Source: Phyllobacteriaceae bacterium (GTDB lineage: Bacteria > Pseudomonadota > Alphaproteobacteria > Rhizobiales > Rhizobiaceae). Taken from it: a DNA stretch of 48,818 bases. The position numbers and the translations under genes were made by a program. Below the pieces are notes generated by a model. It saw nothing but the letters and a program-made list of their open reading frames with translations. It was not told the DNA's origin and ran no database searches. Location of the stretch: the NCBI GenBank assembly GCA_029279965.1, contig JAJUHJ010000010.1, positions 1 to 48,818 on the forward strand. Direction: 5' to 3'. This document shows positions 1 through 48,818 of the stretch, in pieces; the stretch's first letter is position 1, and each line of letters begins with the position of its first letter.

Positions 1-416
1 AGGCGGATGAAGATCATCAATAGCGCGATGCCGATGGCTGTTTCCGGCACGATGAGCGGCAGTGAAAGCAGGAACTCGACCACGCTCTTTCCCCGAAAGC
101 GCTCGCGCGCCAGCACCCGCGCGGCGGGCAGGCAGATGGCCAGGCAGATTATGGTCGTGACCGCGCCGATGAAAACGGTGTTGAAGGTGGCTTCCCACAG
201 CCGGGAATAGGGTGAGAACACGTAATCCCAGGCGAGCGGGGACAACGAGTGCTCTCGCTGTTCCAGCCACCACGTTGACGGAAGAAGGTCCGGCCAGGCC
301 CAGCGGAAAGCAAAACTCTGGATGACCAGCGGGAGGAGGGGGCCGACAATGAAACCTGCGACCAGTGCCAGATAAAGCTTCTGGAAAGGCGACAGGGAAG
401 GTTTTTTGCGCGCCAT
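1..416 (-). CDS. ABC transporter permease, second subunit (3' part cut by window edge)
   Basis: Inner-membrane permease of a binding-protein-dependent importer; the reading frame is open from the ATG at 416 to the window edge, giving 138 codons of an incomplete gene. The N-terminus reads MARKKPSLSPF followed by a hydrophobic segment (about residues 14-31), and a second segment lies near residues 78-95. The ATG comes directly after the TAG of the upstream permease, with no gap, so the two are almost certainly co-translated. Two separate permease genes would make a heterodimeric channel. In E. coli the related YnjC is one fused protein (family knowledge). The substrate cannot be read from the sequence. 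The missing 3' end prevents checking the EAA coupling loop. Confidence 0.8.
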   Translation of the reverse strand, partial: MARKKPSLSPFQKLYLALVAGFIVGPLLPLVIQSFAFRWAWPDLLPSTWWLEQREHSLSPLAWDYVFSPYSRLWEATFNTVFIGAVTTIICLAICLPAARVLARERFRGKSVVEFLLSLPLIVPETAIGIALLMIFIR

Positions 417-1304
417 CTAGACCCTGCCGATCTTCGTTTCGTAGCGCCGATAAACGATGAGATAGGCAGTGAGGATAAGGCCGGAGATGATGGCGAGCGA
501 AACCACGGCCGCCATGCCTTCCAACTGCCGCGTGTAGTCGGCATCGTTGAAATAGCGCCATGCAACGACCGGCAGCGTGTCGGGAAATCCGCCGCCGAGA
601 ATGAACGGCGCTTCGAAGGCGCCGACATTGAACGCAAAGCAGATCAGCGTGGCCGACACAATGCCCGGCAGTATTTGCGGCAGGGTAATGCGAAGAAAGA
701 TCATGCGGCCGCCGGCGCCGAGAACGGCCGCAGCTTCCTGGGTGTCGCGACCGATGCCGATGAGGACGGCATGGATGGCAAGCGTCATGAAAGGCATCTG
801 CTTCCACACGTAGACCGCGATGATGCCCCATCCGTAGTGGGTGTTCAGAATACGCAGAAACTGGCCAGGATCATCGATCAGACCGACAAATGCCGCCAGG
901 CGCGAAAACATGCCACCATTGCCGAGCATCACCACGGCAAGCGCGATGCCCACGGTGTAGGGAACCATCAGTGGCAGTTTGTAAAGACCGCTAAAGAGGG
1001 CTTTTCCGGGGAAAGTCTTGATCAACGCAAGAGCCAGAGGAACGGCCATCACGAGGGCGATCAAGGTTGCGAGCGTGGCATAATAGAGCGTCAGCCCCAG
1101 CGAGACCCAGAACGCTTTTGACGTCCATAGTGCCCGGAAATGAGAAAAATCCGGAAAGGTGTTGACGCCGAACCAGGGGGCGAACCCCATGGCTTGAAGA
1201 ATCGCCATCATCAACGCGCCGCCGAACAGCACGGCAAGCACGAGTGCCATTGGCGCCATTTCGAGTGAAAGCCGGAGCATCCTATATTCCCGCGGGCGGC
1301 GCAT
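417..1304 (-). CDS. ABC transporter permease, first subunit
   Basis: Inner-membrane permease of 295 residues with about six hydrophobic segments, beginning MRRPREYRMLRLSLEMAP. The region VLIGIGRDTQEAAAVLGAGG resembles the cytoplasmic EAA loop that docks on the ATPase. I chose the ATG at 1304, which lies 10 bases after the stop of the binding-protein gene and follows a purine-rich AAGAGACG. An inner ATG at 1280 is also possible. The open frame continues upstream into the binding-protein gene, but that part is an overlap artefact. It belongs to the operon ATPase, binding protein, permease 1, permease 2. The family is clear; the transported substrate is unknown. Confidence 0.85.
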   Translation of the reverse strand: MRRPREYRMLRLSLEMAPMALVLAVLFGGALMMAILQAMGFAPWFGVNTFPDFSHFRALWTSKAFWVSLGLTLYYATLATLIALVMAVPLALALIKTFPGKALFSGLYKLPLMVPYTVGIALAVVMLGNGGMFSRLAAFVGLIDDPGQFLRILNTHYGWGIIAVYVWKQMPFMTLAIHAVLIGIGRDTQEAAAVLGAGGRMIFLRITLPQILPGIVSATLICFAFNVGAFEAPFILGGGFPDTLPVVAWRYFNDADYTRQLEGMAAVVSLAIISGLILTAYLIVYRRYETKIGRV

Positions 1305-1314
1305 TGAACGTCTC

Positions 1315-2667
1315 TTATCGCGGGAGATTTTCAACTGCCTCGGCAACAATGTCGGCAATGGTCCGGCTGCTGTCGCGCTCGATATATTCCAGCCACGCCG
1401 CTTCGATGACATCGACCAGCGTGGCGTTCGCGTCGGGCGCCGCATTCTCATCGAGTTCGGCCTGTTCCACGCCGATATGTCCCGGCGCGGCTTCTTCCAG
1501 AACCCGTCTCTCCTGCGGTGCGAGGAGCCACGGATCGATGCCGGCTGGAAGGCCGACATGTTCGAGCTTTGAAATTTGCGCTTCGAGGGACGTCATGTAA
1601 TTGATGAGGACGAGCGCGGCCGCCGGGTTGGGCGCATTTGCGGGAATTGCCAGATAGCTCTTGTTCTTGATCATATAGCCTTCGGGAAAAATGAAGGCTT
1701 CCGCCTTTTCGGGATACGTTCCCTTGGCAAGTCCCGTCGCGACGCCGTAAAGGCCGAATTTGCAGGCGAAATCGATCTGACCATTGAGGAAAAAGCCTTC
1801 CAGCGCGGCTATGTCTTCCGGATAATGTGGGCCTGCGCCCCCTTCTGCTCCTAAGAGCAGGGGTTCCAGGTTCTTCAGGTATTCGAGACCGGGGCCGATG
1901 AGCCGCGCGAGCTCGGATGCGCCAATCTCTTCCAGCGGTGCCTGGAAAGCCTCCGCTCCGGTGCCATCCGGATTGTGGGCATAGATCGCCTCCTGCACAA
2001 AGGTGTTGCCGATATAGTGCGGCGGCTTCACATAAGTAAACTTGCCGGGATTCTCCTCCAGATATGCGCGCAGCGCCGCGAACGTGGAGGGCGTGCCGGC
2101 TTCGTCAACACGAGCGCGGTTGACGGCGCAGACATATTGCTCGCTCGACCATGGCATCTCCTGACCCAGCGTCTCGACACCGAAATCCCGGAGGTTAAGC
2201 ACCGAACGTGGATCGTCGGAACTCCATTCGAGGTTTTCCGCATTGGGAAGGAGTTGCGCAAATGGACCAAAAAGCGCGTCCTGCCGCTTCAGGGCAGCAA
2301 AATTCTCGCCATTCACCCAGACGACATCCACACTGCCCGCGCCGATCCTCTTACCGGCATTCAACTCCGCCAGAACGAGATCGACCGCGTCCTTCGTCCC
2401 GGTGATGCGAACGGGATTGAAGGAGATACCTTCTTGATCGAGGGCCGGCGTTACCACGCGATCCATCCAGACGTTCAAACTGTCATCGCCACCCCAGAAA
2501 TAGAAATTCACCGAACCTTCTTCCCGCGCCCGCTGTTCGACTTCGCTCCATTGAAGGGTGCCGTCGAGGAAATCGGCTCGAAATTCATGCTCGGCTTCCC
2601 CGGCGCTTGCGGCCGCAGCGAAAGCTAGCGCAGGTGCGGCGACCAGTCCCAATGCAGCACGTCTCAT
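1315..2667 (-). CDS. YnjB-like periplasmic substrate-binding protein
   Basis: Secreted binding protein of an ABC importer, about 450 residues. It opens with MRRAALGLVAAPALAFA, a short basic stretch and a hydrophobic core ending in an Ala-rich region that looks like a signal peptide cleaved near ASA-GEA. The segments NFYFWGGDDSLNVWMD and VDVVWVNGENFAALK are typical of the YnjB family (COG4134), a poorly characterised relative of iron, thiamine and polyamine binding proteins. The ATG at 2667 is preceded by AGGAG at ideal spacing and lies one base after the stop of the ATPase gene. An upstream ATG at 2685 would overlap that gene by 17 bases. Ligand unknown. Confidence 0.85.
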   Translation of the reverse strand: MRRAALGLVAAPALAFAAAASAGEAEHEFRADFLDGTLQWSEVEQRAREEGSVNFYFWGGDDSLNVWMDRVVTPALDQEGISFNPVRITGTKDAVDLVLAELNAGKRIGAGSVDVVWVNGENFAALKRQDALFGPFAQLLPNAENLEWSSDDPRSVLNLRDFGVETLGQEMPWSSEQYVCAVNRARVDEAGTPSTFAALRAYLEENPGKFTYVKPPHYIGNTFVQEAIYAHNPDGTGAEAFQAPLEEIGASELARLIGPGLEYLKNLEPLLLGAEGGAGPHYPEDIAALEGFFLNGQIDFACKFGLYGVATGLAKGTYPEKAEAFIFPEGYMIKNKSYLAIPANAPNPAAALVLINYMTSLEAQISKLEHVGLPAGIDPWLLAPQERRVLEEAAPGHIGVEQAELDENAAPDANATLVDVIEAAWLEYIERDSSRTIADIVAEAVENLPR

Positions 2668-2668
2668 T

Positions 2669-3736
2669 CTAATGCTCCTGTTCATCCGTGCCTGGCATCA
2701 GCCAGATGCTGTCCGGCGCGATGCCGAGCCAAACCGCGCTGTCGACGTTGAGAAGTCGTCGTGTGGGCTCGCTGACAAGCACCGGTGTTTCTCCGCAAAG
2801 GACGGTGTAGCAGACGCTGGCGCCCAGGAAATTGCGCGCCGCGATGGTGCCGGGAATTGCCTGATGCGCGGTGTCTTCCGGTGCGCCGATAATGTCGATG
2901 GCCTCGGGTCTGAGCGCGAGATGAACGCTCTCGCCATCGGCAAACTCGGCCTGCTCTTCAACGCAAAAAGTGCCTATGGCTGTTTCCACCCGGTTTTGCT
3001 CCTTTATCCGGCCCCGCAAGATGTTCGATATCCCCATGAAATCCGCGACCTTGATCGATCGGGGACGCGCATAAAGCATTTCGGGGGGGTCGAACTGGGC
3101 CAGACGGCCGTTCAGGATGACGGCCACGCGGTCAGCCACTTCGAGAGCTTCGGCCTGGTCGTGCGTCACGAAGATTGTCGTGATTGCAAGGCGCTGTTGA
3201 AGATCATGGACGAAACGACGCATTTCGCCGCGCAGACCCGTATCGAGGCTGGAGAAGGGCTCGTCCATCATCAGGAGCGATGGCTTGGTGATCAGGGTGC
3301 GCGCGATGGCCACACGTTGCATCTGACCGCCTGAGAGTTGTGCCGGAAACCGATCCCGGAGCGGACGCAACTGAACAATGTCCAGCATCTCGTCCAGCTT
3401 TTCGCGGATATCCGTTTTCGGGTAGCCGCGTACCCTGAGGCCGAACGCGATGTTCTTTTCCACGGTCATGTGTGGGAACAAGGCGAAACGCTGCGGCACC
3501 AGACCGACATTGCGTGCCTGCACCGGCGTTTGCGAGACATCATCGCCATTGAACAGGATGACGCCACTGGTCGGGTGCTCAAGGCCGGCGATCATGCGCA
3601 ATATCGTCGTCTTGCCGCAGCCGGATGGACCAAGAAGCGCAACGAACTCGCCCGATCCGACCAAAAGATCGATGTTGTCGATGGCGGTAATACTGCCGAA
3701 CGCCTTTCGCACGTTCTTGAGCTGCACTTTCGTCAA
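2669..3736 (-). CDS. ABC transporter ATP-binding protein (PotA-like)
   Basis: Cytoplasmic ATPase that powers the importer encoded downstream. The Walker A motif GPSGCGKTT is near residues 36-44, the signature is LSGGQMQRVAIA, and Walker B is LLMMDEPFSSLD. The C-terminal third is a TOBE-like regulatory domain. About 355 residues is the length of spermidine/putrescine or iron(III) type ATPases, longer than the 217-residue YnjD partner of E. coli YnjB. There is no ATG start. GTG at 3742 has GGAG only one base away, whereas TTG at 3736 has the same GGAG seven bases away, so TTG is preferred. It is the first gene of the operon. Substrate is not predictable. Confidence 0.88.
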   Translation of the reverse strand: MTKVQLKNVRKAFGSITAIDNIDLLVGSGEFVALLGPSGCGKTTILRMIAGLEHPTSGVILFNGDDVSQTPVQARNVGLVPQRFALFPHMTVEKNIAFGLRVRGYPKTDIREKLDEMLDIVQLRPLRDRFPAQLSGGQMQRVAIARTLITKPSLLMMDEPFSSLDTGLRGEMRRFVHDLQQRLAITTIFVTHDQAEALEVADRVAVILNGRLAQFDPPEMLYARPRSIKVADFMGISNILRGRIKEQNRVETAIGTFCVEEQAEFADGESVHLALRPEAIDIIGAPEDTAHQAIPGTIAARNFLGASVCYTVLCGETPVLVSEPTRRLLNVDSAVWLGIAPDSIWLMPGTDEQEH

Positions 3737-3853
3737 GCGCACTCTCCGGCACAGGGTATGTGATGATGACAGGGTTCGCGCGAAATCGTCATGCGGGACC
3801 TGATAGCACGTCAGGCTCGTATCATCCCATCAACAGGTCGCGAGCGTCTTCGG
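3737..3853. other. Upstream region of the ABC importer operon
   Basis: This stretch, together with the repeat that follows, must carry the promoter of the minus-strand importer operon unless transcription comes from the wzz-like gene. I see no convincing -35/-10 pair. Confidence 0.3.
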
Positions 3854-3958
3854 CTACAGCATCGGCCCGAAAATCTGAATCGCTTTTCGGAAAGCACGAT
3901 GTGTCGATCCAATGAGATGCCGCGTCCTTGTGCATCCAAAAGGACGCACGGCGCGCTA
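3854..3958. repeat. Intergenic palindromic repeat, copy A
   Basis: One full unit of a ~102-bp element, running from a CTA at 3854 to a CTA at 3956-3958. It contains two dyads: CCGAAAATC/GCTTTTCGG (one mismatch) and GTGCATCC-AAAA-GGACGCAC, the second flanked by CGCG on both sides. Other copies are at 10208-10306 and 36997-37242. The right end (GCGCGCTA) overlaps the TAG stop codon of the minus-strand wzz-like gene, so on that gene's mRNA the hairpin starts immediately after the stop. The element lies between wzz-like and the ABC operon, in the same direction as both. Confidence 0.9.
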
Positions 3959-4837
3959 GGCCACCGGTTTTGACCTGCCGAGACGGAATGCGTCTTTGAT
4001 CCGCCGCATCTTGTCAGCCGATTCTGCATTTTGCGCGGCATTCTTGAGACCTGCCCGCACAAAGGCAAACAACAGCAGCACAAATCCCGAAGCGATGGCA
4101 GCTACGACTGCTATCAACAGGGTGCGCTGGGATTCCGGCTCGCTCAATGTCGGCTCCTGAATGATGTCGGCCGGCGACACACTTCCCTGCAGTGCGAGTT
4201 GCGTCGACAGAATGTCCTGCTCGGTGGTGGCAATGCTGGAGATGAGGAGAACCGAGGATTGATTGGCGTTGCTCAGCATCGTCATGGCGGACCAGTTGCC
4301 CTCGCCCGCCTGATCGTAAATCGCGTTGAGACGTTCGAGATTGTCGATCAAGCTTTGCCTTGAACGCTCCAGCGCCTCCAGCTTCTGTTCCAGAACGCGC
4401 CTCTTGTCTCCGCGCGGCACGGAATTCTGGATGAGTTGATCAAGCAGACGGGTGAGCAGTGCCTGGGTCTCTTCGGGCGATGTGCCGGTCACGCTGACTC
4501 TGAAATAGTCGGCATTGTCCAGCTTCTGAACACTCAGCCGATTCTCCAGAAGCGCCTGGCGGGCAGCAGCAACAGTGCCATGATTGGCATCCGACAGCCC
4601 TGCCTGGATCGCCGGATCGATGACACTTGCGCTTTGGAGCAGCGCCGCTTCTTCCTGTGACATCGCGACCATGGCTTCGGCGCGGTAGCTGTCCGACTGA
4701 GAAAAATGCAGGTAGCTGAAAACGGCCAAGCCGATGAGAAGGGGACCGAACACCAGCAGCATCCACGATTCGGCGATCGCGACAGCAAGGTCAAGCAGGC
4801 TTATTTCATCGTTTTGCGAAGGGAGTGTTTCGGTCAT
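3956..4837 (-). CDS. Wzz-like polysaccharide chain-length determinant
   Basis: Inner-membrane protein of 293 residues with the Wzz/co-polymerase layout: a short cytoplasmic N-terminus, a first membrane segment near residues 27-46, a long periplasmic region rich in predicted coiled coil (about residues 130-195), and a second membrane segment near 240-262 followed by a basic tail. It lacks a tyrosine-kinase domain. Such proteins set the length of O-antigen, capsule or exopolysaccharide chains. It is divergent from the UDP-glucose dehydrogenase gene, supporting a role in an acidic polysaccharide pathway. Its TAG stop codon lies inside the end of repeat copy A. Which polymer it controls is unknown. 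Confidence 0.78.
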   Translation of the reverse strand: MTETLPSQNDEISLLDLAVAIAESWMLLVFGPLLIGLAVFSYLHFSQSDSYRAEAMVAMSQEEAALLQSASVIDPAIQAGLSDANHGTVAAARQALLENRLSVQKLDNADYFRVSVTGTSPEETQALLTRLLDQLIQNSVPRGDKRRVLEQKLEALERSRQSLIDNLERLNAIYDQAGEGNWSAMTMLSNANQSSVLLISSIATTEQDILSTQLALQGSVSPADIIQEPTLSEPESQRTLLIAVVAAIASGFVLLLFAFVRAGLKNAAQNAESADKMRRIKDAFRLGRSKPVA

Positions 4838-5147
4838 CTTGCTCTTCTGTCTTCATCCCGCCTTGAAATAATGGGCTTTGAGAGAACATTTGTGTGGGCA
4901 ATTTAGGGCAAATTGCCCGATTCCACCCACAGGCATCGCCCGGATTCTTCTGGCCGCATTTGCATGCCGGCGCAAGGGTGCGCCTGCTCGTTTGCCCATT
5001 GTTGCCAAGCCATTCCGTCGAAAGTAGGAATGCGGGGTGTGTGCAAGGATCGCGGAGACTCGAATTTTTGCTTGAGGGCAGGTCTCCCTTGTTCGGCCTC
5101 ATTGAAGCTCTATCCAGCGCACAGACCTGAATCGGGACCGGTGAATC
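4838..5147. other. Divergent control region between wzz-like and ugd
   Basis: These 310 bases separate two divergent polysaccharide genes and must hold both promoters. The visible feature is a perfect 9+9 inverted repeat at 4896-4918, described separately. I found no coding region that looks real and no clear riboswitch. Confidence 0.6.
4896..4918. promoter_or_regulatory. Perfect 9+9 bp dyad, candidate operator
   Basis: GGGCAATTT and AAATTGCCC are exact inverted copies separated by AGGGC. The dyad ends about 60 bases before the wzz-like start codon and lies in the divergent region with ugd, the expected place for a dimeric regulator site. The binding protein is unknown. An RNA hairpin in the wzz-like leader is an alternative. 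Confidence 0.5.
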
Positions 5148-6515
5148 ATGCACGTTACGCTATTTGGTACGGGTTATGTGGGCTTGGTAACGGGAGCCTG
5201 CCTTGCCGACGCTGGCCACGCAGTGCTTTGCGTGGACGTCGACGAGAAGAAGATCGCGCGGCTGAAAGCCGGCGAAATCCCCATCTACGAGCCTGGCCTG
5301 GAGGCCATTGTGAAGCGGTCCGCGCAAGCCGGCACCTTATCTTTCACAACCGATGCGGCGGCGGCGGTTGCCCATGCAGAATTGCAATTCATCGCCGTGG
5401 GAACACCAGCAGACGGCGATGGATCGGCCGATCTGAGCTTTGTGCTCGATGTTGCCGCCACGATCGGTCGCCATATGGAGAGCGACAAGATTGTCGTGGT
5501 CAAATCCACCGTGCCCGTGGGAACCTGCGACCAGGTCAAGGAGCGCATCACCGAGGTGCTTTCGGAACGGCCGGCAGAGCTTGGCTGCGAGGTTGTGTCC
5601 AACCCCGAGTTCTTGAAGGAAGGATCGGCAGTGGCCGATTTCCTGAAGCCGGACCGCATCATTGTCGGCACGGCATCCAAGCGGGCTGGCGCGGTGATGA
5701 AGGAGCTCTACGAGCCATTCAACCGCAATCACGACCGGACAATCTACATGGATGTTCGTTCGGCCGAGCTTTCCAAATATGCGGCCAACGCCATGCTGGC
5801 GACGAAGATCAGCTTCATCAACGAAATCGCCAACCTTGCCGAGCGGCTCGGCGCGGATATCGAGCAGATCAGGCGCGGCATCGGGGCCGATCCGCGCATA
5901 GGGTATGATTTCATCTATCCAGGACTTGGCTATGGCGGAAGCTGCTTTCCCAAGGACGTGCAGGCGCTCATCCGGACTGCCAGGAATGCAGGGTATGGTG
6001 CAGGCCTCGTCGAGGCTGTCGATGCCATCAACGAGCGACAGAAGAAAACATTGTTCGAGCGGATTGCCGGCCACTATGGGGGGATAGACGCCCTGAAGGG
6101 TAAGACGATCGCGCTATGGGGGCTCGCCTTCAAGCCGAATACCGACGACATGCGGGAGGCGCCGAGCCGGACGTTGATGGAGGCGCTGTGGGACTGCGGT
6201 GCGCGGGTCCAGGCCTACGATCCGGTGGCCATGGACGAAGCCCGGCGTATTTACGGAGACCGTGAAGATTTGGTTCTCGCTCCGGATAAGTATTCGGCTC
6301 TGGCCGATGCCGATGCTCTGGCCATCTGCACGGAGTGGCAGCAGTTCCGCGCGCCAGACTTCGATGAAATGGCACTGCGGCTGAAGAAACGGCTCATTTT
6401 CGACGGGCGCAATATTTATGCACCGGATCGGATGCGGGATGAGGGCTGGACATATTTCAGCATCGGCCGTGCGCCCTCGCTTCCAAGACTCAAGGCTGTC
6501 AAGGCCGCCTCATGA
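5148..6515 (+). CDS. ugd: UDP-glucose 6-dehydrogenase
   Basis: Cytoplasmic enzyme that oxidises UDP-glucose to UDP-glucuronate with two NAD+, supplying acidic sugars for surface polysaccharide. The 455-residue length is normal for the family. The NAD-binding GTGYVG is at residues 7-12, the central region has KSTVPVGT, and the catalytic cysteine is Cys266 in GGSCFPKD. The C-terminal UDP-binding domain has [18 protein letters not shown]. The stop overlaps the start of the epimerase gene by four bases (ATGA), so the two are translationally coupled and its product can pass straight to the epimerase. The ribosome-binding site is weak. Confidence 0.96.
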
Positions 6516-7552
6516 AGGTTCTCGTAACGGGAAACGCAGGCTTCATCGGCTTTCACGTCGCCTTGCGCCTTGTCGAGCGAGGCGACGAGGTGGTGGGCTT
6601 CGATAACGTCAACAGCTATTACGAGCCGGCCCTGAAGGAAGCGCGGCTCAATCTCCTGCGAGAGGCGGGAGACCGGCAGGGTGGCCGTTACACCTTCGTC
6701 CGTGCGGACCTTGCCGACCGGAGCGCGGTGGAGCGCTGCTTCGGTGAACATGGATTCGACCGGGTGATCCATCTCGGCGCACAGGCAGGCGTACGCTACA
6801 GTCTGGAGGATCCCCACTCCTATGTTCAGAGCAATGTGGTGGGCTTTACCAACATCCTCGAAGCCTGTCGGCATGGAAAGGTTGGCCATCTGACCTACGC
6901 CTCGACCTCCAGCGTCTATGGCGCCAATACGAAAATGCCGTTTTCCGAGCATGACGGCGCCGATCATCCGCTCCAGTTCTATGCTGCAACCAAGCGCGCG
7001 AACGAACTGATGGCTCACAGCTATGCGCATCTGTTTGGTCTGCCGACCACCGGCCTGCGCTTCTTCACAGTCTACGGACCGTGGGGCCGGCCCGATATGG
7101 CGCTTTTCAAGTTTACGCGGCTGATGTTGGAAGACCGGCCCATCCCGGTTTTCAACAATGGCAACCACACGCGCGACTTCACTTATATCGACGATATTGT
7201 CGAGGGTGTCATTCGCGCCAACGATTCCGTAGCAACGCCGGATCCGGACTGGGATGCGGCGCGCCCCGACCCGGCGACAAGTGCTGCCCCTTTCCGCATC
7301 TTCAACATCGGCAACAGCGCCCCGGTGAGGCTTATGGACTACATTGCCGCGCTGGAAGAAGCGCTTGGGAAGAAAGCGAAACTCGACTTGCTGCCGCTAC
7401 AGCCGGGCGATGTGCCGGATACCTTCGCCGATACCGGGGAACTGCAGGCCCATGTGGGCTATCGCCCGGACACGCCGGTGAACGAAGGCGTGCGCCGCTT
7501 CGTTGAATGGTACCGGAGCGATTACACAGCCCTTGCGCAAACGGATCGCTGA
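6512..7552 (+). CDS. NAD-dependent nucleotide-sugar epimerase, probably UDP-glucuronate 4-epimerase
   Basis: Extended short-chain dehydrogenase of 346 residues. The Rossmann motif GNAGFIG is at residues 7-13 and the catalytic YxxxK is Tyr157/Lys161 in [24 protein letters not shown] and the length match the LpsL/CapI-type UDP-glucuronate 4-epimerases, which make UDP-galacturonate. The four-base overlap with ugd, whose product is UDP-glucuronate, supports that substrate. UDP-glucose 4-epimerase activity is the main alternative, but the context favours glucuronate. The product would feed lipopolysaccharide or capsule galacturonate. Confidence 0.88.
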
Positions 7553-7561
7553 CCGCAAGGT

Positions 7562-7578
7562 GCGTTGCCTTCCGCAAC
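7562..7578. terminator. Hairpin between epimerase and tRNA-Val
   Basis: CGTTGC and GCAACG form a perfect 6-bp stem around a five-base loop just after the epimerase stop and downstream of the oppositely oriented tRNA. Neither side has a clear U-run, so it is only a weak bidirectional terminator candidate. Confidence 0.35.
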
Positions 7579-7608
7579 GGGTATGGCTGACAATCTATGG
7601 CAGGAGGA

Positions 7609-7683
7609 TGGTGGGCGTGACAGGGATTGAACCTGTGACCCCTTCGATGTCAACGAAGTGCTCTCCCGCTGAGCTACACGCCC
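7609..7683 (-). tRNA. tRNA-Val (anticodon GAC)
   Basis: A 75-base cloverleaf including an encoded CCA. The acceptor stem is GGGCGTG/CACGCCC, the D arm GCTCAGCGGGAGAGC, the anticodon stem CTTCG/CGAAG with loop TTGACAT (anticodon GAC at 7649-7651), and the T arm ACAGG-TTCAATC-CCTGT. Every stem pairs. It reads the valine codons GUC and GUU. Confidence 0.97.
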
Positions 7684-7696
7684 ATCCGACGCGCGC

Positions 7697-7725
7697 ATAG
7701 ATCACATATTTGACGACGGCGTCAA
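7697..7725 (-). promoter_or_regulatory. Predicted promoter of tRNA-Val
   Basis: On the minus strand TTGACG (7725-7720) is followed after 17 bases by ATCTAT (7702-7697), about 14 bases before the mature tRNA 5' end. The -35 is good and the -10 moderate. Confidence 0.5.
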
Positions 7726-7758
7726 TAGCCTGTTTGCGCCCATTCGTGCTTTCCAGGA

Positions 7759-8121
7759 TCAGGCCGCCTGCAACAGCTTTTCCACCTCGTTGACGAGGTC
7801 GCGCAGGTGGAAGGGTTTGGACAGCACCTTGGCATCGCGTGGCGCTTGGGAATCTGGATTGAGCGCGACGGCTGCGAAGCCGGTGATGAACATGACCTTG
7901 AGATCGGGGTCGATTTCGGTCGCCCGCCGCGCAAGCTCGATTCCATCCATCTCGGGCATGACGATATCGGTCAGAAGCAGTGAGAAAGGCTCCTCGCGCA
8001 GCCGGTCGTAAGCGCCTGCGCCATTGTCGAAATCGACGACTTCATAGCCGGCACGCTCCAGTGCCTTGACCAAAAATCGCCGCATATCCTCATCATCTTC
8101 CGCAAGAAGAATTCGTGCCAT
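7759..8121 (-). CDS. cpdR: Single-domain response regulator CpdR
   Basis: A 120-residue receiver domain with no output domain. It has the acidic pocket AEDDEDM, phospho-acceptor Asp52 in LLTDIVMPEMDG, Thr80 and Lys102 in LSKPFHL. The sequence closely matches the alphaproteobacterial CpdR family, which in its unphosphorylated form delivers substrates such as CtrA to ClpXP protease and so controls cell-cycle progression. I chose the ATG at 8121 (MARILLAEDD), which has GGAAGA upstream; the longer open frame from 8184 lacks family support. The neighbours, an amidohydrolase then hisN/suhB, match the order I recall around S. meliloti cpdR1. Confidence 0.93.
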   Translation of the reverse strand: MARILLAEDDEDMRRFLVKALERAGYEVVDFDNGAGAYDRLREEPFSLLLTDIVMPEMDGIELARRATEIDPDLKVMFITGFAAVALNPDSQAPRDAKVLSKPFHLRDLVNEVEKLLQAA

Positions 8122-8323
8122 TATGTCTTCCGAAAACCAACCCCGACGCCGCCCGTTCAGGAGACGATCACAATAATCTGCCATATGGTTGGAACAGGGT
8201 AAATATCAAGTGAACGATGTTGCAGGTGCGGGATGCGGCAATCCTGCATGCTGGACATGCAACCCCGCCGGTGGCACGCTCGTTGGGAAAGGGCGGTGCA
8301 ATGCCGGACGGATCGAGGCTTAA

Positions 8324-9214
8324 ATGGGCGCAGAGGTGGACTTCTCCGAAATTCCAGCTTTTCAGGTCCGTGGGGCGGATGAACAGCGGGTTCCCTTTGT
8401 TTTCAACTCCCCCCACAGCGGGCGGTACTACCCGCCACGCTTCCTGGCCATGAGCAGCCTCGACGACAGCACTATCAGGCGCTCCGAAGACTGCTATGTG
8501 GATGAATTGTTTGCCGCCGCTGCCACCTTGGGTGCACCGCTGCTCACTGCGAATTTCCCGCGTGCCTATCTGGACGTAAATCGCGAGCCGTGGGAACTCG
8601 ACCCGCGCATGTTTCGCGATCCGGTGCCGTCCTATGCCAATACTCGCTCGCCTCGGGTGGCGGGCGGGCTCGGGACCGTGCCCAGACTTGTCGGCGAGGG
8701 GCTTGCGATCTATGCACAGAAGCTGCCCATTGCCGAAGCGCTTTCACGGATAGAAAACATCTATAGGCCGTATCACGCCTGCCTTGCAGCACTCTTACAG
8801 CGCACCCGCGATGTCTTCGGCTGCGCAATCCTGATCGATTGTCATTCAATGCCGGCAAATATCCGCGTGGGCGACGGCGGTTTTCGGCCGGATTTCATCG
8901 TCGGCGATCGCTTCGGCGCTTCCGCCGTGCCCGCGCTACGCGATCACGCCATGACGTTGCTGTCGGCAAAGGGATACACGGTGGTGCAGAACAAGCCTTA
9001 TGCGGGAGGCTTCATAACGGAGCATTACGGCCGCCCGGCCGAACGGCTCCACGCTCTTCAGATCGAGATCAACCGTGGGCTCTACATGGATGAACGGACG
9101 CTGGAGCGGACAGGACGCTTCCAATCGCTTGCCGACGATCTAAGCGAGTTCGTCAAGGAACTGACCACGATTCCGGAAGAGTATTTCCTGGCGACGCCTC
9201 TCGCCGCAGAATAG
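8324..9214 (+). CDS. N-formylglutamate amidohydrolase family protein
   Basis: A 296-residue protein of the HutG-type FGase family (COG3741). Family enzymes hydrolyse N-formyl-L-glutamate to glutamate and formate, the last step of one histidine-degradation route, or related N-acyl amino acids. Likely zinc ligands and catalytic residues are in NSPHSGRYYP (His31), the DELFAAA region and IDCHSMP (Asp172, His174). The later ITEHYGRP and LQIEINRGLYM are also typical. No hut genes are nearby, so the real substrate may not be formylglutamate. The ATG at 8324 follows GGATCGAGG. It is divergent from cpdR. Confidence 0.82.
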   Translation: MGAEVDFSEIPAFQVRGADEQRVPFVFNSPHSGRYYPPRFLAMSSLDDSTIRRSEDCYVDELFAAAATLGAPLLTANFPRAYLDVNREPWELDPRMFRDPVPSYANTRSPRVAGGLGTVPRLVGEGLAIYAQKLPIAEALSRIENIYRPYHACLAALLQRTRDVFGCAILIDCHSMPANIRVGDGGFRPDFIVGDRFGASAVPALRDHAMTLLSAKGYTVVQNKPYAGGFITEHYGRPAERLHALQIEINRGLYMDERTLERTGRFQSLADDLSEFVKELTTIPEEYFLATPLAAE

Positions 9215-9240
9215 CGAATCCTGGATTCTGCCACTGGCCT

Positions 9241-9325
9241 AAAAAGAGACCGTATCGTTTACACGACACGGCCATAAGTCTAGGGAGGAAACGCCCAAGG
9301 CGGGCATTGGACAGAATCACTGTCC
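9241..9325 (-). ncRNA. mmgR: MmgR / suhB-type trans-acting small RNA
   Basis: A compact sRNA gene of about 85 bases on the minus strand between the amidohydrolase and hisN/suhB. A TTGACA/TAAGCT promoter leads to a start near 9325. The transcript would begin GGACAG-TGATT-CTGTCC (hairpin 1), then GCCC-GCCTT-GGGC, then a single-stranded TTTCCTCCC that could pair with Shine-Dalgarno sequences. It ends in the stem CCGTGTCG/CGATACGG at 9250-9271 followed by TCTCTTTTT. Position, size and elements fit the Rfam suhB family, known as MmgR in S. meliloti, where it limits polyhydroxybutyrate storage. Assignment is from recalled family traits, not a covariance search. Confidence 0.8.
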
Positions 9326-9332
9326 GAATCAA

Positions 9333-9360
9333 AGCTTATGTCGCTCTTAAAAGTTGTCAA
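9333..9360 (-). promoter_or_regulatory. Promoter of the MmgR-like sRNA
   Basis: The minus strand carries TTGACA (9360-9355), a 16-base spacer and TAAGCT (9338-9333), seven bases before the predicted start. It is a near-consensus housekeeping promoter aimed away from hisN. Confidence 0.65.
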
Positions 9361-9426
9361 GTTCTTGATCCGCTAATCTCGCAAGACCTTGAGTAACTTT
9401 TCCATGAAAAGAGAGAAACAATACCG

Positions 9427-10200
9427 ATGATCGTGTCATCAGACTTTATGCATCGACTTGCGGTTGCTGCCGCGGCTGAAACACTACCTCGTTTCAGGTG
9501 CGAAGGAGAGGTGATCAACAAACATGCAGGCGGCTTTGATCCGGTGACTGAAGCTGACCGGGCGGCCGAGCAAGCCATTCGCGCGCTTATCCGTGACGAA
9601 TATCCGGACCATGGCATCATTGGTGAGGAATTCGGTTCTGAAGGCGAGGGGCGTCGCCATGTGTGGGTGATCGACCCGATCGATGGCACGCGCGCTTTTA
9701 TCTCCGGCTTGCCTCTATGGGGGACGCTTGTCGGACTCCTCGTTGACGGAAAGGCGGTCGCCGGCTTGATGTCGCAGCCTTTTACGGGAGAGCTTTACTA
9801 TGCCACCGGCGAGGGCGCCTTTTATGAGGGGCCTGGCGGCGCACGCCGCCTTAAGACCCGAAGTACCGCCGAACTGTCAGAGGCGACGATGTGTACCACC
9901 ACTCCGGCTATGTTCGATGTCCCCCGCCGCGCTCTTTACGACCGGGTCGAAGAAGCCGTGCGCCTGCCGCGTTACGGGACGGATTGCTACGCCTATGCCA
10001 TGGTGGCCGCTGGCCATGTCGACCTTGTTGTCGAATGCGACCTGAAACCCCACGACGTGGCCGGATTGATTCCGATCATTGAGCAGGCAGGAGGCGTTAT
10101 TACCACCTGGCAAGGGACGGCAGCCGAGGCGGGCGGCGATATCGTCGCGGCCGCAAACGCCGATTTGCACGAAAGGGCACTGGAATTTCTAAGGGCGTAG
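9427..10200 (+). CDS. hisN: Histidinol-phosphatase of the inositol monophosphatase (SuhB/HisN) family
   Basis: Mg-dependent phosphatase of 257 residues. Metal-binding motifs are GEEFG (around Glu67), WVIDPIDGTRAF (residues 80-91) and, near the C-terminus, ECDLKPHDVAG. Within the family this subgroup, with TPAMF and RYGTDCYAYAMVAAGHVDL, matches the HisN-type histidinol-phosphatases that perform the penultimate step of histidine synthesis in actinobacteria and many alphaproteobacteria. Inositol-1-phosphatase or fructose-1,6-bisphosphatase activity cannot be excluded by sequence alone. The gene lies downstream of the MmgR-like sRNA locus, which explains the older family name suhB for that RNA. 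Confidence 0.85.
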   Translation: MIVSSDFMHRLAVAAAAETLPRFRCEGEVINKHAGGFDPVTEADRAAEQAIRALIRDEYPDHGIIGEEFGSEGEGRRHVWVIDPIDGTRAFISGLPLWGTLVGLLVDGKAVAGLMSQPFTGELYYATGEGAFYEGPGGARRLKTRSTAELSEATMCTTTPAMFDVPRRALYDRVEEAVRLPRYGTDCYAYAMVAAGHVDLVVECDLKPHDVAGLIPIIEQAGGVITTWQGTAAEAGGDIVAAANADLHERALEFLRA

Positions 10201-10207
10201 CCTCGCC

Positions 10208-10306
10208 GGCTTGCATCGGCCCGAAAATCTGAACCGATTTTCAGAAAGCACGATGCGTAGATTCAATTGGATTGCGCATCCTCGTGCCTCAAAAGGACGC
10301 GCGCTA
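10208..10306. repeat. Intergenic palindromic repeat, copy B
   Basis: A diverged, slightly shortened copy of the ~102-bp element, lacking a few bases in the right-hand hairpin. It retains GCATCGGCCCGAAAATCTGA, GATTTTCAGAAAGCACGATG and the GCGCGCTA end. It fills the gap between the convergent hisN and hydrolase genes, and its terminal CTA at 10304-10306 is the TAG stop codon of the hydrolase. Confidence 0.88.
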
Positions 10307-11263
10307 GGAGAAGGCCAGCGCGTCGCTTTCGTGCCGGTGGGCAAAAGCCTCGAAGGCCGCCAGCACCTGCTCGCGATATATGTCCGCTTCCTGCAGAAGT
10401 TCGTGCCGCGCACCGTCCACCGTCAGCACCTTGGCCGCGCGCAGTCTTCTCGCATAACGCTCGATCGCCGGGGTGGAGACCACCCGGTCTTCGCCGGCCG
10501 CCAGAATGAGCGTCGGAATGCGGCGCTTGGCCATGAATTTCGGCTGCTGGACGCGCTCTGCGGCGAGGCAGACGGCGCGCATCCAGGCGACGGTTGGCCC
10601 GTGGATAAAGAGTTCCGGGAATGTGCGCAGGAGCATCTGGTTGCGCGCAAATCGCGTCGGGTCGCTGGTCAGACGGTTCGGCTCGAATGGCACCTCTTTT
10701 CCGCGTCGACTCGCCCCGGCGAAATATGCGTTGCCGAAACCGAGCGCATTCAAAAAGCCCGCTATCCGCCCTATCGCGGGCATGGAAATCGGCGCGCGGA
10801 TTTCCAAAAGGGGTGCGAGCAGCACCATGCGCCGCACGCGGTTTGTCAGCTCCGGTCCCGCCAGAAGAGCAATCAGCGCTCCGGTGGAATGGGCAAGGAG
10901 GGTGTAGGGCGGCGGACAGTCTGGCAGAACCACCTTGCGAAAGAACAGGTTGAGATCGGCGACATATTCATCGAAGTCATGCACATGCCCGCGCATCGGA
11001 TTGCGCAGAAGCCTCTGCGATCCTCCTTGCCCGCGCCAGTCGAGCGCTGCGGCTGCAAAGCCGCGTGAGGAGAGATCCCGCACGGTCTCGAAATATTTTT
11101 CGATGCATTCGTTGCGTCCGGGCAGAATGACAACTGTTCCGTTCTCCGCGCGGGAGGGAAAGCGCGCGCAACGCAGTCGACACCCATCGGCCGCTGAGAT
11201 CATTTCAGCCTGGGCATTTTCGGGAACAGGATTTTCCGGAAGCTCGCGCAAGAGGTCTGTCAT
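10304..11263 (-). CDS. Alpha/beta hydrolase, lysophospholipase/monoacylglycerol lipase type
   Basis: A 319-residue serine hydrolase of the PldB/monoglyceride lipase group (COG2267). The nucleophile elbow is AHSTG (Ser126), a variant of GxSxG with Ala at the first position. The likely acid is Asp259 in AAGEDRVVS and the base His287 in GARHELLQE. LDWRGQGGSQR and GHVHDFDEYVADL are typical of this group. No signal peptide is evident, so it probably acts in the cytoplasm or at the inner membrane face. It may cleave lysophospholipids or monoacylglycerols; the exact substrate is unknown. Its stop codon is supplied by repeat copy B. Confidence 0.82.
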   Translation of the reverse strand: MTDLLRELPENPVPENAQAEMISAADGCRLRCARFPSRAENGTVVILPGRNECIEKYFETVRDLSSRGFAAAALDWRGQGGSQRLLRNPMRGHVHDFDEYVADLNLFFRKVVLPDCPPPYTLLAHSTGALIALLAGPELTNRVRRMVLLAPLLEIRAPISMPAIGRIAGFLNALGFGNAYFAGASRRGKEVPFEPNRLTSDPTRFARNQMLLRTFPELFIHGPTVAWMRAVCLAAERVQQPKFMAKRRIPTLILAAGEDRVVSTPAIERYARRLRAAKVLTVDGARHELLQEADIYREQVLAAFEAFAHRHESDALAFS

Positions 11264-11604
11264 GGTCGCGTCCGATGCCGACGGAAATGTTGCGCCTTAG
11301 AGAGGGATAGAGGCGTTTTCTGATAAAAGCAAAGGCTTACCGGAGACGAGGCGCTGAAATACGACCGGGGGCAGCCCCTCAAGGGAGCGCCCCCGGCTTT
11401 GCCGGACCGTTGGAAGGGACGGTTGCATACGGCCCGGCACCACTTATGGACACAGAATAGCAAGGCTTACCTGAATGGCAGGCGAAGGAAGCGTTCAGTG
11501 TGGGTTCATGTTTCCGATAAATTTTGACGCCTCGCGCCCCCTCGAAGCTCTTGAATGGCATCCTCGCAATCCCCAAATTCGTGTTGCGGCCGCCAGGATT
11601 GGGG
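11264..11604. other. Intergenic region between hydrolase and hsp20
   Basis: No convincing gene. It holds the hydrolase promoter side and a strong GC-rich dyad (11365-11396, listed separately). An open frame that starts at 11475 and runs into hsp20 has no family support in its first 71 codons. Confidence 0.5.
11365..11396. other. Strong GC-rich inverted repeat
   Basis: CCGGGGGC and GCCCCCGG form a perfect 8-bp stem, and CCC/GGG within the loop can pair further. It lies between the divergent hydrolase and hsp20 genes, about 100 bases before the hydrolase start and about 290 before hsp20. There is no U-run of terminator quality. Confidence 0.45.
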
Positions 11605-11687
11605 CCGTTGGCCGGGATGGAAACGCCGAAATCGGGTTTCCGGAAACGGTCAGAACGCAAACATGTTGCTCAACAGGAGGACAGACC
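11605..11687 (+). promoter_or_regulatory. ROSE-type RNA thermometer in the hsp20 leader
   Basis: The leader ends with TTGCT (11666-11670), a four-base loop and AGGAG (11675-11679), which pair through a central G-G mismatch. This is the hallmark of ROSE elements that block the ribosome site of rhizobial small heat-shock genes at low temperature. Just upstream is a second hairpin, GGAAAC/GTTTCC (11619-11641), with inner CCG/CGG pairs. On heating, the weak terminal hairpin would open and expose AGGAGG seven bases before the ATG. The call rests on the motif and on the downstream gene. Confidence 0.78.
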
Positions 11688-12158
11688 ATGCGTCATGTCG
11701 ATTTTTCGCCGCTATACCGTTCGACCGTAGGGTTCGACCGGCTTTTCACCATGCTCGACTCCCTCGGCCAGCTCGAGGGCGGTCAGACCTATCCGCCCTA
11801 TAACATCGAGCGCACGGCTGAGAACGCCTACCGCATTTCGATGGCCGTTGCCGGGTTCTCCGAAGAGGATATCTCTGTCGAAGCACACCGCAACGTGCTG
11901 ACGATCAAGGGCGAGAAGAAGGACGAGCAGAATGAAGAGCAGTCCGATCTTCTCTATCGCGGCATTGCTTCCCGCTCCTTCGAGCGCCGGTTCCAGCTTG
12001 CCGACCATGTAGAGGTGAGCGGGGCCGTGTTGAAGGATGGCCTTCTGCATGTCGAGCTTACCCGCAACATCCCCGAGGAGATGAAGCCGCGCCGCATTCC
12101 CATTTCGCGCGCGGACAAGGGTAACTCCAAGCAGATCGAGGCCAAGAAGGCCGCGTAA
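11688..12158 (+). CDS. ibpA: Small heat-shock protein, IbpA/Hsp20 family
   Basis: ATP-independent holdase chaperone of 156 residues that keeps unfolding proteins soluble until DnaK/ClpB can refold them. It has a short N-terminal arm (MRHVDFSPLYRSTVGFDRLF), an alpha-crystallin domain at about residues 35-130 with the typical GEEDISVE-like and LTIKGEKK strands, and a C-terminal I-P-I motif in RRIPIS that binds neighbouring subunits. The ATG at 11688 has AGGAGG at ideal spacing; upstream in-frame codons belong to the leader. Expression is probably controlled by the ROSE-like thermometer directly before it. Confidence 0.93.
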   Translation: MRHVDFSPLYRSTVGFDRLFTMLDSLGQLEGGQTYPPYNIERTAENAYRISMAVAGFSEEDISVEAHRNVLTIKGEKKDEQNEEQSDLLYRGIASRSFERRFQLADHVEVSGAVLKDGLLHVELTRNIPEEMKPRRIPISRADKGNSKQIEAKKAA

Positions 12159-12182
12159 ACCTTAACCCCGATGATTGTCGAT

Positions 12183-12212
12183 GGTGGCGGCGCTTACGGG
12201 CGCCGCCATTTT
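12183..12212 (+). terminator. Intrinsic terminator of hsp20
   Basis: TGGCGGCGC (12185-12193) pairs with GCGCCGCCA (12200-12208) and is followed by TTTTG. It begins 25 bases after the hsp20 stop and just before the end of the convergent threonine aldolase gene. Confidence 0.75.
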
Positions 12213-12243
12213 GCTATGCATGGGGCTGACAGGTAAGGGACGG

Positions 12244-13299
12244 TCATTCCGCCAGCATTTTGCTGAAAGATTCCACGTCCTCTCCTGTTGTCGCAAAGGA
12301 GGTGACGAAGCGGTAGAGTCCCTCGTCTCCTTCAAGGCTTACCTCCGCGCCGTGCGGATTCCAGGGATGGAAATAAACATTTCTATCGGTCAGGGCCTTC
12401 GCGGTCGGCGTTTTCATGATCGCAAACACTTCATTCGCTTGTGGTTCCCAGGCAAGATGGAGCCTGTCGGTGGTTCTCACAGTTTCGGCGAGCCTGGCAG
12501 CCATCTCGTTTGCGTGTCTGGCGTTTGCGAGCCATAGGCCATCCCGGAAATATGCCTCGAACTGGGCAGCGACAAAGCGTGATTTTGAAAACAGGTGTGC
12601 GGCCCTCTTACGCAAGAAGGGCATGTCGCGCGCCTTGTCCGGGTTCATGACGACGACCGCTTCGGCACACCAACATCCATTTTTCGTTGCCCCGAAGGAC
12701 AGGACATCGACACCACGCTTCCAGGTCATTTCCGCCGGTGTGGTGCCGAGCGCCACAAGCGCATTGGCAAAGCGAGCGCCGTCCATATGCAGCGGCAGGC
12801 CATGTGACCGGCAGATCTCGGCGATCTGCGCGATTTCCTCCAGGGAGTAGAGAGTGCCGATTTCCGTGGATTGGGTGATCGAGGTGGCCATTGGCTGGCC
12901 GGAATGCACGAATTCGGCGGGAAAGAGGCGAATGGCACGATCCAGTGCGTCGGGGTCCATGCGGCCCAGCCTGCCCTGCACGCCATGCAGCCGCGCGCCG
13001 CCGGTCAGAAATTCGGGCGCGCCCCCCTCATCTTCCAGCATATGCGCCTGCAAATGAGCGAAGGCCACGCCACCTGGACGGTTGAGCAGCGCCATCGACA
13101 GGGAGTTGGCGGCCGTGCCGGTGGCAACGAAGAACACCGCCACCTCGCGCTCGAATATATCGCAAAAAAGTCTTTCCACCTTACGATCAAGCTCGCTGGC
13201 GCCGTAGGCAGTGGCAAAGCCCTGGGCATTCCGGGAGAGCGCGTCGCTGACTGCCGGATGGGCGCCAGACCAGTTGTCGGAGGCAAAGTTGATCGGCAT
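12244..13299 (-). CDS. ltaE: Low-specificity L-threonine aldolase
   Basis: PLP enzyme of 351 residues that cleaves L-threonine and allo-threonine to glycine and acetaldehyde, and related beta-hydroxy amino acids. The PLP-binding lysine is Lys206 in LSFGATKNG and the cofactor aspartate is Asp173 in LHMDGARFANA. The N-terminal NFASDNWSGAHP and the VFFVATGTAAN segment are typical. It provides a glycine source and threonine degradation in the cytoplasm. It is a single gene, convergent with hsp20 and divergent from gltB, with a usable AAGGG before the ATG at 13299. Some family members act on phenylserine; the substrate range cannot be predicted. Confidence 0.9.
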   Translation of the reverse strand: MPINFASDNWSGAHPAVSDALSRNAQGFATAYGASELDRKVERLFCDIFEREVAVFFVATGTAANSLSMALLNRPGGVAFAHLQAHMLEDEGGAPEFLTGGARLHGVQGRLGRMDPDALDRAIRLFPAEFVHSGQPMATSITQSTEIGTLYSLEEIAQIAEICRSHGLPLHMDGARFANALVALGTTPAEMTWKRGVDVLSFGATKNGCWCAEAVVVMNPDKARDMPFLRKRAAHLFSKSRFVAAQFEAYFRDGLWLANARHANEMAARLAETVRTTDRLHLAWEPQANEVFAIMKTPTAKALTDRNVYFHPWNPHGAEVSLEGDEGLYRFVTSFATTGEDVESFSKMLAE

Positions 13300-13779
13300 G
13301 AATAATGGCCCTTTCGCTGTGAGCGCGCACAGTTGTCCTTTGTCCGGGCAGTTTCAAGACCCGATCGGGCGCATTTCAGCGGCGATCTGTGGACAGCGCC
13401 AGCGCGCCAGAAACGACCACTAAAGGCCCATTCTGCGAACTTTTGTTGCTTTACGGCGCCTGTTTTTTCATTTTTCGTCTTGTGCGGGATGCAGATTTCT
13501 GGCATGTGGAGGAAATAGGACAGCAGTGCTGTCTTAATTCGCATGCGATTTTCTGATCGCCATGCTATGATGCCCGACGGCTCGCATGAGGCGTCACGCG
13601 GTGAGGCCAGGACCGGCAGGTACAAGCGCCTTCGCTGTTAGAAGAGCTGCATCCGCCTGTGTGGAAAACGCTCTTCCGGCTTTTCGAAAGCTATGCCGAC
13701 CGATTGCTCGGGATGTTCGCCCACGAAAAGGCCGCCCCGACTGATCCGGTGCCCCGGTGCAAAAACTGGAGGATGAACG
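13300..13779. other. Divergent control region ltaE / gltB
   Basis: These 480 bases contain no credible gene on either strand. They hold two dyads (13520-13532 and 13541-13565) close to a TATGAT that could be a -10 for gltB, giving a leader of about 200 bases. I see no recognisable riboswitch. Confidence 0.5.
13520..13565. promoter_or_regulatory. Paired dyads, candidate operators of gltB
   Basis: ACAGCA-G-TGCTGT (13520-13532) is a perfect 13-base palindrome. Eight bases later GCATGCGAT and ATCGCCATGC (13541-13565) form an imperfect dyad with one bulged base. The sequence GCTATGAT follows directly. A nitrogen or amino-acid regulator could bind here; which one is unknown. Confidence 0.4.
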
Positions 13780-16700
13780 ATGACGGAACTGACGCCATCT
13801 GTCTCGACGGGCCACGTGCCCGCCGTACAGGCTGAAGCACGCGCCGGCGAAAGGTCGGTTCCGCCTCCTTCCGGGCAGCCCGCCACGCGCGGTCTTTACG
13901 ACCCCCGCAACGAGCACGATGCCTGTGGCGTGGGTTTCGTTGCGCATATGAAAGGTCAGAAATCGCACGGCATCGTCGAAGACGGGCTGGCGATGTTGGA
14001 AAATCTCACTCATCGGGGTGCGGTTGGTGCCGACCCGCTGGTGGGTGACGGTGCTGGTATCCTGTTGCAGATTCCTGACCGTTTCTTTCGCGAAGAGATG
14101 CAAAAGCAGGGTGTCGACTTGCCCGAACCCGGACACTATGGGGTGGGGCACCTTTTTATGCCGCGCGATGAGACGCTGAGCGCGCATATCGAAGAGGTGA
14201 TTGCGGAGGTCGCGCGTGCCGAGGGGCAGGTGCTTCTTGGTTTTCGCGATGTACCGGTAGACAATTCCTGCCTGTCGAAAGCACCCGAAATTGTCGCCTC
14301 GGAACCTGTTCATCGGCAGGTTTTCATCGGTCGTGGAAGCAATGTCGTTGATGACGAGGATTTCGAGCGGCGGCTTTATATCCTGCGCAAGGTGATTTCC
14401 AGCCGGATTTACGAGGAGACGGACGGCCGTGACAACGGTTTCTACACCGTCTGCCTGTCGGCGCGCACCATCGTCTACAAGGGCATGTTTCTTGCCTACC
14501 AGCTTGGCGCCTACTATCGCGACCTGAAGGACCCGCGCTTCCAATCGGCCTTGGCGCTGGTCCACCAACGTTTCTCCACGAACACCTTCCCATCTTGGAA
14601 GCTGGCTCATCCGTATCGCATGGTCGCCCATAATGGCGAGATCAACACGCTGCGCGGCAACGTCAACTGGATGGCCGCGCGCCAGGCCTCGGTGGATTCG
14701 GAACGCTTCGGCAACGACATTTCGAAGCTTTGGCCGATCTCCTATGAAGGTCAGTCGGACACGGCCTGCTTCGACAACGCATTGGAATTCCTCCATCAAG
14801 GCGGGTATCCGCTCGCGCACGCCATGATGATGCTGATTCCGGAGGCGTGGGCCGGCAACAAGCTGATGAGTCCGGAGCGGCAGGCCTTCTACGAATATCA
14901 TGCTGCTCTCATGGAGCCCTGGGACGGGCCGGCGGCGGTCGCCTTTACCGATGGCCGGCAGATTGGCGCCACGCTGGATCGTAACGGGCTGCGCCCCGCG
15001 CGCTACGTCATCACAGACGACGACCGCGTCATCATGGCGTCTGAAGCTGGCGCCCTGACCGTGCCTGAAGAAAGGATTGTTACGAAATGGCGGCTCCAGC
15101 CTGGGCGGATGCTGCTGATCGATCTCGGCCAAGGCCGCATCATTTCCGATGATGAATTGAAGGCGGGGATCGCGACGAAGCATCCCTTCCGACAATGGCT
15201 GGACAAGACGCAGCTGATCCTGGAGGAGTTGAAGCCGGTTGCTCCGCGCGCGCCGCGCGAGGACGTATCGATCCTCAACCGTCAACAAGTCTTTGGCTAC
15301 ACCCAGGAAGATGTACGCATGCTGATGCCTCCAATGGCCACGACGGGCCAGGAAGGCATCGGTTCCATGGGCACCGACACGCCGATCGCTGCCATGTCGG
15401 ACAAGCCGCGGCTGCTTTACAATTACTTCAAGCAGAACTTCGCACAGGTCACCAACCCGCCGATCGATCCGATCCGGGAAGAGCTGGTGATGAGCCTCGT
15501 CTCCTTCATCGGACCCCGGCCCAATATCTTCGATCTTGTCGGCAATTCGCGCCGCAAGCGTCTGGAGGTGCGCCAGCCGATCCTGACGAATGGGGATCTG
15601 GAGAAGATCCGTTCCATCGGCCATACGGAGGACCGGTTCGACACCAAGACACTGGACATCACCTACCCGGCTCTTGAAGGTGCGGCGGGCATGGCCGGTG
15701 CACTCGACAGGTTGTGCGAACGCGCCGAAGCAGCGGTGGCGGGGGGCTACAACATCATTATCCTGTCGGACCGACAGATCGGCCCGGACCGAATCGACAT
15801 TCCCACACTGCTCGCCACGGCGGCGGTGCACCATCACCTGATCCGCAAGGGATTGAGGACAGCGGTCGGCATTGTGGTGGAATCGGGCGAGCCGCGCGAG
15901 GTGCATCATTTCTGCTGTCTGGCCGGCTACGGCGCCGAGGCGATCAATCCGTATCTGGCTTTCGACACTTTGCTCGACATGCATGCGAAGGGCGATTTTC
16001 CGCCAGAAGTGGACGCGCAGGAGGTGGTCAAGCGCTACATCAAGTCCATCGGCAAAGGCATCCTCAAGGTGATGTCCAAGATGGGCATCTCCACCTACCA
16101 ATCCTATTGCGGTGCGCAGATCTTCGACGCGGTCGGTCTCAAAACCGATTTCGTTGAGCGCTACTTCACCGGCACCGCCACCACGATTGAAGGCGTCGGG
16201 CTGGAAGAGATCGCAGCCGAGACGGTGGCCCGCCACGCTGCAGCCTTCAGCAGCGATCCGGTACTGCGCACGGCGCTCGAAGTCGGCGGCGAATACAACT
16301 ACCGCGTCCGCGGCGAGGACCATGTATGGACGCCTGATGCGGTTGCCACGCTCCAGCACGCCGTGCGTGGGAATTCCTGGGAAAACTATCAGCAATTTTC
16401 CAACCTGATTAACGGTGAAAGCGCACAGGCCAAGACCATCCGTGGCCTTTTCAGTATCCGGAAGGCTGAAGAGATCGGCCGTGCGCCCGTCCCACTCGAA
16501 GAGGTCGAACCGGCCTCGCAGATCGTCAAGCGCTTCTCCACGGGTGCGATGTCCTTCGGCTCCATCAGCCGCGAAGCGCACACGACGCTGGCGCGCGCGA
16601 TGAACGCCATTGGCGGCAAGTCGAACACGGGCGAGGGCGGCGAGGAGGTCGATCGATTCCTACCGCTGCCGGATGGCTCGACGAACCCCGAACGCTCGGC

Positions 16701-18510
16701 GATCAAGCAGGTGGCGAGCGGGCGTTTCGGCGTTACGACCGAATATCTGGTCAATGCCGACATGATGCAGATCAAGGTGGCGCAGGGCGCAAAGCCCGGC
16801 GAAGGCGGCCAGCTGCCCGGGCACAAGGTGGACGCTACCATTGCCAAGGTGCGCCACTCGACACCGGGTGTCGGACTCATTTCACCGCCGCCGCACCATG
16901 ACATCTATTCTATCGAGGATCTGGCGCAGCTCATCTTCGATCTGAAGAACGTCAATCCCGCCGGCGACGTTTCCGTCAAGCTGGTGTCCGAAGTGGGTGT
17001 CGGCACGGTGGCGGCGGGTGTCGCCAAGGCGCGCGCCGACCACATCACCATCGCCGGTTATGATGGCGGAACGGGCGCCTCTCCGCTGACCTCCATCAAG
17101 CATGCGGGAAGCCCGTGGGAAATGGGGCTTGCCGAAACGCATCAGACCCTGGTGCTGAACGGCTTGCGCTCCCGCATCGCCCTGCAGGTCGATGGCGGAT
17201 TGCGCACGGGGCGCGATGTCGTCATCGGTGCGCTTCTCGGTGCCGATGAGTTCGGCTTCTCTACCGCGCCGCTGATCGCGGCAGGCTGTATCATGATGCG
17301 CAAATGCCATCTGAACACCTGCCCGGTAGGTGTCGCCACGCAGGATCCCGTGCTGAGGAAGCGCTTCAAGGGGACGCCGGAACACGTCATCAACTACTTC
17401 TTCTATGTTGCCGAAGAGGTGCGTCAGATCCTGGCGGAGATGGGCTTTACAAAGCTTGATGACCTGATTGGGCAGTCGGATTTTCTAGAGAAGCGCGCGC
17501 TGATAGAGCATTGGAAAGCCAGGGGGCTCGATTTCTCCCGCGTGTTCTTCAAGCCGCAGGCGCCGCGCGAGGCGAGCCGCTGGACCGAGCGGCAGAAGCA
17601 CCCGATCGAGGATATACTGGATCGAAAGCTCATCGCGGCGGCGCAGCCGGCGCTGGAGCGGAAGGATCCTGTTTCCCTCAAATTCGACATCTGCAACACG
17701 GACCGGACGACCGGCGCCATGCTTTCGGGCGAGGTTGCCCGGCGCTACGGCCACAAGGGGCTGAAGGACGACACCATCGCTGTGCAGTTCACCGGTACGG
17801 CGGGCCAATCCTTCGGCGCTTTCCTGGCGCGCGGCATTTCCTTCGAGCTTGAAGGCGATGCCAATGACTATGTGGGCAAGGGCCTTTCAGGCGGGCGCAT
17901 CGTCATCCGGCCGTCCAGCCGAGCAAGGATCGTGCCGGAGCATTCCATCATCGTCGGCAACACCGTGCTTTACGGCGCCGTCGAAGGCGAATGCTATTTC
18001 CGTGGGATTGCCGGCGAGCGTTTTGCTGTACGCAATTCCGGCGCCGTCGCTGTCGTGGAAGGGGTTGGCGACCATGGCTGCGAATACATGACCGGTGGCC
18101 TCGTGGTGGTTCTTGGCCCGACGGGGCGCAACTTTGCGGCCGGCATGTCGGGCGGTGTCGCCTATGTGCTCGATGAGGCGGGCGATTTTTCCGAACGATG
18201 CAACATGGCGATGGTGGAGCTTGAGCCGGTTCCGGAAGAGGACGACATTCTTGAGAAGTTGCACCATCACGGCGGTGACCTTGCCCATATGGGCCGGGTG
18301 GACGTTTCCGGCGACATGACACGCCACGACGAGGAGCGGCTGGCGCATCTGATCTCCAATCACTACCGCTATACCGGCTCCGAGCGGGCGCGGGTCATTC
18401 TAGACAACTGGACTGAATACCGGCCCAAATTCCGCAAGGTGATGCCGGTTGAGTACCGAAGGGCGCTGGAGGAGATGGAGCGCATGCGTATGGGTGTCGC
18501 CGCGGCATGA
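13780..18510 (+). CDS. gltB: Glutamate synthase (NADPH) large subunit
   Basis: The 1576-residue catalytic subunit of GOGAT, which transfers the glutamine amide to 2-oxoglutarate to give two glutamates, the main ammonia-assimilation route with glutamine synthetase. The N-terminal Ntn-type glutaminase nucleophile is Cys49 in [10 protein letters not shown], exposed after removal of a ~48-residue leader. The central and FMN domains follow ([28 protein letters not shown]). The 3Fe-4S cysteines are Cys1170, Cys1176 and Cys1181 in [13 protein letters not shown], and the C-terminal beta-helix is Gly-rich. The ATG at 13780 has GGAGG upstream. It forms an operon with gltD 103 bases downstream. Confidence 0.98.
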
Positions 18511-18613
18511 TGAACGCGAGGCATCGGCGGGGTTCAGATGCCTTAAGAGGTCTCGACAGGTTGCGGATCGACAGGATTGCTCCGGCTTAGGCCATTAGGA
18601 ACAAGGAACGGGC

Positions 18614-20068
18614 ATGGGTAAGGTTACAGGCTTTCTCGAGATCGATCGGCAGGAAAACAAGTACCAGCCGGCATCCGACCGCATTCGGCATTTCCGCGAG
18701 TTCACGCTGCCAATGTCGGAACAGGAGGTTTCGAAACAGGCCGCCCGCTGTATGGATTGCGGCATTCCGTATTGCCACGGGCCGACAGGATGCCCGGTGC
18801 ACAACCAAATTCCCGATTGGAACGATCTCGTTTATCAGGGCGACTGGGAAACCGCGATCCGCAACCTGCATTCCACGAACAATTTTCCCGAATGGACGGG
18901 CCGCATCTGTCCCGCTCCTTGCGAAGAAGCCTGCACACTGAACCTGGAAGACGTGCCTGTTGCCATCAAGACGATCGAGCAGGCGATTGGCGACAAGGCT
19001 TATGCGTTGGGCTTCGTGCGCCCGAACCCGCCGGAAACAAAGACCGGCAAGCGCGTCGCTATTATCGGCTCGGGTCCATCCGGCATGGCCGCGGCCCAGC
19101 AGCTTGGCCGGGCCGGACATGACGTGCACGTGTATGAGCGCGAAAGCCGCCCGGGCGGTTTGATGCGCTATGGCATCCCCGATTTCAAAATCGAAAAACG
19201 CTATGTGGACCGACGTGTCGAGCAGATGCAGGGCGAAGGCGTCACCTTTTATTGCGGGGTGAATGTCGGCGTCGACAAAAAGGCCGAGGATCTGCTCGCG
19301 GAATATGACGCCGTGCTTTATTGCGGCGGCTCGGAAAAGCCACGGCCGGCCGGCATTCCCGGCGTCGAGTTACATGGCGTTCACGATGCCATGCCCTATC
19401 TCGTGCAGCAGAACCGGCGCATCGGCGGGGAAGACATTCAGTCGGTCGCCTGGGCATCCGAGCCGATTTCCGCCGGCGGCAAGCATGTCGTGGTGGTTGG
19501 CGGTGGCGACACGGCGTCCGACTGCGTTGGAACCGCTTTCCGCCAGGGCGCTGTGCGCGTGACCCAGCTCGACATTCGCCCCAGGCCGCCGGAGAAGGAA
19601 GACAAGCTCACTGTCTGGCCCTATTGGGCGACGAAGATGCGCACCTCCTCCAGCCAGGCGGAGGGTGCCCAGCGCGAATTCCAGGTGGCCACGCTCGCAT
19701 TCGTAGGCGAGGAGGGCGAACTCACAGGTGTGAAGTGCTGCCAGGTGGACGAGTCGCGCAAACCCATCCCGGAGACGGAATTCGTCATCCGGGCCGATCT
19801 CGCTTTCATTGCCATCGGCTTTGCCGGCCCGATTGAAACCGGTGTCTTGAGCGAGCTTGGCGATTCCTTGAAGACGAACATAGACCGGCGCAACTCGACC
19901 AATGTTGTGGCTGACGACCGGGAATATCGTACCAGCATCGACAAGCTTTTTGCTGCAGGCGATGTGCGCCGCGGACAGTCGCTGGTGGTTTGGGCAATTC
20001 GGGAAGGAAGGCAGGCGGCGCGCGCTGTCGACGAGTTTCTGATGGGGAGCACTCTTTTGCCCCGGTAG
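18614..20068 (+). CDS. gltD: Glutamate synthase small subunit
   Basis: The 484-residue FAD/NADPH subunit of GOGAT, which feeds electrons through 4Fe-4S clusters to GltB. N-terminal cluster cysteines are Cys46, 49, 54 and 60 (RCMDCGIPYCHG) and Cys99, 103 and 107 (CPAPCEEAC). The FAD motif is IGSGPSG at 151-157, the NADPH motif VVGGGDTASD lies in the second half, and the C-terminal AAGDVRRGQSLVVWAI is the usual FAD-contact segment. The ATG follows AAGGAAC. It is cotranscribed with gltB, as is usual. No odd features. Confidence 0.97.
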   Translation: MGKVTGFLEIDRQENKYQPASDRIRHFREFTLPMSEQEVSKQAARCMDCGIPYCHGPTGCPVHNQIPDWNDLVYQGDWETAIRNLHSTNNFPEWTGRICPAPCEEACTLNLEDVPVAIKTIEQAIGDKAYALGFVRPNPPETKTGKRVAIIGSGPSGMAAAQQLGRAGHDVHVYERESRPGGLMRYGIPDFKIEKRYVDRRVEQMQGEGVTFYCGVNVGVDKKAEDLLAEYDAVLYCGGSEKPRPAGIPGVELHGVHDAMPYLVQQNRRIGGEDIQSVAWASEPISAGGKHVVVVGGGDTASDCVGTAFRQGAVRVTQLDIRPRPPEKEDKLTVWPYWATKMRTSSSQAEGAQREFQVATLAFVGEEGELTGVKCCQVDESRKPIPETEFVIRADLAFIAIGFAGPIETGVLSELGDSLKTNIDRRNSTNVVADDREYRTSIDKLFAAGDVRRGQSLVVWAIREGRQAARAVDEFLMGSTLLPR

Positions 20069-20140
20069 AACGCGGTGCGTTCGACTGTACAAGGAGCGTC
20101 AGGGTGAACTATCCACGACGCCGTATCAGTTCGGGAAGAT

Positions 20141-21355
20141 CTACTGCCCGACTGCGGTTGTCGTTTTCTCGTCGCTCTTCCGACCGGATGCCTCGCTGCT
20201 CTGGCGCAGAACGAAGTCGTCGGCGCGGCCCGGCTGGTTGGCCGGCTGAGGAACGCCCGTGCCCGGTGGCGGGCTGGCGCCCATAAGCTGTCTGCCCTCT
20301 TCGATCTCTACGGGTGAGTCGAGCGCAATGGGGCGGGTTCGTTGCGGATCGGCCAATGTTCCCAGGGCAACGCCCGGAGGCGGGAGACCCTCCAGTTCCT
20401 GTTGGCCGATACCGGGTGAAGCGGCATCGCCGAGCAGCTTGTTCAACGGCTGTTCCACGTAGAAAGCCACCTTGCGCTTGGCCGGACGCGTCAGATTGAT
20501 GCCGTTGCTGCCGCGCAGGCGCACCGGCTGGCCGTTCAAGTCCGGGCCGGTAAAGGTAAAATCGCCGTTCTCGTCCACGAACCCGTCCCAGATATCGATG
20601 AAGCTGCCGCCGGCCTCTTCTGCCGATTGCTTGTGGATGTCGTTGAAAGCCAGCATGTCAGAGGACATGGAAGCCGATTCGAAGGGCGGAAGCCCAGTCC
20701 AGATAAAGGGAATGCCTGCCGTTTCGATGGTTTCGGCGAATGTGTCGACCCGCTCTTTATAATGCTCTCGCCAGCGTTCCGTCTGCGGCGGCTCGGAACG
20801 GCCGTCGATGTTGAGCGATTGGCGGTCGTTGGCACCGATCATCACAATTACGACCGCCGGATCAACCTCGTCGAGAATCGGGCCAATTTCCTCGTCCCAG
20901 TCGTAGAAGTCATCGCGCACGAACCCGGAGGAGCCGTTGCTGCGGTCGACAATGCGCACGCCCGGAGATTTCGCATAGGCTTCCTGCAAGCCTTCGGCCA
21001 GTCCGCTGGCAAGGAAATCGCCGACGACGAGGATGGGAAGGGCGTTGTCGAGCTTTTCCACCACCGGCTCGGCAGGCGCGGCCCTGGCCGGGACGTCCCT
21101 GCGCGTATTCTGGGGCGTGGCCCGCCGAGGGCGGGGTTCGGCCCGGCGTGGCTGTTGCCGCGGAGCCGGCGGCAGCGCTTCTCTGGGCGGAGGACCGCCG
21201 AAAAGGCGGTCGAACAGATTCTGCCGGCGAATGAGTTCCTGCGCAACAGCCGTTTGACCGCTCGAAAACAGACAGGCGGAGGCGACGAGGAGGGCACTTG
21301 CGGCAAGCACAAAACCCCGGAAAACCTGAAGCCCTTTTGCGCCTGCCATGCTCAT
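20141..21355 (-). CDS. DUF459 / SGNH-hydrolase-like periplasmic protein with altered active site
   Basis: About 404 residues with an N-terminal signal peptide (hydrophobic near residues 15-35, possible cleavage at AVA-QE), a Pro/Arg-rich linker, then an SGNH-fold domain of the DUF459 family, which is common in Rhizobiales. Block I reads VVGDFLASGL (near 112) where active SGNH enzymes have GDS. Block III GAND (near 174-177) is kept. The last block reads SNGINLT where active members have an Asp and a His (DxxH). It may therefore be non-catalytic or use other residues. ATG at 21355 has GGAG seven bases away; 21361 is alternative. It overlaps no neighbour and precedes a lytic transglycosylase in reverse order. 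Confidence 0.78.
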   Translation of the reverse strand: MSMAGAKGLQVFRGFVLAASALLVASACLFSSGQTAVAQELIRRQNLFDRLFGGPPPREALPPAPRQQPRRAEPRPRRATPQNTRRDVPARAAPAEPVVEKLDNALPILVVGDFLASGLAEGLQEAYAKSPGVRIVDRSNGSSGFVRDDFYDWDEEIGPILDEVDPAVVIVMIGANDRQSLNIDGRSEPPQTERWREHYKERVDTFAETIETAGIPFIWTGLPPFESASMSSDMLAFNDIHKQSAEEAGGSFIDIWDGFVDENGDFTFTGPDLNGQPVRLRGSNGINLTRPAKRKVAFYVEQPLNKLLGDAASPGIGQQELEGLPPPGVALGTLADPQRTRPIALDSPVEIEEGRQLMGASPPPGTGVPQPANQPGRADDFVLRQSSEASGRKSDEKTTTAVGQ

Positions 21356-21388
21356 ACTCATGCTCCGGTCAAGCTCTGGACGGCCCGA

Positions 21389-22609
21389 TCAACTGCCTCT
21401 CAGCCTTTGCAGGACCGCCTTGCTCGGATGGCCGTTCTGGTCGAGACCCATGCGCGACTGGAACTCCTTGATGGCCTGCCGCGAACCCGAACCGATTTTT
21501 CCGTCGATCGGTCCTTCATAATATCCCAAAGCACCGAGCCGCCTTTGCAGTTCCTCGGTTTCTTGATAGCTCAGCCGCTCGAACGGGCGGTTCCAGTCTC
21601 GCACAAGGCCACCATGGCCAGCGATCTGATCGGCAAGCAGGCCCACGGCGATCGCGTAGGTATCTGCGTTGTTGTAGCGCTTGAGCACAAAGAAGTTCTT
21701 GATCATCAGAAAGGCCGGGCCTTCCCGCCCATCGGGCACCTTCAGTTCCGCATTGTCCGAAGGCCGCGGAAAGGGCTTGCCATTGGCGCGCACCACACCG
21801 ATGGAGGCCCAACGGCTAAGCGGCATGGTGCCGGCGGGGAACTTGCGTCCCTCAGGTAGCACCACCTCATAGCCCCAGGTCTGGCCCGCTCGCCAGCCGC
21901 TCTTGTGCAGGAGGCTGGCGGCGCTGCCCAGCGCGTCGGGCACTGAGTTCCAGATGTCGCGGCGTCCGTCGCCATCCATATCCACAGCATAAGCCTGATA
22001 GCTGGTGGGAATGAACTGCGTGTGGCCCATGGCGCCCGCCCAGGAACCACTGAGATGCTGTACGGAAATATCACCGCTTTGAAGGATCTTCAGCGCGGCG
22101 ATGAGCTGCGTGCGCGCAAACTTGGCCCGCCGCTTGTCGGCATAGGCGAGCGTGGCCAGTGAGCGAGGCAGGTTGAGCATGATACGGTCGTTTTTCAGGG
22201 CCTCACCGTAATTCGACTCAATCGACCAGATGGCGAGGAGAACATGTCTGTCGACGCCGAATTGCTGCTCGATCCGATCGAGCCACGGCGCCCATTGGCG
22301 GGCGAGGCGCCGGCCAGTGCTGACTGTGTCCTCATTGATCCGGTTGTCGAAATATTCCCAGGGTTCGGCCCGGAATTCGGGCTGGTATCGTGCTTTTTCC
22401 AGAACCGTCGGATCGGGCGCGGTGACGCCACTGAAGGCACGATCATAGACGGCGCCGGAGACACCGTTCTGGATCGCCACTGAGCGGAAATCCCTGATCC
22501 ATTGTTGAAAACCGGCATCGGCCAAAGATGGCTGAGCGCCGATTGTCAGGAAGACAGCCACGACAGCGAGACGGGCCGCAGCAACATAAGAGAGGGCTTT
22601 GCTGAACAT
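21389..22609 (-). CDS. Lytic murein transglycosylase, MltB family
   Basis: Exported enzyme of 406 residues that cleaves the glycan strands of peptidoglycan to 1,6-anhydro-muropeptides. A signal peptide (residues 1-31, ending PSLA-DAG) is followed by an SLT_2-type catalytic domain with the Glu in AIWSIESNYGE (Glu131), the MGHTQFIPTSY segment, and a C-terminal peptidoglycan-binding domain of about 55 residues (LQRRLGALGYYEGPIDGKIG). The start was set at 22609, preceded by GGAG; the open frame reaches upstream to 22675 but that part has no signal-peptide character. It sits next to the DUF459 gene, 33 bases away, probably as one transcript. Confidence 0.9.
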   Translation of the reverse strand: MFSKALSYVAAARLAVVAVFLTIGAQPSLADAGFQQWIRDFRSVAIQNGVSGAVYDRAFSGVTAPDPTVLEKARYQPEFRAEPWEYFDNRINEDTVSTGRRLARQWAPWLDRIEQQFGVDRHVLLAIWSIESNYGEALKNDRIMLNLPRSLATLAYADKRRAKFARTQLIAALKILQSGDISVQHLSGSWAGAMGHTQFIPTSYQAYAVDMDGDGRRDIWNSVPDALGSAASLLHKSGWRAGQTWGYEVVLPEGRKFPAGTMPLSRWASIGVVRANGKPFPRPSDNAELKVPDGREGPAFLMIKNFFVLKRYNNADTYAIAVGLLADQIAGHGGLVRDWNRPFERLSYQETEELQRRLGALGYYEGPIDGKIGSGSRQAIKEFQSRMGLDQNGHPSKAVLQRLRGS

Positions 22610-22804
22610 ACCAACACTCCATCCTACAAATTGGACGGAATTATCGTCGATTGCGGTTAGGAAAGAGTTTACCATATAAATCGGACTGCGGCCCCGGTTG
22701 GGGGGATAGAACCTGCTTCCGTCACATTATCATGCAGGAACCGTCCGTTCCGGGCAGCATTGTCCGTGACCAACCGAACGTCAAGCGCGAGGGACCTTTC
22801 CGCC

Positions 22805-23689
22805 ATGAAGAAGATTCGCAAAGCCGTCTTTCCGGTCGCCGGCCTGGGGACGCGCTGTCTGCCTGCCACGAAAGCATTGCCCAAGGAGATGCTGACGGTC
22901 GTGGACAAGCCGGTCATCCAATACGTGGTGGATGAGGCGCGCGAGGCCGGCATCGAGCATCTGATTTTCGTGACCGGCCGCAACAAGACAGCGATCGAGG
23001 ACCATTTCGACGTTCAGGTGGAGCTTTACGAAACGCTTTCGCGTCGGGGCAAGACAGAGATTCTCGAGCGGCTGGAAGCCATGCAGCCGCAGCCGGGACA
23101 GGTAAGCTACACGCGCCAGCAGGTGCCCCTCGGCCTCGGCCATGCCGTGTGGTGTGCGCGTGAATTGGTGGGCAATGAGCCCTTCGCGCTTCTTCTCCCG
23201 GACATGATCATGCAATCGGAGACGGGTTGCATGAAGCAGATGGTGTCATTGTACGAGGAAACCGGCGGCAATGTTCTTGCCGTCGAGGAATGCGATCCAG
23301 CCGAGACCCACAAATACGGAATTGTCGGGCGTGGCAGCGATACGCATACCGGTTTCGAGATCACCGCAATGGTGGAGAAGCCGAAGCCCGAAAGCGCGCC
23401 GTCGAATTTCTACATCAACGGCCGGTATATTCTTCAGCCGGAAATCTTTTCGCTTCTGGAGAATCAGGAGACGGGAGCCGGCGGCGAAATCCAGATCACC
23501 GACGCCATGCTGCGATTGCATGCAGAGCAGCCATTCTATGCGCACATCTACGAAGGCGAAACGTTCGATTGCGGGTCGCCGGAGGGATTTATCAAGGCGA
23601 ACATCGCGCTGGCCTTGCAAAACAGCGAGCTTGAGCCGCATGTCAGGCGTTTCCTGGACGGGTTGTCCACTGGAGGCGGGCAGGAATGA
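22805..23689 (+). CDS. galU: UTP-glucose-1-phosphate uridylyltransferase
   Basis: Cytoplasmic enzyme that makes UDP-glucose from UTP and glucose-1-phosphate, the substrate of Ugd at 5148. It is 294 residues, the usual size for bacterial GalU. The nucleotide-binding motif is [18 protein letters not shown] near the N-terminus, with further family segments [22 protein letters not shown] and [10 protein letters not shown] set the start at ATG 22805 ([13 protein letters not shown]), behind GAGGGA; an open frame from 22760 adds 15 residues without family support. It is divergent from the lytic transglycosylase and convergent with the beta-barrel gene. Confidence 0.96.
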
Positions 23690-23702
23690 GGCAGCGCTGG
23701 GA

Positions 23703-25343
23703 TCAGCGTTGCAGTCTTACCCCCATGAAGATGCTGGTGGTTTCATAGTCGCGCCCGGGCAGGCTGCTGGTTTGGCGCTCATGCCGGGCACGGCCCGTGA
23801 GCGCCGCATAGCGGTTAAGCCACCATGTCAGCGCCGCTTCCCCGCTCAGAATCGTGTCATGCCCGCCACCCGCATAGTCGCGGTAGGCTGCGCCCAAAGC
23901 CACCGCGCCGGTCAAATTGGAACGCATCCGTCGTTCGACACGCAATTCACCTGAATGCAGCAGGGATCCGCTTTCACCCGCATCCGTGGAACCTTCCACC
24001 GATGTGCTCGCATCGAGGCTGACGACGGTGCCACGCCGCGGCGACCAGTCAAGACTGGCGGCCAGGGCCAGGCCGGAGATCGTCTCCAGGCGTGAATCCT
24101 CGTAATCCTCGCTGACCCATCCTGCCGATATCTCGCCAAAAAGCTTTTCCGAAAGGTCCAGCGCGACGCCCGCGTGCACGCCCAGCCTGTCGGCTGAACG
24201 GGCATAGCCCGCGCTGTCGCGGTCCTCGTCATAGATGCGACGACCCGCTTCTATTTCGACGAATGGGATGAACGCCGGAGAAAGCTCATACCCGCCGCGC
24301 AGGCGCATGAGCGCTAGTGTGGCATCGCGGTCCGATTGCGGGAGCCTGCTGCCGCCGACGAGTTCCGCATCGCTATATTGATCGCGGGAAATCTCTCCTG
24401 TCAGCCCGAGACGCAGGCGGCCAAGAGATTTCTCGAGGCCGAGCGAACCATCAATGGTGTGGCGCAAAGGCTGGCGTTCAACGCCTGCGATCGCTGCGGG
24501 GGAGGATGCCGTTTCCCTGTCGAGCCGGTAACCCAGCGAGGCGCGGCCTGTCAGTCCCCCGGCAAGATCGAGTTCGAGCCGTGCATCCGCGCCTGCCTCC
24601 GGGTCCGAAACATCCTCGCCGGAAAGCGATTTGCGGAACGTGCCAAAGGCGTCGAAGGATGCGCGGTGGCGGGACCAGTCAGAGACTGCATTCAGGCGGA
24701 GCGTGGTCTCGGATAGAAACGCTTCATCGCCGTTCGGGGCATTGCTCGCATTGGAGGTCCAGGTCAGCCCCTGTTCCAGAGTGGGAAAAAGAATGAAGGT
24801 GCCAGCGCGGAGGCCAAGGGGGGCATAGGGGTCTTCCTCCGGTCGATGGTTCCTGCCTTCGATGGGCATGGCGCGTTCGTTAAGCCGCAGGGGCAGCATC
24901 TCATTGTCTGCCCGTCCCACCGCCATTGCGGGTGCGGACCCGGTCGTTAATTCGTCGGCTTCCTGCTGTTCCACCTCAAAGGCATCTTCACCTTCCCCCC
25001 CATCATCGTCCGCCGTAGAGCGGTTGGGCGCGGCAGGGCGGTCCAATGGCTGAAAAGGGTCGTCCGTGTCCGAAAGGCTGCCTTCTTCGGCAAGCGCGCC
25101 AGGGCTCACGGGTTCATAAGGTCTGGCCGGTATGCCGGTCGCCGCTGTGGATAGGGGATCCGTGGCCGCTCTTCTGCCCGGTAACAGATCGGCGTTCACC
25201 TCGAATTCAGAGACAGGCCCCCGCAGCCCCGTTTCCTGGGCACCCGCAGCCAGCACGCCGGCAAGTATGCTTGCCGGTCCGAAAAGGCAGAACGCCACGC
25301 AGGCAACTGGTCCTTTGCTGGAGAAAATGCGAAACATTGCCAC
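23703..25343 (-). CDS. Outer-membrane beta-barrel protein (putative porin 2 type)
   Basis: Exported protein of about 546 residues. A signal peptide (hydrophobic to about residue 33, cleavage near AGA-QE) is followed by an acidic, Pro-rich low-complexity stretch (about 60-130) and then some 360 residues of alternating polar/apolar strands with many Tyr, Arg and Gly, as in the PF10082-like beta-barrels often found with exopolysaccharide genes. The C-terminus ends in GVRLQR rather than the classical aromatic residue. GTG at 25343 has GGAG five bases away; ATG at 25337 is an alternative. Role unknown; nearby galU and kdsD suggest envelope polysaccharide. Confidence 0.72.
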   Translation of the reverse strand: MAMFRIFSSKGPVACVAFCLFGPASILAGVLAAGAQETGLRGPVSEFEVNADLLPGRRAATDPLSTAATGIPARPYEPVSPGALAEEGSLSDTDDPFQPLDRPAAPNRSTADDDGGEGEDAFEVEQQEADELTTGSAPAMAVGRADNEMLPLRLNERAMPIEGRNHRPEEDPYAPLGLRAGTFILFPTLEQGLTWTSNASNAPNGDEAFLSETTLRLNAVSDWSRHRASFDAFGTFRKSLSGEDVSDPEAGADARLELDLAGGLTGRASLGYRLDRETASSPAAIAGVERQPLRHTIDGSLGLEKSLGRLRLGLTGEISRDQYSDAELVGGSRLPQSDRDATLALMRLRGGYELSPAFIPFVEIEAGRRIYDEDRDSAGYARSADRLGVHAGVALDLSEKLFGEISAGWVSEDYEDSRLETISGLALAASLDWSPRRGTVVSLDASTSVEGSTDAGESGSLLHSGELRVERRMRSNLTGAVALGAAYRDYAGGGHDTILSGEAALTWWLNRYAALTGRARHERQTSSLPGRDYETTSIFMGVRLQR

Positions 25344-25395
25344 CCCATCTCCCCGACCGAGGCCGCCGAGGTAACCAATCGGTAAACGGTGGTGG

Positions 25396-25410
25396 TTAAC
25401 ACATGGTTGA
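25396..25410. promoter_or_regulatory. Imperfect CtrA-like box
   Basis: TTAA-N7-TTGA lies 58 bases before the isomerase start and 53 from the divergent beta-barrel gene. The alphaproteobacterial CtrA consensus is TTAA-N7-TTAA, so one base deviates. Motif match only. Confidence 0.3.
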
Positions 25411-25467
25411 AATCGACGGGTCGAACGTCATGGACAGCGGGGGGCGAAAGGAGTAAGCGCAGTTCTT

Positions 25468-26463
25468 ATGCTAGGCAGACCGAACAACCGGCCAGATCCG
25501 CGTGCCGCCATCGCGTCGGCGGCGCGAACACTGGAGGCAGAGCAGGCTGCGCTTACCGCGCTTTCCGATGCGCTCGCTGACGGGCTTTCCGAGCCGTTCG
25601 CCCAGGCTGTGGACATGCTCGCGCGGCTTTCCGGCAGGGTGATCGTCGCCGGCGTCGGCAAGAGCGGTCATATCGGCTCCAAAATCGCCGCGACACTGGC
25701 TTCGACCGGAACCCCGGCCTATTTCGTGCACCCGGCGGAAGCCAACCATGGCGATCTCGGCATGATCACCGGCGAGGATGTCATTCTTGCGCTCTCATGG
25801 TCGGGCGAAACTCCGGAGCTGAAGGGGATGGTTGCCTATGCACGGCGCTTCTCCATTCCTTTGATCGCGGTTACCTCCCGCGCCGGGTCGGCGCTGGCGC
25901 GCGAGGCGACGGTAAAGCTTGTCTTGCCGCCTGTGGCGGAAGCCTGTCCCCACGGCCTTGCACCCACCACGTCCGCGCTTCTGCAACTTGTCATCGGCGA
26001 TGCGTTGGCCGTAGCGCTGCTTGAGGCGCGCGGTTTCACCGCGGATCATTTCCGTACCTTCCATCCGGGCGGCCAACTCGGCGCAAAGCTGACCCATGTC
26101 GGCGACATCATGCACACCGGTGAGCGGGTGCCATTGGTGCCGTCCGGAACGGGAATGCGCGAGGCGATCCTGGAAATCTCCCGCAAGGGCTTCGGCTGCG
26201 TCGGCATTGTGGACAATGCCGGTCTGCTCGTCGGGATCGTGACGGATGGCGACCTGCGTCGCCACATGGAAAGCGATATACTCTCTATGTCCGTGGATCA
26301 GGTGATGACGCCAGCGCCGAAGACCATCGCGCCGGATACGCTCGCGGCCACCGCCCTGCAGATTATCAACTCGTCCTCCATCACCAATCTGATGGTGGTC
26401 GAGGACGGAAAGCCTGCCGGCATCATCCACCTGCACGACCTTTTGCGCATAGGCGCCGCGTGA
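25468..26463 (+). CDS. kdsD: KpsF/KdsD arabinose-5-phosphate isomerase
   Basis: Cytoplasmic isomerase of 331 residues converting ribulose-5-phosphate to arabinose-5-phosphate, the first step of Kdo synthesis for lipopolysaccharide inner core or capsule. The N-terminal SIS domain (about 40-180) has VGKSGHIGSKIAATLASTG, NHGDLGMI, LSWSGETPEL and HGLAPTTS. Two CBS domains follow (about 210-270 and 280-331), which commonly regulate the enzyme. Length and motifs match the family. AGGAG lies 12 bases before the ATG, somewhat far. It is divergent from the beta-barrel gene. Confidence 0.93.
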   Translation: MLGRPNNRPDPRAAIASAARTLEAEQAALTALSDALADGLSEPFAQAVDMLARLSGRVIVAGVGKSGHIGSKIAATLASTGTPAYFVHPAEANHGDLGMITGEDVILALSWSGETPELKGMVAYARRFSIPLIAVTSRAGSALAREATVKLVLPPVAEACPHGLAPTTSALLQLVIGDALAVALLEARGFTADHFRTFHPGGQLGAKLTHVGDIMHTGERVPLVPSGTGMREAILEISRKGFGCVGIVDNAGLLVGIVTDGDLRRHMESDILSMSVDQVMTPAPKTIAPDTLAATALQIINSSSITNLMVVEDGKPAGIIHLHDLLRIGAA

Positions 26464-26605
26464 GCTTCTGGCGCATGCGGCTCGAATGCGAGAGCTGGTT
26501 TTCAAGCCAACGACAGGTATAGAAGCAAGGGCTTAAATGCTGAGCGCGAACCTGACGGATCGCGAGGCACCTCAGAAAATCTGTGCGTCAAACGAGAGTG
26601 CGCGC

Positions 26606-27667
26606 CTACAGCCAGCCGGACAGTTCGCGGCGGACCAGCGTTTCGATGACCTCCATCCCTTCCGGGCTGTCGTTCAGGCAGGGGATGTGCGTGAAGTTCC
26701 GGCCGCCGGCCTCTTTAAAGGTCTTTGCTGCTTCGACCGCGATTTCCTCCAGCGTTTCCAGGCAATCCGAGACGAATCCCGGATTGAAAACCGCGATCGA
26801 TTTGACGCCCTCACGTGCCAGCCGTTCCACTGTCTCGTCTGTGTAAGGCTGTAGCCATTCCTCCGGCCCGAAGCGAGATTGAAAGCAGGTGAGCAGCCTC
26901 TTTTCGTCCCAGCCGAGCTGCGCGGTGAGAAGACGCGAGGTTTCGAGGCACTGCTGGTAATAGGGATCGCCGCGGCGGACATAGCTTTGCGGAATGCCGT
27001 GATAGGACGCAATCACCACCTCGGGGGTAAAATCGAGGCGCGCCAGATGTTGCTCGATCGAATGAGCAAGCGCCTCAATGTAGACCGGCTCCTGCGGATA
27101 GGCCGGCACTGTACGGATCGCCGGCTGGAAGCGCATTTTTATCAGCGCTTCAAAGAACTTGTCGTTGACCGTCGCAGTCGTCGTTGCGGAATATTGCGGA
27201 TAGAGCGGGAACATGACGATACGCTGGCAGCCGCGCTCTATCAGCTCTTGCGTCACTGTTTCGATGGACGGTTTGCCGTAACGCATGGCCCAGTCGACGA
27301 TCACATGCGGATGGTCTGCGAGGGCAGCGGCAAGTTTCTCGCCCTGAGCGCGTGTGAAGGTGCGCAGCGGCGATTCGTTATGCTCCCGGTTCCAAATCTT
27401 GTCGTAGGCAGCGCCGGACTTTCTTGGCCGTCTGCTCAGCACGATGCCCTGAAGGATAGGATACCAGATGGTGCGCGGCCATTCGATGACACGCCTGTCG
27501 GAGAGGAATTCGCTCAGATACCGCCGCATCGGCCAGTAATCGGTGCCGTCCGGCGTGCCGAGATTGACAAGCAGGACGCCCACTTTGCCGGCGTCCGTCG
27601 TCGGCGCGCCTTTGATGCCAGTCGCGGGATCAGCAGGTTTGTGGTCAGGATCGATGATAACAGTCAT
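26606..27667 (-). CDS. hemH: Ferrochelatase
   Basis: Inserts iron(II) into protoporphyrin IX, the last step of haem synthesis, at the cytoplasmic face of the inner membrane. It has 353 residues, the usual bacterial length. The catalytic His223 is in IASYHGIPQSY and the acidic metal-site residues (Glu269/270) are in SRFGPEEWLQPYTDE. VGVLLVNLGTPDGT at the start is typical. ATG at 27667 is preceded by GGAG at good spacing; the open frame starts 12 codons earlier without support. It is convergent with kdsD and downstream of the 5'-nucleotidase gene in the same direction. Confidence 0.96.
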   Translation of the reverse strand: MTVIIDPDHKPADPATGIKGAPTTDAGKVGVLLVNLGTPDGTDYWPMRRYLSEFLSDRRVIEWPRTIWYPILQGIVLSRRPRKSGAAYDKIWNREHNESPLRTFTRAQGEKLAAALADHPHVIVDWAMRYGKPSIETVTQELIERGCQRIVMFPLYPQYSATTTATVNDKFFEALIKMRFQPAIRTVPAYPQEPVYIEALAHSIEQHLARLDFTPEVVIASYHGIPQSYVRRGDPYYQQCLETSRLLTAQLGWDEKRLLTCFQSRFGPEEWLQPYTDETVERLAREGVKSIAVFNPGFVSDCLETLEEIAVEAAKTFKEAGGRNFTHIPCLNDSPEGMEVIETLVRRELSGWL

Positions 27668-27803
27668 TGAAGGCTCCGGACAATATTGAGCCACGTAGAC
27701 CATTTGGCGGCAAAGACAATGATGCTTGTCGCCGCAGGCGGCACGTCCTGCCGGGCGCGGAGGCGATATTCATGAAGAAACATCCTTATCGGAGACTGCT
27801 TCG

Positions 27804-29471
27804 TCAGTTCGCCGTGCCCGTTTCGCTTTCGTTGTTCTTGGCCGCCTGATCCTTGACGCTGGCGGGATCGGCGGCCTGCGTGATACGGCCATCGGTGTAG
27901 GGTTCGTAAGGCGCGTTCTCAGCCAGATAGTCCGCCAGAACCTGTTCGAGGCCAGGACCATAGTCATATGCGTTCCGGGCCTTCTCGGCGAAACGGCTGT
28001 AGCCGTCGCCGCCATTGCGCATGAAATTGTTGGTGGCGATGGTGTAGGTCGCCTCTGGGTCGATGGGTGTCCACTCGCCGTCCGCCTGCATTGCGACATT
28101 GCTGATGCGGTTTCCCGGTTCGGCCGAAGCATCGACGGTGTAGCGTAAGCCGGAGACTTGTGGAAAACGGCCCGCCCCTTCCTCAATCTGGCTCACGCCG
28201 CTCTCGAGCGAGGCGATCACGTCCGCGCCGGTGAGCTGGAAAGTGGCGAGTGTGTTCTGAAAAGGCAGTACCTCCAGCACCTCTCCCATCGTGATTTCGC
28301 CGGCATTGATGGAGGCGCGCAAGCCGCCACCATTGGTGATGGCAAATTGCACGCCCTGATCACGCGTGCGCGCCAGCATGGCGTCGGTGAGAAGATTGCC
28401 CATGGCGCATTCGCGCGCGCGGCAATTGTCGCGGCTTCCGTCGATTGGCGCCAAGGCTTCGGAAATCACCGTTGACTTGAGTTCCTCGATGGGCCCGGCA
28501 AGCTCTTCCACGCGTGCGACGACGTCCTCATCCTGCGCCACGGACGCATCAATGAGGTGCACGTCGCCCGTCGCCTCGGTCACCATGCCGTTGTCGTCGA
28601 AGACGATATTCAGTTCGCCAAGATACTTGGAATAGGAAGCGGCCTGGACCACCGGAACCTGATAGCCGCCCGGATTGTCGACAAGGGTGGGGTAGGGGCC
28701 TTCGGCGCCCTCGACAGTGTTGGAAAGCAGCGTGTTGGTATGACCGCCCACCACCACGTCGACATTGGGAATTTTCGCAATGGCTTCAAGATCGCGCGGG
28801 TAGCCAACATGGGTGAGCGCAATGATCTTGTTGACACCCTCGGCCTCAACCGCCGCCACCGCTGCTGTGATCCCTTCCACGTCCTCGATGATCGAGACGT
28901 GCTCTCCCGGGGAGGAAAGCTCCGCCGTGTCGTTCGCGACCGCGCCGACAATGCCGATCTGCTCGCCGCCGACGTCGAGGATCACATATGCCTTCACACG
29001 GTCACCAAGTGCTGACGCTTCGCTTGCCTTGACGTTCGAGCCCAGAACCGGAAATTCGACCTCTGCCAGAAAGGCGGCTAGCCCGTCCTCGCCATCGTCA
29101 AATTCGTGGTTGCCGACCACCATCGCGTCGGTCTGCATCAGGTTCAGGAATTCGGCTTCAACCGTCCCCTTGTAAGTCGTGTAGAAAAGCGATCCCTGAA
29201 AATTGTCACCGGCGTTGAGAAACAGCGTATTTTCACCTTCGAGAGCCGACCGGCGGTCTCTCACAGCTGTCACCAGGCGTGCGGCCCCGCCGAAGCACTC
29301 GCCTGCCTCTGCTTCCTCCGTGGTGCAGGTTGAATCGTAGGCGTTGATGGGTTCGATCCGGCTGTGCCAATCGTTGATGTGGAGGATGTTGAGCGTGTAA
29401 TCGGCAAGAGAAGGAACGGTGGACAGCGCAAGAGCGGACGCGCTTGCGGCAAGGACGGCAAGACTCTTCAT
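27804..29471 (-). CDS. Periplasmic 5'-nucleotidase / UshA-family metallophosphatase
   Basis: Secreted bifunctional-type nucleotidase of 555 residues. A signal peptide (to about residue 23, VPSLA-DY) is followed by the metallophosphatase domain with HINDWHSR (Asp34, His36), NAGDNFQG, VVGNHEFDDG and GGHTNT, which bind two metal ions. The C-terminal substrate-binding domain begins near 340 and has ITNGGGLRASINAGEI and the late NNFMRNGGDGYSRF. The C-terminal tail is polar. It probably releases nucleosides and phosphate from external nucleotides. Substrate range (5'-nucleotides, UDP-sugars, cyclic dinucleotides) is open. GGAG precedes the ATG. Confidence 0.92.
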   Translation of the reverse strand: MKSLAVLAASASALALSTVPSLADYTLNILHINDWHSRIEPINAYDSTCTTEEAEAGECFGGAARLVTAVRDRRSALEGENTLFLNAGDNFQGSLFYTTYKGTVEAEFLNLMQTDAMVVGNHEFDDGEDGLAAFLAEVEFPVLGSNVKASEASALGDRVKAYVILDVGGEQIGIVGAVANDTAELSSPGEHVSIIEDVEGITAAVAAVEAEGVNKIIALTHVGYPRDLEAIAKIPNVDVVVGGHTNTLLSNTVEGAEGPYPTLVDNPGGYQVPVVQAASYSKYLGELNIVFDDNGMVTEATGDVHLIDASVAQDEDVVARVEELAGPIEELKSTVISEALAPIDGSRDNCRARECAMGNLLTDAMLARTRDQGVQFAITNGGGLRASINAGEITMGEVLEVLPFQNTLATFQLTGADVIASLESGVSQIEEGAGRFPQVSGLRYTVDASAEPGNRISNVAMQADGEWTPIDPEATYTIATNNFMRNGGDGYSRFAEKARNAYDYGPGLEQVLADYLAENAPYEPYTDGRITQAADPASVKDQAAKNNESETGTAN

Positions 29472-29635
29472 GATCGTTCTCCGAGTGCTTCGGTGTTCCC
29501 GCTATACTGCCGTTTCCATGTCGGCTTCGTAACGCTCATCGCATCATGTTCCCACCCCGATATGGACGCAAGAAAAACCTGCGCGGCAGAATTTGACGCA
29601 ATTGCTGTGGCGGGCGGATTGCACGCAACGAAGCG

Positions 29636-29665
29636 AGCGCGGCAAGGAATGACACTTGCCGCGCT
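29636..29665. terminator. Perfect 11-bp hairpin downstream of omp10-like gene
   Basis: AGCGCGGCAAG and CTTGCCGCGCT are exact inverted copies around GAATGACA. On the minus strand it begins about 70 bases after the lipoprotein stop and about 165 bases before the nucleotidase start. There is no U-run, so it is a factor-dependent terminator or mRNA-end stabiliser candidate. Confidence 0.5.
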
Positions 29666-29732
29666 GCGCAAATTTCCATTGTGCAACGTTATGTCAGCCG
29701 AGGACGAAACAATGTTCTTGCGGCTCGGAAGA

Positions 29733-30107
29733 TCAGGAGCGTCGCGTCAGGACGAAGTTCTGCCCTTGCGTGTTCGTGCAATTGAGTTGCGTGGGGCTCA
29801 CGAGAGCGCAATTGACCTGCGTCTGTGTCTGACGGATGAGCGATGTCATCGAAATTTCGACATTCTGCCTGTCGAGCATACGATAAGCCCCCTCCGACAA
29901 ACGGTTGCCGGTATCGGTTGCGACGGTCACGAACTGGCCACCGGAGAATGTCGAGAGGGCAACGCCCTGTGCGTCGATCCACTGCCCTTCGACCGGCGTC
30001 GTTCCCATTCCGGCTGTGCCGGTGCGCGGTATCGTGCCTGCGCAGCCGGCAGCGACCAGCCCGAAGGCCAACCCTGCATATGTGGCTGCTGTACGAAATC
30101 CAATCAT
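29733..30107 (-). CDS. omp10: Omp10-like outer-membrane lipoprotein
   Basis: Small lipoprotein of 124 residues. The lipobox is LVAAGC with the lipidated Cys22 after a hydrophobic signal segment. The mature part ends with CALVSPTQLNCTNTQGQNFV, very close to the C-terminus of Brucella Omp10 as I remember it, and also shares the pattern of EGQWID and LSEGAYRMLD. Omp10-type proteins have the small beta-barrel fold of the Inh metalloprotease-inhibitor family. The precise function is not known; in Brucella it is surface exposed and immunogenic. AGGAGG sits before the ATG at 30107. Confidence 0.85.
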   Translation of the reverse strand: MIGFRTAATYAGLAFGLVAAGCAGTIPRTGTAGMGTTPVEGQWIDAQGVALSTFSGGQFVTVATDTGNRLSEGAYRMLDRQNVEISMTSLIRQTQTQVNCALVSPTQLNCTNTQGQNFVLTRRS

Positions 30108-30237
30108 GGCGGCCTCCTGATATAATGAGCTTATTCATTCGCCGCATTTTCCGTGGCAATCAAGCCGCAGTCGTGCTTTCAGCGTATCACCGCTTGCGGA
30201 TGTTGCTAAATTGCCATGCATCTGAAGCATCTTGCAG

Positions 30238-31422
30238 TCAGGTGGGCTCGCCGTTCACGGCAAAGCGCGTCTTCAGAAGGCACTCGTCATATTCGGATTG
30301 TGCGGTTGAATCGAAGACCACCCCGCCCCCGACGTTGAAAACAGCCTCACCTCCCGGATAAAGCGAGATGGTGCGGATTGCCACGTTGAACCGCATCCGC
30401 CCATCAGGGGCGATCCAGCCGATGGCGCCGCAATAGACGTCGCGCGGCGCCCTTTCCAGTTTGCGCAGAATTTTCATCGCGCTGATCTTCGGCGCGCCCG
30501 TGATCGAGCCACAGGGAAAAAGCGCCGTCAGGATATCGGCAAGCGTCAGCTCCGGCAGAAGCCGCGCCCGGATACGACTTATCATCTGATGCACGGTCGG
30601 GTAGCTCTCGACGTGGAAAAGTTCCGGAACGTGAAGCGTGCCCACCTCGCTGATGCGCGAAATATCGTTGCGCAGGAGATCCACGATCATGCGGTTCTCC
30701 GCCTGGTTTTTGGGGTCTTTGCGCAGGGCCTCCTTGAGAGCGGCGTCATCCCGCGCGTTGCGGCCACGCGGCATGGTGCCCTTCATGGGCATCGTCTCGA
30801 TCCAGTCGTCGGCTGAAATCTCGAAGAAGAGTTCGGGCGATCGCGACAGGACGACGGGGCCGCTGAGATCGATGAAAGAGGCATAGCGCACCGGCTGGCG
30901 CGCGGTCAGCGCATCGAACAGCGCAAGCGGGTCACCTTGCCAGCGGGCAAAAACGGGAAATGTCAGATTGCCCTGATAGCAGTCGCCGAGGCGCAGATGA
31001 CGGTGGAGCGTCTCGAACCGCTCTTCGTAATCGGCAAAACTCCAAGCCGGCTTTGCCTCAAAAAGACGCGGGTCCATCCCTCCATCGGTCCGTAACAATG
31101 CGGCCGGTTCTGAAGGGCCCTCGAAAACGCCAAGGCACAGGAGAGGAGCGCGCCGCTTCTCCGGAAGATGCGCGACCAGCGATGGGTCCAGCAGATAACC
31201 TGCTTCATAGGAGATATAGCCGGCCAGCCACTTGCCGGCGCGGCGGAGCGATTCCGCCCTTTCCAATGCCGGACGCAATTCGTCTGCATGATCGGCAAGG
31301 AGAATTTTCTGCGGCGCGGCAAAGGTGAGGACCTCGCCCGTAAGATCGTTGCGGAAGATCGCTGTTTGGCGGCTCTGCCCCGAAACAAGGAGACTGGCCG
31401 CCTCCCGTCCCGAATCAGTCAT
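30238..31422 (-). CDS. pabB: Aminodeoxychorismate synthase component I
   Basis: Chorismate-binding enzyme of 394 residues that, with a glutaminase partner (PabA/TrpG) encoded elsewhere, makes 4-amino-4-deoxychorismate for folate synthesis. The catalytic core has the family segments DCYQGNLTF, SRSPELFFEI, PMKGTMPRG (the chorismate loop), ENRMIVDLLRNDI, GSITGAPKISAMKIL and YCGAIGWI. The PIKGT-type motif with a lysine (MKGT) fits PabB rather than anthranilate synthase. There is no fused lyase domain. The start overlaps the pepF stop by eight bases, so the two are coupled. Confidence 0.92.
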   Translation of the reverse strand: MTDSGREAASLLVSGQSRQTAIFRNDLTGEVLTFAAPQKILLADHADELRPALERAESLRRAGKWLAGYISYEAGYLLDPSLVAHLPEKRRAPLLCLGVFEGPSEPAALLRTDGGMDPRLFEAKPAWSFADYEERFETLHRHLRLGDCYQGNLTFPVFARWQGDPLALFDALTARQPVRYASFIDLSGPVVLSRSPELFFEISADDWIETMPMKGTMPRGRNARDDAALKEALRKDPKNQAENRMIVDLLRNDISRISEVGTLHVPELFHVESYPTVHQMISRIRARLLPELTLADILTALFPCGSITGAPKISAMKILRKLERAPRDVYCGAIGWIAPDGRMRFNVAIRTISLYPGGEAVFNVGGGVVFDSTAQSEYDECLLKTRFAVNGEPT

Positions 31423-33274
31423 CCAGCGTTTCCAGCTCCTCGATCAGGCCCTCGATCACGGAAAGCCCCTTGTTCCAGAAGGCGGGATCGGATGCATCGA
31501 GGCCGAAAGGTGCGAGCAATTCGGAGTGGTGCTTGGTCCCGCCGGCCTTCAGCAGCGCGAAATACTTCTCCTGGAAGCCTTCCTCAGCCTGGCTGTAGAC
31601 CGCGAAAAGCGAGTTTACCAGGCAATCGCCGAACGCATAGGCATAGACGTAGAAGGGCGAATGGATGAAGTGTGGAATGTAGGCCCAGAACGTTTCATAG
31701 CCCTCGCGCAGGGTAATTGCCGGGCCGAGGCTTTCAGCCTGCACCTCCCACCAGATTTCACCCAGCAGGTCCGATGTGAGTTCGCCCATGCGGCGCTCCG
31801 TGTGGACACGGCGTTCGAATTCGTAAAAGGCGATCTGGCGCACCACCGTGTTGATCATGTCCTCGACCTTTTGCGCCAGCATGGCCTTGCGTTCGCGCTT
31901 GTCGGAGGTCCGCTCCAGAAGCGAGCGGAAGGTCAGCATCTCGCCAAAAACGGAGGCTGTTTCGGCGAGGGTCAAAGGTGTGGCCGCCATCAGCGCGCCC
32001 TGATCACCCGCCAGAACCTGGTGTACGCCATGACCGAGCTCGTGGGCGAGCGTCATCACGTCGCGCGGTTTGCCCATGTAATTCAGCAGGACGTAGGGGT
32101 GCGCGGACGGCACCGTTGGATGCGCGAAGGCGCCGGGCGATTTTCCCGGACGCACGGGGGCGTCGATCCAGTTGCGCTCGAAGAAACGGCCGGCGATCTC
32201 GGCCATATCCGGCGAAAAGCCGCGATAGGCGGAAAGCACCGTCTCTTTCGCCTCGTCCCAGCCGATCACCGCCTGCGGCGTTTCCGGCAGCGGCGCATTG
32301 CGGTCCCAGTGGTTGAGCGTGTCCATGCCCAGCCACTTTGCCTTCAGCGCGTAATAGCGATGCGAAATGCGCGGGTAAGCCTCGCGAACCGATATCGCCA
32401 GCGCGTCCACGACTTCGCGCTCCACCCGGTTGGACAGATGGCGCGAGTCCGCAACGTCCTCGAAATTGCGCCAGCGATCGGCGATCTCCTTGTCCTTCGC
32501 CAGGGTATTGGTGACGAGGGTGAAGAGACGCATGTTCTCCTTCAGCGTTGCCGCCAACGCCTCCGCCGCTTTGCGCCGTTTCTCGCCGTCAGCGTCCTGC
32601 ATCAGGTTCAGAGTCGGCTCAAGTGTCAGTTCCTCGCCATCGACATCGAAGCGCAGGCTGGTCATCGTCTCATCGAACAGGCGGTTCCATGCGCCCCGGC
32701 CGGTTATCGAACTCTCGTGGAAAAGCTGTTCGACCCGGTCTTCCAACTGGTGCGGCCGATCTTTGCGGATGTCGAGAATCCAGGGGCGGTAATGGCCGAA
32801 GAGCGGGTCTGCCTCGAACGCGGCCTCTATGAGGGCGTCATCGATCTTGTTCATTTCGAGCGTGAAGAAGAGCAGATGCGTGCTGGCATCGGTCAGTCGC
32901 TCCTGTACGTCGCCGTAGAACTTGGCCCGCTTTGGATCGGACGTGTCGCCGGCATAGATGAGCCCTGCGTAAGAGCCGATTCGGCCAAACAATTCGTCGA
33001 GCCCTTCATAGGCACGCACGGCTTCGCCCAGACGGCCGCTGCCGCCCTTGCCGGCTTCCTCGGCCAGTCTGCCCTTCCACATCTCTTCGAAGGCACGAGC
33101 CTCGCGTTCCGTTCGCGCCAGGTCCTGCGCGAGTTCGGGACTGTCCATCGAAGGATAAAGATCGGCGAGGTTCCATTCGGGCAGCGTGCCCAGATCGGTC
33201 TTTGTGAACACAGCGGCATCGCTTTCTTCCGCCGCTGCCGCGAATGTTTTGTGCCAGAGTGGAAAGTACGCCAT
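31415..33274 (-). CDS. pepF: Oligoendopeptidase F, M3 family
   Basis: Cytoplasmic zinc metallopeptidase of 619 residues that degrades oligopeptides, typically 7-17 residues long. The zinc motif is HELGH at 411-415 in TLAHELGHGVHQ, and a downstream Glu-containing ETASVFGEM supplies the third ligand. N-terminal LPEWNLADLYPS is typical of PepF. No signal peptide. GGGAG precedes the ATG. The end overlaps pabB by eight bases; pepF and pabB form a two-gene unit. A 654-codon frame runs antisense through it, which is a GC-bias shadow. Confidence 0.94.
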   Translation of the reverse strand: MAYFPLWHKTFAAAAEESDAAVFTKTDLGTLPEWNLADLYPSMDSPELAQDLARTEREARAFEEMWKGRLAEEAGKGGSGRLGEAVRAYEGLDELFGRIGSYAGLIYAGDTSDPKRAKFYGDVQERLTDASTHLLFFTLEMNKIDDALIEAAFEADPLFGHYRPWILDIRKDRPHQLEDRVEQLFHESSITGRGAWNRLFDETMTSLRFDVDGEELTLEPTLNLMQDADGEKRRKAAEALAATLKENMRLFTLVTNTLAKDKEIADRWRNFEDVADSRHLSNRVEREVVDALAISVREAYPRISHRYYALKAKWLGMDTLNHWDRNAPLPETPQAVIGWDEAKETVLSAYRGFSPDMAEIAGRFFERNWIDAPVRPGKSPGAFAHPTVPSAHPYVLLNYMGKPRDVMTLAHELGHGVHQVLAGDQGALMAATPLTLAETASVFGEMLTFRSLLERTSDKRERKAMLAQKVEDMINTVVRQIAFYEFERRVHTERRMGELTSDLLGEIWWEVQAESLGPAITLREGYETFWAYIPHFIHSPFYVYAYAFGDCLVNSLFAVYSQAEEGFQEKYFALLKAGGTKHHSELLAPFGLDASDPAFWNKGLSVIEGLIEELETLDD

Positions 33275-33419
33275 CGGGGTGCTCCCTGAACTTCCGGTTC
33301 GTCACCAAATCAAGAATTCGTTCACCGGGTTTCTTGAGTGCCTGTTTAGAAGCGCGTGCGATAGAGTTCCAGTGCGCCGATCCTTACAATGACGCGAATC
33401 TTTTTACGGTGTGGCATTC

Positions 33420-34931
33420 ATGTCCGAAACCGTCCTGATTGTTGACGACGACCCGGTACAGCGCCGACTGCTCCACGAAGTGGTGCGACGGCTGGGCTAT
33501 GCGCCGATGCTTGCAGACGGCGGCATGATGGCGCTCGAAACGTTCGAAAGAGCGGGTGCGGACCCCGTACGGGCGGTCATTCTCGACCTGATGATGCCCG
33601 GGATGAATGGTATCGAAGTGATCCAGCGCCTGCGCAAGAGCGGCATCGACATTCCCGTCATTGTACAGACGGCCAAGGGTGGCGTCGAGACGGCGGTGGC
33701 TGCCATGCGCGCCGGTGCGTTCGATTTCGTTGTCAAACCCGCGTCGCCGGAACGATTGGGCCTCGCGATCCAGAACGCGCTCAAGGTGGAAGCTCTGGAG
33801 GATGCCCGCAAGCAGAAGCGCGGCAAGGGCGGTGGCTTTTCCCTGCGAGATATCATCACGCACAGCCCGCGCATGCAACGCGTGATCCAGCTTGCGCGCA
33901 AGGCGGCCGCCTCGGACATCCCGGTTCTCATCGAGGGAGAGTCGGGAGTTGGCAAGGAACTGATCGCCCGAGCCATAAGAGGCGAAAGCGCTCGGCGCGC
34001 AAAGCCGTTTGTAACCGTAAATTGCGGCGCCATTCCCGACAATCTGGTCGAAAGCATTCTGTTCGGCCACGAACGTGGCGCCTTCACGGGAGCCACGGAA
34101 AAGCACGCGGGCAAGTTCGTCGAGGCGAACGACGGAACCCTTTTCCTGGATGAAATTGGCGAGCTTCCGCCAGACGTCCAGGTGAAGCTGCTGCGCGCGG
34201 TGCAGGAGGGGGAGGTGGATCCGGTCGGCGCGCGCGCCACCGCGAAAGTGGATATCCGGCTGATTTCGGCCACCAATCGCGATCTCCTGCAGCAGGTTCG
34301 CGAGGGCCGTTTTCGTGAGGATCTGTTTTACCGCCTCAATGTGTTCCCCATCACGGTGCCCCCGCTGCGCGAACGCAAGGAGGATATCGCGCTGCTGGTG
34401 CAGCACTTTATCGCTCGATTCGCCAACGCCGTTCCCGGCCAGAGCGTTTCCGGGATATCGGCGTACGCGTTGGAACTCCTGTCTGCCTATGATTGGCCGG
34501 GGAATATTCGGCAGCTTGAAAATGCCGTCTTCCGCGCTGTGGTCCTATGCGAGAGCGAGGTGCTGACGGCAGCGGAGTTTCCACAGATCCGCGCCCAGGT
34601 TGAAGGAATTGACGAACAGGCCGCTTTCGAGCACGCGGTGGATGCGTCGGGACAAACGGCAGATGTCGTGCCTTCCGCTACCGGCGAGCCGGCGGCTACG
34701 CCTTCGAAGCCACAGATTCAGGAGCCGGGGGTTCTCCATATTCTCGATGCGGAAGGCGATCTGCGCCCGATCGAATGGATGGAGCGGGAGATGATCCGGT
34801 ACGCCATTCAACGCTATGACGGCCGCATGAGCGAAATTGCCCGGCGGCTTGGCATCGGCCGCTCGACGCTTTACCGCAAGCTCAAGGAAATGGGCATCGA
34901 GCCTTCGGACGGGCGGCCTGGCGACGCGTGA
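33420..34931 (+). CDS. Sigma-54-dependent response regulator (NtrC family)
   Basis: Three-domain regulator of 503 residues. The receiver has the acidic pocket VDDDP, phospho-acceptor Asp56 in VILDLMMPG and Lys106 in VVKPAS. The AAA+ domain has Walker A GESGVGKE (173-180), the sigma-54 contact motif GAFTGA (220-225), Walker B LFLDEIGEL and the arginine-rich FREDLFYRLNVFPI. A Pro/Ala-rich linker leads to a Fis-type helix-turn-helix (EIARRLGIGRSTLYRKLKEM). When phosphorylated it should hydrolyse ATP to open sigma-54 promoters. No histidine kinase is adjacent, so partner and targets are unknown. A GTG three codons upstream (33411) is an alternative start. Confidence 0.9.
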   Translation: MSETVLIVDDDPVQRRLLHEVVRRLGYAPMLADGGMMALETFERAGADPVRAVILDLMMPGMNGIEVIQRLRKSGIDIPVIVQTAKGGVETAVAAMRAGAFDFVVKPASPERLGLAIQNALKVEALEDARKQKRGKGGGFSLRDIITHSPRMQRVIQLARKAAASDIPVLIEGESGVGKELIARAIRGESARRAKPFVTVNCGAIPDNLVESILFGHERGAFTGATEKHAGKFVEANDGTLFLDEIGELPPDVQVKLLRAVQEGEVDPVGARATAKVDIRLISATNRDLLQQVREGRFREDLFYRLNVFPITVPPLRERKEDIALLVQHFIARFANAVPGQSVSGISAYALELLSAYDWPGNIRQLENAVFRAVVLCESEVLTAAEFPQIRAQVEGIDEQAAFEHAVDASGQTADVVPSATGEPAATPSKPQIQEPGVLHILDAEGDLRPIEWMEREMIRYAIQRYDGRMSEIARRLGIGRSTLYRKLKEMGIEPSDGRPGDA

Positions 34932-35050
34932 AGCATCATCGATGCGTCGGGCGCGTGCCCGTTAACTGCCTCTTCACCATAATTCCTTCAAATGCGCGAA
35001 ATCACGGACTCGCCATCCTGTCAGCGAATTCCCGGTTCAATAAGTGCTGA

Positions 35051-35065
35051 TTAACCATTATGGTT
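35051..35065. promoter_or_regulatory. Palindrome across the DUF882 start codon with CtrA-type half site
   Basis: AACCAT-T-ATGGTT (35053-35065) is a perfect palindrome containing the proposed ATG. TTAACCAT (35051-35058) matches a CtrA half site. No Shine-Dalgarno sequence is visible before this ATG, so either the start is elsewhere or translation initiation is unusual. Confidence 0.3.
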
Positions 35066-36883
35066 GAGACTCCAGGTGCTTCGGAGCACCCGGAGCCTCT
35101 ATGGGGACAGTTCCAGCCGACGGGTCACGTTTTGAAAAGCGACAACCTTCGACCGCGGGAATCGCGAAAGGGTCAACTCGCTCCAGGCAAAATCATTGCC
35201 GGGCTGATCCTCGCGATAAACATCGTGTTTTTGGCGGCTCCTGCCGCACAGGCGGAGACGCGCACACTCAAGATATATTTCCTGCACACGAAAGAGCGTG
35301 CGGAGATCGCCTACAAGCGCAACGGTCGCTACATCCCAAGCGGCCTCAAACAGATCAATCACATGCTTCGTGACTGGCGCCGCAACGAACCCACCGAGAT
35401 GGACCCGCGGCTGCTGGACCTTTTGTGGGAAGTTTACCGAGCCGTCGGGTCGCGCGAATACATTCATGTCGTCTCGGGTTATCGTTCACCGGCAACCAAC
35501 GCCATGCTGCGTAGCCGCTCGAGCGGCGTTGCCAAGAAAAGCCAGCATATGCTGGGCAAGGCGATTGACTTCTATCTGCCGGACGTGAAGCTCTCCCGTC
35601 TGCGGGACGCCGGCTTGAGGTTGCAGGCGGGGGGTGTTGGCTATTATCCGCGCTCGGGATCGCCTTTCATCCATCTTGATGTTGGCGGCGTGCGCCATTG
35701 GCCGCGTTTGAGCCGCAAGGAACTGGTCGCAGTTTTCCCGAATGGAAACACGTTGCATGTTCCCTCAGACGGCAAGCCGCTGCCCGGCTATGAACAGGCT
35801 GTTGCCGCTTATGAGGCCCGCCAGCGTAATGGCGGAAGCATTCAAATGGCCAGCGAGACCGGTAATCGTGGGCGCGGTCTGCTCGCAGCACTCTTCGGGG
35901 GCGGCGCCGACGAGGAGGAGGACAACGCGGAAATTGCCGTTGCGCAGCGACCGGCGCAGGCGGTGAGCGCCGCGCCGGAACCACAGCCACAAGAGCGGCG
36001 GGCGGAGACACCGGCCACCATCCTGGCCGCACTGCCTGCCCGCGCCGTTCCCGTTCCCCGTCTGGCGCCTCGGCCTGATGCAGAGGTCGGACCTACCGCG
36101 CCCGCCGAAGCAGCACGGGAGGCGATTCCCGCGCCAGTTGAGGCGACCGAGGCTCCCGAGGTTCAGACCGCCCTTAACGTTCCCGTGCCCACCCAGCGGC
36201 CGGAGTACGAGCCACCCGAGGCGCAGCAGCTTGCAGCCGCCGACAGCGTGGACCTGCCGGGGCCAGTGGCCTATGCCATGCCGACGCGCCGGCCTGAGCG
36301 GTCGGCGCAGGCGGATGTCATCGCCGAACTCCTTTCCACGCGCAAGGAAACGCCACCGGTGACGCAAGCTTCGCTCGTGTCCGTACCGCCTTCCATTCAG
36401 GATCTTAAGGAAGAAATGGCTCAGGCGGACGCGTCTGCGAAAGCGCAGATCGTTGCGGCAGTGAAGGCGAAGAGCAGCGAGGTCGAGATCGCCGACGTGA
36501 AGGAAGGCGCGACGGTGTCGGATTCACCGCGTGTTGCATTGGCAGCGTACGGCGACAATCGGCCGGCTGGCCTCATTGCCGCGGGCACGGTCAACACTAC
36601 GGCCAAAGGCTCGAGACCTCGCCCGCAGGACGCACGCGTTCATCGTACGCCGACGGTCGTTCCCGTTGCCGCAACGCCTACGCAGCGGGTGCTCAGCAGT
36701 CATTCCGTGATCAGCAGCCGGCCGGAAACCCAGGCGCCAGACTTCAACATCCGGCTCGCTGAAGCACCACAGGCAGTCTACACGGCCGGTTTCGAGCAGA
36801 AGCATACTCCCGTGACGGACATGCGCCGCTTTACGGGTAAGGCCGTGACCTTCCTCTCTCTTGCAAAATTCAAGGCTGAGTAG
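35060..36883 (+). CDS. DUF882 / M15-type murein peptidase with long Ala/Pro-rich tail
   Basis: A 607-residue exported or membrane-anchored protein. A hydrophobic segment at about 44-65 (ending PAAQA-ET) is a signal peptide after a long basic N-terminal region. Residues 66-215 match the DUF882/YcbK (MepK) peptidase domain: VVSGYRSPATNAML, His163 and Asp170 in QHMLGKAIDFY, and His205, Asp207 and His213 in IHLDVGGVRHW, consistent with a zinc site. E. coli MepK cleaves crosslinks of peptidoglycan. The remaining ~390 residues are a low-complexity Ala/Pro/Glu-rich tail, unlike the short E. coli protein. The start codon is uncertain because no ribosome site is seen. Confidence 0.82.
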   Translation: MVETPGASEHPEPLWGQFQPTGHVLKSDNLRPRESRKGQLAPGKIIAGLILAINIVFLAAPAAQAETRTLKIYFLHTKERAEIAYKRNGRYIPSGLKQINHMLRDWRRNEPTEMDPRLLDLLWEVYRAVGSREYIHVVSGYRSPATNAMLRSRSSGVAKKSQHMLGKAIDFYLPDVKLSRLRDAGLRLQAGGVGYYPRSGSPFIHLDVGGVRHWPRLSRKELVAVFPNGNTLHVPSDGKPLPGYEQAVAAYEARQRNGGSIQMASETGNRGRGLLAALFGGGADEEEDNAEIAVAQRPAQAVSAAPEPQPQERRAETPATILAALPARAVPVPRLAPRPDAEVGPTAPAEAAREAIPAPVEATEAPEVQTALNVPVPTQRPEYEPPEAQQLAAADSVDLPGPVAYAMPTRRPERSAQADVIAELLSTRKETPPVTQASLVSVPPSIQDLKEEMAQADASAKAQIVAAVKAKSSEVEIADVKEGATVSDSPRVALAAYGDNRPAGLIAAGTVNTTAKGSRPRPQDARVHRTPTVVPVAATPTQRVLSSHSVISSRPETQAPDFNIRLAEAPQAVYTAGFEQKHTPVTDMRRFTGKAVTFLSLAKFKAE

Positions 36884-36890
36884 AGCTTCG

Positions 36891-36910
36891 GAGCCGGTAA
36901 TCACCGGCTC
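36891..36910 (+). terminator. Hairpin terminator after the DUF882 gene
   Basis: GAGCCGGT-AATC-ACCGGCTC is a perfect 8-bp stem starting 8 bases after the stop codon, with only a weak T-rich stretch (CATTTT) further on. Confidence 0.6.
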
Positions 36911-36996
36911 CCATCATTGCATTTTGCAGGCGGACGCAGTCGCCTGACCTCCGCATAGAGCGCACCTTGATGCGCGCAAATTGGACGCGTTGACCT

Positions 36997-37038
36997 GAGC
37001 GCGTCCTCGTGCGCCCAAAAAAGACGCACGGCGCGCTA
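36997..37038. repeat. Intergenic palindromic repeat, copy C1 (right half only)
   Basis: Only the right-hand hairpin of the ~102-bp element is present (GCGCGTCCTCGTGCGCCC to GCGCGCTA). It directly abuts copy C2, with which it shares the CTA at 37036-37038. Confidence 0.85.
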
Positions 37039-37140
37039 CAGCATCGGCCCGAAAATCTGAATTGATTTTCGGAAAGCACGATGCGTAGATTCAAGGAAAT
37101 AGCGCGTCCTTGTGCGCCCAAAAAGACGCACGGCGCGCTA
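37036..37140. repeat. Intergenic palindromic repeat, copy C2
   Basis: A full tandem unit: CTA to CTA with a 102-base period. CCGAAAATC-TGAATT-GATTTTCGG is a perfect dyad with six-base loop, and the right half has TGCGCCC-AAAA-AGACGCA. The next unit starts in its final CTA. Confidence 0.9.
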
Positions 37141-37242
37141 CAGCATCGGCCCGAAAATCTGAATCGATTTTCGGAAAGCACGATGCGTAGATTCAATGAG
37201 ATAGCGCGTCCTTGTGCGTCCAAAAAGACGCACGGCGCGCTA
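37138..37242. repeat. Intergenic palindromic repeat, copy C3
   Basis: The best-formed unit. It has perfect dyads CCGAAAATC-TGAATC-GATTTTCGG and GTGCGTC-CAAAAA-GACGCAC, the latter inside an outer AGCGCG/CGCGCT pair. The CTA at 37240-37242 is the TAG stop codon of eda on the minus strand. It is tandem with C2 at exactly 102 bases. Confidence 0.92.
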
Positions 37243-37881
37243 TTGTCGGGCCAGCATCGTTGCTGCACGCGCCAGTTCTTCCACCGCAGACCAGTCGCCG
37301 GCGGCGATTTCCTTTCCTGGCGCTACCCAGGAACCGCCGACGCAGACAACGTTCGCAAGCGTGAGATAATCACGGGCATTGTCGGAGGAAATTCCACCGG
37401 TCGGGCAGAATCGAATATCGGGCAGCGGCGCGGACAACGATTTCAGGAAGGCTGCGCCGCCAGCCTGTTCGGCAGGGAAGAATTTCAGAACGCGATATCC
37501 TTCCTCGCGCATGGCCATGATTTCGCTCGGGGTGATCGCGCCTGGAAGAAACGGCACGCTCGAACGATTGGCGGCGTCCAGCAACTCCTGCGTTGTACCG
37601 GGGGAGACGATGAATTGCGCGCCTGCCGCTTCGGCTGCTGAATAGTCCTTGCCGGACAGGATCGTGCCGGCACCGACAATGGCTTCCGGCACGTCGCTGG
37701 CCACAAGCCGGATCGCGTCGATTGCATCCGGTGTGCGAAGGGTGATTTCCACAGCCGGCAGGCCCCCTTTCGCCAGAGCGCGGACCAGCGGCACAGCATC
37801 CGCGATCCGGTCGATTTTAAGCACCGGAATCACAGGTTGGCCCGACAGCACTTCCATCAGACGTTCGGTCTTCTTCTTCAT
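37240..37881 (-). CDS. eda: KDPG/KHG aldolase (2-dehydro-3-deoxyphosphogluconate aldolase)
   Basis: Cytoplasmic class I aldolase of 213 residues that splits 2-keto-3-deoxy-6-phosphogluconate to pyruvate and glyceraldehyde-3-phosphate in the Entner-Doudoroff route. The Schiff-base lysine is Lys133 in RVLKFFPAE and the proton-transfer Glu45 is in AVEITLRTP, the same numbers as in E. coli Eda. GAGTI and FCPTGGIS bind phosphate. ATG at 37881 has GGGAG before it; the open frame extends far upstream into the muramidase gene as an overlap artefact. No edd gene is nearby. Its stop codon is supplied by repeat copy C3. Confidence 0.95.
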   Translation of the reverse strand: MKKKTERLMEVLSGQPVIPVLKIDRIADAVPLVRALAKGGLPAVEITLRTPDAIDAIRLVASDVPEAIVGAGTILSGKDYSAAEAAGAQFIVSPGTTQELLDAANRSSVPFLPGAITPSEIMAMREEGYRVLKFFPAEQAGGAAFLKSLSAPLPDIRFCPTGGISSDNARDYLTLANVVCVGGSWVAPGKEIAAGDWSAVEELARAATMLARQ

Positions 37882-37931
37882 CGCCGGCTCCCTTTGGTGA
37901 CGCGCCCTCTTAAGCCGATTTTGCGGCGGTT

Positions 37932-38834
37932 TCAAATGCGCCGCAGGTGCCAATAGTGTCGAACACGCCGCCACAGCGCGGCGAGGGTGTTTCGGAACGT
38001 CCGCATGAAGCCGGGCAGGGGCAGGGCGGTTTCCATAGCCCGCCGCGTGAGCGGTCCGACGATTCCGTCCGCCGTAAGGTTCATGCGGCGCTGAAAGGCA
38101 ATCACCGCGGCATGTGTTTCCGGGCCGAAAGCACCATCCACCGAAACGGGATGCCCTAGTGCGCAAAGCCATGTTTGCAACGTGCGTACCGCCCCGCCCC
38201 GGTCGCCTTTGCGCAAGGAGGCCGTTGTAGCGTCTTTTTCCGGTTGAATCTTCCGATTGTAGCGGCGAAAGGCGAGCGCCAGCTTGATGTGGTAGCTGTT
38301 GCGGGCATAGGCTGGGCCATTATAACCGCGCGCGAAGGCAGCCCAATCGCGATTTCGCAGCGCCTCCACGAGGCCGGCCCGCTCCATGTAACGCATCATA
38401 AGGCGAAGCTGGCCTTCCAGACCGGCGCGTGCCTCGTCCACCAGCGCATCAACGCTGTCGTAACCCAGCCATTCCCAGTGTGCACCCATCACCTGTCCTA
38501 CGCCCCATGACGTTGATTCATAAGCGGCCCGCCGATCGATCTGCGCCGCTTGCGCCAACAGGCGCCAGCGTGCCGCCTGCCCGGGCGGGTTGGGAACCGC
38601 CCCGGGCGATGCGGCAGCAAGACCGGCGCGCCGTGCGATCTCCCGATTGGCCGGAGAAAGCCGGCGATCGAAGTAGTGGCCTTCGAAGCGAATGAGCGGC
38701 TCCTTCCGCCCGTGCACCATTGCGTGCGTTCTGCCTCCCGATTCAACATCGACGACCGCCAACAGCGCGGCAGGATTAAGACCGGCGTTGCGTGCCGCAA
38801 CAGCAATGGTGTTGATGGTTTCGGCAGACAGCAT
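37932..38834 (-). CDS. Endolysin-like N-acetylmuramidase (DUF3380) with peptidoglycan-binding domain
   Basis: A 300-residue protein built like a phage endolysin. The N-terminal N-acetylmuramidase domain (about 1-190) has the predicted catalytic Glu31 in VVDVESGGR, then LIRFEGHYFDRRLS, STSWGVGQVMGAHW and YNGPAYARNSYHIKLA. A peptidoglycan-binding domain follows (about 205-270, LRKGDRGGAVRTLQTWLCAL, AVIAFQRR). It ends in a very basic, aromatic stretch (residues ~275-300, RTFRNTLAALWRRVRHYW) that could form an amphipathic helix. There is no signal peptide and no holin, capsid or integrase gene nearby. GGAGG precedes the ATG. It might be a phage remnant, part of a gene-transfer-agent lysis set, or a domesticated cell-wall enzyme. 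Confidence 0.85.
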   Translation of the reverse strand: MLSAETINTIAVAARNAGLNPAALLAVVDVESGGRTHAMVHGRKEPLIRFEGHYFDRRLSPANREIARRAGLAAASPGAVPNPPGQAARWRLLAQAAQIDRRAAYESTSWGVGQVMGAHWEWLGYDSVDALVDEARAGLEGQLRLMMRYMERAGLVEALRNRDWAAFARGYNGPAYARNSYHIKLALAFRRYNRKIQPEKDATTASLRKGDRGGAVRTLQTWLCALGHPVSVDGAFGPETHAAVIAFQRRMNLTADGIVGPLTRRAMETALPLPGFMRTFRNTLAALWRRVRHYWHLRRI

Positions 38835-38992
38835 GGGCGGACCCTCCAGCGTTTTCCGCTATTGTTCATCGGATTTTCCGGGCGGGGATAACCAGCAGCC
38901 ATTCGTGCCGGACGGGATGGCGCGTCGATTTGATTTCAACAAATGTCCTGCCTACTTGTTGATGATCTTTCCGTTCCTACAGGGAGAACGCC

Positions 38993-39691
38993 ATGATCGA
39001 TCCGAAAAAGCTGCTCGATGATTTTCTGGGCTCGCGGACGCCCGACACATCATCGAAGGGGGAAAACCGTGCTGGCGGCGTCGTGCAGCTTGCCAAAGAC
39101 AACCCCATGGCCACAGGTGCGATCGTGGCGCTTCTGCTTGGCAGCAAGACAGGACGCAAGCTCACCAGGAAGTCGCTCAAAATGGGCGGAATGGCAGCCA
39201 TTGCCGGTCTCGCCTACAAGGCTTACCAAGATTACCAAAGCGGCAACAAACCTGGACGCGCGGCTAAGGCAGACCAGGAGCTTCTCCAGCCACCGGAGGA
39301 CACCAGCTTCAATCCGGCCCGCGCACCGCAAGGCGAGGATGAATTTGCCCTGGCCCTGGTGCGCGCCATGATTGCGGCGGCCCGCGCGGATGGGCATATC
39401 GATGCGGCAGAACGGGGCAGGATCGCTGAACGGCTGAAGGAGACCAGTATCGGCACGGAGGCAGAAGCCTTTCTTGTCAACGAACTTGAGCGTCCGATCG
39501 ACATTGATGGGCTGGTGGAGGCAGCTCGGACAGAAGGCCAGAAGGTTGAACTCTACACCGCCTCTCGCCTCGCCATCGAACCGAACACACGCGCCGAACG
39601 CGGCTATCTCGATCTGCTCGCTGGCCGTCTTGATCTGCCGGACGCGCTCGTTGATCACATCGAGGCGACGGTGGTCGAGACCACGTCTTGA
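38993..39691 (+). CDS. DUF533 inner-membrane protein (YebE/TerB-like)
   Basis: A 232-residue protein beginning MIDPKKLLDDFLGS. A Gly/Ala-rich hydrophobic stretch (about 38-80, ATGAIVALLLG then GMAAIAGLAYKAY) suggests a membrane association, and the C-terminal half (about 110-230) has the acidic helical TerB-like pattern RAMIAAARADGHIDAAERGR. This is the DUF533 family typified by E. coli YebE, a Cpx-regulated protein of unknown function. GGGAG lies before the ATG. It is divergent from the muramidase gene. Confidence 0.85.
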   Translation: MIDPKKLLDDFLGSRTPDTSSKGENRAGGVVQLAKDNPMATGAIVALLLGSKTGRKLTRKSLKMGGMAAIAGLAYKAYQDYQSGNKPGRAAKADQELLQPPEDTSFNPARAPQGEDEFALALVRAMIAAARADGHIDAAERGRIAERLKETSIGTEAEAFLVNELERPIDIDGLVEAARTEGQKVELYTASRLAIEPNTRAERGYLDLLAGRLDLPDALVDHIEATVVETTS

Positions 39692-39735
39692 TTTCCAAGC
39701 CTTGCCAACGGCTCTCCCGCCGGCATAAATTGCAT

Positions 39736-39762
39736 CCACGCCCCCCCTCTGAGGTGGCGTGG
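39736..39762. terminator. Weak dyad after the DUF533 gene
   Basis: CCACGCC and GGCGTGG pair around a 13-base loop between the DUF533 stop and modA. No U-run follows; a weak terminator or leader fold of modA. Confidence 0.25.
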
Positions 39763-39885
39763 GCGGCAGTGATCGGCCGCCTCTGCGTCAAGGGCCGGCG
39801 GCATTCGGGGCGCGTGTGCCGCACCTGTCCACCATCACGTCCTGCTTTTCGGACGCATGCACTGCGCGTCTTTGCGGAGGATGTG

Positions 39886-40632
39886 TTGAACAGATTTTTG
39901 CTGACCCTTTTTCTTGCGGCTGCGGTCGTCGCAGCGCTCCCGGCGATGGCCAGTGACCGCATTACGGTCTTCGCCGCCGCCAGCCTCAAGGATGTGATGG
40001 ATGAGGCGACCGCGGGCTTTTCTGCGCAGACCGGCCACGAAGCGGTCGTGTCGCTCGCGGCAAGTTCGATATTGGCGCGGCAGATCGCGGCGGGGGCACC
40101 GGCCGACATTTACATATCGGCCAATCGGGAATGGATGAACTGGCTTGGTGAGCGTTCCCTGATCCGGGGTGAAAGCCCGCGCGTGGTGGCCGGCAACAGC
40201 CTGGTGATCGTCGCGGCTAAAGCGCCGGCCGACAGGTCCAAACCGGGCACGATCCTGACCGATGGGCGGTTTGCGATGGGCGATCCCCGCCATGTGCCGG
40301 CAGGACGCTATGCGGAGGCGGCGCTTTCCAGCCTGGGCCTGTGGGACCGCGTCAAGGATCATGCGGTCTTCGGCGAAAATGTGCGTGTGGCGCTGGAGTT
40401 GGCACGGCGCGGCGAGGTGGCGGCCGCCATTGTCTATGGCTCGGATCAGAAGGCGGTGCCTGGCCTGTCTCTCGTTTATACCTTTCCCCCCGAAAGTCAC
40501 CCGCCCATCGTCTATCTCGCCGCGGCAACGGCCAATGCAGGATCCGGTGCCGATGCCTTTCTGGGGTTCCTCGCGGGCCCCGCAGGACAGGTCATATTCG
40601 AGGAGTTTGGCTTTGCCCCGCCACCAGAATAA
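39886..40632 (+). CDS. modA: Molybdate-binding periplasmic protein
   Basis: Exported binding protein of the ModABC molybdate importer, about 248 residues. A signal peptide (LNRFLLTLFLAAAVVAALPA-MAS) precedes ITVFAAASLKDVMDEATAGF, the anion-binding N-terminal motif, then SLAASSILARQIAAGAPADI and the late AAIVYGSDQ typical of ModA. No ATG start is in frame near the signal peptide. GGAGG at 39876-39880 favours the TTG at 39886 (five-base spacing) over GTG at 39883 (two-base spacing). An open frame extends upstream to 39688 without family support. First gene of modABC. Confidence 0.92.
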   Translation: MNRFLLTLFLAAAVVAALPAMASDRITVFAAASLKDVMDEATAGFSAQTGHEAVVSLAASSILARQIAAGAPADIYISANREWMNWLGERSLIRGESPRVVAGNSLVIVAAKAPADRSKPGTILTDGRFAMGDPRHVPAGRYAEAALSSLGLWDRVKDHAVFGENVRVALELARRGEVAAAIVYGSDQKAVPGLSLVYTFPPESHPPIVYLAAATANAGSGADAFLGFLAGPAGQVIFEEFGFAPPPE

Positions 40633-40650
40633 TTTCGGCAACAACGACGC

Positions 40651-41340
40651 ATGAGCGCCGAACTGGACATTCTCCTGCTGTCGGCCAAGGTGGCGTTTGC
40701 CGCGATGGGGTTCTCGCTTGTGCCGGCTTTTGCGGTAGCGTTGCTTTTGGCGCGGAAGGATTTTCGAGGCAAGGCGCTGTTGCAGGCGCTGGTGACCCTG
40801 CCGCTTGTGCTTCCGCCTGTGGTGACCGGCTATGGGCTGCTCCTTCTTTTTGGATCGCAGGGGCCGCTCGGGCGCCTCCTGGAAAACCTGCTTGGCCTGT
40901 CTTTTGCTTTTCGCTGGAGCGGCGCTGCGCTGGCCGCCGGGGTAATGGCGTTCCCGCTTCTCGTCCGCCCCATTCGCCTGTCGCTGGAGGCGGTCGATCA
41001 TGGCCTGGAGGAAGCAGCGGGGACGCTCGGAGCCTCACGTCTGGTGGCCTTTGTAACGGTGACGCTGCCGCTCGCCCTGCCGGGCCTGATCGCCGGGGTG
41101 GTTCTCGGTTTTGCCAAGGCGCTGGGCGAATTCGGTGCCACCATTACCTTCGTCTCCAACATCCCGGGTGAGACGCAGACGCTGTCGCTGGCCATTTATG
41201 CGCTCTTACAAAGTCCCGAAGGGGACGCGGCCGCATTGAAGCTCATTACGTCCTCGGTGCTTCTCGCCTTGGCGGCGGTACTGCTATCGGAGTGGGTGGC
41301 GCGGCGGCTGCAACGCAAGGAAAACCATGGACGCGCTTGA
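40651..41340 (+). CDS. modB: Molybdate ABC transporter permease
   Basis: Inner-membrane channel subunit of 229 residues with about five or six hydrophobic segments. The cytoplasmic coupling loop reads LEEAAGTLGASRLVAF, the EAA motif that docks on ModC, and GVVLGFAKALGEFGATITFV near the end is the characteristic ModB/CysT signature. It starts 18 bases after modA and overlaps modC by 14 bases, so the three genes form a tight operon. The ribosome-binding site is weak. It exports nothing and imports molybdate or tungstate from ModA. Confidence 0.95.
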   Translation: MSAELDILLLSAKVAFAAMGFSLVPAFAVALLLARKDFRGKALLQALVTLPLVLPPVVTGYGLLLLFGSQGPLGRLLENLLGLSFAFRWSGAALAAGVMAFPLLVRPIRLSLEAVDHGLEEAAGTLGASRLVAFVTVTLPLALPGLIAGVVLGFAKALGEFGATITFVSNIPGETQTLSLAIYALLQSPEGDAAALKLITSSVLLALAAVLLSEWVARRLQRKENHGRA

Positions 41341-42409
41341 GGTGGATATTTCCGGCAGCGCCGGCAATTTTGCCATTATCGCCCAGTTTCGGGCCGAGCC
41401 GGGCGTCACGGGTCTTTTCGGTCGCTCCGGCGCGGGCAAAAGCACCATCTTGAAAATGATCGCCGGCGCGGTCCGGCCCGAGAAAGGACGTATCGCGGCA
41501 GGTGAACGGGTCTTCTTCGACGCACGGGCCGGGATAAACCTGCCGCCGAGGGCGCGCGGCATCGGCTTCGTGTTTCAGGACGGCCGCCTTTTCCCACATC
41601 TGTCGGTGCGGAGCAATCTGACCTATGCACGCTGGGCGGGCCGGCGCAGCGGTTCGCGCACGTTTGACGAGACGGTAGCGCTTTTGGGACTTGAAACACA
41701 TCTCGACCGTTATCCGGAAACGCTCTCGGGAGGAGAACGGCAGAGGGTCGCCATCGGGCGTGCGCTGCTGGCCGCTCCCGACATCCTGCTGATGGACGAA
41801 CCGCTTTCCTCGCTGGATGAGGAGCGACGGCGGGAAATTCTTCCCTATCTGGAGAGGATCGCGAACCAGACGCGCATTCCTGTTCTCTACGTCAGTCATG
41901 ATACGGATGAGGTGGCGCGTCTTGCCGATCGCGTCGTCGCGGTGGAGCAGGGACGGGTTCGTGCCGTTGGCTCCGCGGCGGAAATTTTGGGGCGCAGCCT
42001 CGATGAAGCGGGTGGGCCGGTTTCGCTTCTCGATGGGTTGGTGACTGGATTGGACGAGCACTACGGAACGGCATTCGTCCAGACTGCCGGCGGCCCCGTG
42101 GAACTCTCAAGCCAGGATTTGCCCGTCGGCAGCCGCGTCCGCCTGAGGATACGCGCATCGGAGATTGCTATTGCCATGGCGCCGCTGGATGGCTTGTCCA
42201 TCCGCAATCAGCTTGCCTGCGTCGTCACAGGGGTGGAGCGTCGCGGTGCTTTCAGTCATGTCACCCTGGCGGTGGGAGAAGCAAGACTTGTCGCGCGCAT
42301 CACAGGCAAGTCGGCCGACATTTTGGGGTTATCGGCTGGCAAGCCGGTCATTGCCCTCATCAAGGCTGTTTCGGTGGAGCGGAGCCGATTGCTCCGTCCG
42401 GATGGGTGA
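41327..42409 (+). CDS. modC: Molybdate ABC transporter ATP-binding protein
   Basis: ATPase subunit of 360 residues that drives molybdate uptake. Walker A is FGRSGAGKST (31-40), the signature LSGGERQRVAIGRALL, and Walker B ILLMDEPLSSLDEE, followed by the switch His in YVSHDTDE. The last ~70 residues form a Mop/TOBE domain (LRIRASEIAIAM, NQLACVVTGVERRG) that binds oxyanion and can inhibit transport. The start ATG lies inside the end of modB. No ModE regulator gene or obvious ModE box is in the window. Confidence 0.96.
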   Translation: MDALEVDISGSAGNFAIIAQFRAEPGVTGLFGRSGAGKSTILKMIAGAVRPEKGRIAAGERVFFDARAGINLPPRARGIGFVFQDGRLFPHLSVRSNLTYARWAGRRSGSRTFDETVALLGLETHLDRYPETLSGGERQRVAIGRALLAAPDILLMDEPLSSLDEERRREILPYLERIANQTRIPVLYVSHDTDEVARLADRVVAVEQGRVRAVGSAAEILGRSLDEAGGPVSLLDGLVTGLDEHYGTAFVQTAGGPVELSSQDLPVGSRVRLRIRASEIAIAMAPLDGLSIRNQLACVVTGVERRGAFSHVTLAVGEARLVARITGKSADILGLSAGKPVIALIKAVSVERSRLLRPDG

Positions 42410-42726
42410 TCCGAAGCGACGTCGGTTTTATTTTCTCTCATAAGTTGCATAAATTAACCATTTGTTAATTTCCGGTTGCGATGGTTGTCGCGTGGATCGG
42501 CTTCTTCCTCCCGAGCAGATTCGCACCGGGTGGCCGGTTGCCGCCCCGCCTGCCCTGGCCCTGCCCGTCGGCACTCACAGGAACGATTCCTCCTCCCTTG
42601 CGTTCACGAGGCTGATCGGGCAGGGCGCTTTGCGGGTCTTTCGCGCCGTGTGCGTTTTTAGGAAGTACGGTTTCGGCCAGGCGGTAGCCGTTCCGCTGGG
42701 CGCCAAACCGCAGGGCGGACGTTTGC
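42410..42726. other. Intergenic region between modC and SLC13 permease
   Basis: These 317 bases change from an A/T-rich part (42420-42475) holding a CtrA-type box to a GC-rich leader of about 250 bases. A 96-codon frame from 42462 overlaps the permease start and shows no family signal. No riboswitch recognised. Confidence 0.5.
42454..42468. promoter_or_regulatory. CtrA-type box TTAA-N7-TTAA
   Basis: TTAACCATTTGTTAA matches the alphaproteobacterial CtrA consensus TTAA-N7-TTAA exactly. It lies 258 bases before the SLC13 permease start. By chance such a match is expected only about 0.1 times in a 49-kb window of this base content, though A/T-rich intergenic DNA raises the chance. Confidence 0.4.
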
Positions 42727-44511
42727 ATGGAAGCAATCTTCTCTGGCTATGAAGCCTATATCGCCCTTGCGCTGCTCGTAGCGCTTTTTGCTGCTTTCAT
42801 CCTGGAGCTGTATCCGCCTGAGGTGACTGCCATCGGCGGGGCGGCTGCATTCATGCTCGCAGGTTTTGTGCCGATTGGGGATGTGATGTCGGTCTTCGCC
42901 AATCCGGCTCCGATTACCATTGCCGCCATGTTCGTCCTTTCCGGCGCGCTGGTGCGCACCGGCGTCCTCGAGGCCGTGTCGGAGATGATCGTCTCGCGTG
43001 CCAAGGATCGCCCCGCAACGGCGCTTCTGGTATTTGTCCTGGCGGCCATCGGCGCCTCCGCCTTCATGAACAACACGCCCGTCGTTCTGATCCTGATCCC
43101 AATCGTCATCCGTCTTGCCGATGCACTGGCGGTCGCGCCCACCCGACTGCTCATACCCCTGTCGTATGTCTCGATCCTGGGCGGTACCTGCACGCTGATT
43201 GGCACCTCGACCAACCTTCTGGTGGACGGCGTTGCTACCGAGAGCGGGTTGGAGCCGTTTTCCATTTTCGAGATCACGCCCGTGGGTATTGTGGCGGTTA
43301 TTGCAGGTGTCGTCATCCTGCTGATCCTGGGCCGGTTCACGCTGCCCGATCGAGGGGTGACAGACGATGACGCGACCAGGGCCGAAACGGAATTCTTCTC
43401 GGAGATCACTGTGCGCGCCGAGGGCCGCTACACCGGTCATCCGATTGGCGAGATCGCCGATTTTCAGCGTCCGGGACTGCGGATTGTCGGGCTCAGAAGC
43501 GGCAATGACGTTATACGCTCGCGTATCGACGAGCACACGATGAAGAAGGGCGATGCGCTGATCATACGGGCGACGACCTCTGAATTGCTCACGTTGAACG
43601 AGCGTGAGGATTTGCGCGTCGGTTTAAGACGCGGTCCTGTACGCCAGGCGGAGCGCGTCGTCGTTGAAGCGGTCGTAGCACCGCGCCGGGCAAGCGCTGG
43701 TCAGCGCATCGCAGATCTCACCCTTGGCCGACGGTTCGGCGTGCGCGTGCTCGGCGCCCATCGCCACCGCCATATCCCCGGACCCGATCTCGACAATGTG
43801 CGTTTGAAGCCGGCCGACAAGCTTCTGCTTGAAGGGCCTGCCGCCAGCTTCGATGCGCTGGCCGAAGAGGCAGACCTGGTAGCCGTCTCCCGTCCCAGCG
43901 GCCGGGCCTTCCGCCGGAAGATGGCGCCCGTCGCCGTGTTGGCTCTGGCAGCGGTGGTTCTTCTTTCTGCCTACGGTGTCGCCGATATCGGGGCGCTTGC
44001 GCTGTTGGCGGTGGCGGGCATCCTGCTGTTACGCTGTATCGATGCTGACGAGGCGTGGGGCGCCATCGACGCCTCTATTCTCATCCTCATCTTTGCCATG
44101 CTGGTGGTGGGTGAGGGGCTTCAGGAGGCAGGCAGTGTCGAACTTATCGTGGGGACCATCGCGCCCCTGCTCACCACCCTGCCGCCGTTTCTGACATTGT
44201 TGGCTGTTTATCTGCTGACCTCAGTGCTCACTGAGTTTGTGACCAATAACGCGGTCGCGGTGCTGCTCACGCCTGTTGTCATTGCGCTTGCGGAGCAACT
44301 CGGTGTGGACCCCCGCCCGTTCGTCGTTGCGGTGATGTTCGGTGCCAGCGCCAGCTTCGCCACGCCCATCGGCTACCAGACAAATACGCTGGTTTATGGC
44401 GCAGGTGACTATCGCTTTTCAGACTTCTTGAAGATCGGCCTCCCGATGAACATCATCGTGGGCTTGGCGAGCGTTCTGGCGATTCACTTCTTTTTTCCGA
44501 TGGAACAGTGA
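42727..44511 (+). CDS. SLC13-family permease with central TrkA-C domains
   Basis: Inner-membrane transporter of 594 residues. The two transmembrane halves (about 10-205 and 395-590) flank a cytoplasmic region (about 215-380) made of two TrkA-C/RCK-type domains (for example GEIADFQRPGLRIVGLRSGN and KKGDALIIRATTSEL), which in related proteins bind ligand and regulate transport. SAFMNNTPVVLILIPIVIRL and TEFVTNNAVAVLLTPVVIAL are the paired SLC13/DASS motifs, with STNLLVDG and PIGYQTNTLVYG. Substrates in this group are sulphate, dicarboxylates or citrate; placement after modABC hints at an oxyanion, but that is inference. Confidence 0.88.
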   Translation: MEAIFSGYEAYIALALLVALFAAFILELYPPEVTAIGGAAAFMLAGFVPIGDVMSVFANPAPITIAAMFVLSGALVRTGVLEAVSEMIVSRAKDRPATALLVFVLAAIGASAFMNNTPVVLILIPIVIRLADALAVAPTRLLIPLSYVSILGGTCTLIGTSTNLLVDGVATESGLEPFSIFEITPVGIVAVIAGVVILLILGRFTLPDRGVTDDDATRAETEFFSEITVRAEGRYTGHPIGEIADFQRPGLRIVGLRSGNDVIRSRIDEHTMKKGDALIIRATTSELLTLNEREDLRVGLRRGPVRQAERVVVEAVVAPRRASAGQRIADLTLGRRFGVRVLGAHRHRHIPGPDLDNVRLKPADKLLLEGPAASFDALAEEADLVAVSRPSGRAFRRKMAPVAVLALAAVVLLSAYGVADIGALALLAVAGILLLRCIDADEAWGAIDASILILIFAMLVVGEGLQEAGSVELIVGTIAPLLTTLPPFLTLLAVYLLTSVLTEFVTNNAVAVLLTPVVIALAEQLGVDPRPFVVAVMFGASASFATPIGYQTNTLVYGAGDYRFSDFLKIGLPMNIIVGLASVLAIHFFFPMEQ

Positions 44512-44538
44512 TTCATTTCTGGAAGAACGATGCGCGGA

Positions 44539-45747
44539 TTAACCAGACTGCACCTCCACGTGCTTTCGGAAGGACGAGCTGTGCGCCAGAAATTCGCCGA
44601 TCCTTTCGACAGCACGCAGGATGTTTTCCTCCGAATTCGCGTAGGAAATCCGAATGTATCCCTCGCCGAGCACACCAAAATCCGGGCCGCCGATGAGCGC
44701 CACGCCGGCCTCTTCCAATAGGGCGGAGGCCAGCGGTTTTGCCTTCCAACCTGTTTCAAGGATATTGGCGAAGGCATAGAAGGCGCCCTTCGGTGTCAGG
44801 CAGGACACCCCTTCAAGGCCATTCAGCCCTTCGACGACAATTTGCCGACGCGTGTCGAACGCATGCATCATGTTTTCCACCTGGTCCTGCGGGCCATCGA
44901 TGGCGGCAATGCCCGCATACTGCGCTGGCGCGTTGACGCAGGACCAGCAATTGACGGCGAGCTTGCGCACCTTGTCGTAGAGCGCGTCGGGCCAGATGGA
45001 CCAGCCAAGCCGCCACCCTGTCATCGCCCATGTTTTCGACCAGCCATTGAGCACGATCAGCCGGTCGCGGATGTCTGGAAAGGCGAGAAGCGATGTGGCT
45101 TTCTCGCCATCATAGGTCATGACGTCGTAAATCTCGTCTGACAGGATCGCTACCTGCGGGTGGGCTTCCAGGCCCCTGACGAGCTTCTCGATCTCTGCGC
45201 GCGAGGTGACGCCACCGGTTGGATTGGCGGGCGAGTTGAGAATGAGCAGACGTGTCTGCGGAGTGATGAGGGCGAGGGTCTCCTCCGCGGAGAACGCGAA
45301 GCCGTTTTCCTCCCGGATGGGCACAGGCACCGGCGTTGCGCCGGTAAATTCGATCATGGAGCGGTAAATGGGAAAGCCCGGATCAGGGTAGAGAATTTCC
45401 GTTCCCGGTTCGCCGAACATGACAATAGCGGCATACATGGTCGGCTTGCCGCCGGGCAGGATCATAATGCTGTCAGGCGAAACCTCCACCCCCGTGGTGG
45501 CAAGGGTGCGGCGTGCCACTGCCTCTCGGGCGGGGAGAATGCCGACTGCCGGCGTATAGCCATGATGCCCGTCGCGCAGTGCTTTCACGGCCGCTTCCAC
45601 GATATGATCCGGTGTTTGGAAATCCGGCTGTCCGATCCCAAGGTTGATGATGTCGCGCCCCTGATGAGCCAGCTCCGTCGCTCGCGCCAGAACGGCAAAA
45701 GCGTTTTCCTCACCTATACGGTCGAAAGCGGGCACGGTCTGGAGCAT
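44539..45747 (-). CDS. PLP-dependent aminotransferase, class I/II
   Basis: Fold-type I aminotransferase of 402 residues (COG0436). Cofactor residues are Asn175 in SPANPTGG, Asp204 and Tyr207 in LSDEIYDVM, and the Schiff-base Lys238 in NGWSKTWAMTGWRLGW; the substrate-carboxylate arginine is probably in YIRISYANSEE near the C-terminus. This group includes aspartate, alanine, branched-chain and less-defined aminotransferases, so the amino acid used is not predictable. It is convergent with the SLC13 gene and divergent from the GNAT gene. Confidence 0.9.
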   Translation of the reverse strand: MLQTVPAFDRIGEENAFAVLARATELAHQGRDIINLGIGQPDFQTPDHIVEAAVKALRDGHHGYTPAVGILPAREAVARRTLATTGVEVSPDSIMILPGGKPTMYAAIVMFGEPGTEILYPDPGFPIYRSMIEFTGATPVPVPIREENGFAFSAEETLALITPQTRLLILNSPANPTGGVTSRAEIEKLVRGLEAHPQVAILSDEIYDVMTYDGEKATSLLAFPDIRDRLIVLNGWSKTWAMTGWRLGWSIWPDALYDKVRKLAVNCWSCVNAPAQYAGIAAIDGPQDQVENMMHAFDTRRQIVVEGLNGLEGVSCLTPKGAFYAFANILETGWKAKPLASALLEEAGVALIGGPDFGVLGEGYIRISYANSEENILRAVERIGEFLAHSSSFRKHVEVQSG

Positions 45748-45830
45748 TTCGGAAATCCCGTCTGGTTTTGTCTCGTTGCAGGTGCTTTTGTGAGACTTTG
45801 GATCGAAGACGTCAATTGAAGGACCCGTCT

Positions 45831-46523
45831 GTGAGAGACGTTAAGCATTGGGCAGCGCGGCCAAGACCCGTCCGCGAAGTTCTGGAGGGGCGCTATGTGC
45901 GGCTGGAGCCGCTGGACCCGGATACCCATGGAGACGGCCTCTTTGCCGCATCCAGCGTTGCTGACGCGGAGGAGCGTTTCCGCTGGCTGGGCGATGCGCC
46001 GCCACAAACCCGAGACGATTTCCAGCCTTGGCTGGAGAAGGCCGCTGCCAGCCATGATCCACTGTTCTTTGCCGTTATCGAAACCGCAACCGGCATCGTT
46101 TGCGGCCGGCAGGCAATCATGCGTATAGATGCGGCCAATGGCGTGGCAGAGATCGGCAGTATCTACTGGGGACCGCGCATCGCCAAGACGCGTCTTGCGA
46201 GTGAAGCGTTCTATCTCTTTGCCCGTTACATCTTTGATGACCTTGGGTACCGCCGCGTCGAATGGAAATGCAACGACCGCAATGCATCGTCAAAGCGCGC
46301 GGCGTTGCGCTTCGGTTTTTCCTTCGAAGGCGTGTTCCGGCAGCACATGGTGGTCAAGGGCGAAAACCGCGACACGGCCTGGTTCTCGCTTCTCGATCAT
46401 GAGTGGCCACTCGTTCGTCAGGCGATTGAGCTCTGGCTTGCGCCCGAAAACTTCGATACCGAGGAGCGGCAGAAGGAAAATCTCGGAATGTTCATGGAGA
46501 GAGTGCGTGGCGGAACAGCTTGA
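45831..46523 (+). CDS. GNAT-family N-acetyltransferase (RimJ/RimL-like)
   Basis: Acetyl-CoA-dependent acetyltransferase of 230 residues. The N-terminus VKHWAARPRPVREVLEGRYV and the core with RLASEAFYLFARYIFDDLGY (acetyl-CoA-binding region), then RVEWKCNDRNASSKRAALRF and FSFEGVFRQHMV, fit COG1670 RimJ/RimL-like enzymes that acetylate N-termini of ribosomal proteins or small molecules. There is no ATG. GTG at 45831 has GAAGGA eight bases away and removes an unsupported upstream stretch. Substrate unknown. A small membrane-protein gene follows 30 bases downstream, possibly cotranscribed. Confidence 0.85.
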   Translation: MRDVKHWAARPRPVREVLEGRYVRLEPLDPDTHGDGLFAASSVADAEERFRWLGDAPPQTRDDFQPWLEKAAASHDPLFFAVIETATGIVCGRQAIMRIDAANGVAEIGSIYWGPRIAKTRLASEAFYLFARYIFDDLGYRRVEWKCNDRNASSKRAALRFGFSFEGVFRQHMVVKGENRDTAWFSLLDHEWPLVRQAIELWLAPENFDTEERQKENLGMFMERVRGGTA

Positions 46524-46553
46524 CGAGGCAGGCACACACGGCGGGACTGCACC

Positions 46554-46757
46554 ATGAAGGAGAACCGCGACGCGATCGTGGGCGCAGCACTTGTCCTGAT
46601 CAGCTTCGGAATTGCAGCATTTCTCCTGCCACGCGTCGTTCTGGCGGTCGGAGAGTTTTCAACCTGGACGGCTGCTGCAGTGGCGGCGCTCTTCGTCGCC
46701 GCCTTCTTCGCCATTTTCTGGCTGCGCGCGCTCTGGCAGAGGTCCAAAGATAAGTAG
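46554..46757 (+). CDS. Small two-span membrane protein
   Basis: 67 residues with two hydrophobic helices (about 7-31 and 37-57), a short N-terminal MKENRD and a basic tail WQRSKDK. It starts 30 bases after the GNAT gene in the same direction and is probably part of its transcript. I do not recognise a family. Compactness and the strict alternation of charged ends and membrane spans argue that it is real. Confidence 0.6.
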   Translation: MKENRDAIVGAALVLISFGIAAFLLPRVVLAVGEFSTWTAAAVAALFVAAFFAIFWLRALWQRSKDK

Positions 46758-46780
46758 ACAAGCGCGATGCCGCGCCTGTC

Positions 46781-47914
46781 TCAGATCACATAGGCGCGCA
46801 GCGGCTCGAAACCGTTGAAGGCCACCGAAGCGTAGGTCGTCGTATAGGCACCGGTGCCCTCGATGAGGACCTCGTCGCCAACGGTGAGCGAGATCGGCAG
46901 CGGATACGGCGTCTTCTCGTAGAGCACGTCAGCAGAATCGCAGGTTGGCCCGGCGACAACGCATGGCGCGGTTTCCTCGCCATCGTGCGGGGTTGTCAGC
47001 GGATAGCGGATCGCCTCGTCCATCGTCTCGGCCAACCCGCCGAATTTGCCGATGTCCAGATAAACCCAGCGCACATCGTCATCGTCGGCTTTCCTCGAGA
47101 CCAGCACGACTTCCGACTTGATGACGCCGGCATTGCCAACCATGCCACGCCCCGGCTCTATGATGGTCTCGGGAAGGCGATTGCCGAAATGCTTTCTGAG
47201 CGCGGTAAAGATCGCCTGGCCGTAGGCCTCGGCCGCGGGCACGTCACGCAGGTACCGGGTGGGAAAACCGCCGCCCAAATTGACCATTTTCAGCGTAATG
47301 CCTTCTTCGGCCAGTACCTTGAAGACAACGCGGGCGTCTTCCAGCGCGCGGTCCCACGCCGAAAGGTCCGTTTGCTGTGAGCCGACATGGAACGACACGC
47401 CATAGGGGTCAAGACCAAGAGCCTTGGCGCGGCGCAGCACGTCCACGGCCATCGCCGGTGCACAGCCAAACTTCCGCGACAGGGGCCATTCGGCGCCTGC
47501 TCCATCCGTGAGAACGCGGCAGAAAACGCGAGAGCCTGGCGCGGCGCGCGCAACCTTTTCCACTTCTTCGACGCAGTCTACGGCGTAGAGTTGCACACCC
47601 AGCGCATAGGCGCGCGCGATATCGCGCTCCTTCTTGATCGTGTTGCCGTAGGAGATGCGCTCGGGCGAAGCGCCCGCATCGAGCACCATCTCGATTTCGG
47701 CCACCGATGCCGTGTCGAAAGAGGAGCCGAGCGCGGTGAGGAGCCGCAAAATCTCCGGGGCTGGATTGGCCTTCACCGCATAGAAAATTCGTGAATCCGG
47801 CAACGCCTTCTCAAAAGTACGATAGTTCTCTCGCACGACATCGAGATCCAGCACCATGCAGGGGCCGTCGGGACGTCGGGTGGCGAGAAAATCAAGGATG
47901 CGCTGTGTCGCCAT
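46781..47914 (-). CDS. Ornithine (lysine/ornithine) decarboxylase
   Basis: PLP-dependent fold-type III decarboxylase of 377 residues, the eukaryote-like class that makes putrescine from ornithine and often cadaverine from lysine. The PLP lysine is Lys48 in FYAVKANPAPE, His176 stacks on the ring (GVSFHVGSQQ), the phosphate loops are GGGFP (214-218) and EPGR (253-256), and the active-site Cys325 is in GPTCDSADV. ATG at 47914 has GGAG at good spacing; an upstream in-frame ATG at 47926 lacks one. It is preceded by a ~430-base leader of the speF type with its own promoter. Confidence 0.95.
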   Translation of the reverse strand: MATQRILDFLATRRPDGPCMVLDLDVVRENYRTFEKALPDSRIFYAVKANPAPEILRLLTALGSSFDTASVAEIEMVLDAGASPERISYGNTIKKERDIARAYALGVQLYAVDCVEEVEKVARAAPGSRVFCRVLTDGAGAEWPLSRKFGCAPAMAVDVLRRAKALGLDPYGVSFHVGSQQTDLSAWDRALEDARVVFKVLAEEGITLKMVNLGGGFPTRYLRDVPAAEAYGQAIFTALRKHFGNRLPETIIEPGRGMVGNAGVIKSEVVLVSRKADDDDVRWVYLDIGKFGGLAETMDEAIRYPLTTPHDGEETAPCVVAGPTCDSADVLYEKTPYPLPISLTVGDEVLIEGTGAYTTTYASVAFNGFEPLRAYVI

Positions 47915-47926
47915 CGGTTTCTCCAT

Positions 47927-48343
47927 CGCACGGTCGAACGACCGTTCTTAAAGCTCAAGCCTGTGCGGACGAGATCGCCCGCGGTGGACAAAGGATGCGG
48001 CTCGTCGTGCAATGGCCGGCGGGTGGAGAGCACCGGAGACCACGGCATGTCAGACGCATCGCGATGAGCATCCGCCGAAGGCGAAAGCTCGCTTTGTCTG
48101 CCTCAGCTTTGGATGGGAAGACCCGCTCCGCACTGCCGGCAATGAAGGTGTGCCTCTTCAGTAACCCCGGTTTTTGGACAACCGGCAGACACCAGAAAGG
48201 CCCGCACCGTCGTTGCTTCAAGATGTCCTCGATCCATCGGGTGGCCGTTGAATCGACTGGAGCGGTTAGGTCCAGGTACCATACCGGCTTTCTCGCCATA
48301 TCCGAGGTCCGGCGGACACCCACAGGCACGTGCGACTTTGGGC
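47927..48343 (-). ncRNA. speF-type leader RNA of the ornithine decarboxylase gene
   Basis: The long untranslated leader of the decarboxylase, running from a predicted start near 48343 to just before the gene. It contains several strong dyads, among them AGCGAGCTTTCGCCTTCGGC-type inverted segments around 48080, CGGTCGTTCGACCG (47934-47947) next to the ribosome site, and GTCCGCCGGAC (48309-48319). Position and length match the Rfam speF element described upstream of ornithine decarboxylase genes in alphaproteobacteria. A 114-codon open frame starting with an ATG at 48299 lies inside and might be a leader peptide. No covariance match could be run. Confidence 0.65.
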
Positions 48344-48349
48344 AGCCGC

Positions 48350-48378
48350 GATATAGTGGTACCCGCCTTCGTAATCAA
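48350..48378 (-). promoter_or_regulatory. Promoter of the decarboxylase leader
   Basis: The minus strand has TTGATT (48378-48373), a 17-base spacer and TATATC (48355-48350). It would start transcription near 48343, about 430 bases before the decarboxylase start codon. Confidence 0.6.
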
Positions 48379-48453
48379 TCGGAAATTTGCCGGCGCTTGA
48401 AAAAATTCCGGCAAGCGCCGAATGTCGGCTTTCGATATCGCATGGGGTGAGAC

Positions 48454-48579
48454 ATGACGGCCAATTTCGACCCGCTCAACAGTTTGCCCTTGCCAGCACC
48501 ATCGAGCGATGCGCCGCCGCGGGAATGCATTGTGGGCGCTCGTATGGCGGCCGTCCTGACCCTCTGGGGCAAGGTGTAG
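48454..48579 (+). CDS. Possible 41-residue leader ORF upstream of the LysR gene
   Basis: ATG at 48454 follows GGGGTGAG at a fair distance and opens a 41-codon frame starting MTANFDPLNSLPLPAPSSDA and ending VLTLWGKV. It stops six bases before the LysR start, so it could be a coupled small gene. I recognise no family and the GC-rich DNA makes chance frames likely. Confidence 0.3.
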   Translation: MTANFDPLNSLPLPAPSSDAPPRECIVGARMAAVLTLWGKV

Positions 48580-48584
48580 TTGCC

Positions 48585-48818
48585 ATGGACACGCTCACCC
48601 GCATGCGCGCGTTTCTTCACGTGGTCGAGGCTGAGGGATTTTCGGCCGCGGCGCGGAAAACCGGGCGGTCGAAGGCGCTGCTGTCGAAGTATGTGCGCGA
48701 GCTGGAGGATGAACTGGGCGCGCTGCTCCTCAATCGGACCACACGGCAATTCTCCCTCACCGAGGCGGGTTTGACCTACTTTCGGCGGGCCGGTGAACTG
48801 GTGCGCGAAATCGATGCG
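48585..48818 (+). CDS. LysR-family transcriptional regulator (5' part only)
   Basis: The first 78 codons of a LysR regulator, cut by the window edge. The N-terminal winged helix-turn-helix is complete: MDTLTRMRAFLHVVEAEGFS, then AARKTGRSKALLSKYVRELE and LLNRTTRQFSLTEAG. The effector domain is outside the window, so target and ligand cannot be predicted. It is divergent from the ornithine decarboxylase leader and may share the control region at 48379-48453. Confidence 0.92.
   Translation, partial: MDTLTRMRAFLHVVEAEGFSAAARKTGRSKALLSKYVRELEDELGALLLNRTTRQFSLTEAGLTYFRRAGELVREIDA

Follow-up and report, generated by a model that had tools for sequence, protein, structure and literature searches.

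A TA-flanked palindromic repeat and the stop codons of neighboring genes in a Phyllobacteriaceae bacterium and its relatives

Three junctions and the anatomy of the repeat

The window, by which we mean the whole 48,818-nucleotide stretch of DNA analyzed, contains three loci at which a plus-strand palindromic repeat meets the end of a minus-strand gene. The plus-strand trinucleotide CTA at 3956-3958, 10304-10306 and 37240-37242 supplies, on the opposite strand, the TAG stop of three open reading frames, at 3956-4837, 10304-11263 and 37240-37881, respectively. That the right end of the repeat forms the stop of a minus-strand gene at three of three loci had been proposed in an earlier note, and all three junctions read this way when examined again. 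The first gene encodes a Wzz-like protein whose Pfam Wzz match lies just under the cut-off (25.4 against 25.5 bits) and for which an NCBIfam search returned no match, the second an alpha/beta hydrolase (Hydrolase_4), and the third the KDPG aldolase Eda, assigned by an NCBIfam equivalog. The best named relatives of this Eda are from Chelativorans and Nitratireductor.

The earlier picture of the loci holds for the presence of a junction at each but not for the copies themselves, as the third locus carries two full copies and a remnant, and the copy at the second is degenerate. Copy 1 (3857-3956) is a two-hairpin element with flanking TAs at 3855-3856 and 3957-3958, its right end meeting the regenerated TAG of the Wzz-like gene (3956-3958, minus strand). 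Copy 2 (approximately 10212-10304), 68% identical to copy 1 in a comparison without gaps, has lost its left TA and retains the right one at 10305-10306, where it meets the minus-strand TAG of the hydrolase gene (10304-10306). The third locus is a plus-strand tandem array with 102-bp spacing, headed by the right-end remnant of a further copy (36998-37038) and continuing with copy 3a (about 37039-37138) and copy 3b (about 37141-37240), which have the TA at 37139-37140 in common. Only the last copy, with its right TA at 37241-37242, meets the gene, and the regenerated minus-strand TAG of eda (37240-37242) lies at the base of the hairpin stem. If the TA is read as a target duplication, only the G of each TAG would be derived from the element, the TA being flank.

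The element is about 100 bp long and consists of two hairpins with a TA at either side, in a target of the form Y-TA-R. The consensus around copies is Y-TA-[C AGCATCGG ... GGCGC(G/T)C]-TA-R, with Y in 68, T in 59 and A in 59 of 75 left flanks and T in 61, A in 62 and R in 62 of 73 right flanks. The suggestion that the repeat inserts at TAG or CTAG sites was thus essentially right, the target being Y-TA-R, with TA on both sides afterwards. The two ends share at most (A/C)GC(A/G)(T/C)CG, a weak likeness judged by eye, and each half forms a hairpin of its own.

RNAalifold on a MAFFT alignment gave a poor consensus structure, and the folded consensus of 92 copies, which comprises two TA-bounded hairpins joined by a 12-nt linker, was used instead for counting pairs. 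On this fold 3193 of 3388 cells are paired, and 9 of 37 pairs show a double change, some of these in one or few sequences. The two outer pairs of the right hairpin are among those that vary, one being G-C in 72 and C-G in 15 of the 92 copies and the other A-T in 55 and C-G in 31. Since these letters swap on both sides, the pairs survive a change of terminal letter, and the swapped terminal pair means that a gene entering the element meets TA followed by G, a stop, or TA followed by C, which is not a stop. In the window, the three copies that carry a stop give minus-strand RNA with a more stable fold than shuffled sequences (z of -6.9, -2.5 and -3.9), with copy 3b at -52.2 kcal/mol (z -6.9).

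Copies and stop codons in five genomes

To place these junctions in context, we collected the copies of the bacterium's own genome (G000; 3.26 Mb in 206 contigs), in which 99 merged candidate places were found. Outside the window contig 80 of 83 regions were analyzed, three weak places on contigs C76, C121 and C203 being left out. A profile built from the fetched regions gave 119 matches at E <=0.1, 89 of them with at least 41 bits, and the counts below leave out copies under 41 bits in this genome and under 38 bits in relatives. Genes were called with a simple codon-usage caller (444 genes in 410 kb). The copies are dispersed and lie outside genes, with no called gene spanning any of the 89. 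To the right 63 have a convergent neighbor, 15 a divergent one and 4 no called gene, with 7 right ends truncated; the left side is similar in makeup, at 65, 17, 4 and 3, respectively.

Within these intergenic settings the right end meets genes in one particular way. A gene stop falls at one single offset in 20 of 82 right-intact copies, every other offset being used at most twice, and the same CTA junction serves window copy 2 and L070, both of which are shifted by indels. Four genes run into the left end, those for riboflavin synthase, class C beta-lactamase, adenylosuccinate lyase and pantoate-beta-alanine ligase; each reads TAC or a mutated form of it and ends at a TGA 18 to 20 nt inside the element, leaving the tail YSIGPKI in three cases and GGIGPKI in one. 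Random distances and orientations of copies relative to stops, which the earlier note said would reduce the window pattern to coincidence, were looked for in this genome, and the pattern stands.

The relatives were sampled in part (20 regions each from G003 and G004 and 10 each from G005 and G001, with 62 matches), and end types were counted on ends with a TA within 3 bases, which leaves out 58 ends. Copies in G004 and G005 have ends of the same kind as in the bacterium's own genome, with right ends on stops. Many copies in G003 and G001 have swapped termini, starting TA-R-CGCATCGG and finishing GCGCTG-TA. Among ends with TA in these two genomes, 13 of 22 left ends belong to the stop-rebuilding type and 18 of 21 right ends to the other type, and stops are found at 8 of 13 restoring left ends versus 1 of 18 non-restoring right ends.

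When the five genomes are pooled, the TAG/TAA frame is the one used by 46 of the 53 genes running into a stop-rebuilding end, where one third would be expected (p 1e-15). Such frame-0 genes occur at 46 of 110 stop-rebuilding ends with TA versus 8 of 115 others (Fisher p 4e-10), or 41 of 101 versus 7 of 106 after common sites are merged (p 6e-9). The single-offset peak and the frame bias rule out chance coincidence, in agreement with the initial impression that a same-orientation pattern was too regular for random insertion. Among the eight frame-0 genes at non-rebuilding ends are some with weak coding scores, which may be shadow frames.

Dissecting how the bias arises requires a measure of how often a suitable site is a stop at all. 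For this comparison a frame-0 gene was scored wherever it ended, and the denominator comprised the ends that a convergent gene either reaches or approaches to within 150 nt. In the bacterium's own genome the expectation is 0.30, from 350 ordinary genes with 43 stops in Y-TA-R against 99 noncoding Y-TA-R sites within 150 nt downstream, a figure that depends on our own gene calls and on a set of loci selected because they contain the element. Restoring ends were at stops in 22 of 51 cases (p 0.07) and non-restoring ends in 5 of 40 (p 0.015). The corresponding values were 15 of 24 (p 0.04) versus 1 of 17 (p 0.0025) in G004 and G005, with 0.40 expected, and 9 of 11 (p 9e-4) versus 2 of 14 (p 0.25) in G003 and G001, with 0.32 expected. 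Depletion of non-restoring ends is therefore clear in two of the groups but not in G003 and G001, and stop-rebuilding ends sit on stops 1.4- to 2.6-fold above site availability. Both arms contribute to the pattern, in that insertions destroying a stop are lost and those rebuilding one are in excess, and purging alone does not account for everything. The excess could mean better survival of silent insertions in stops than of those at other places in 3' regions, a preference of the machinery, or a gain to the host.

Empty sites and host C-termini

Relatives that lack the element at a given locus allow the insertion itself to be examined. The flanks of 17 copies from G003 and 20 from G004 were searched in G001 and G007, and in G005 and G006, and 26 pairs from 22 sites were aligned, with joins judged by eye. 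At nine of the 22 sites the sister locus is empty and its flanks join at a single TA (L301, L302, L306, L308, L310, L282, L285, L288 and L293), as in the pairs L285/L373, L293/L375 and L308/L342. At seven the sister has CA or TG at the join rather than TA (L283, L289, L303, L311, L313, L316 and L317), five are ambiguous (L290, L292, L305, L307 and L315), and at L281 the sister locus holds an element-like match and is not empty. In the CA cases L289, L313 and L317 the occupied site has CA on one flank and TA on the other, which would fit an element that carries one TA along. For sites with TGA or CA in the sister genome, it is conceivable that the element supplies a TA of its own, in which case landing on a TGA would rewrite it as TAA.

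At all eight at-stop sites tested, the occupied and the empty form of the locus encode a host protein with the same final codon. The stop at these empty sites is TAG in four, TAA in two and TGA in two, and at the occupied sites it is TAG or TAA. For the copies in the bacterium's own genome, relatives in the collection are distant, and for this reason protein C-termini were compared in place of DNA empty sites. Ten of 27 hosts could be judged among the matches listed (eda, L032, L071, L044, L055, L035, L040, L077, L086 and L048). All 14 ActR and all 14 ArgB orthologues among the matches listed end at the same residue. For RibE, which has a seven-residue tail in the bacterium's own genome, 6 of 10 orthologues among the matches listed end exactly at ..EA with CTAA, the rest differing by -1 to +4 residues. 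The ends of eda, L071, L044 and L077 differ from those of orthologues by a few residues and that of L048 by up to 8, and in each case the orthologues vary among themselves as well.

Origin of the pattern and related repeats

With TA on both flanks, a target consensus, empty sites in sister genomes, conserved host C-termini and an end bias that reverses where the termini are swapped, the repeat is probably a TA-targeting, nonautonomous element resembling a miniature inverted-repeat transposable element (MITE), of which insertions that rebuild a stop persist and those that destroy one are purged. The element would insert at the TA of Y-TA-R and end with a TA on either side, and TAG and TAA stops with a C or T before them are themselves Y-TA-R sites. 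A gene-facing end starting with G (or A) would remake TAG (or TAA) in place and leave the protein unchanged; one starting with C would turn the stop into TAC, with readthrough of seven residues (YSIGPKI) in copies of the own-genome type. Insertions into coding sequence would be lost, and at 3' ends silent, stop-rebuilding insertions would be kept and stop-destroying ones mostly purged. Survival dependent on the end would in turn give the single-position, single-orientation pattern. Such a course would call for a TA-targeting enzyme that moves the element in trans, with purifying selection acting as the filter. The three possibilities raised in the earlier note can accordingly be ranked, with TA insertion in stops and their regeneration supported, a selected portable stop and hairpin possible, and truncation not supported.

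The stop-rebuilding terminus is the right end in the bacterium's own genome, G004 and G005 and often the left end in G001 and G003. It is conceivable, though we hold the idea only tentatively, that this terminus is an adaptation of the element that makes stop codons safe and abundant landing sites.

A benefit to the host, in which at-stop copies are kept as an immediate stop and stable hairpin protect or end the mRNA, appears unlikely as the main cause. The strong folding of the stop-bearing window copies, with the stop of copy 3b at the stem base, the double changes in the outer pairs of the right hairpin and the excess over availability at restoring ends are all in keeping with it, as are four terminator-like sites around locus 3 versus 1.1 (sd 1.1) in shuffles. 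However, three of these four rely on a 5-bp sub-stem, the loop serving as the U-run, and the strong hairpin lacks the form of an intrinsic terminator, as no U-tract follows it and the U-run is the hairpin's loop. At-stop copies are no better conserved than others (mean 91.1 versus 88.1 bits, p 0.29), paired termini would also be kept if needed for transposition alone, and some copies sit between same-strand genes, such as kdpB and kdpC. A search of Rfam gave no family at threshold, the best being a Brucella sRNA at 17.1 versus 59.8 bits. The RNA hairpins are strong, and a role as terminator or stabilizer is possible.

More doubtful still is a machinery that favors stop codons or transcribed 3' ends beyond Y-TA-R. 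The same excess at restoring ends would be expected of it, but non-restoring ends are depleted at stops (5 of 40 and 1 of 17), and such targeting would need an orientation-specific preference that flips with the terminal base. Truncation of host proteins, with the stop at the element's end as an accident of reading frame, is very improbable and contradicted at every pair compared. A gene running into the right end does meet TAG at once in one frame out of three, but 46 of 53 genes enter restoring ends in frame 0 rather than one third, and C-termini equal those of element-free orthologues at eight of eight sites and agree in own-genome hosts such as ActR and ArgB.

For insertion at TA with regeneration of stops, a source of the enzyme was sought among two types, IS630-type DDE_3 and Y1_Tnp, and neither yielded a mobilizer. 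The bacterium's own genome has one sub-threshold DDE_3 match with an internal stop, and across the genomes searched the number of DDE_3 genes does not track element copy number, G007 having 13 element matches and no DDE_3 and G012 having 22 DDE_3 matches and one element match. With DDE_3 unrelated to copy number, IS630 as the present mobilizer finds no support. REP elements with RAYT transposases are likewise palindromic repeats outside genes, but of 16 genomes searched for Y1_Tnp a single one has it and the bacterium's own does not, and a REP/RAYT identity is rejected on this ground. Duplication of a target TA is not known as a REP trait.

In having two palindromes, a length of about 100 to 110 bp and a presence in Rhizobiaceae, the element shows the general traits of RIME (Rhizobium-specific intergenic mosaic elements) and Bru-RS. 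Its sequence and host group differ from those of ERIC and RU-1. In the available text of the published account, ERIC and RU-1 (127 bp, enterobacteria) resemble the element as short, stable stem-loops with TA ends, duplication of a target TA and many intergenic copies, but what is reported there is stop loss, in which RU-1 at a 3' end can remove the stop codon and lengthen the protein, rather than a stop-rebuilding end (PMC2759123). RUP of Streptococcus pneumoniae (107 bp) is similar in size, in TA-containing targets and in enrichment between convergent genes; its terminal inverted repeats resemble those of IS630-Spn1, and a mobilizer has been proposed for it, whereas the element here has ends of weak likeness and gave no mobilizer among the types sought (PMC2229807, PMC3049150). 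RIME and Bru-RS1/Bru-RS2 of Brucella (103 and 106 bp) are palindromic or repetitive, intergenic and from the same order, with Bru-RS similar in length (PMC10800456, PMC2573895). Compared by description only, they and the element possibly belong to one superfamily.

TA-flanked bacterial repeats and repeats that lengthen proteins through stop loss are known (PMC2759123, PMC2229807, PMC2267715, PMC3049150, PMC10800456, PMC2573895, PMC2245857, PMC2873474, PMC3233446). A search of titles and the beginnings of abstracts, with most subscription journals outside its scope, returned no repeat with a stop-rebuilding terminus, which is weak evidence of novelty. The element provides a countable case of a mobile repeat staying harmless, with the outcome at a stop set by one terminal base. 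Relatives with swapped termini amount to a natural reversal experiment, and intergenic repeats of this kind offer a direct test of targeting versus selection. For annotation, there is a warning that such repeats can start inside stop codons.

The element is not confined to the genomes compared above. In the host's family a match was present in 38 of 151 sampled genomes and 30 of 109 genera, and a plasmid collection held 348 records with a match, mostly from Rhizobium (262) and Sinorhizobium (78). We examined 28 plasmid records, chosen before their neighboring genes were seen, of which 23 are annotated and 5 carry no annotation. A CDS stop coincides with the element end in 12 of the 23 annotated records, or 8 of 15 distinct sites, with examples in kdpB of Rhizobium laguerreae and an IS481 transposase of Martelella sp. 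AD-3; 5 of the 11 non-coinciding records represent one common site. All 12 coinciding stops are TAG followed by element sequence, and they occur on both sides of the element. Stop-rebuilding letters are present at both ends in 10 of these 12 copies, and in 10 of the 27 plasmid copies examined.

Insertions at stop codons

In the genome from which the window comes, four genes, namely ribE, purB, panC and one for a class C beta-lactamase, have a left-end insertion of the element at the stop codon (loci L086, L074, L048 and L092). The products of these four genes are predicted to carry seven-residue tails encoded by the element, either YSIGPKI or GGIGPKI. At two occupied sites in related genomes, L303 and L311, the sequence reads TAA, versus a TGA stop at the sister locus.

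Copy L104 of this genome and copy L294 of the related genome G004 have flanks in common, and each coincides with the stop codon of a gene convergent to it, which at L104 is a PEMT methyltransferase by its Pfam match. The insertion would either predate the split of the two genomes or have happened twice.

CA targets and hairpin arrays

At sister loci L371, L344 and L359 the target is CA, and their occupied counterparts in G004 and G003 (L289, L313 and L317) have TA on one flank only, as if one TA had been brought along by the element. An array at G000:C170:279-497 in the window's own genome, in which a full element is followed by two left-hairpin pieces at a spacing of 58 bp, suggests that tandem multiplication of single hairpin modules is possible.

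Neighboring sequences

The single IS630-type (DDE_3) match reported in the same genome is a subthreshold fragment with an internal stop, and a copy of the element lies ~10 bp from it (G000:C146:6239-6574). Another high-copy repeat, of the AGCAATTCC...GGAATTGC type, adjoins two element copies in G003, in the flanks of L304 and L314 (query positions 661-880 and 2836-3055); the flank search of the G003 copies found many matching places for it in the related genomes G001 and G007.
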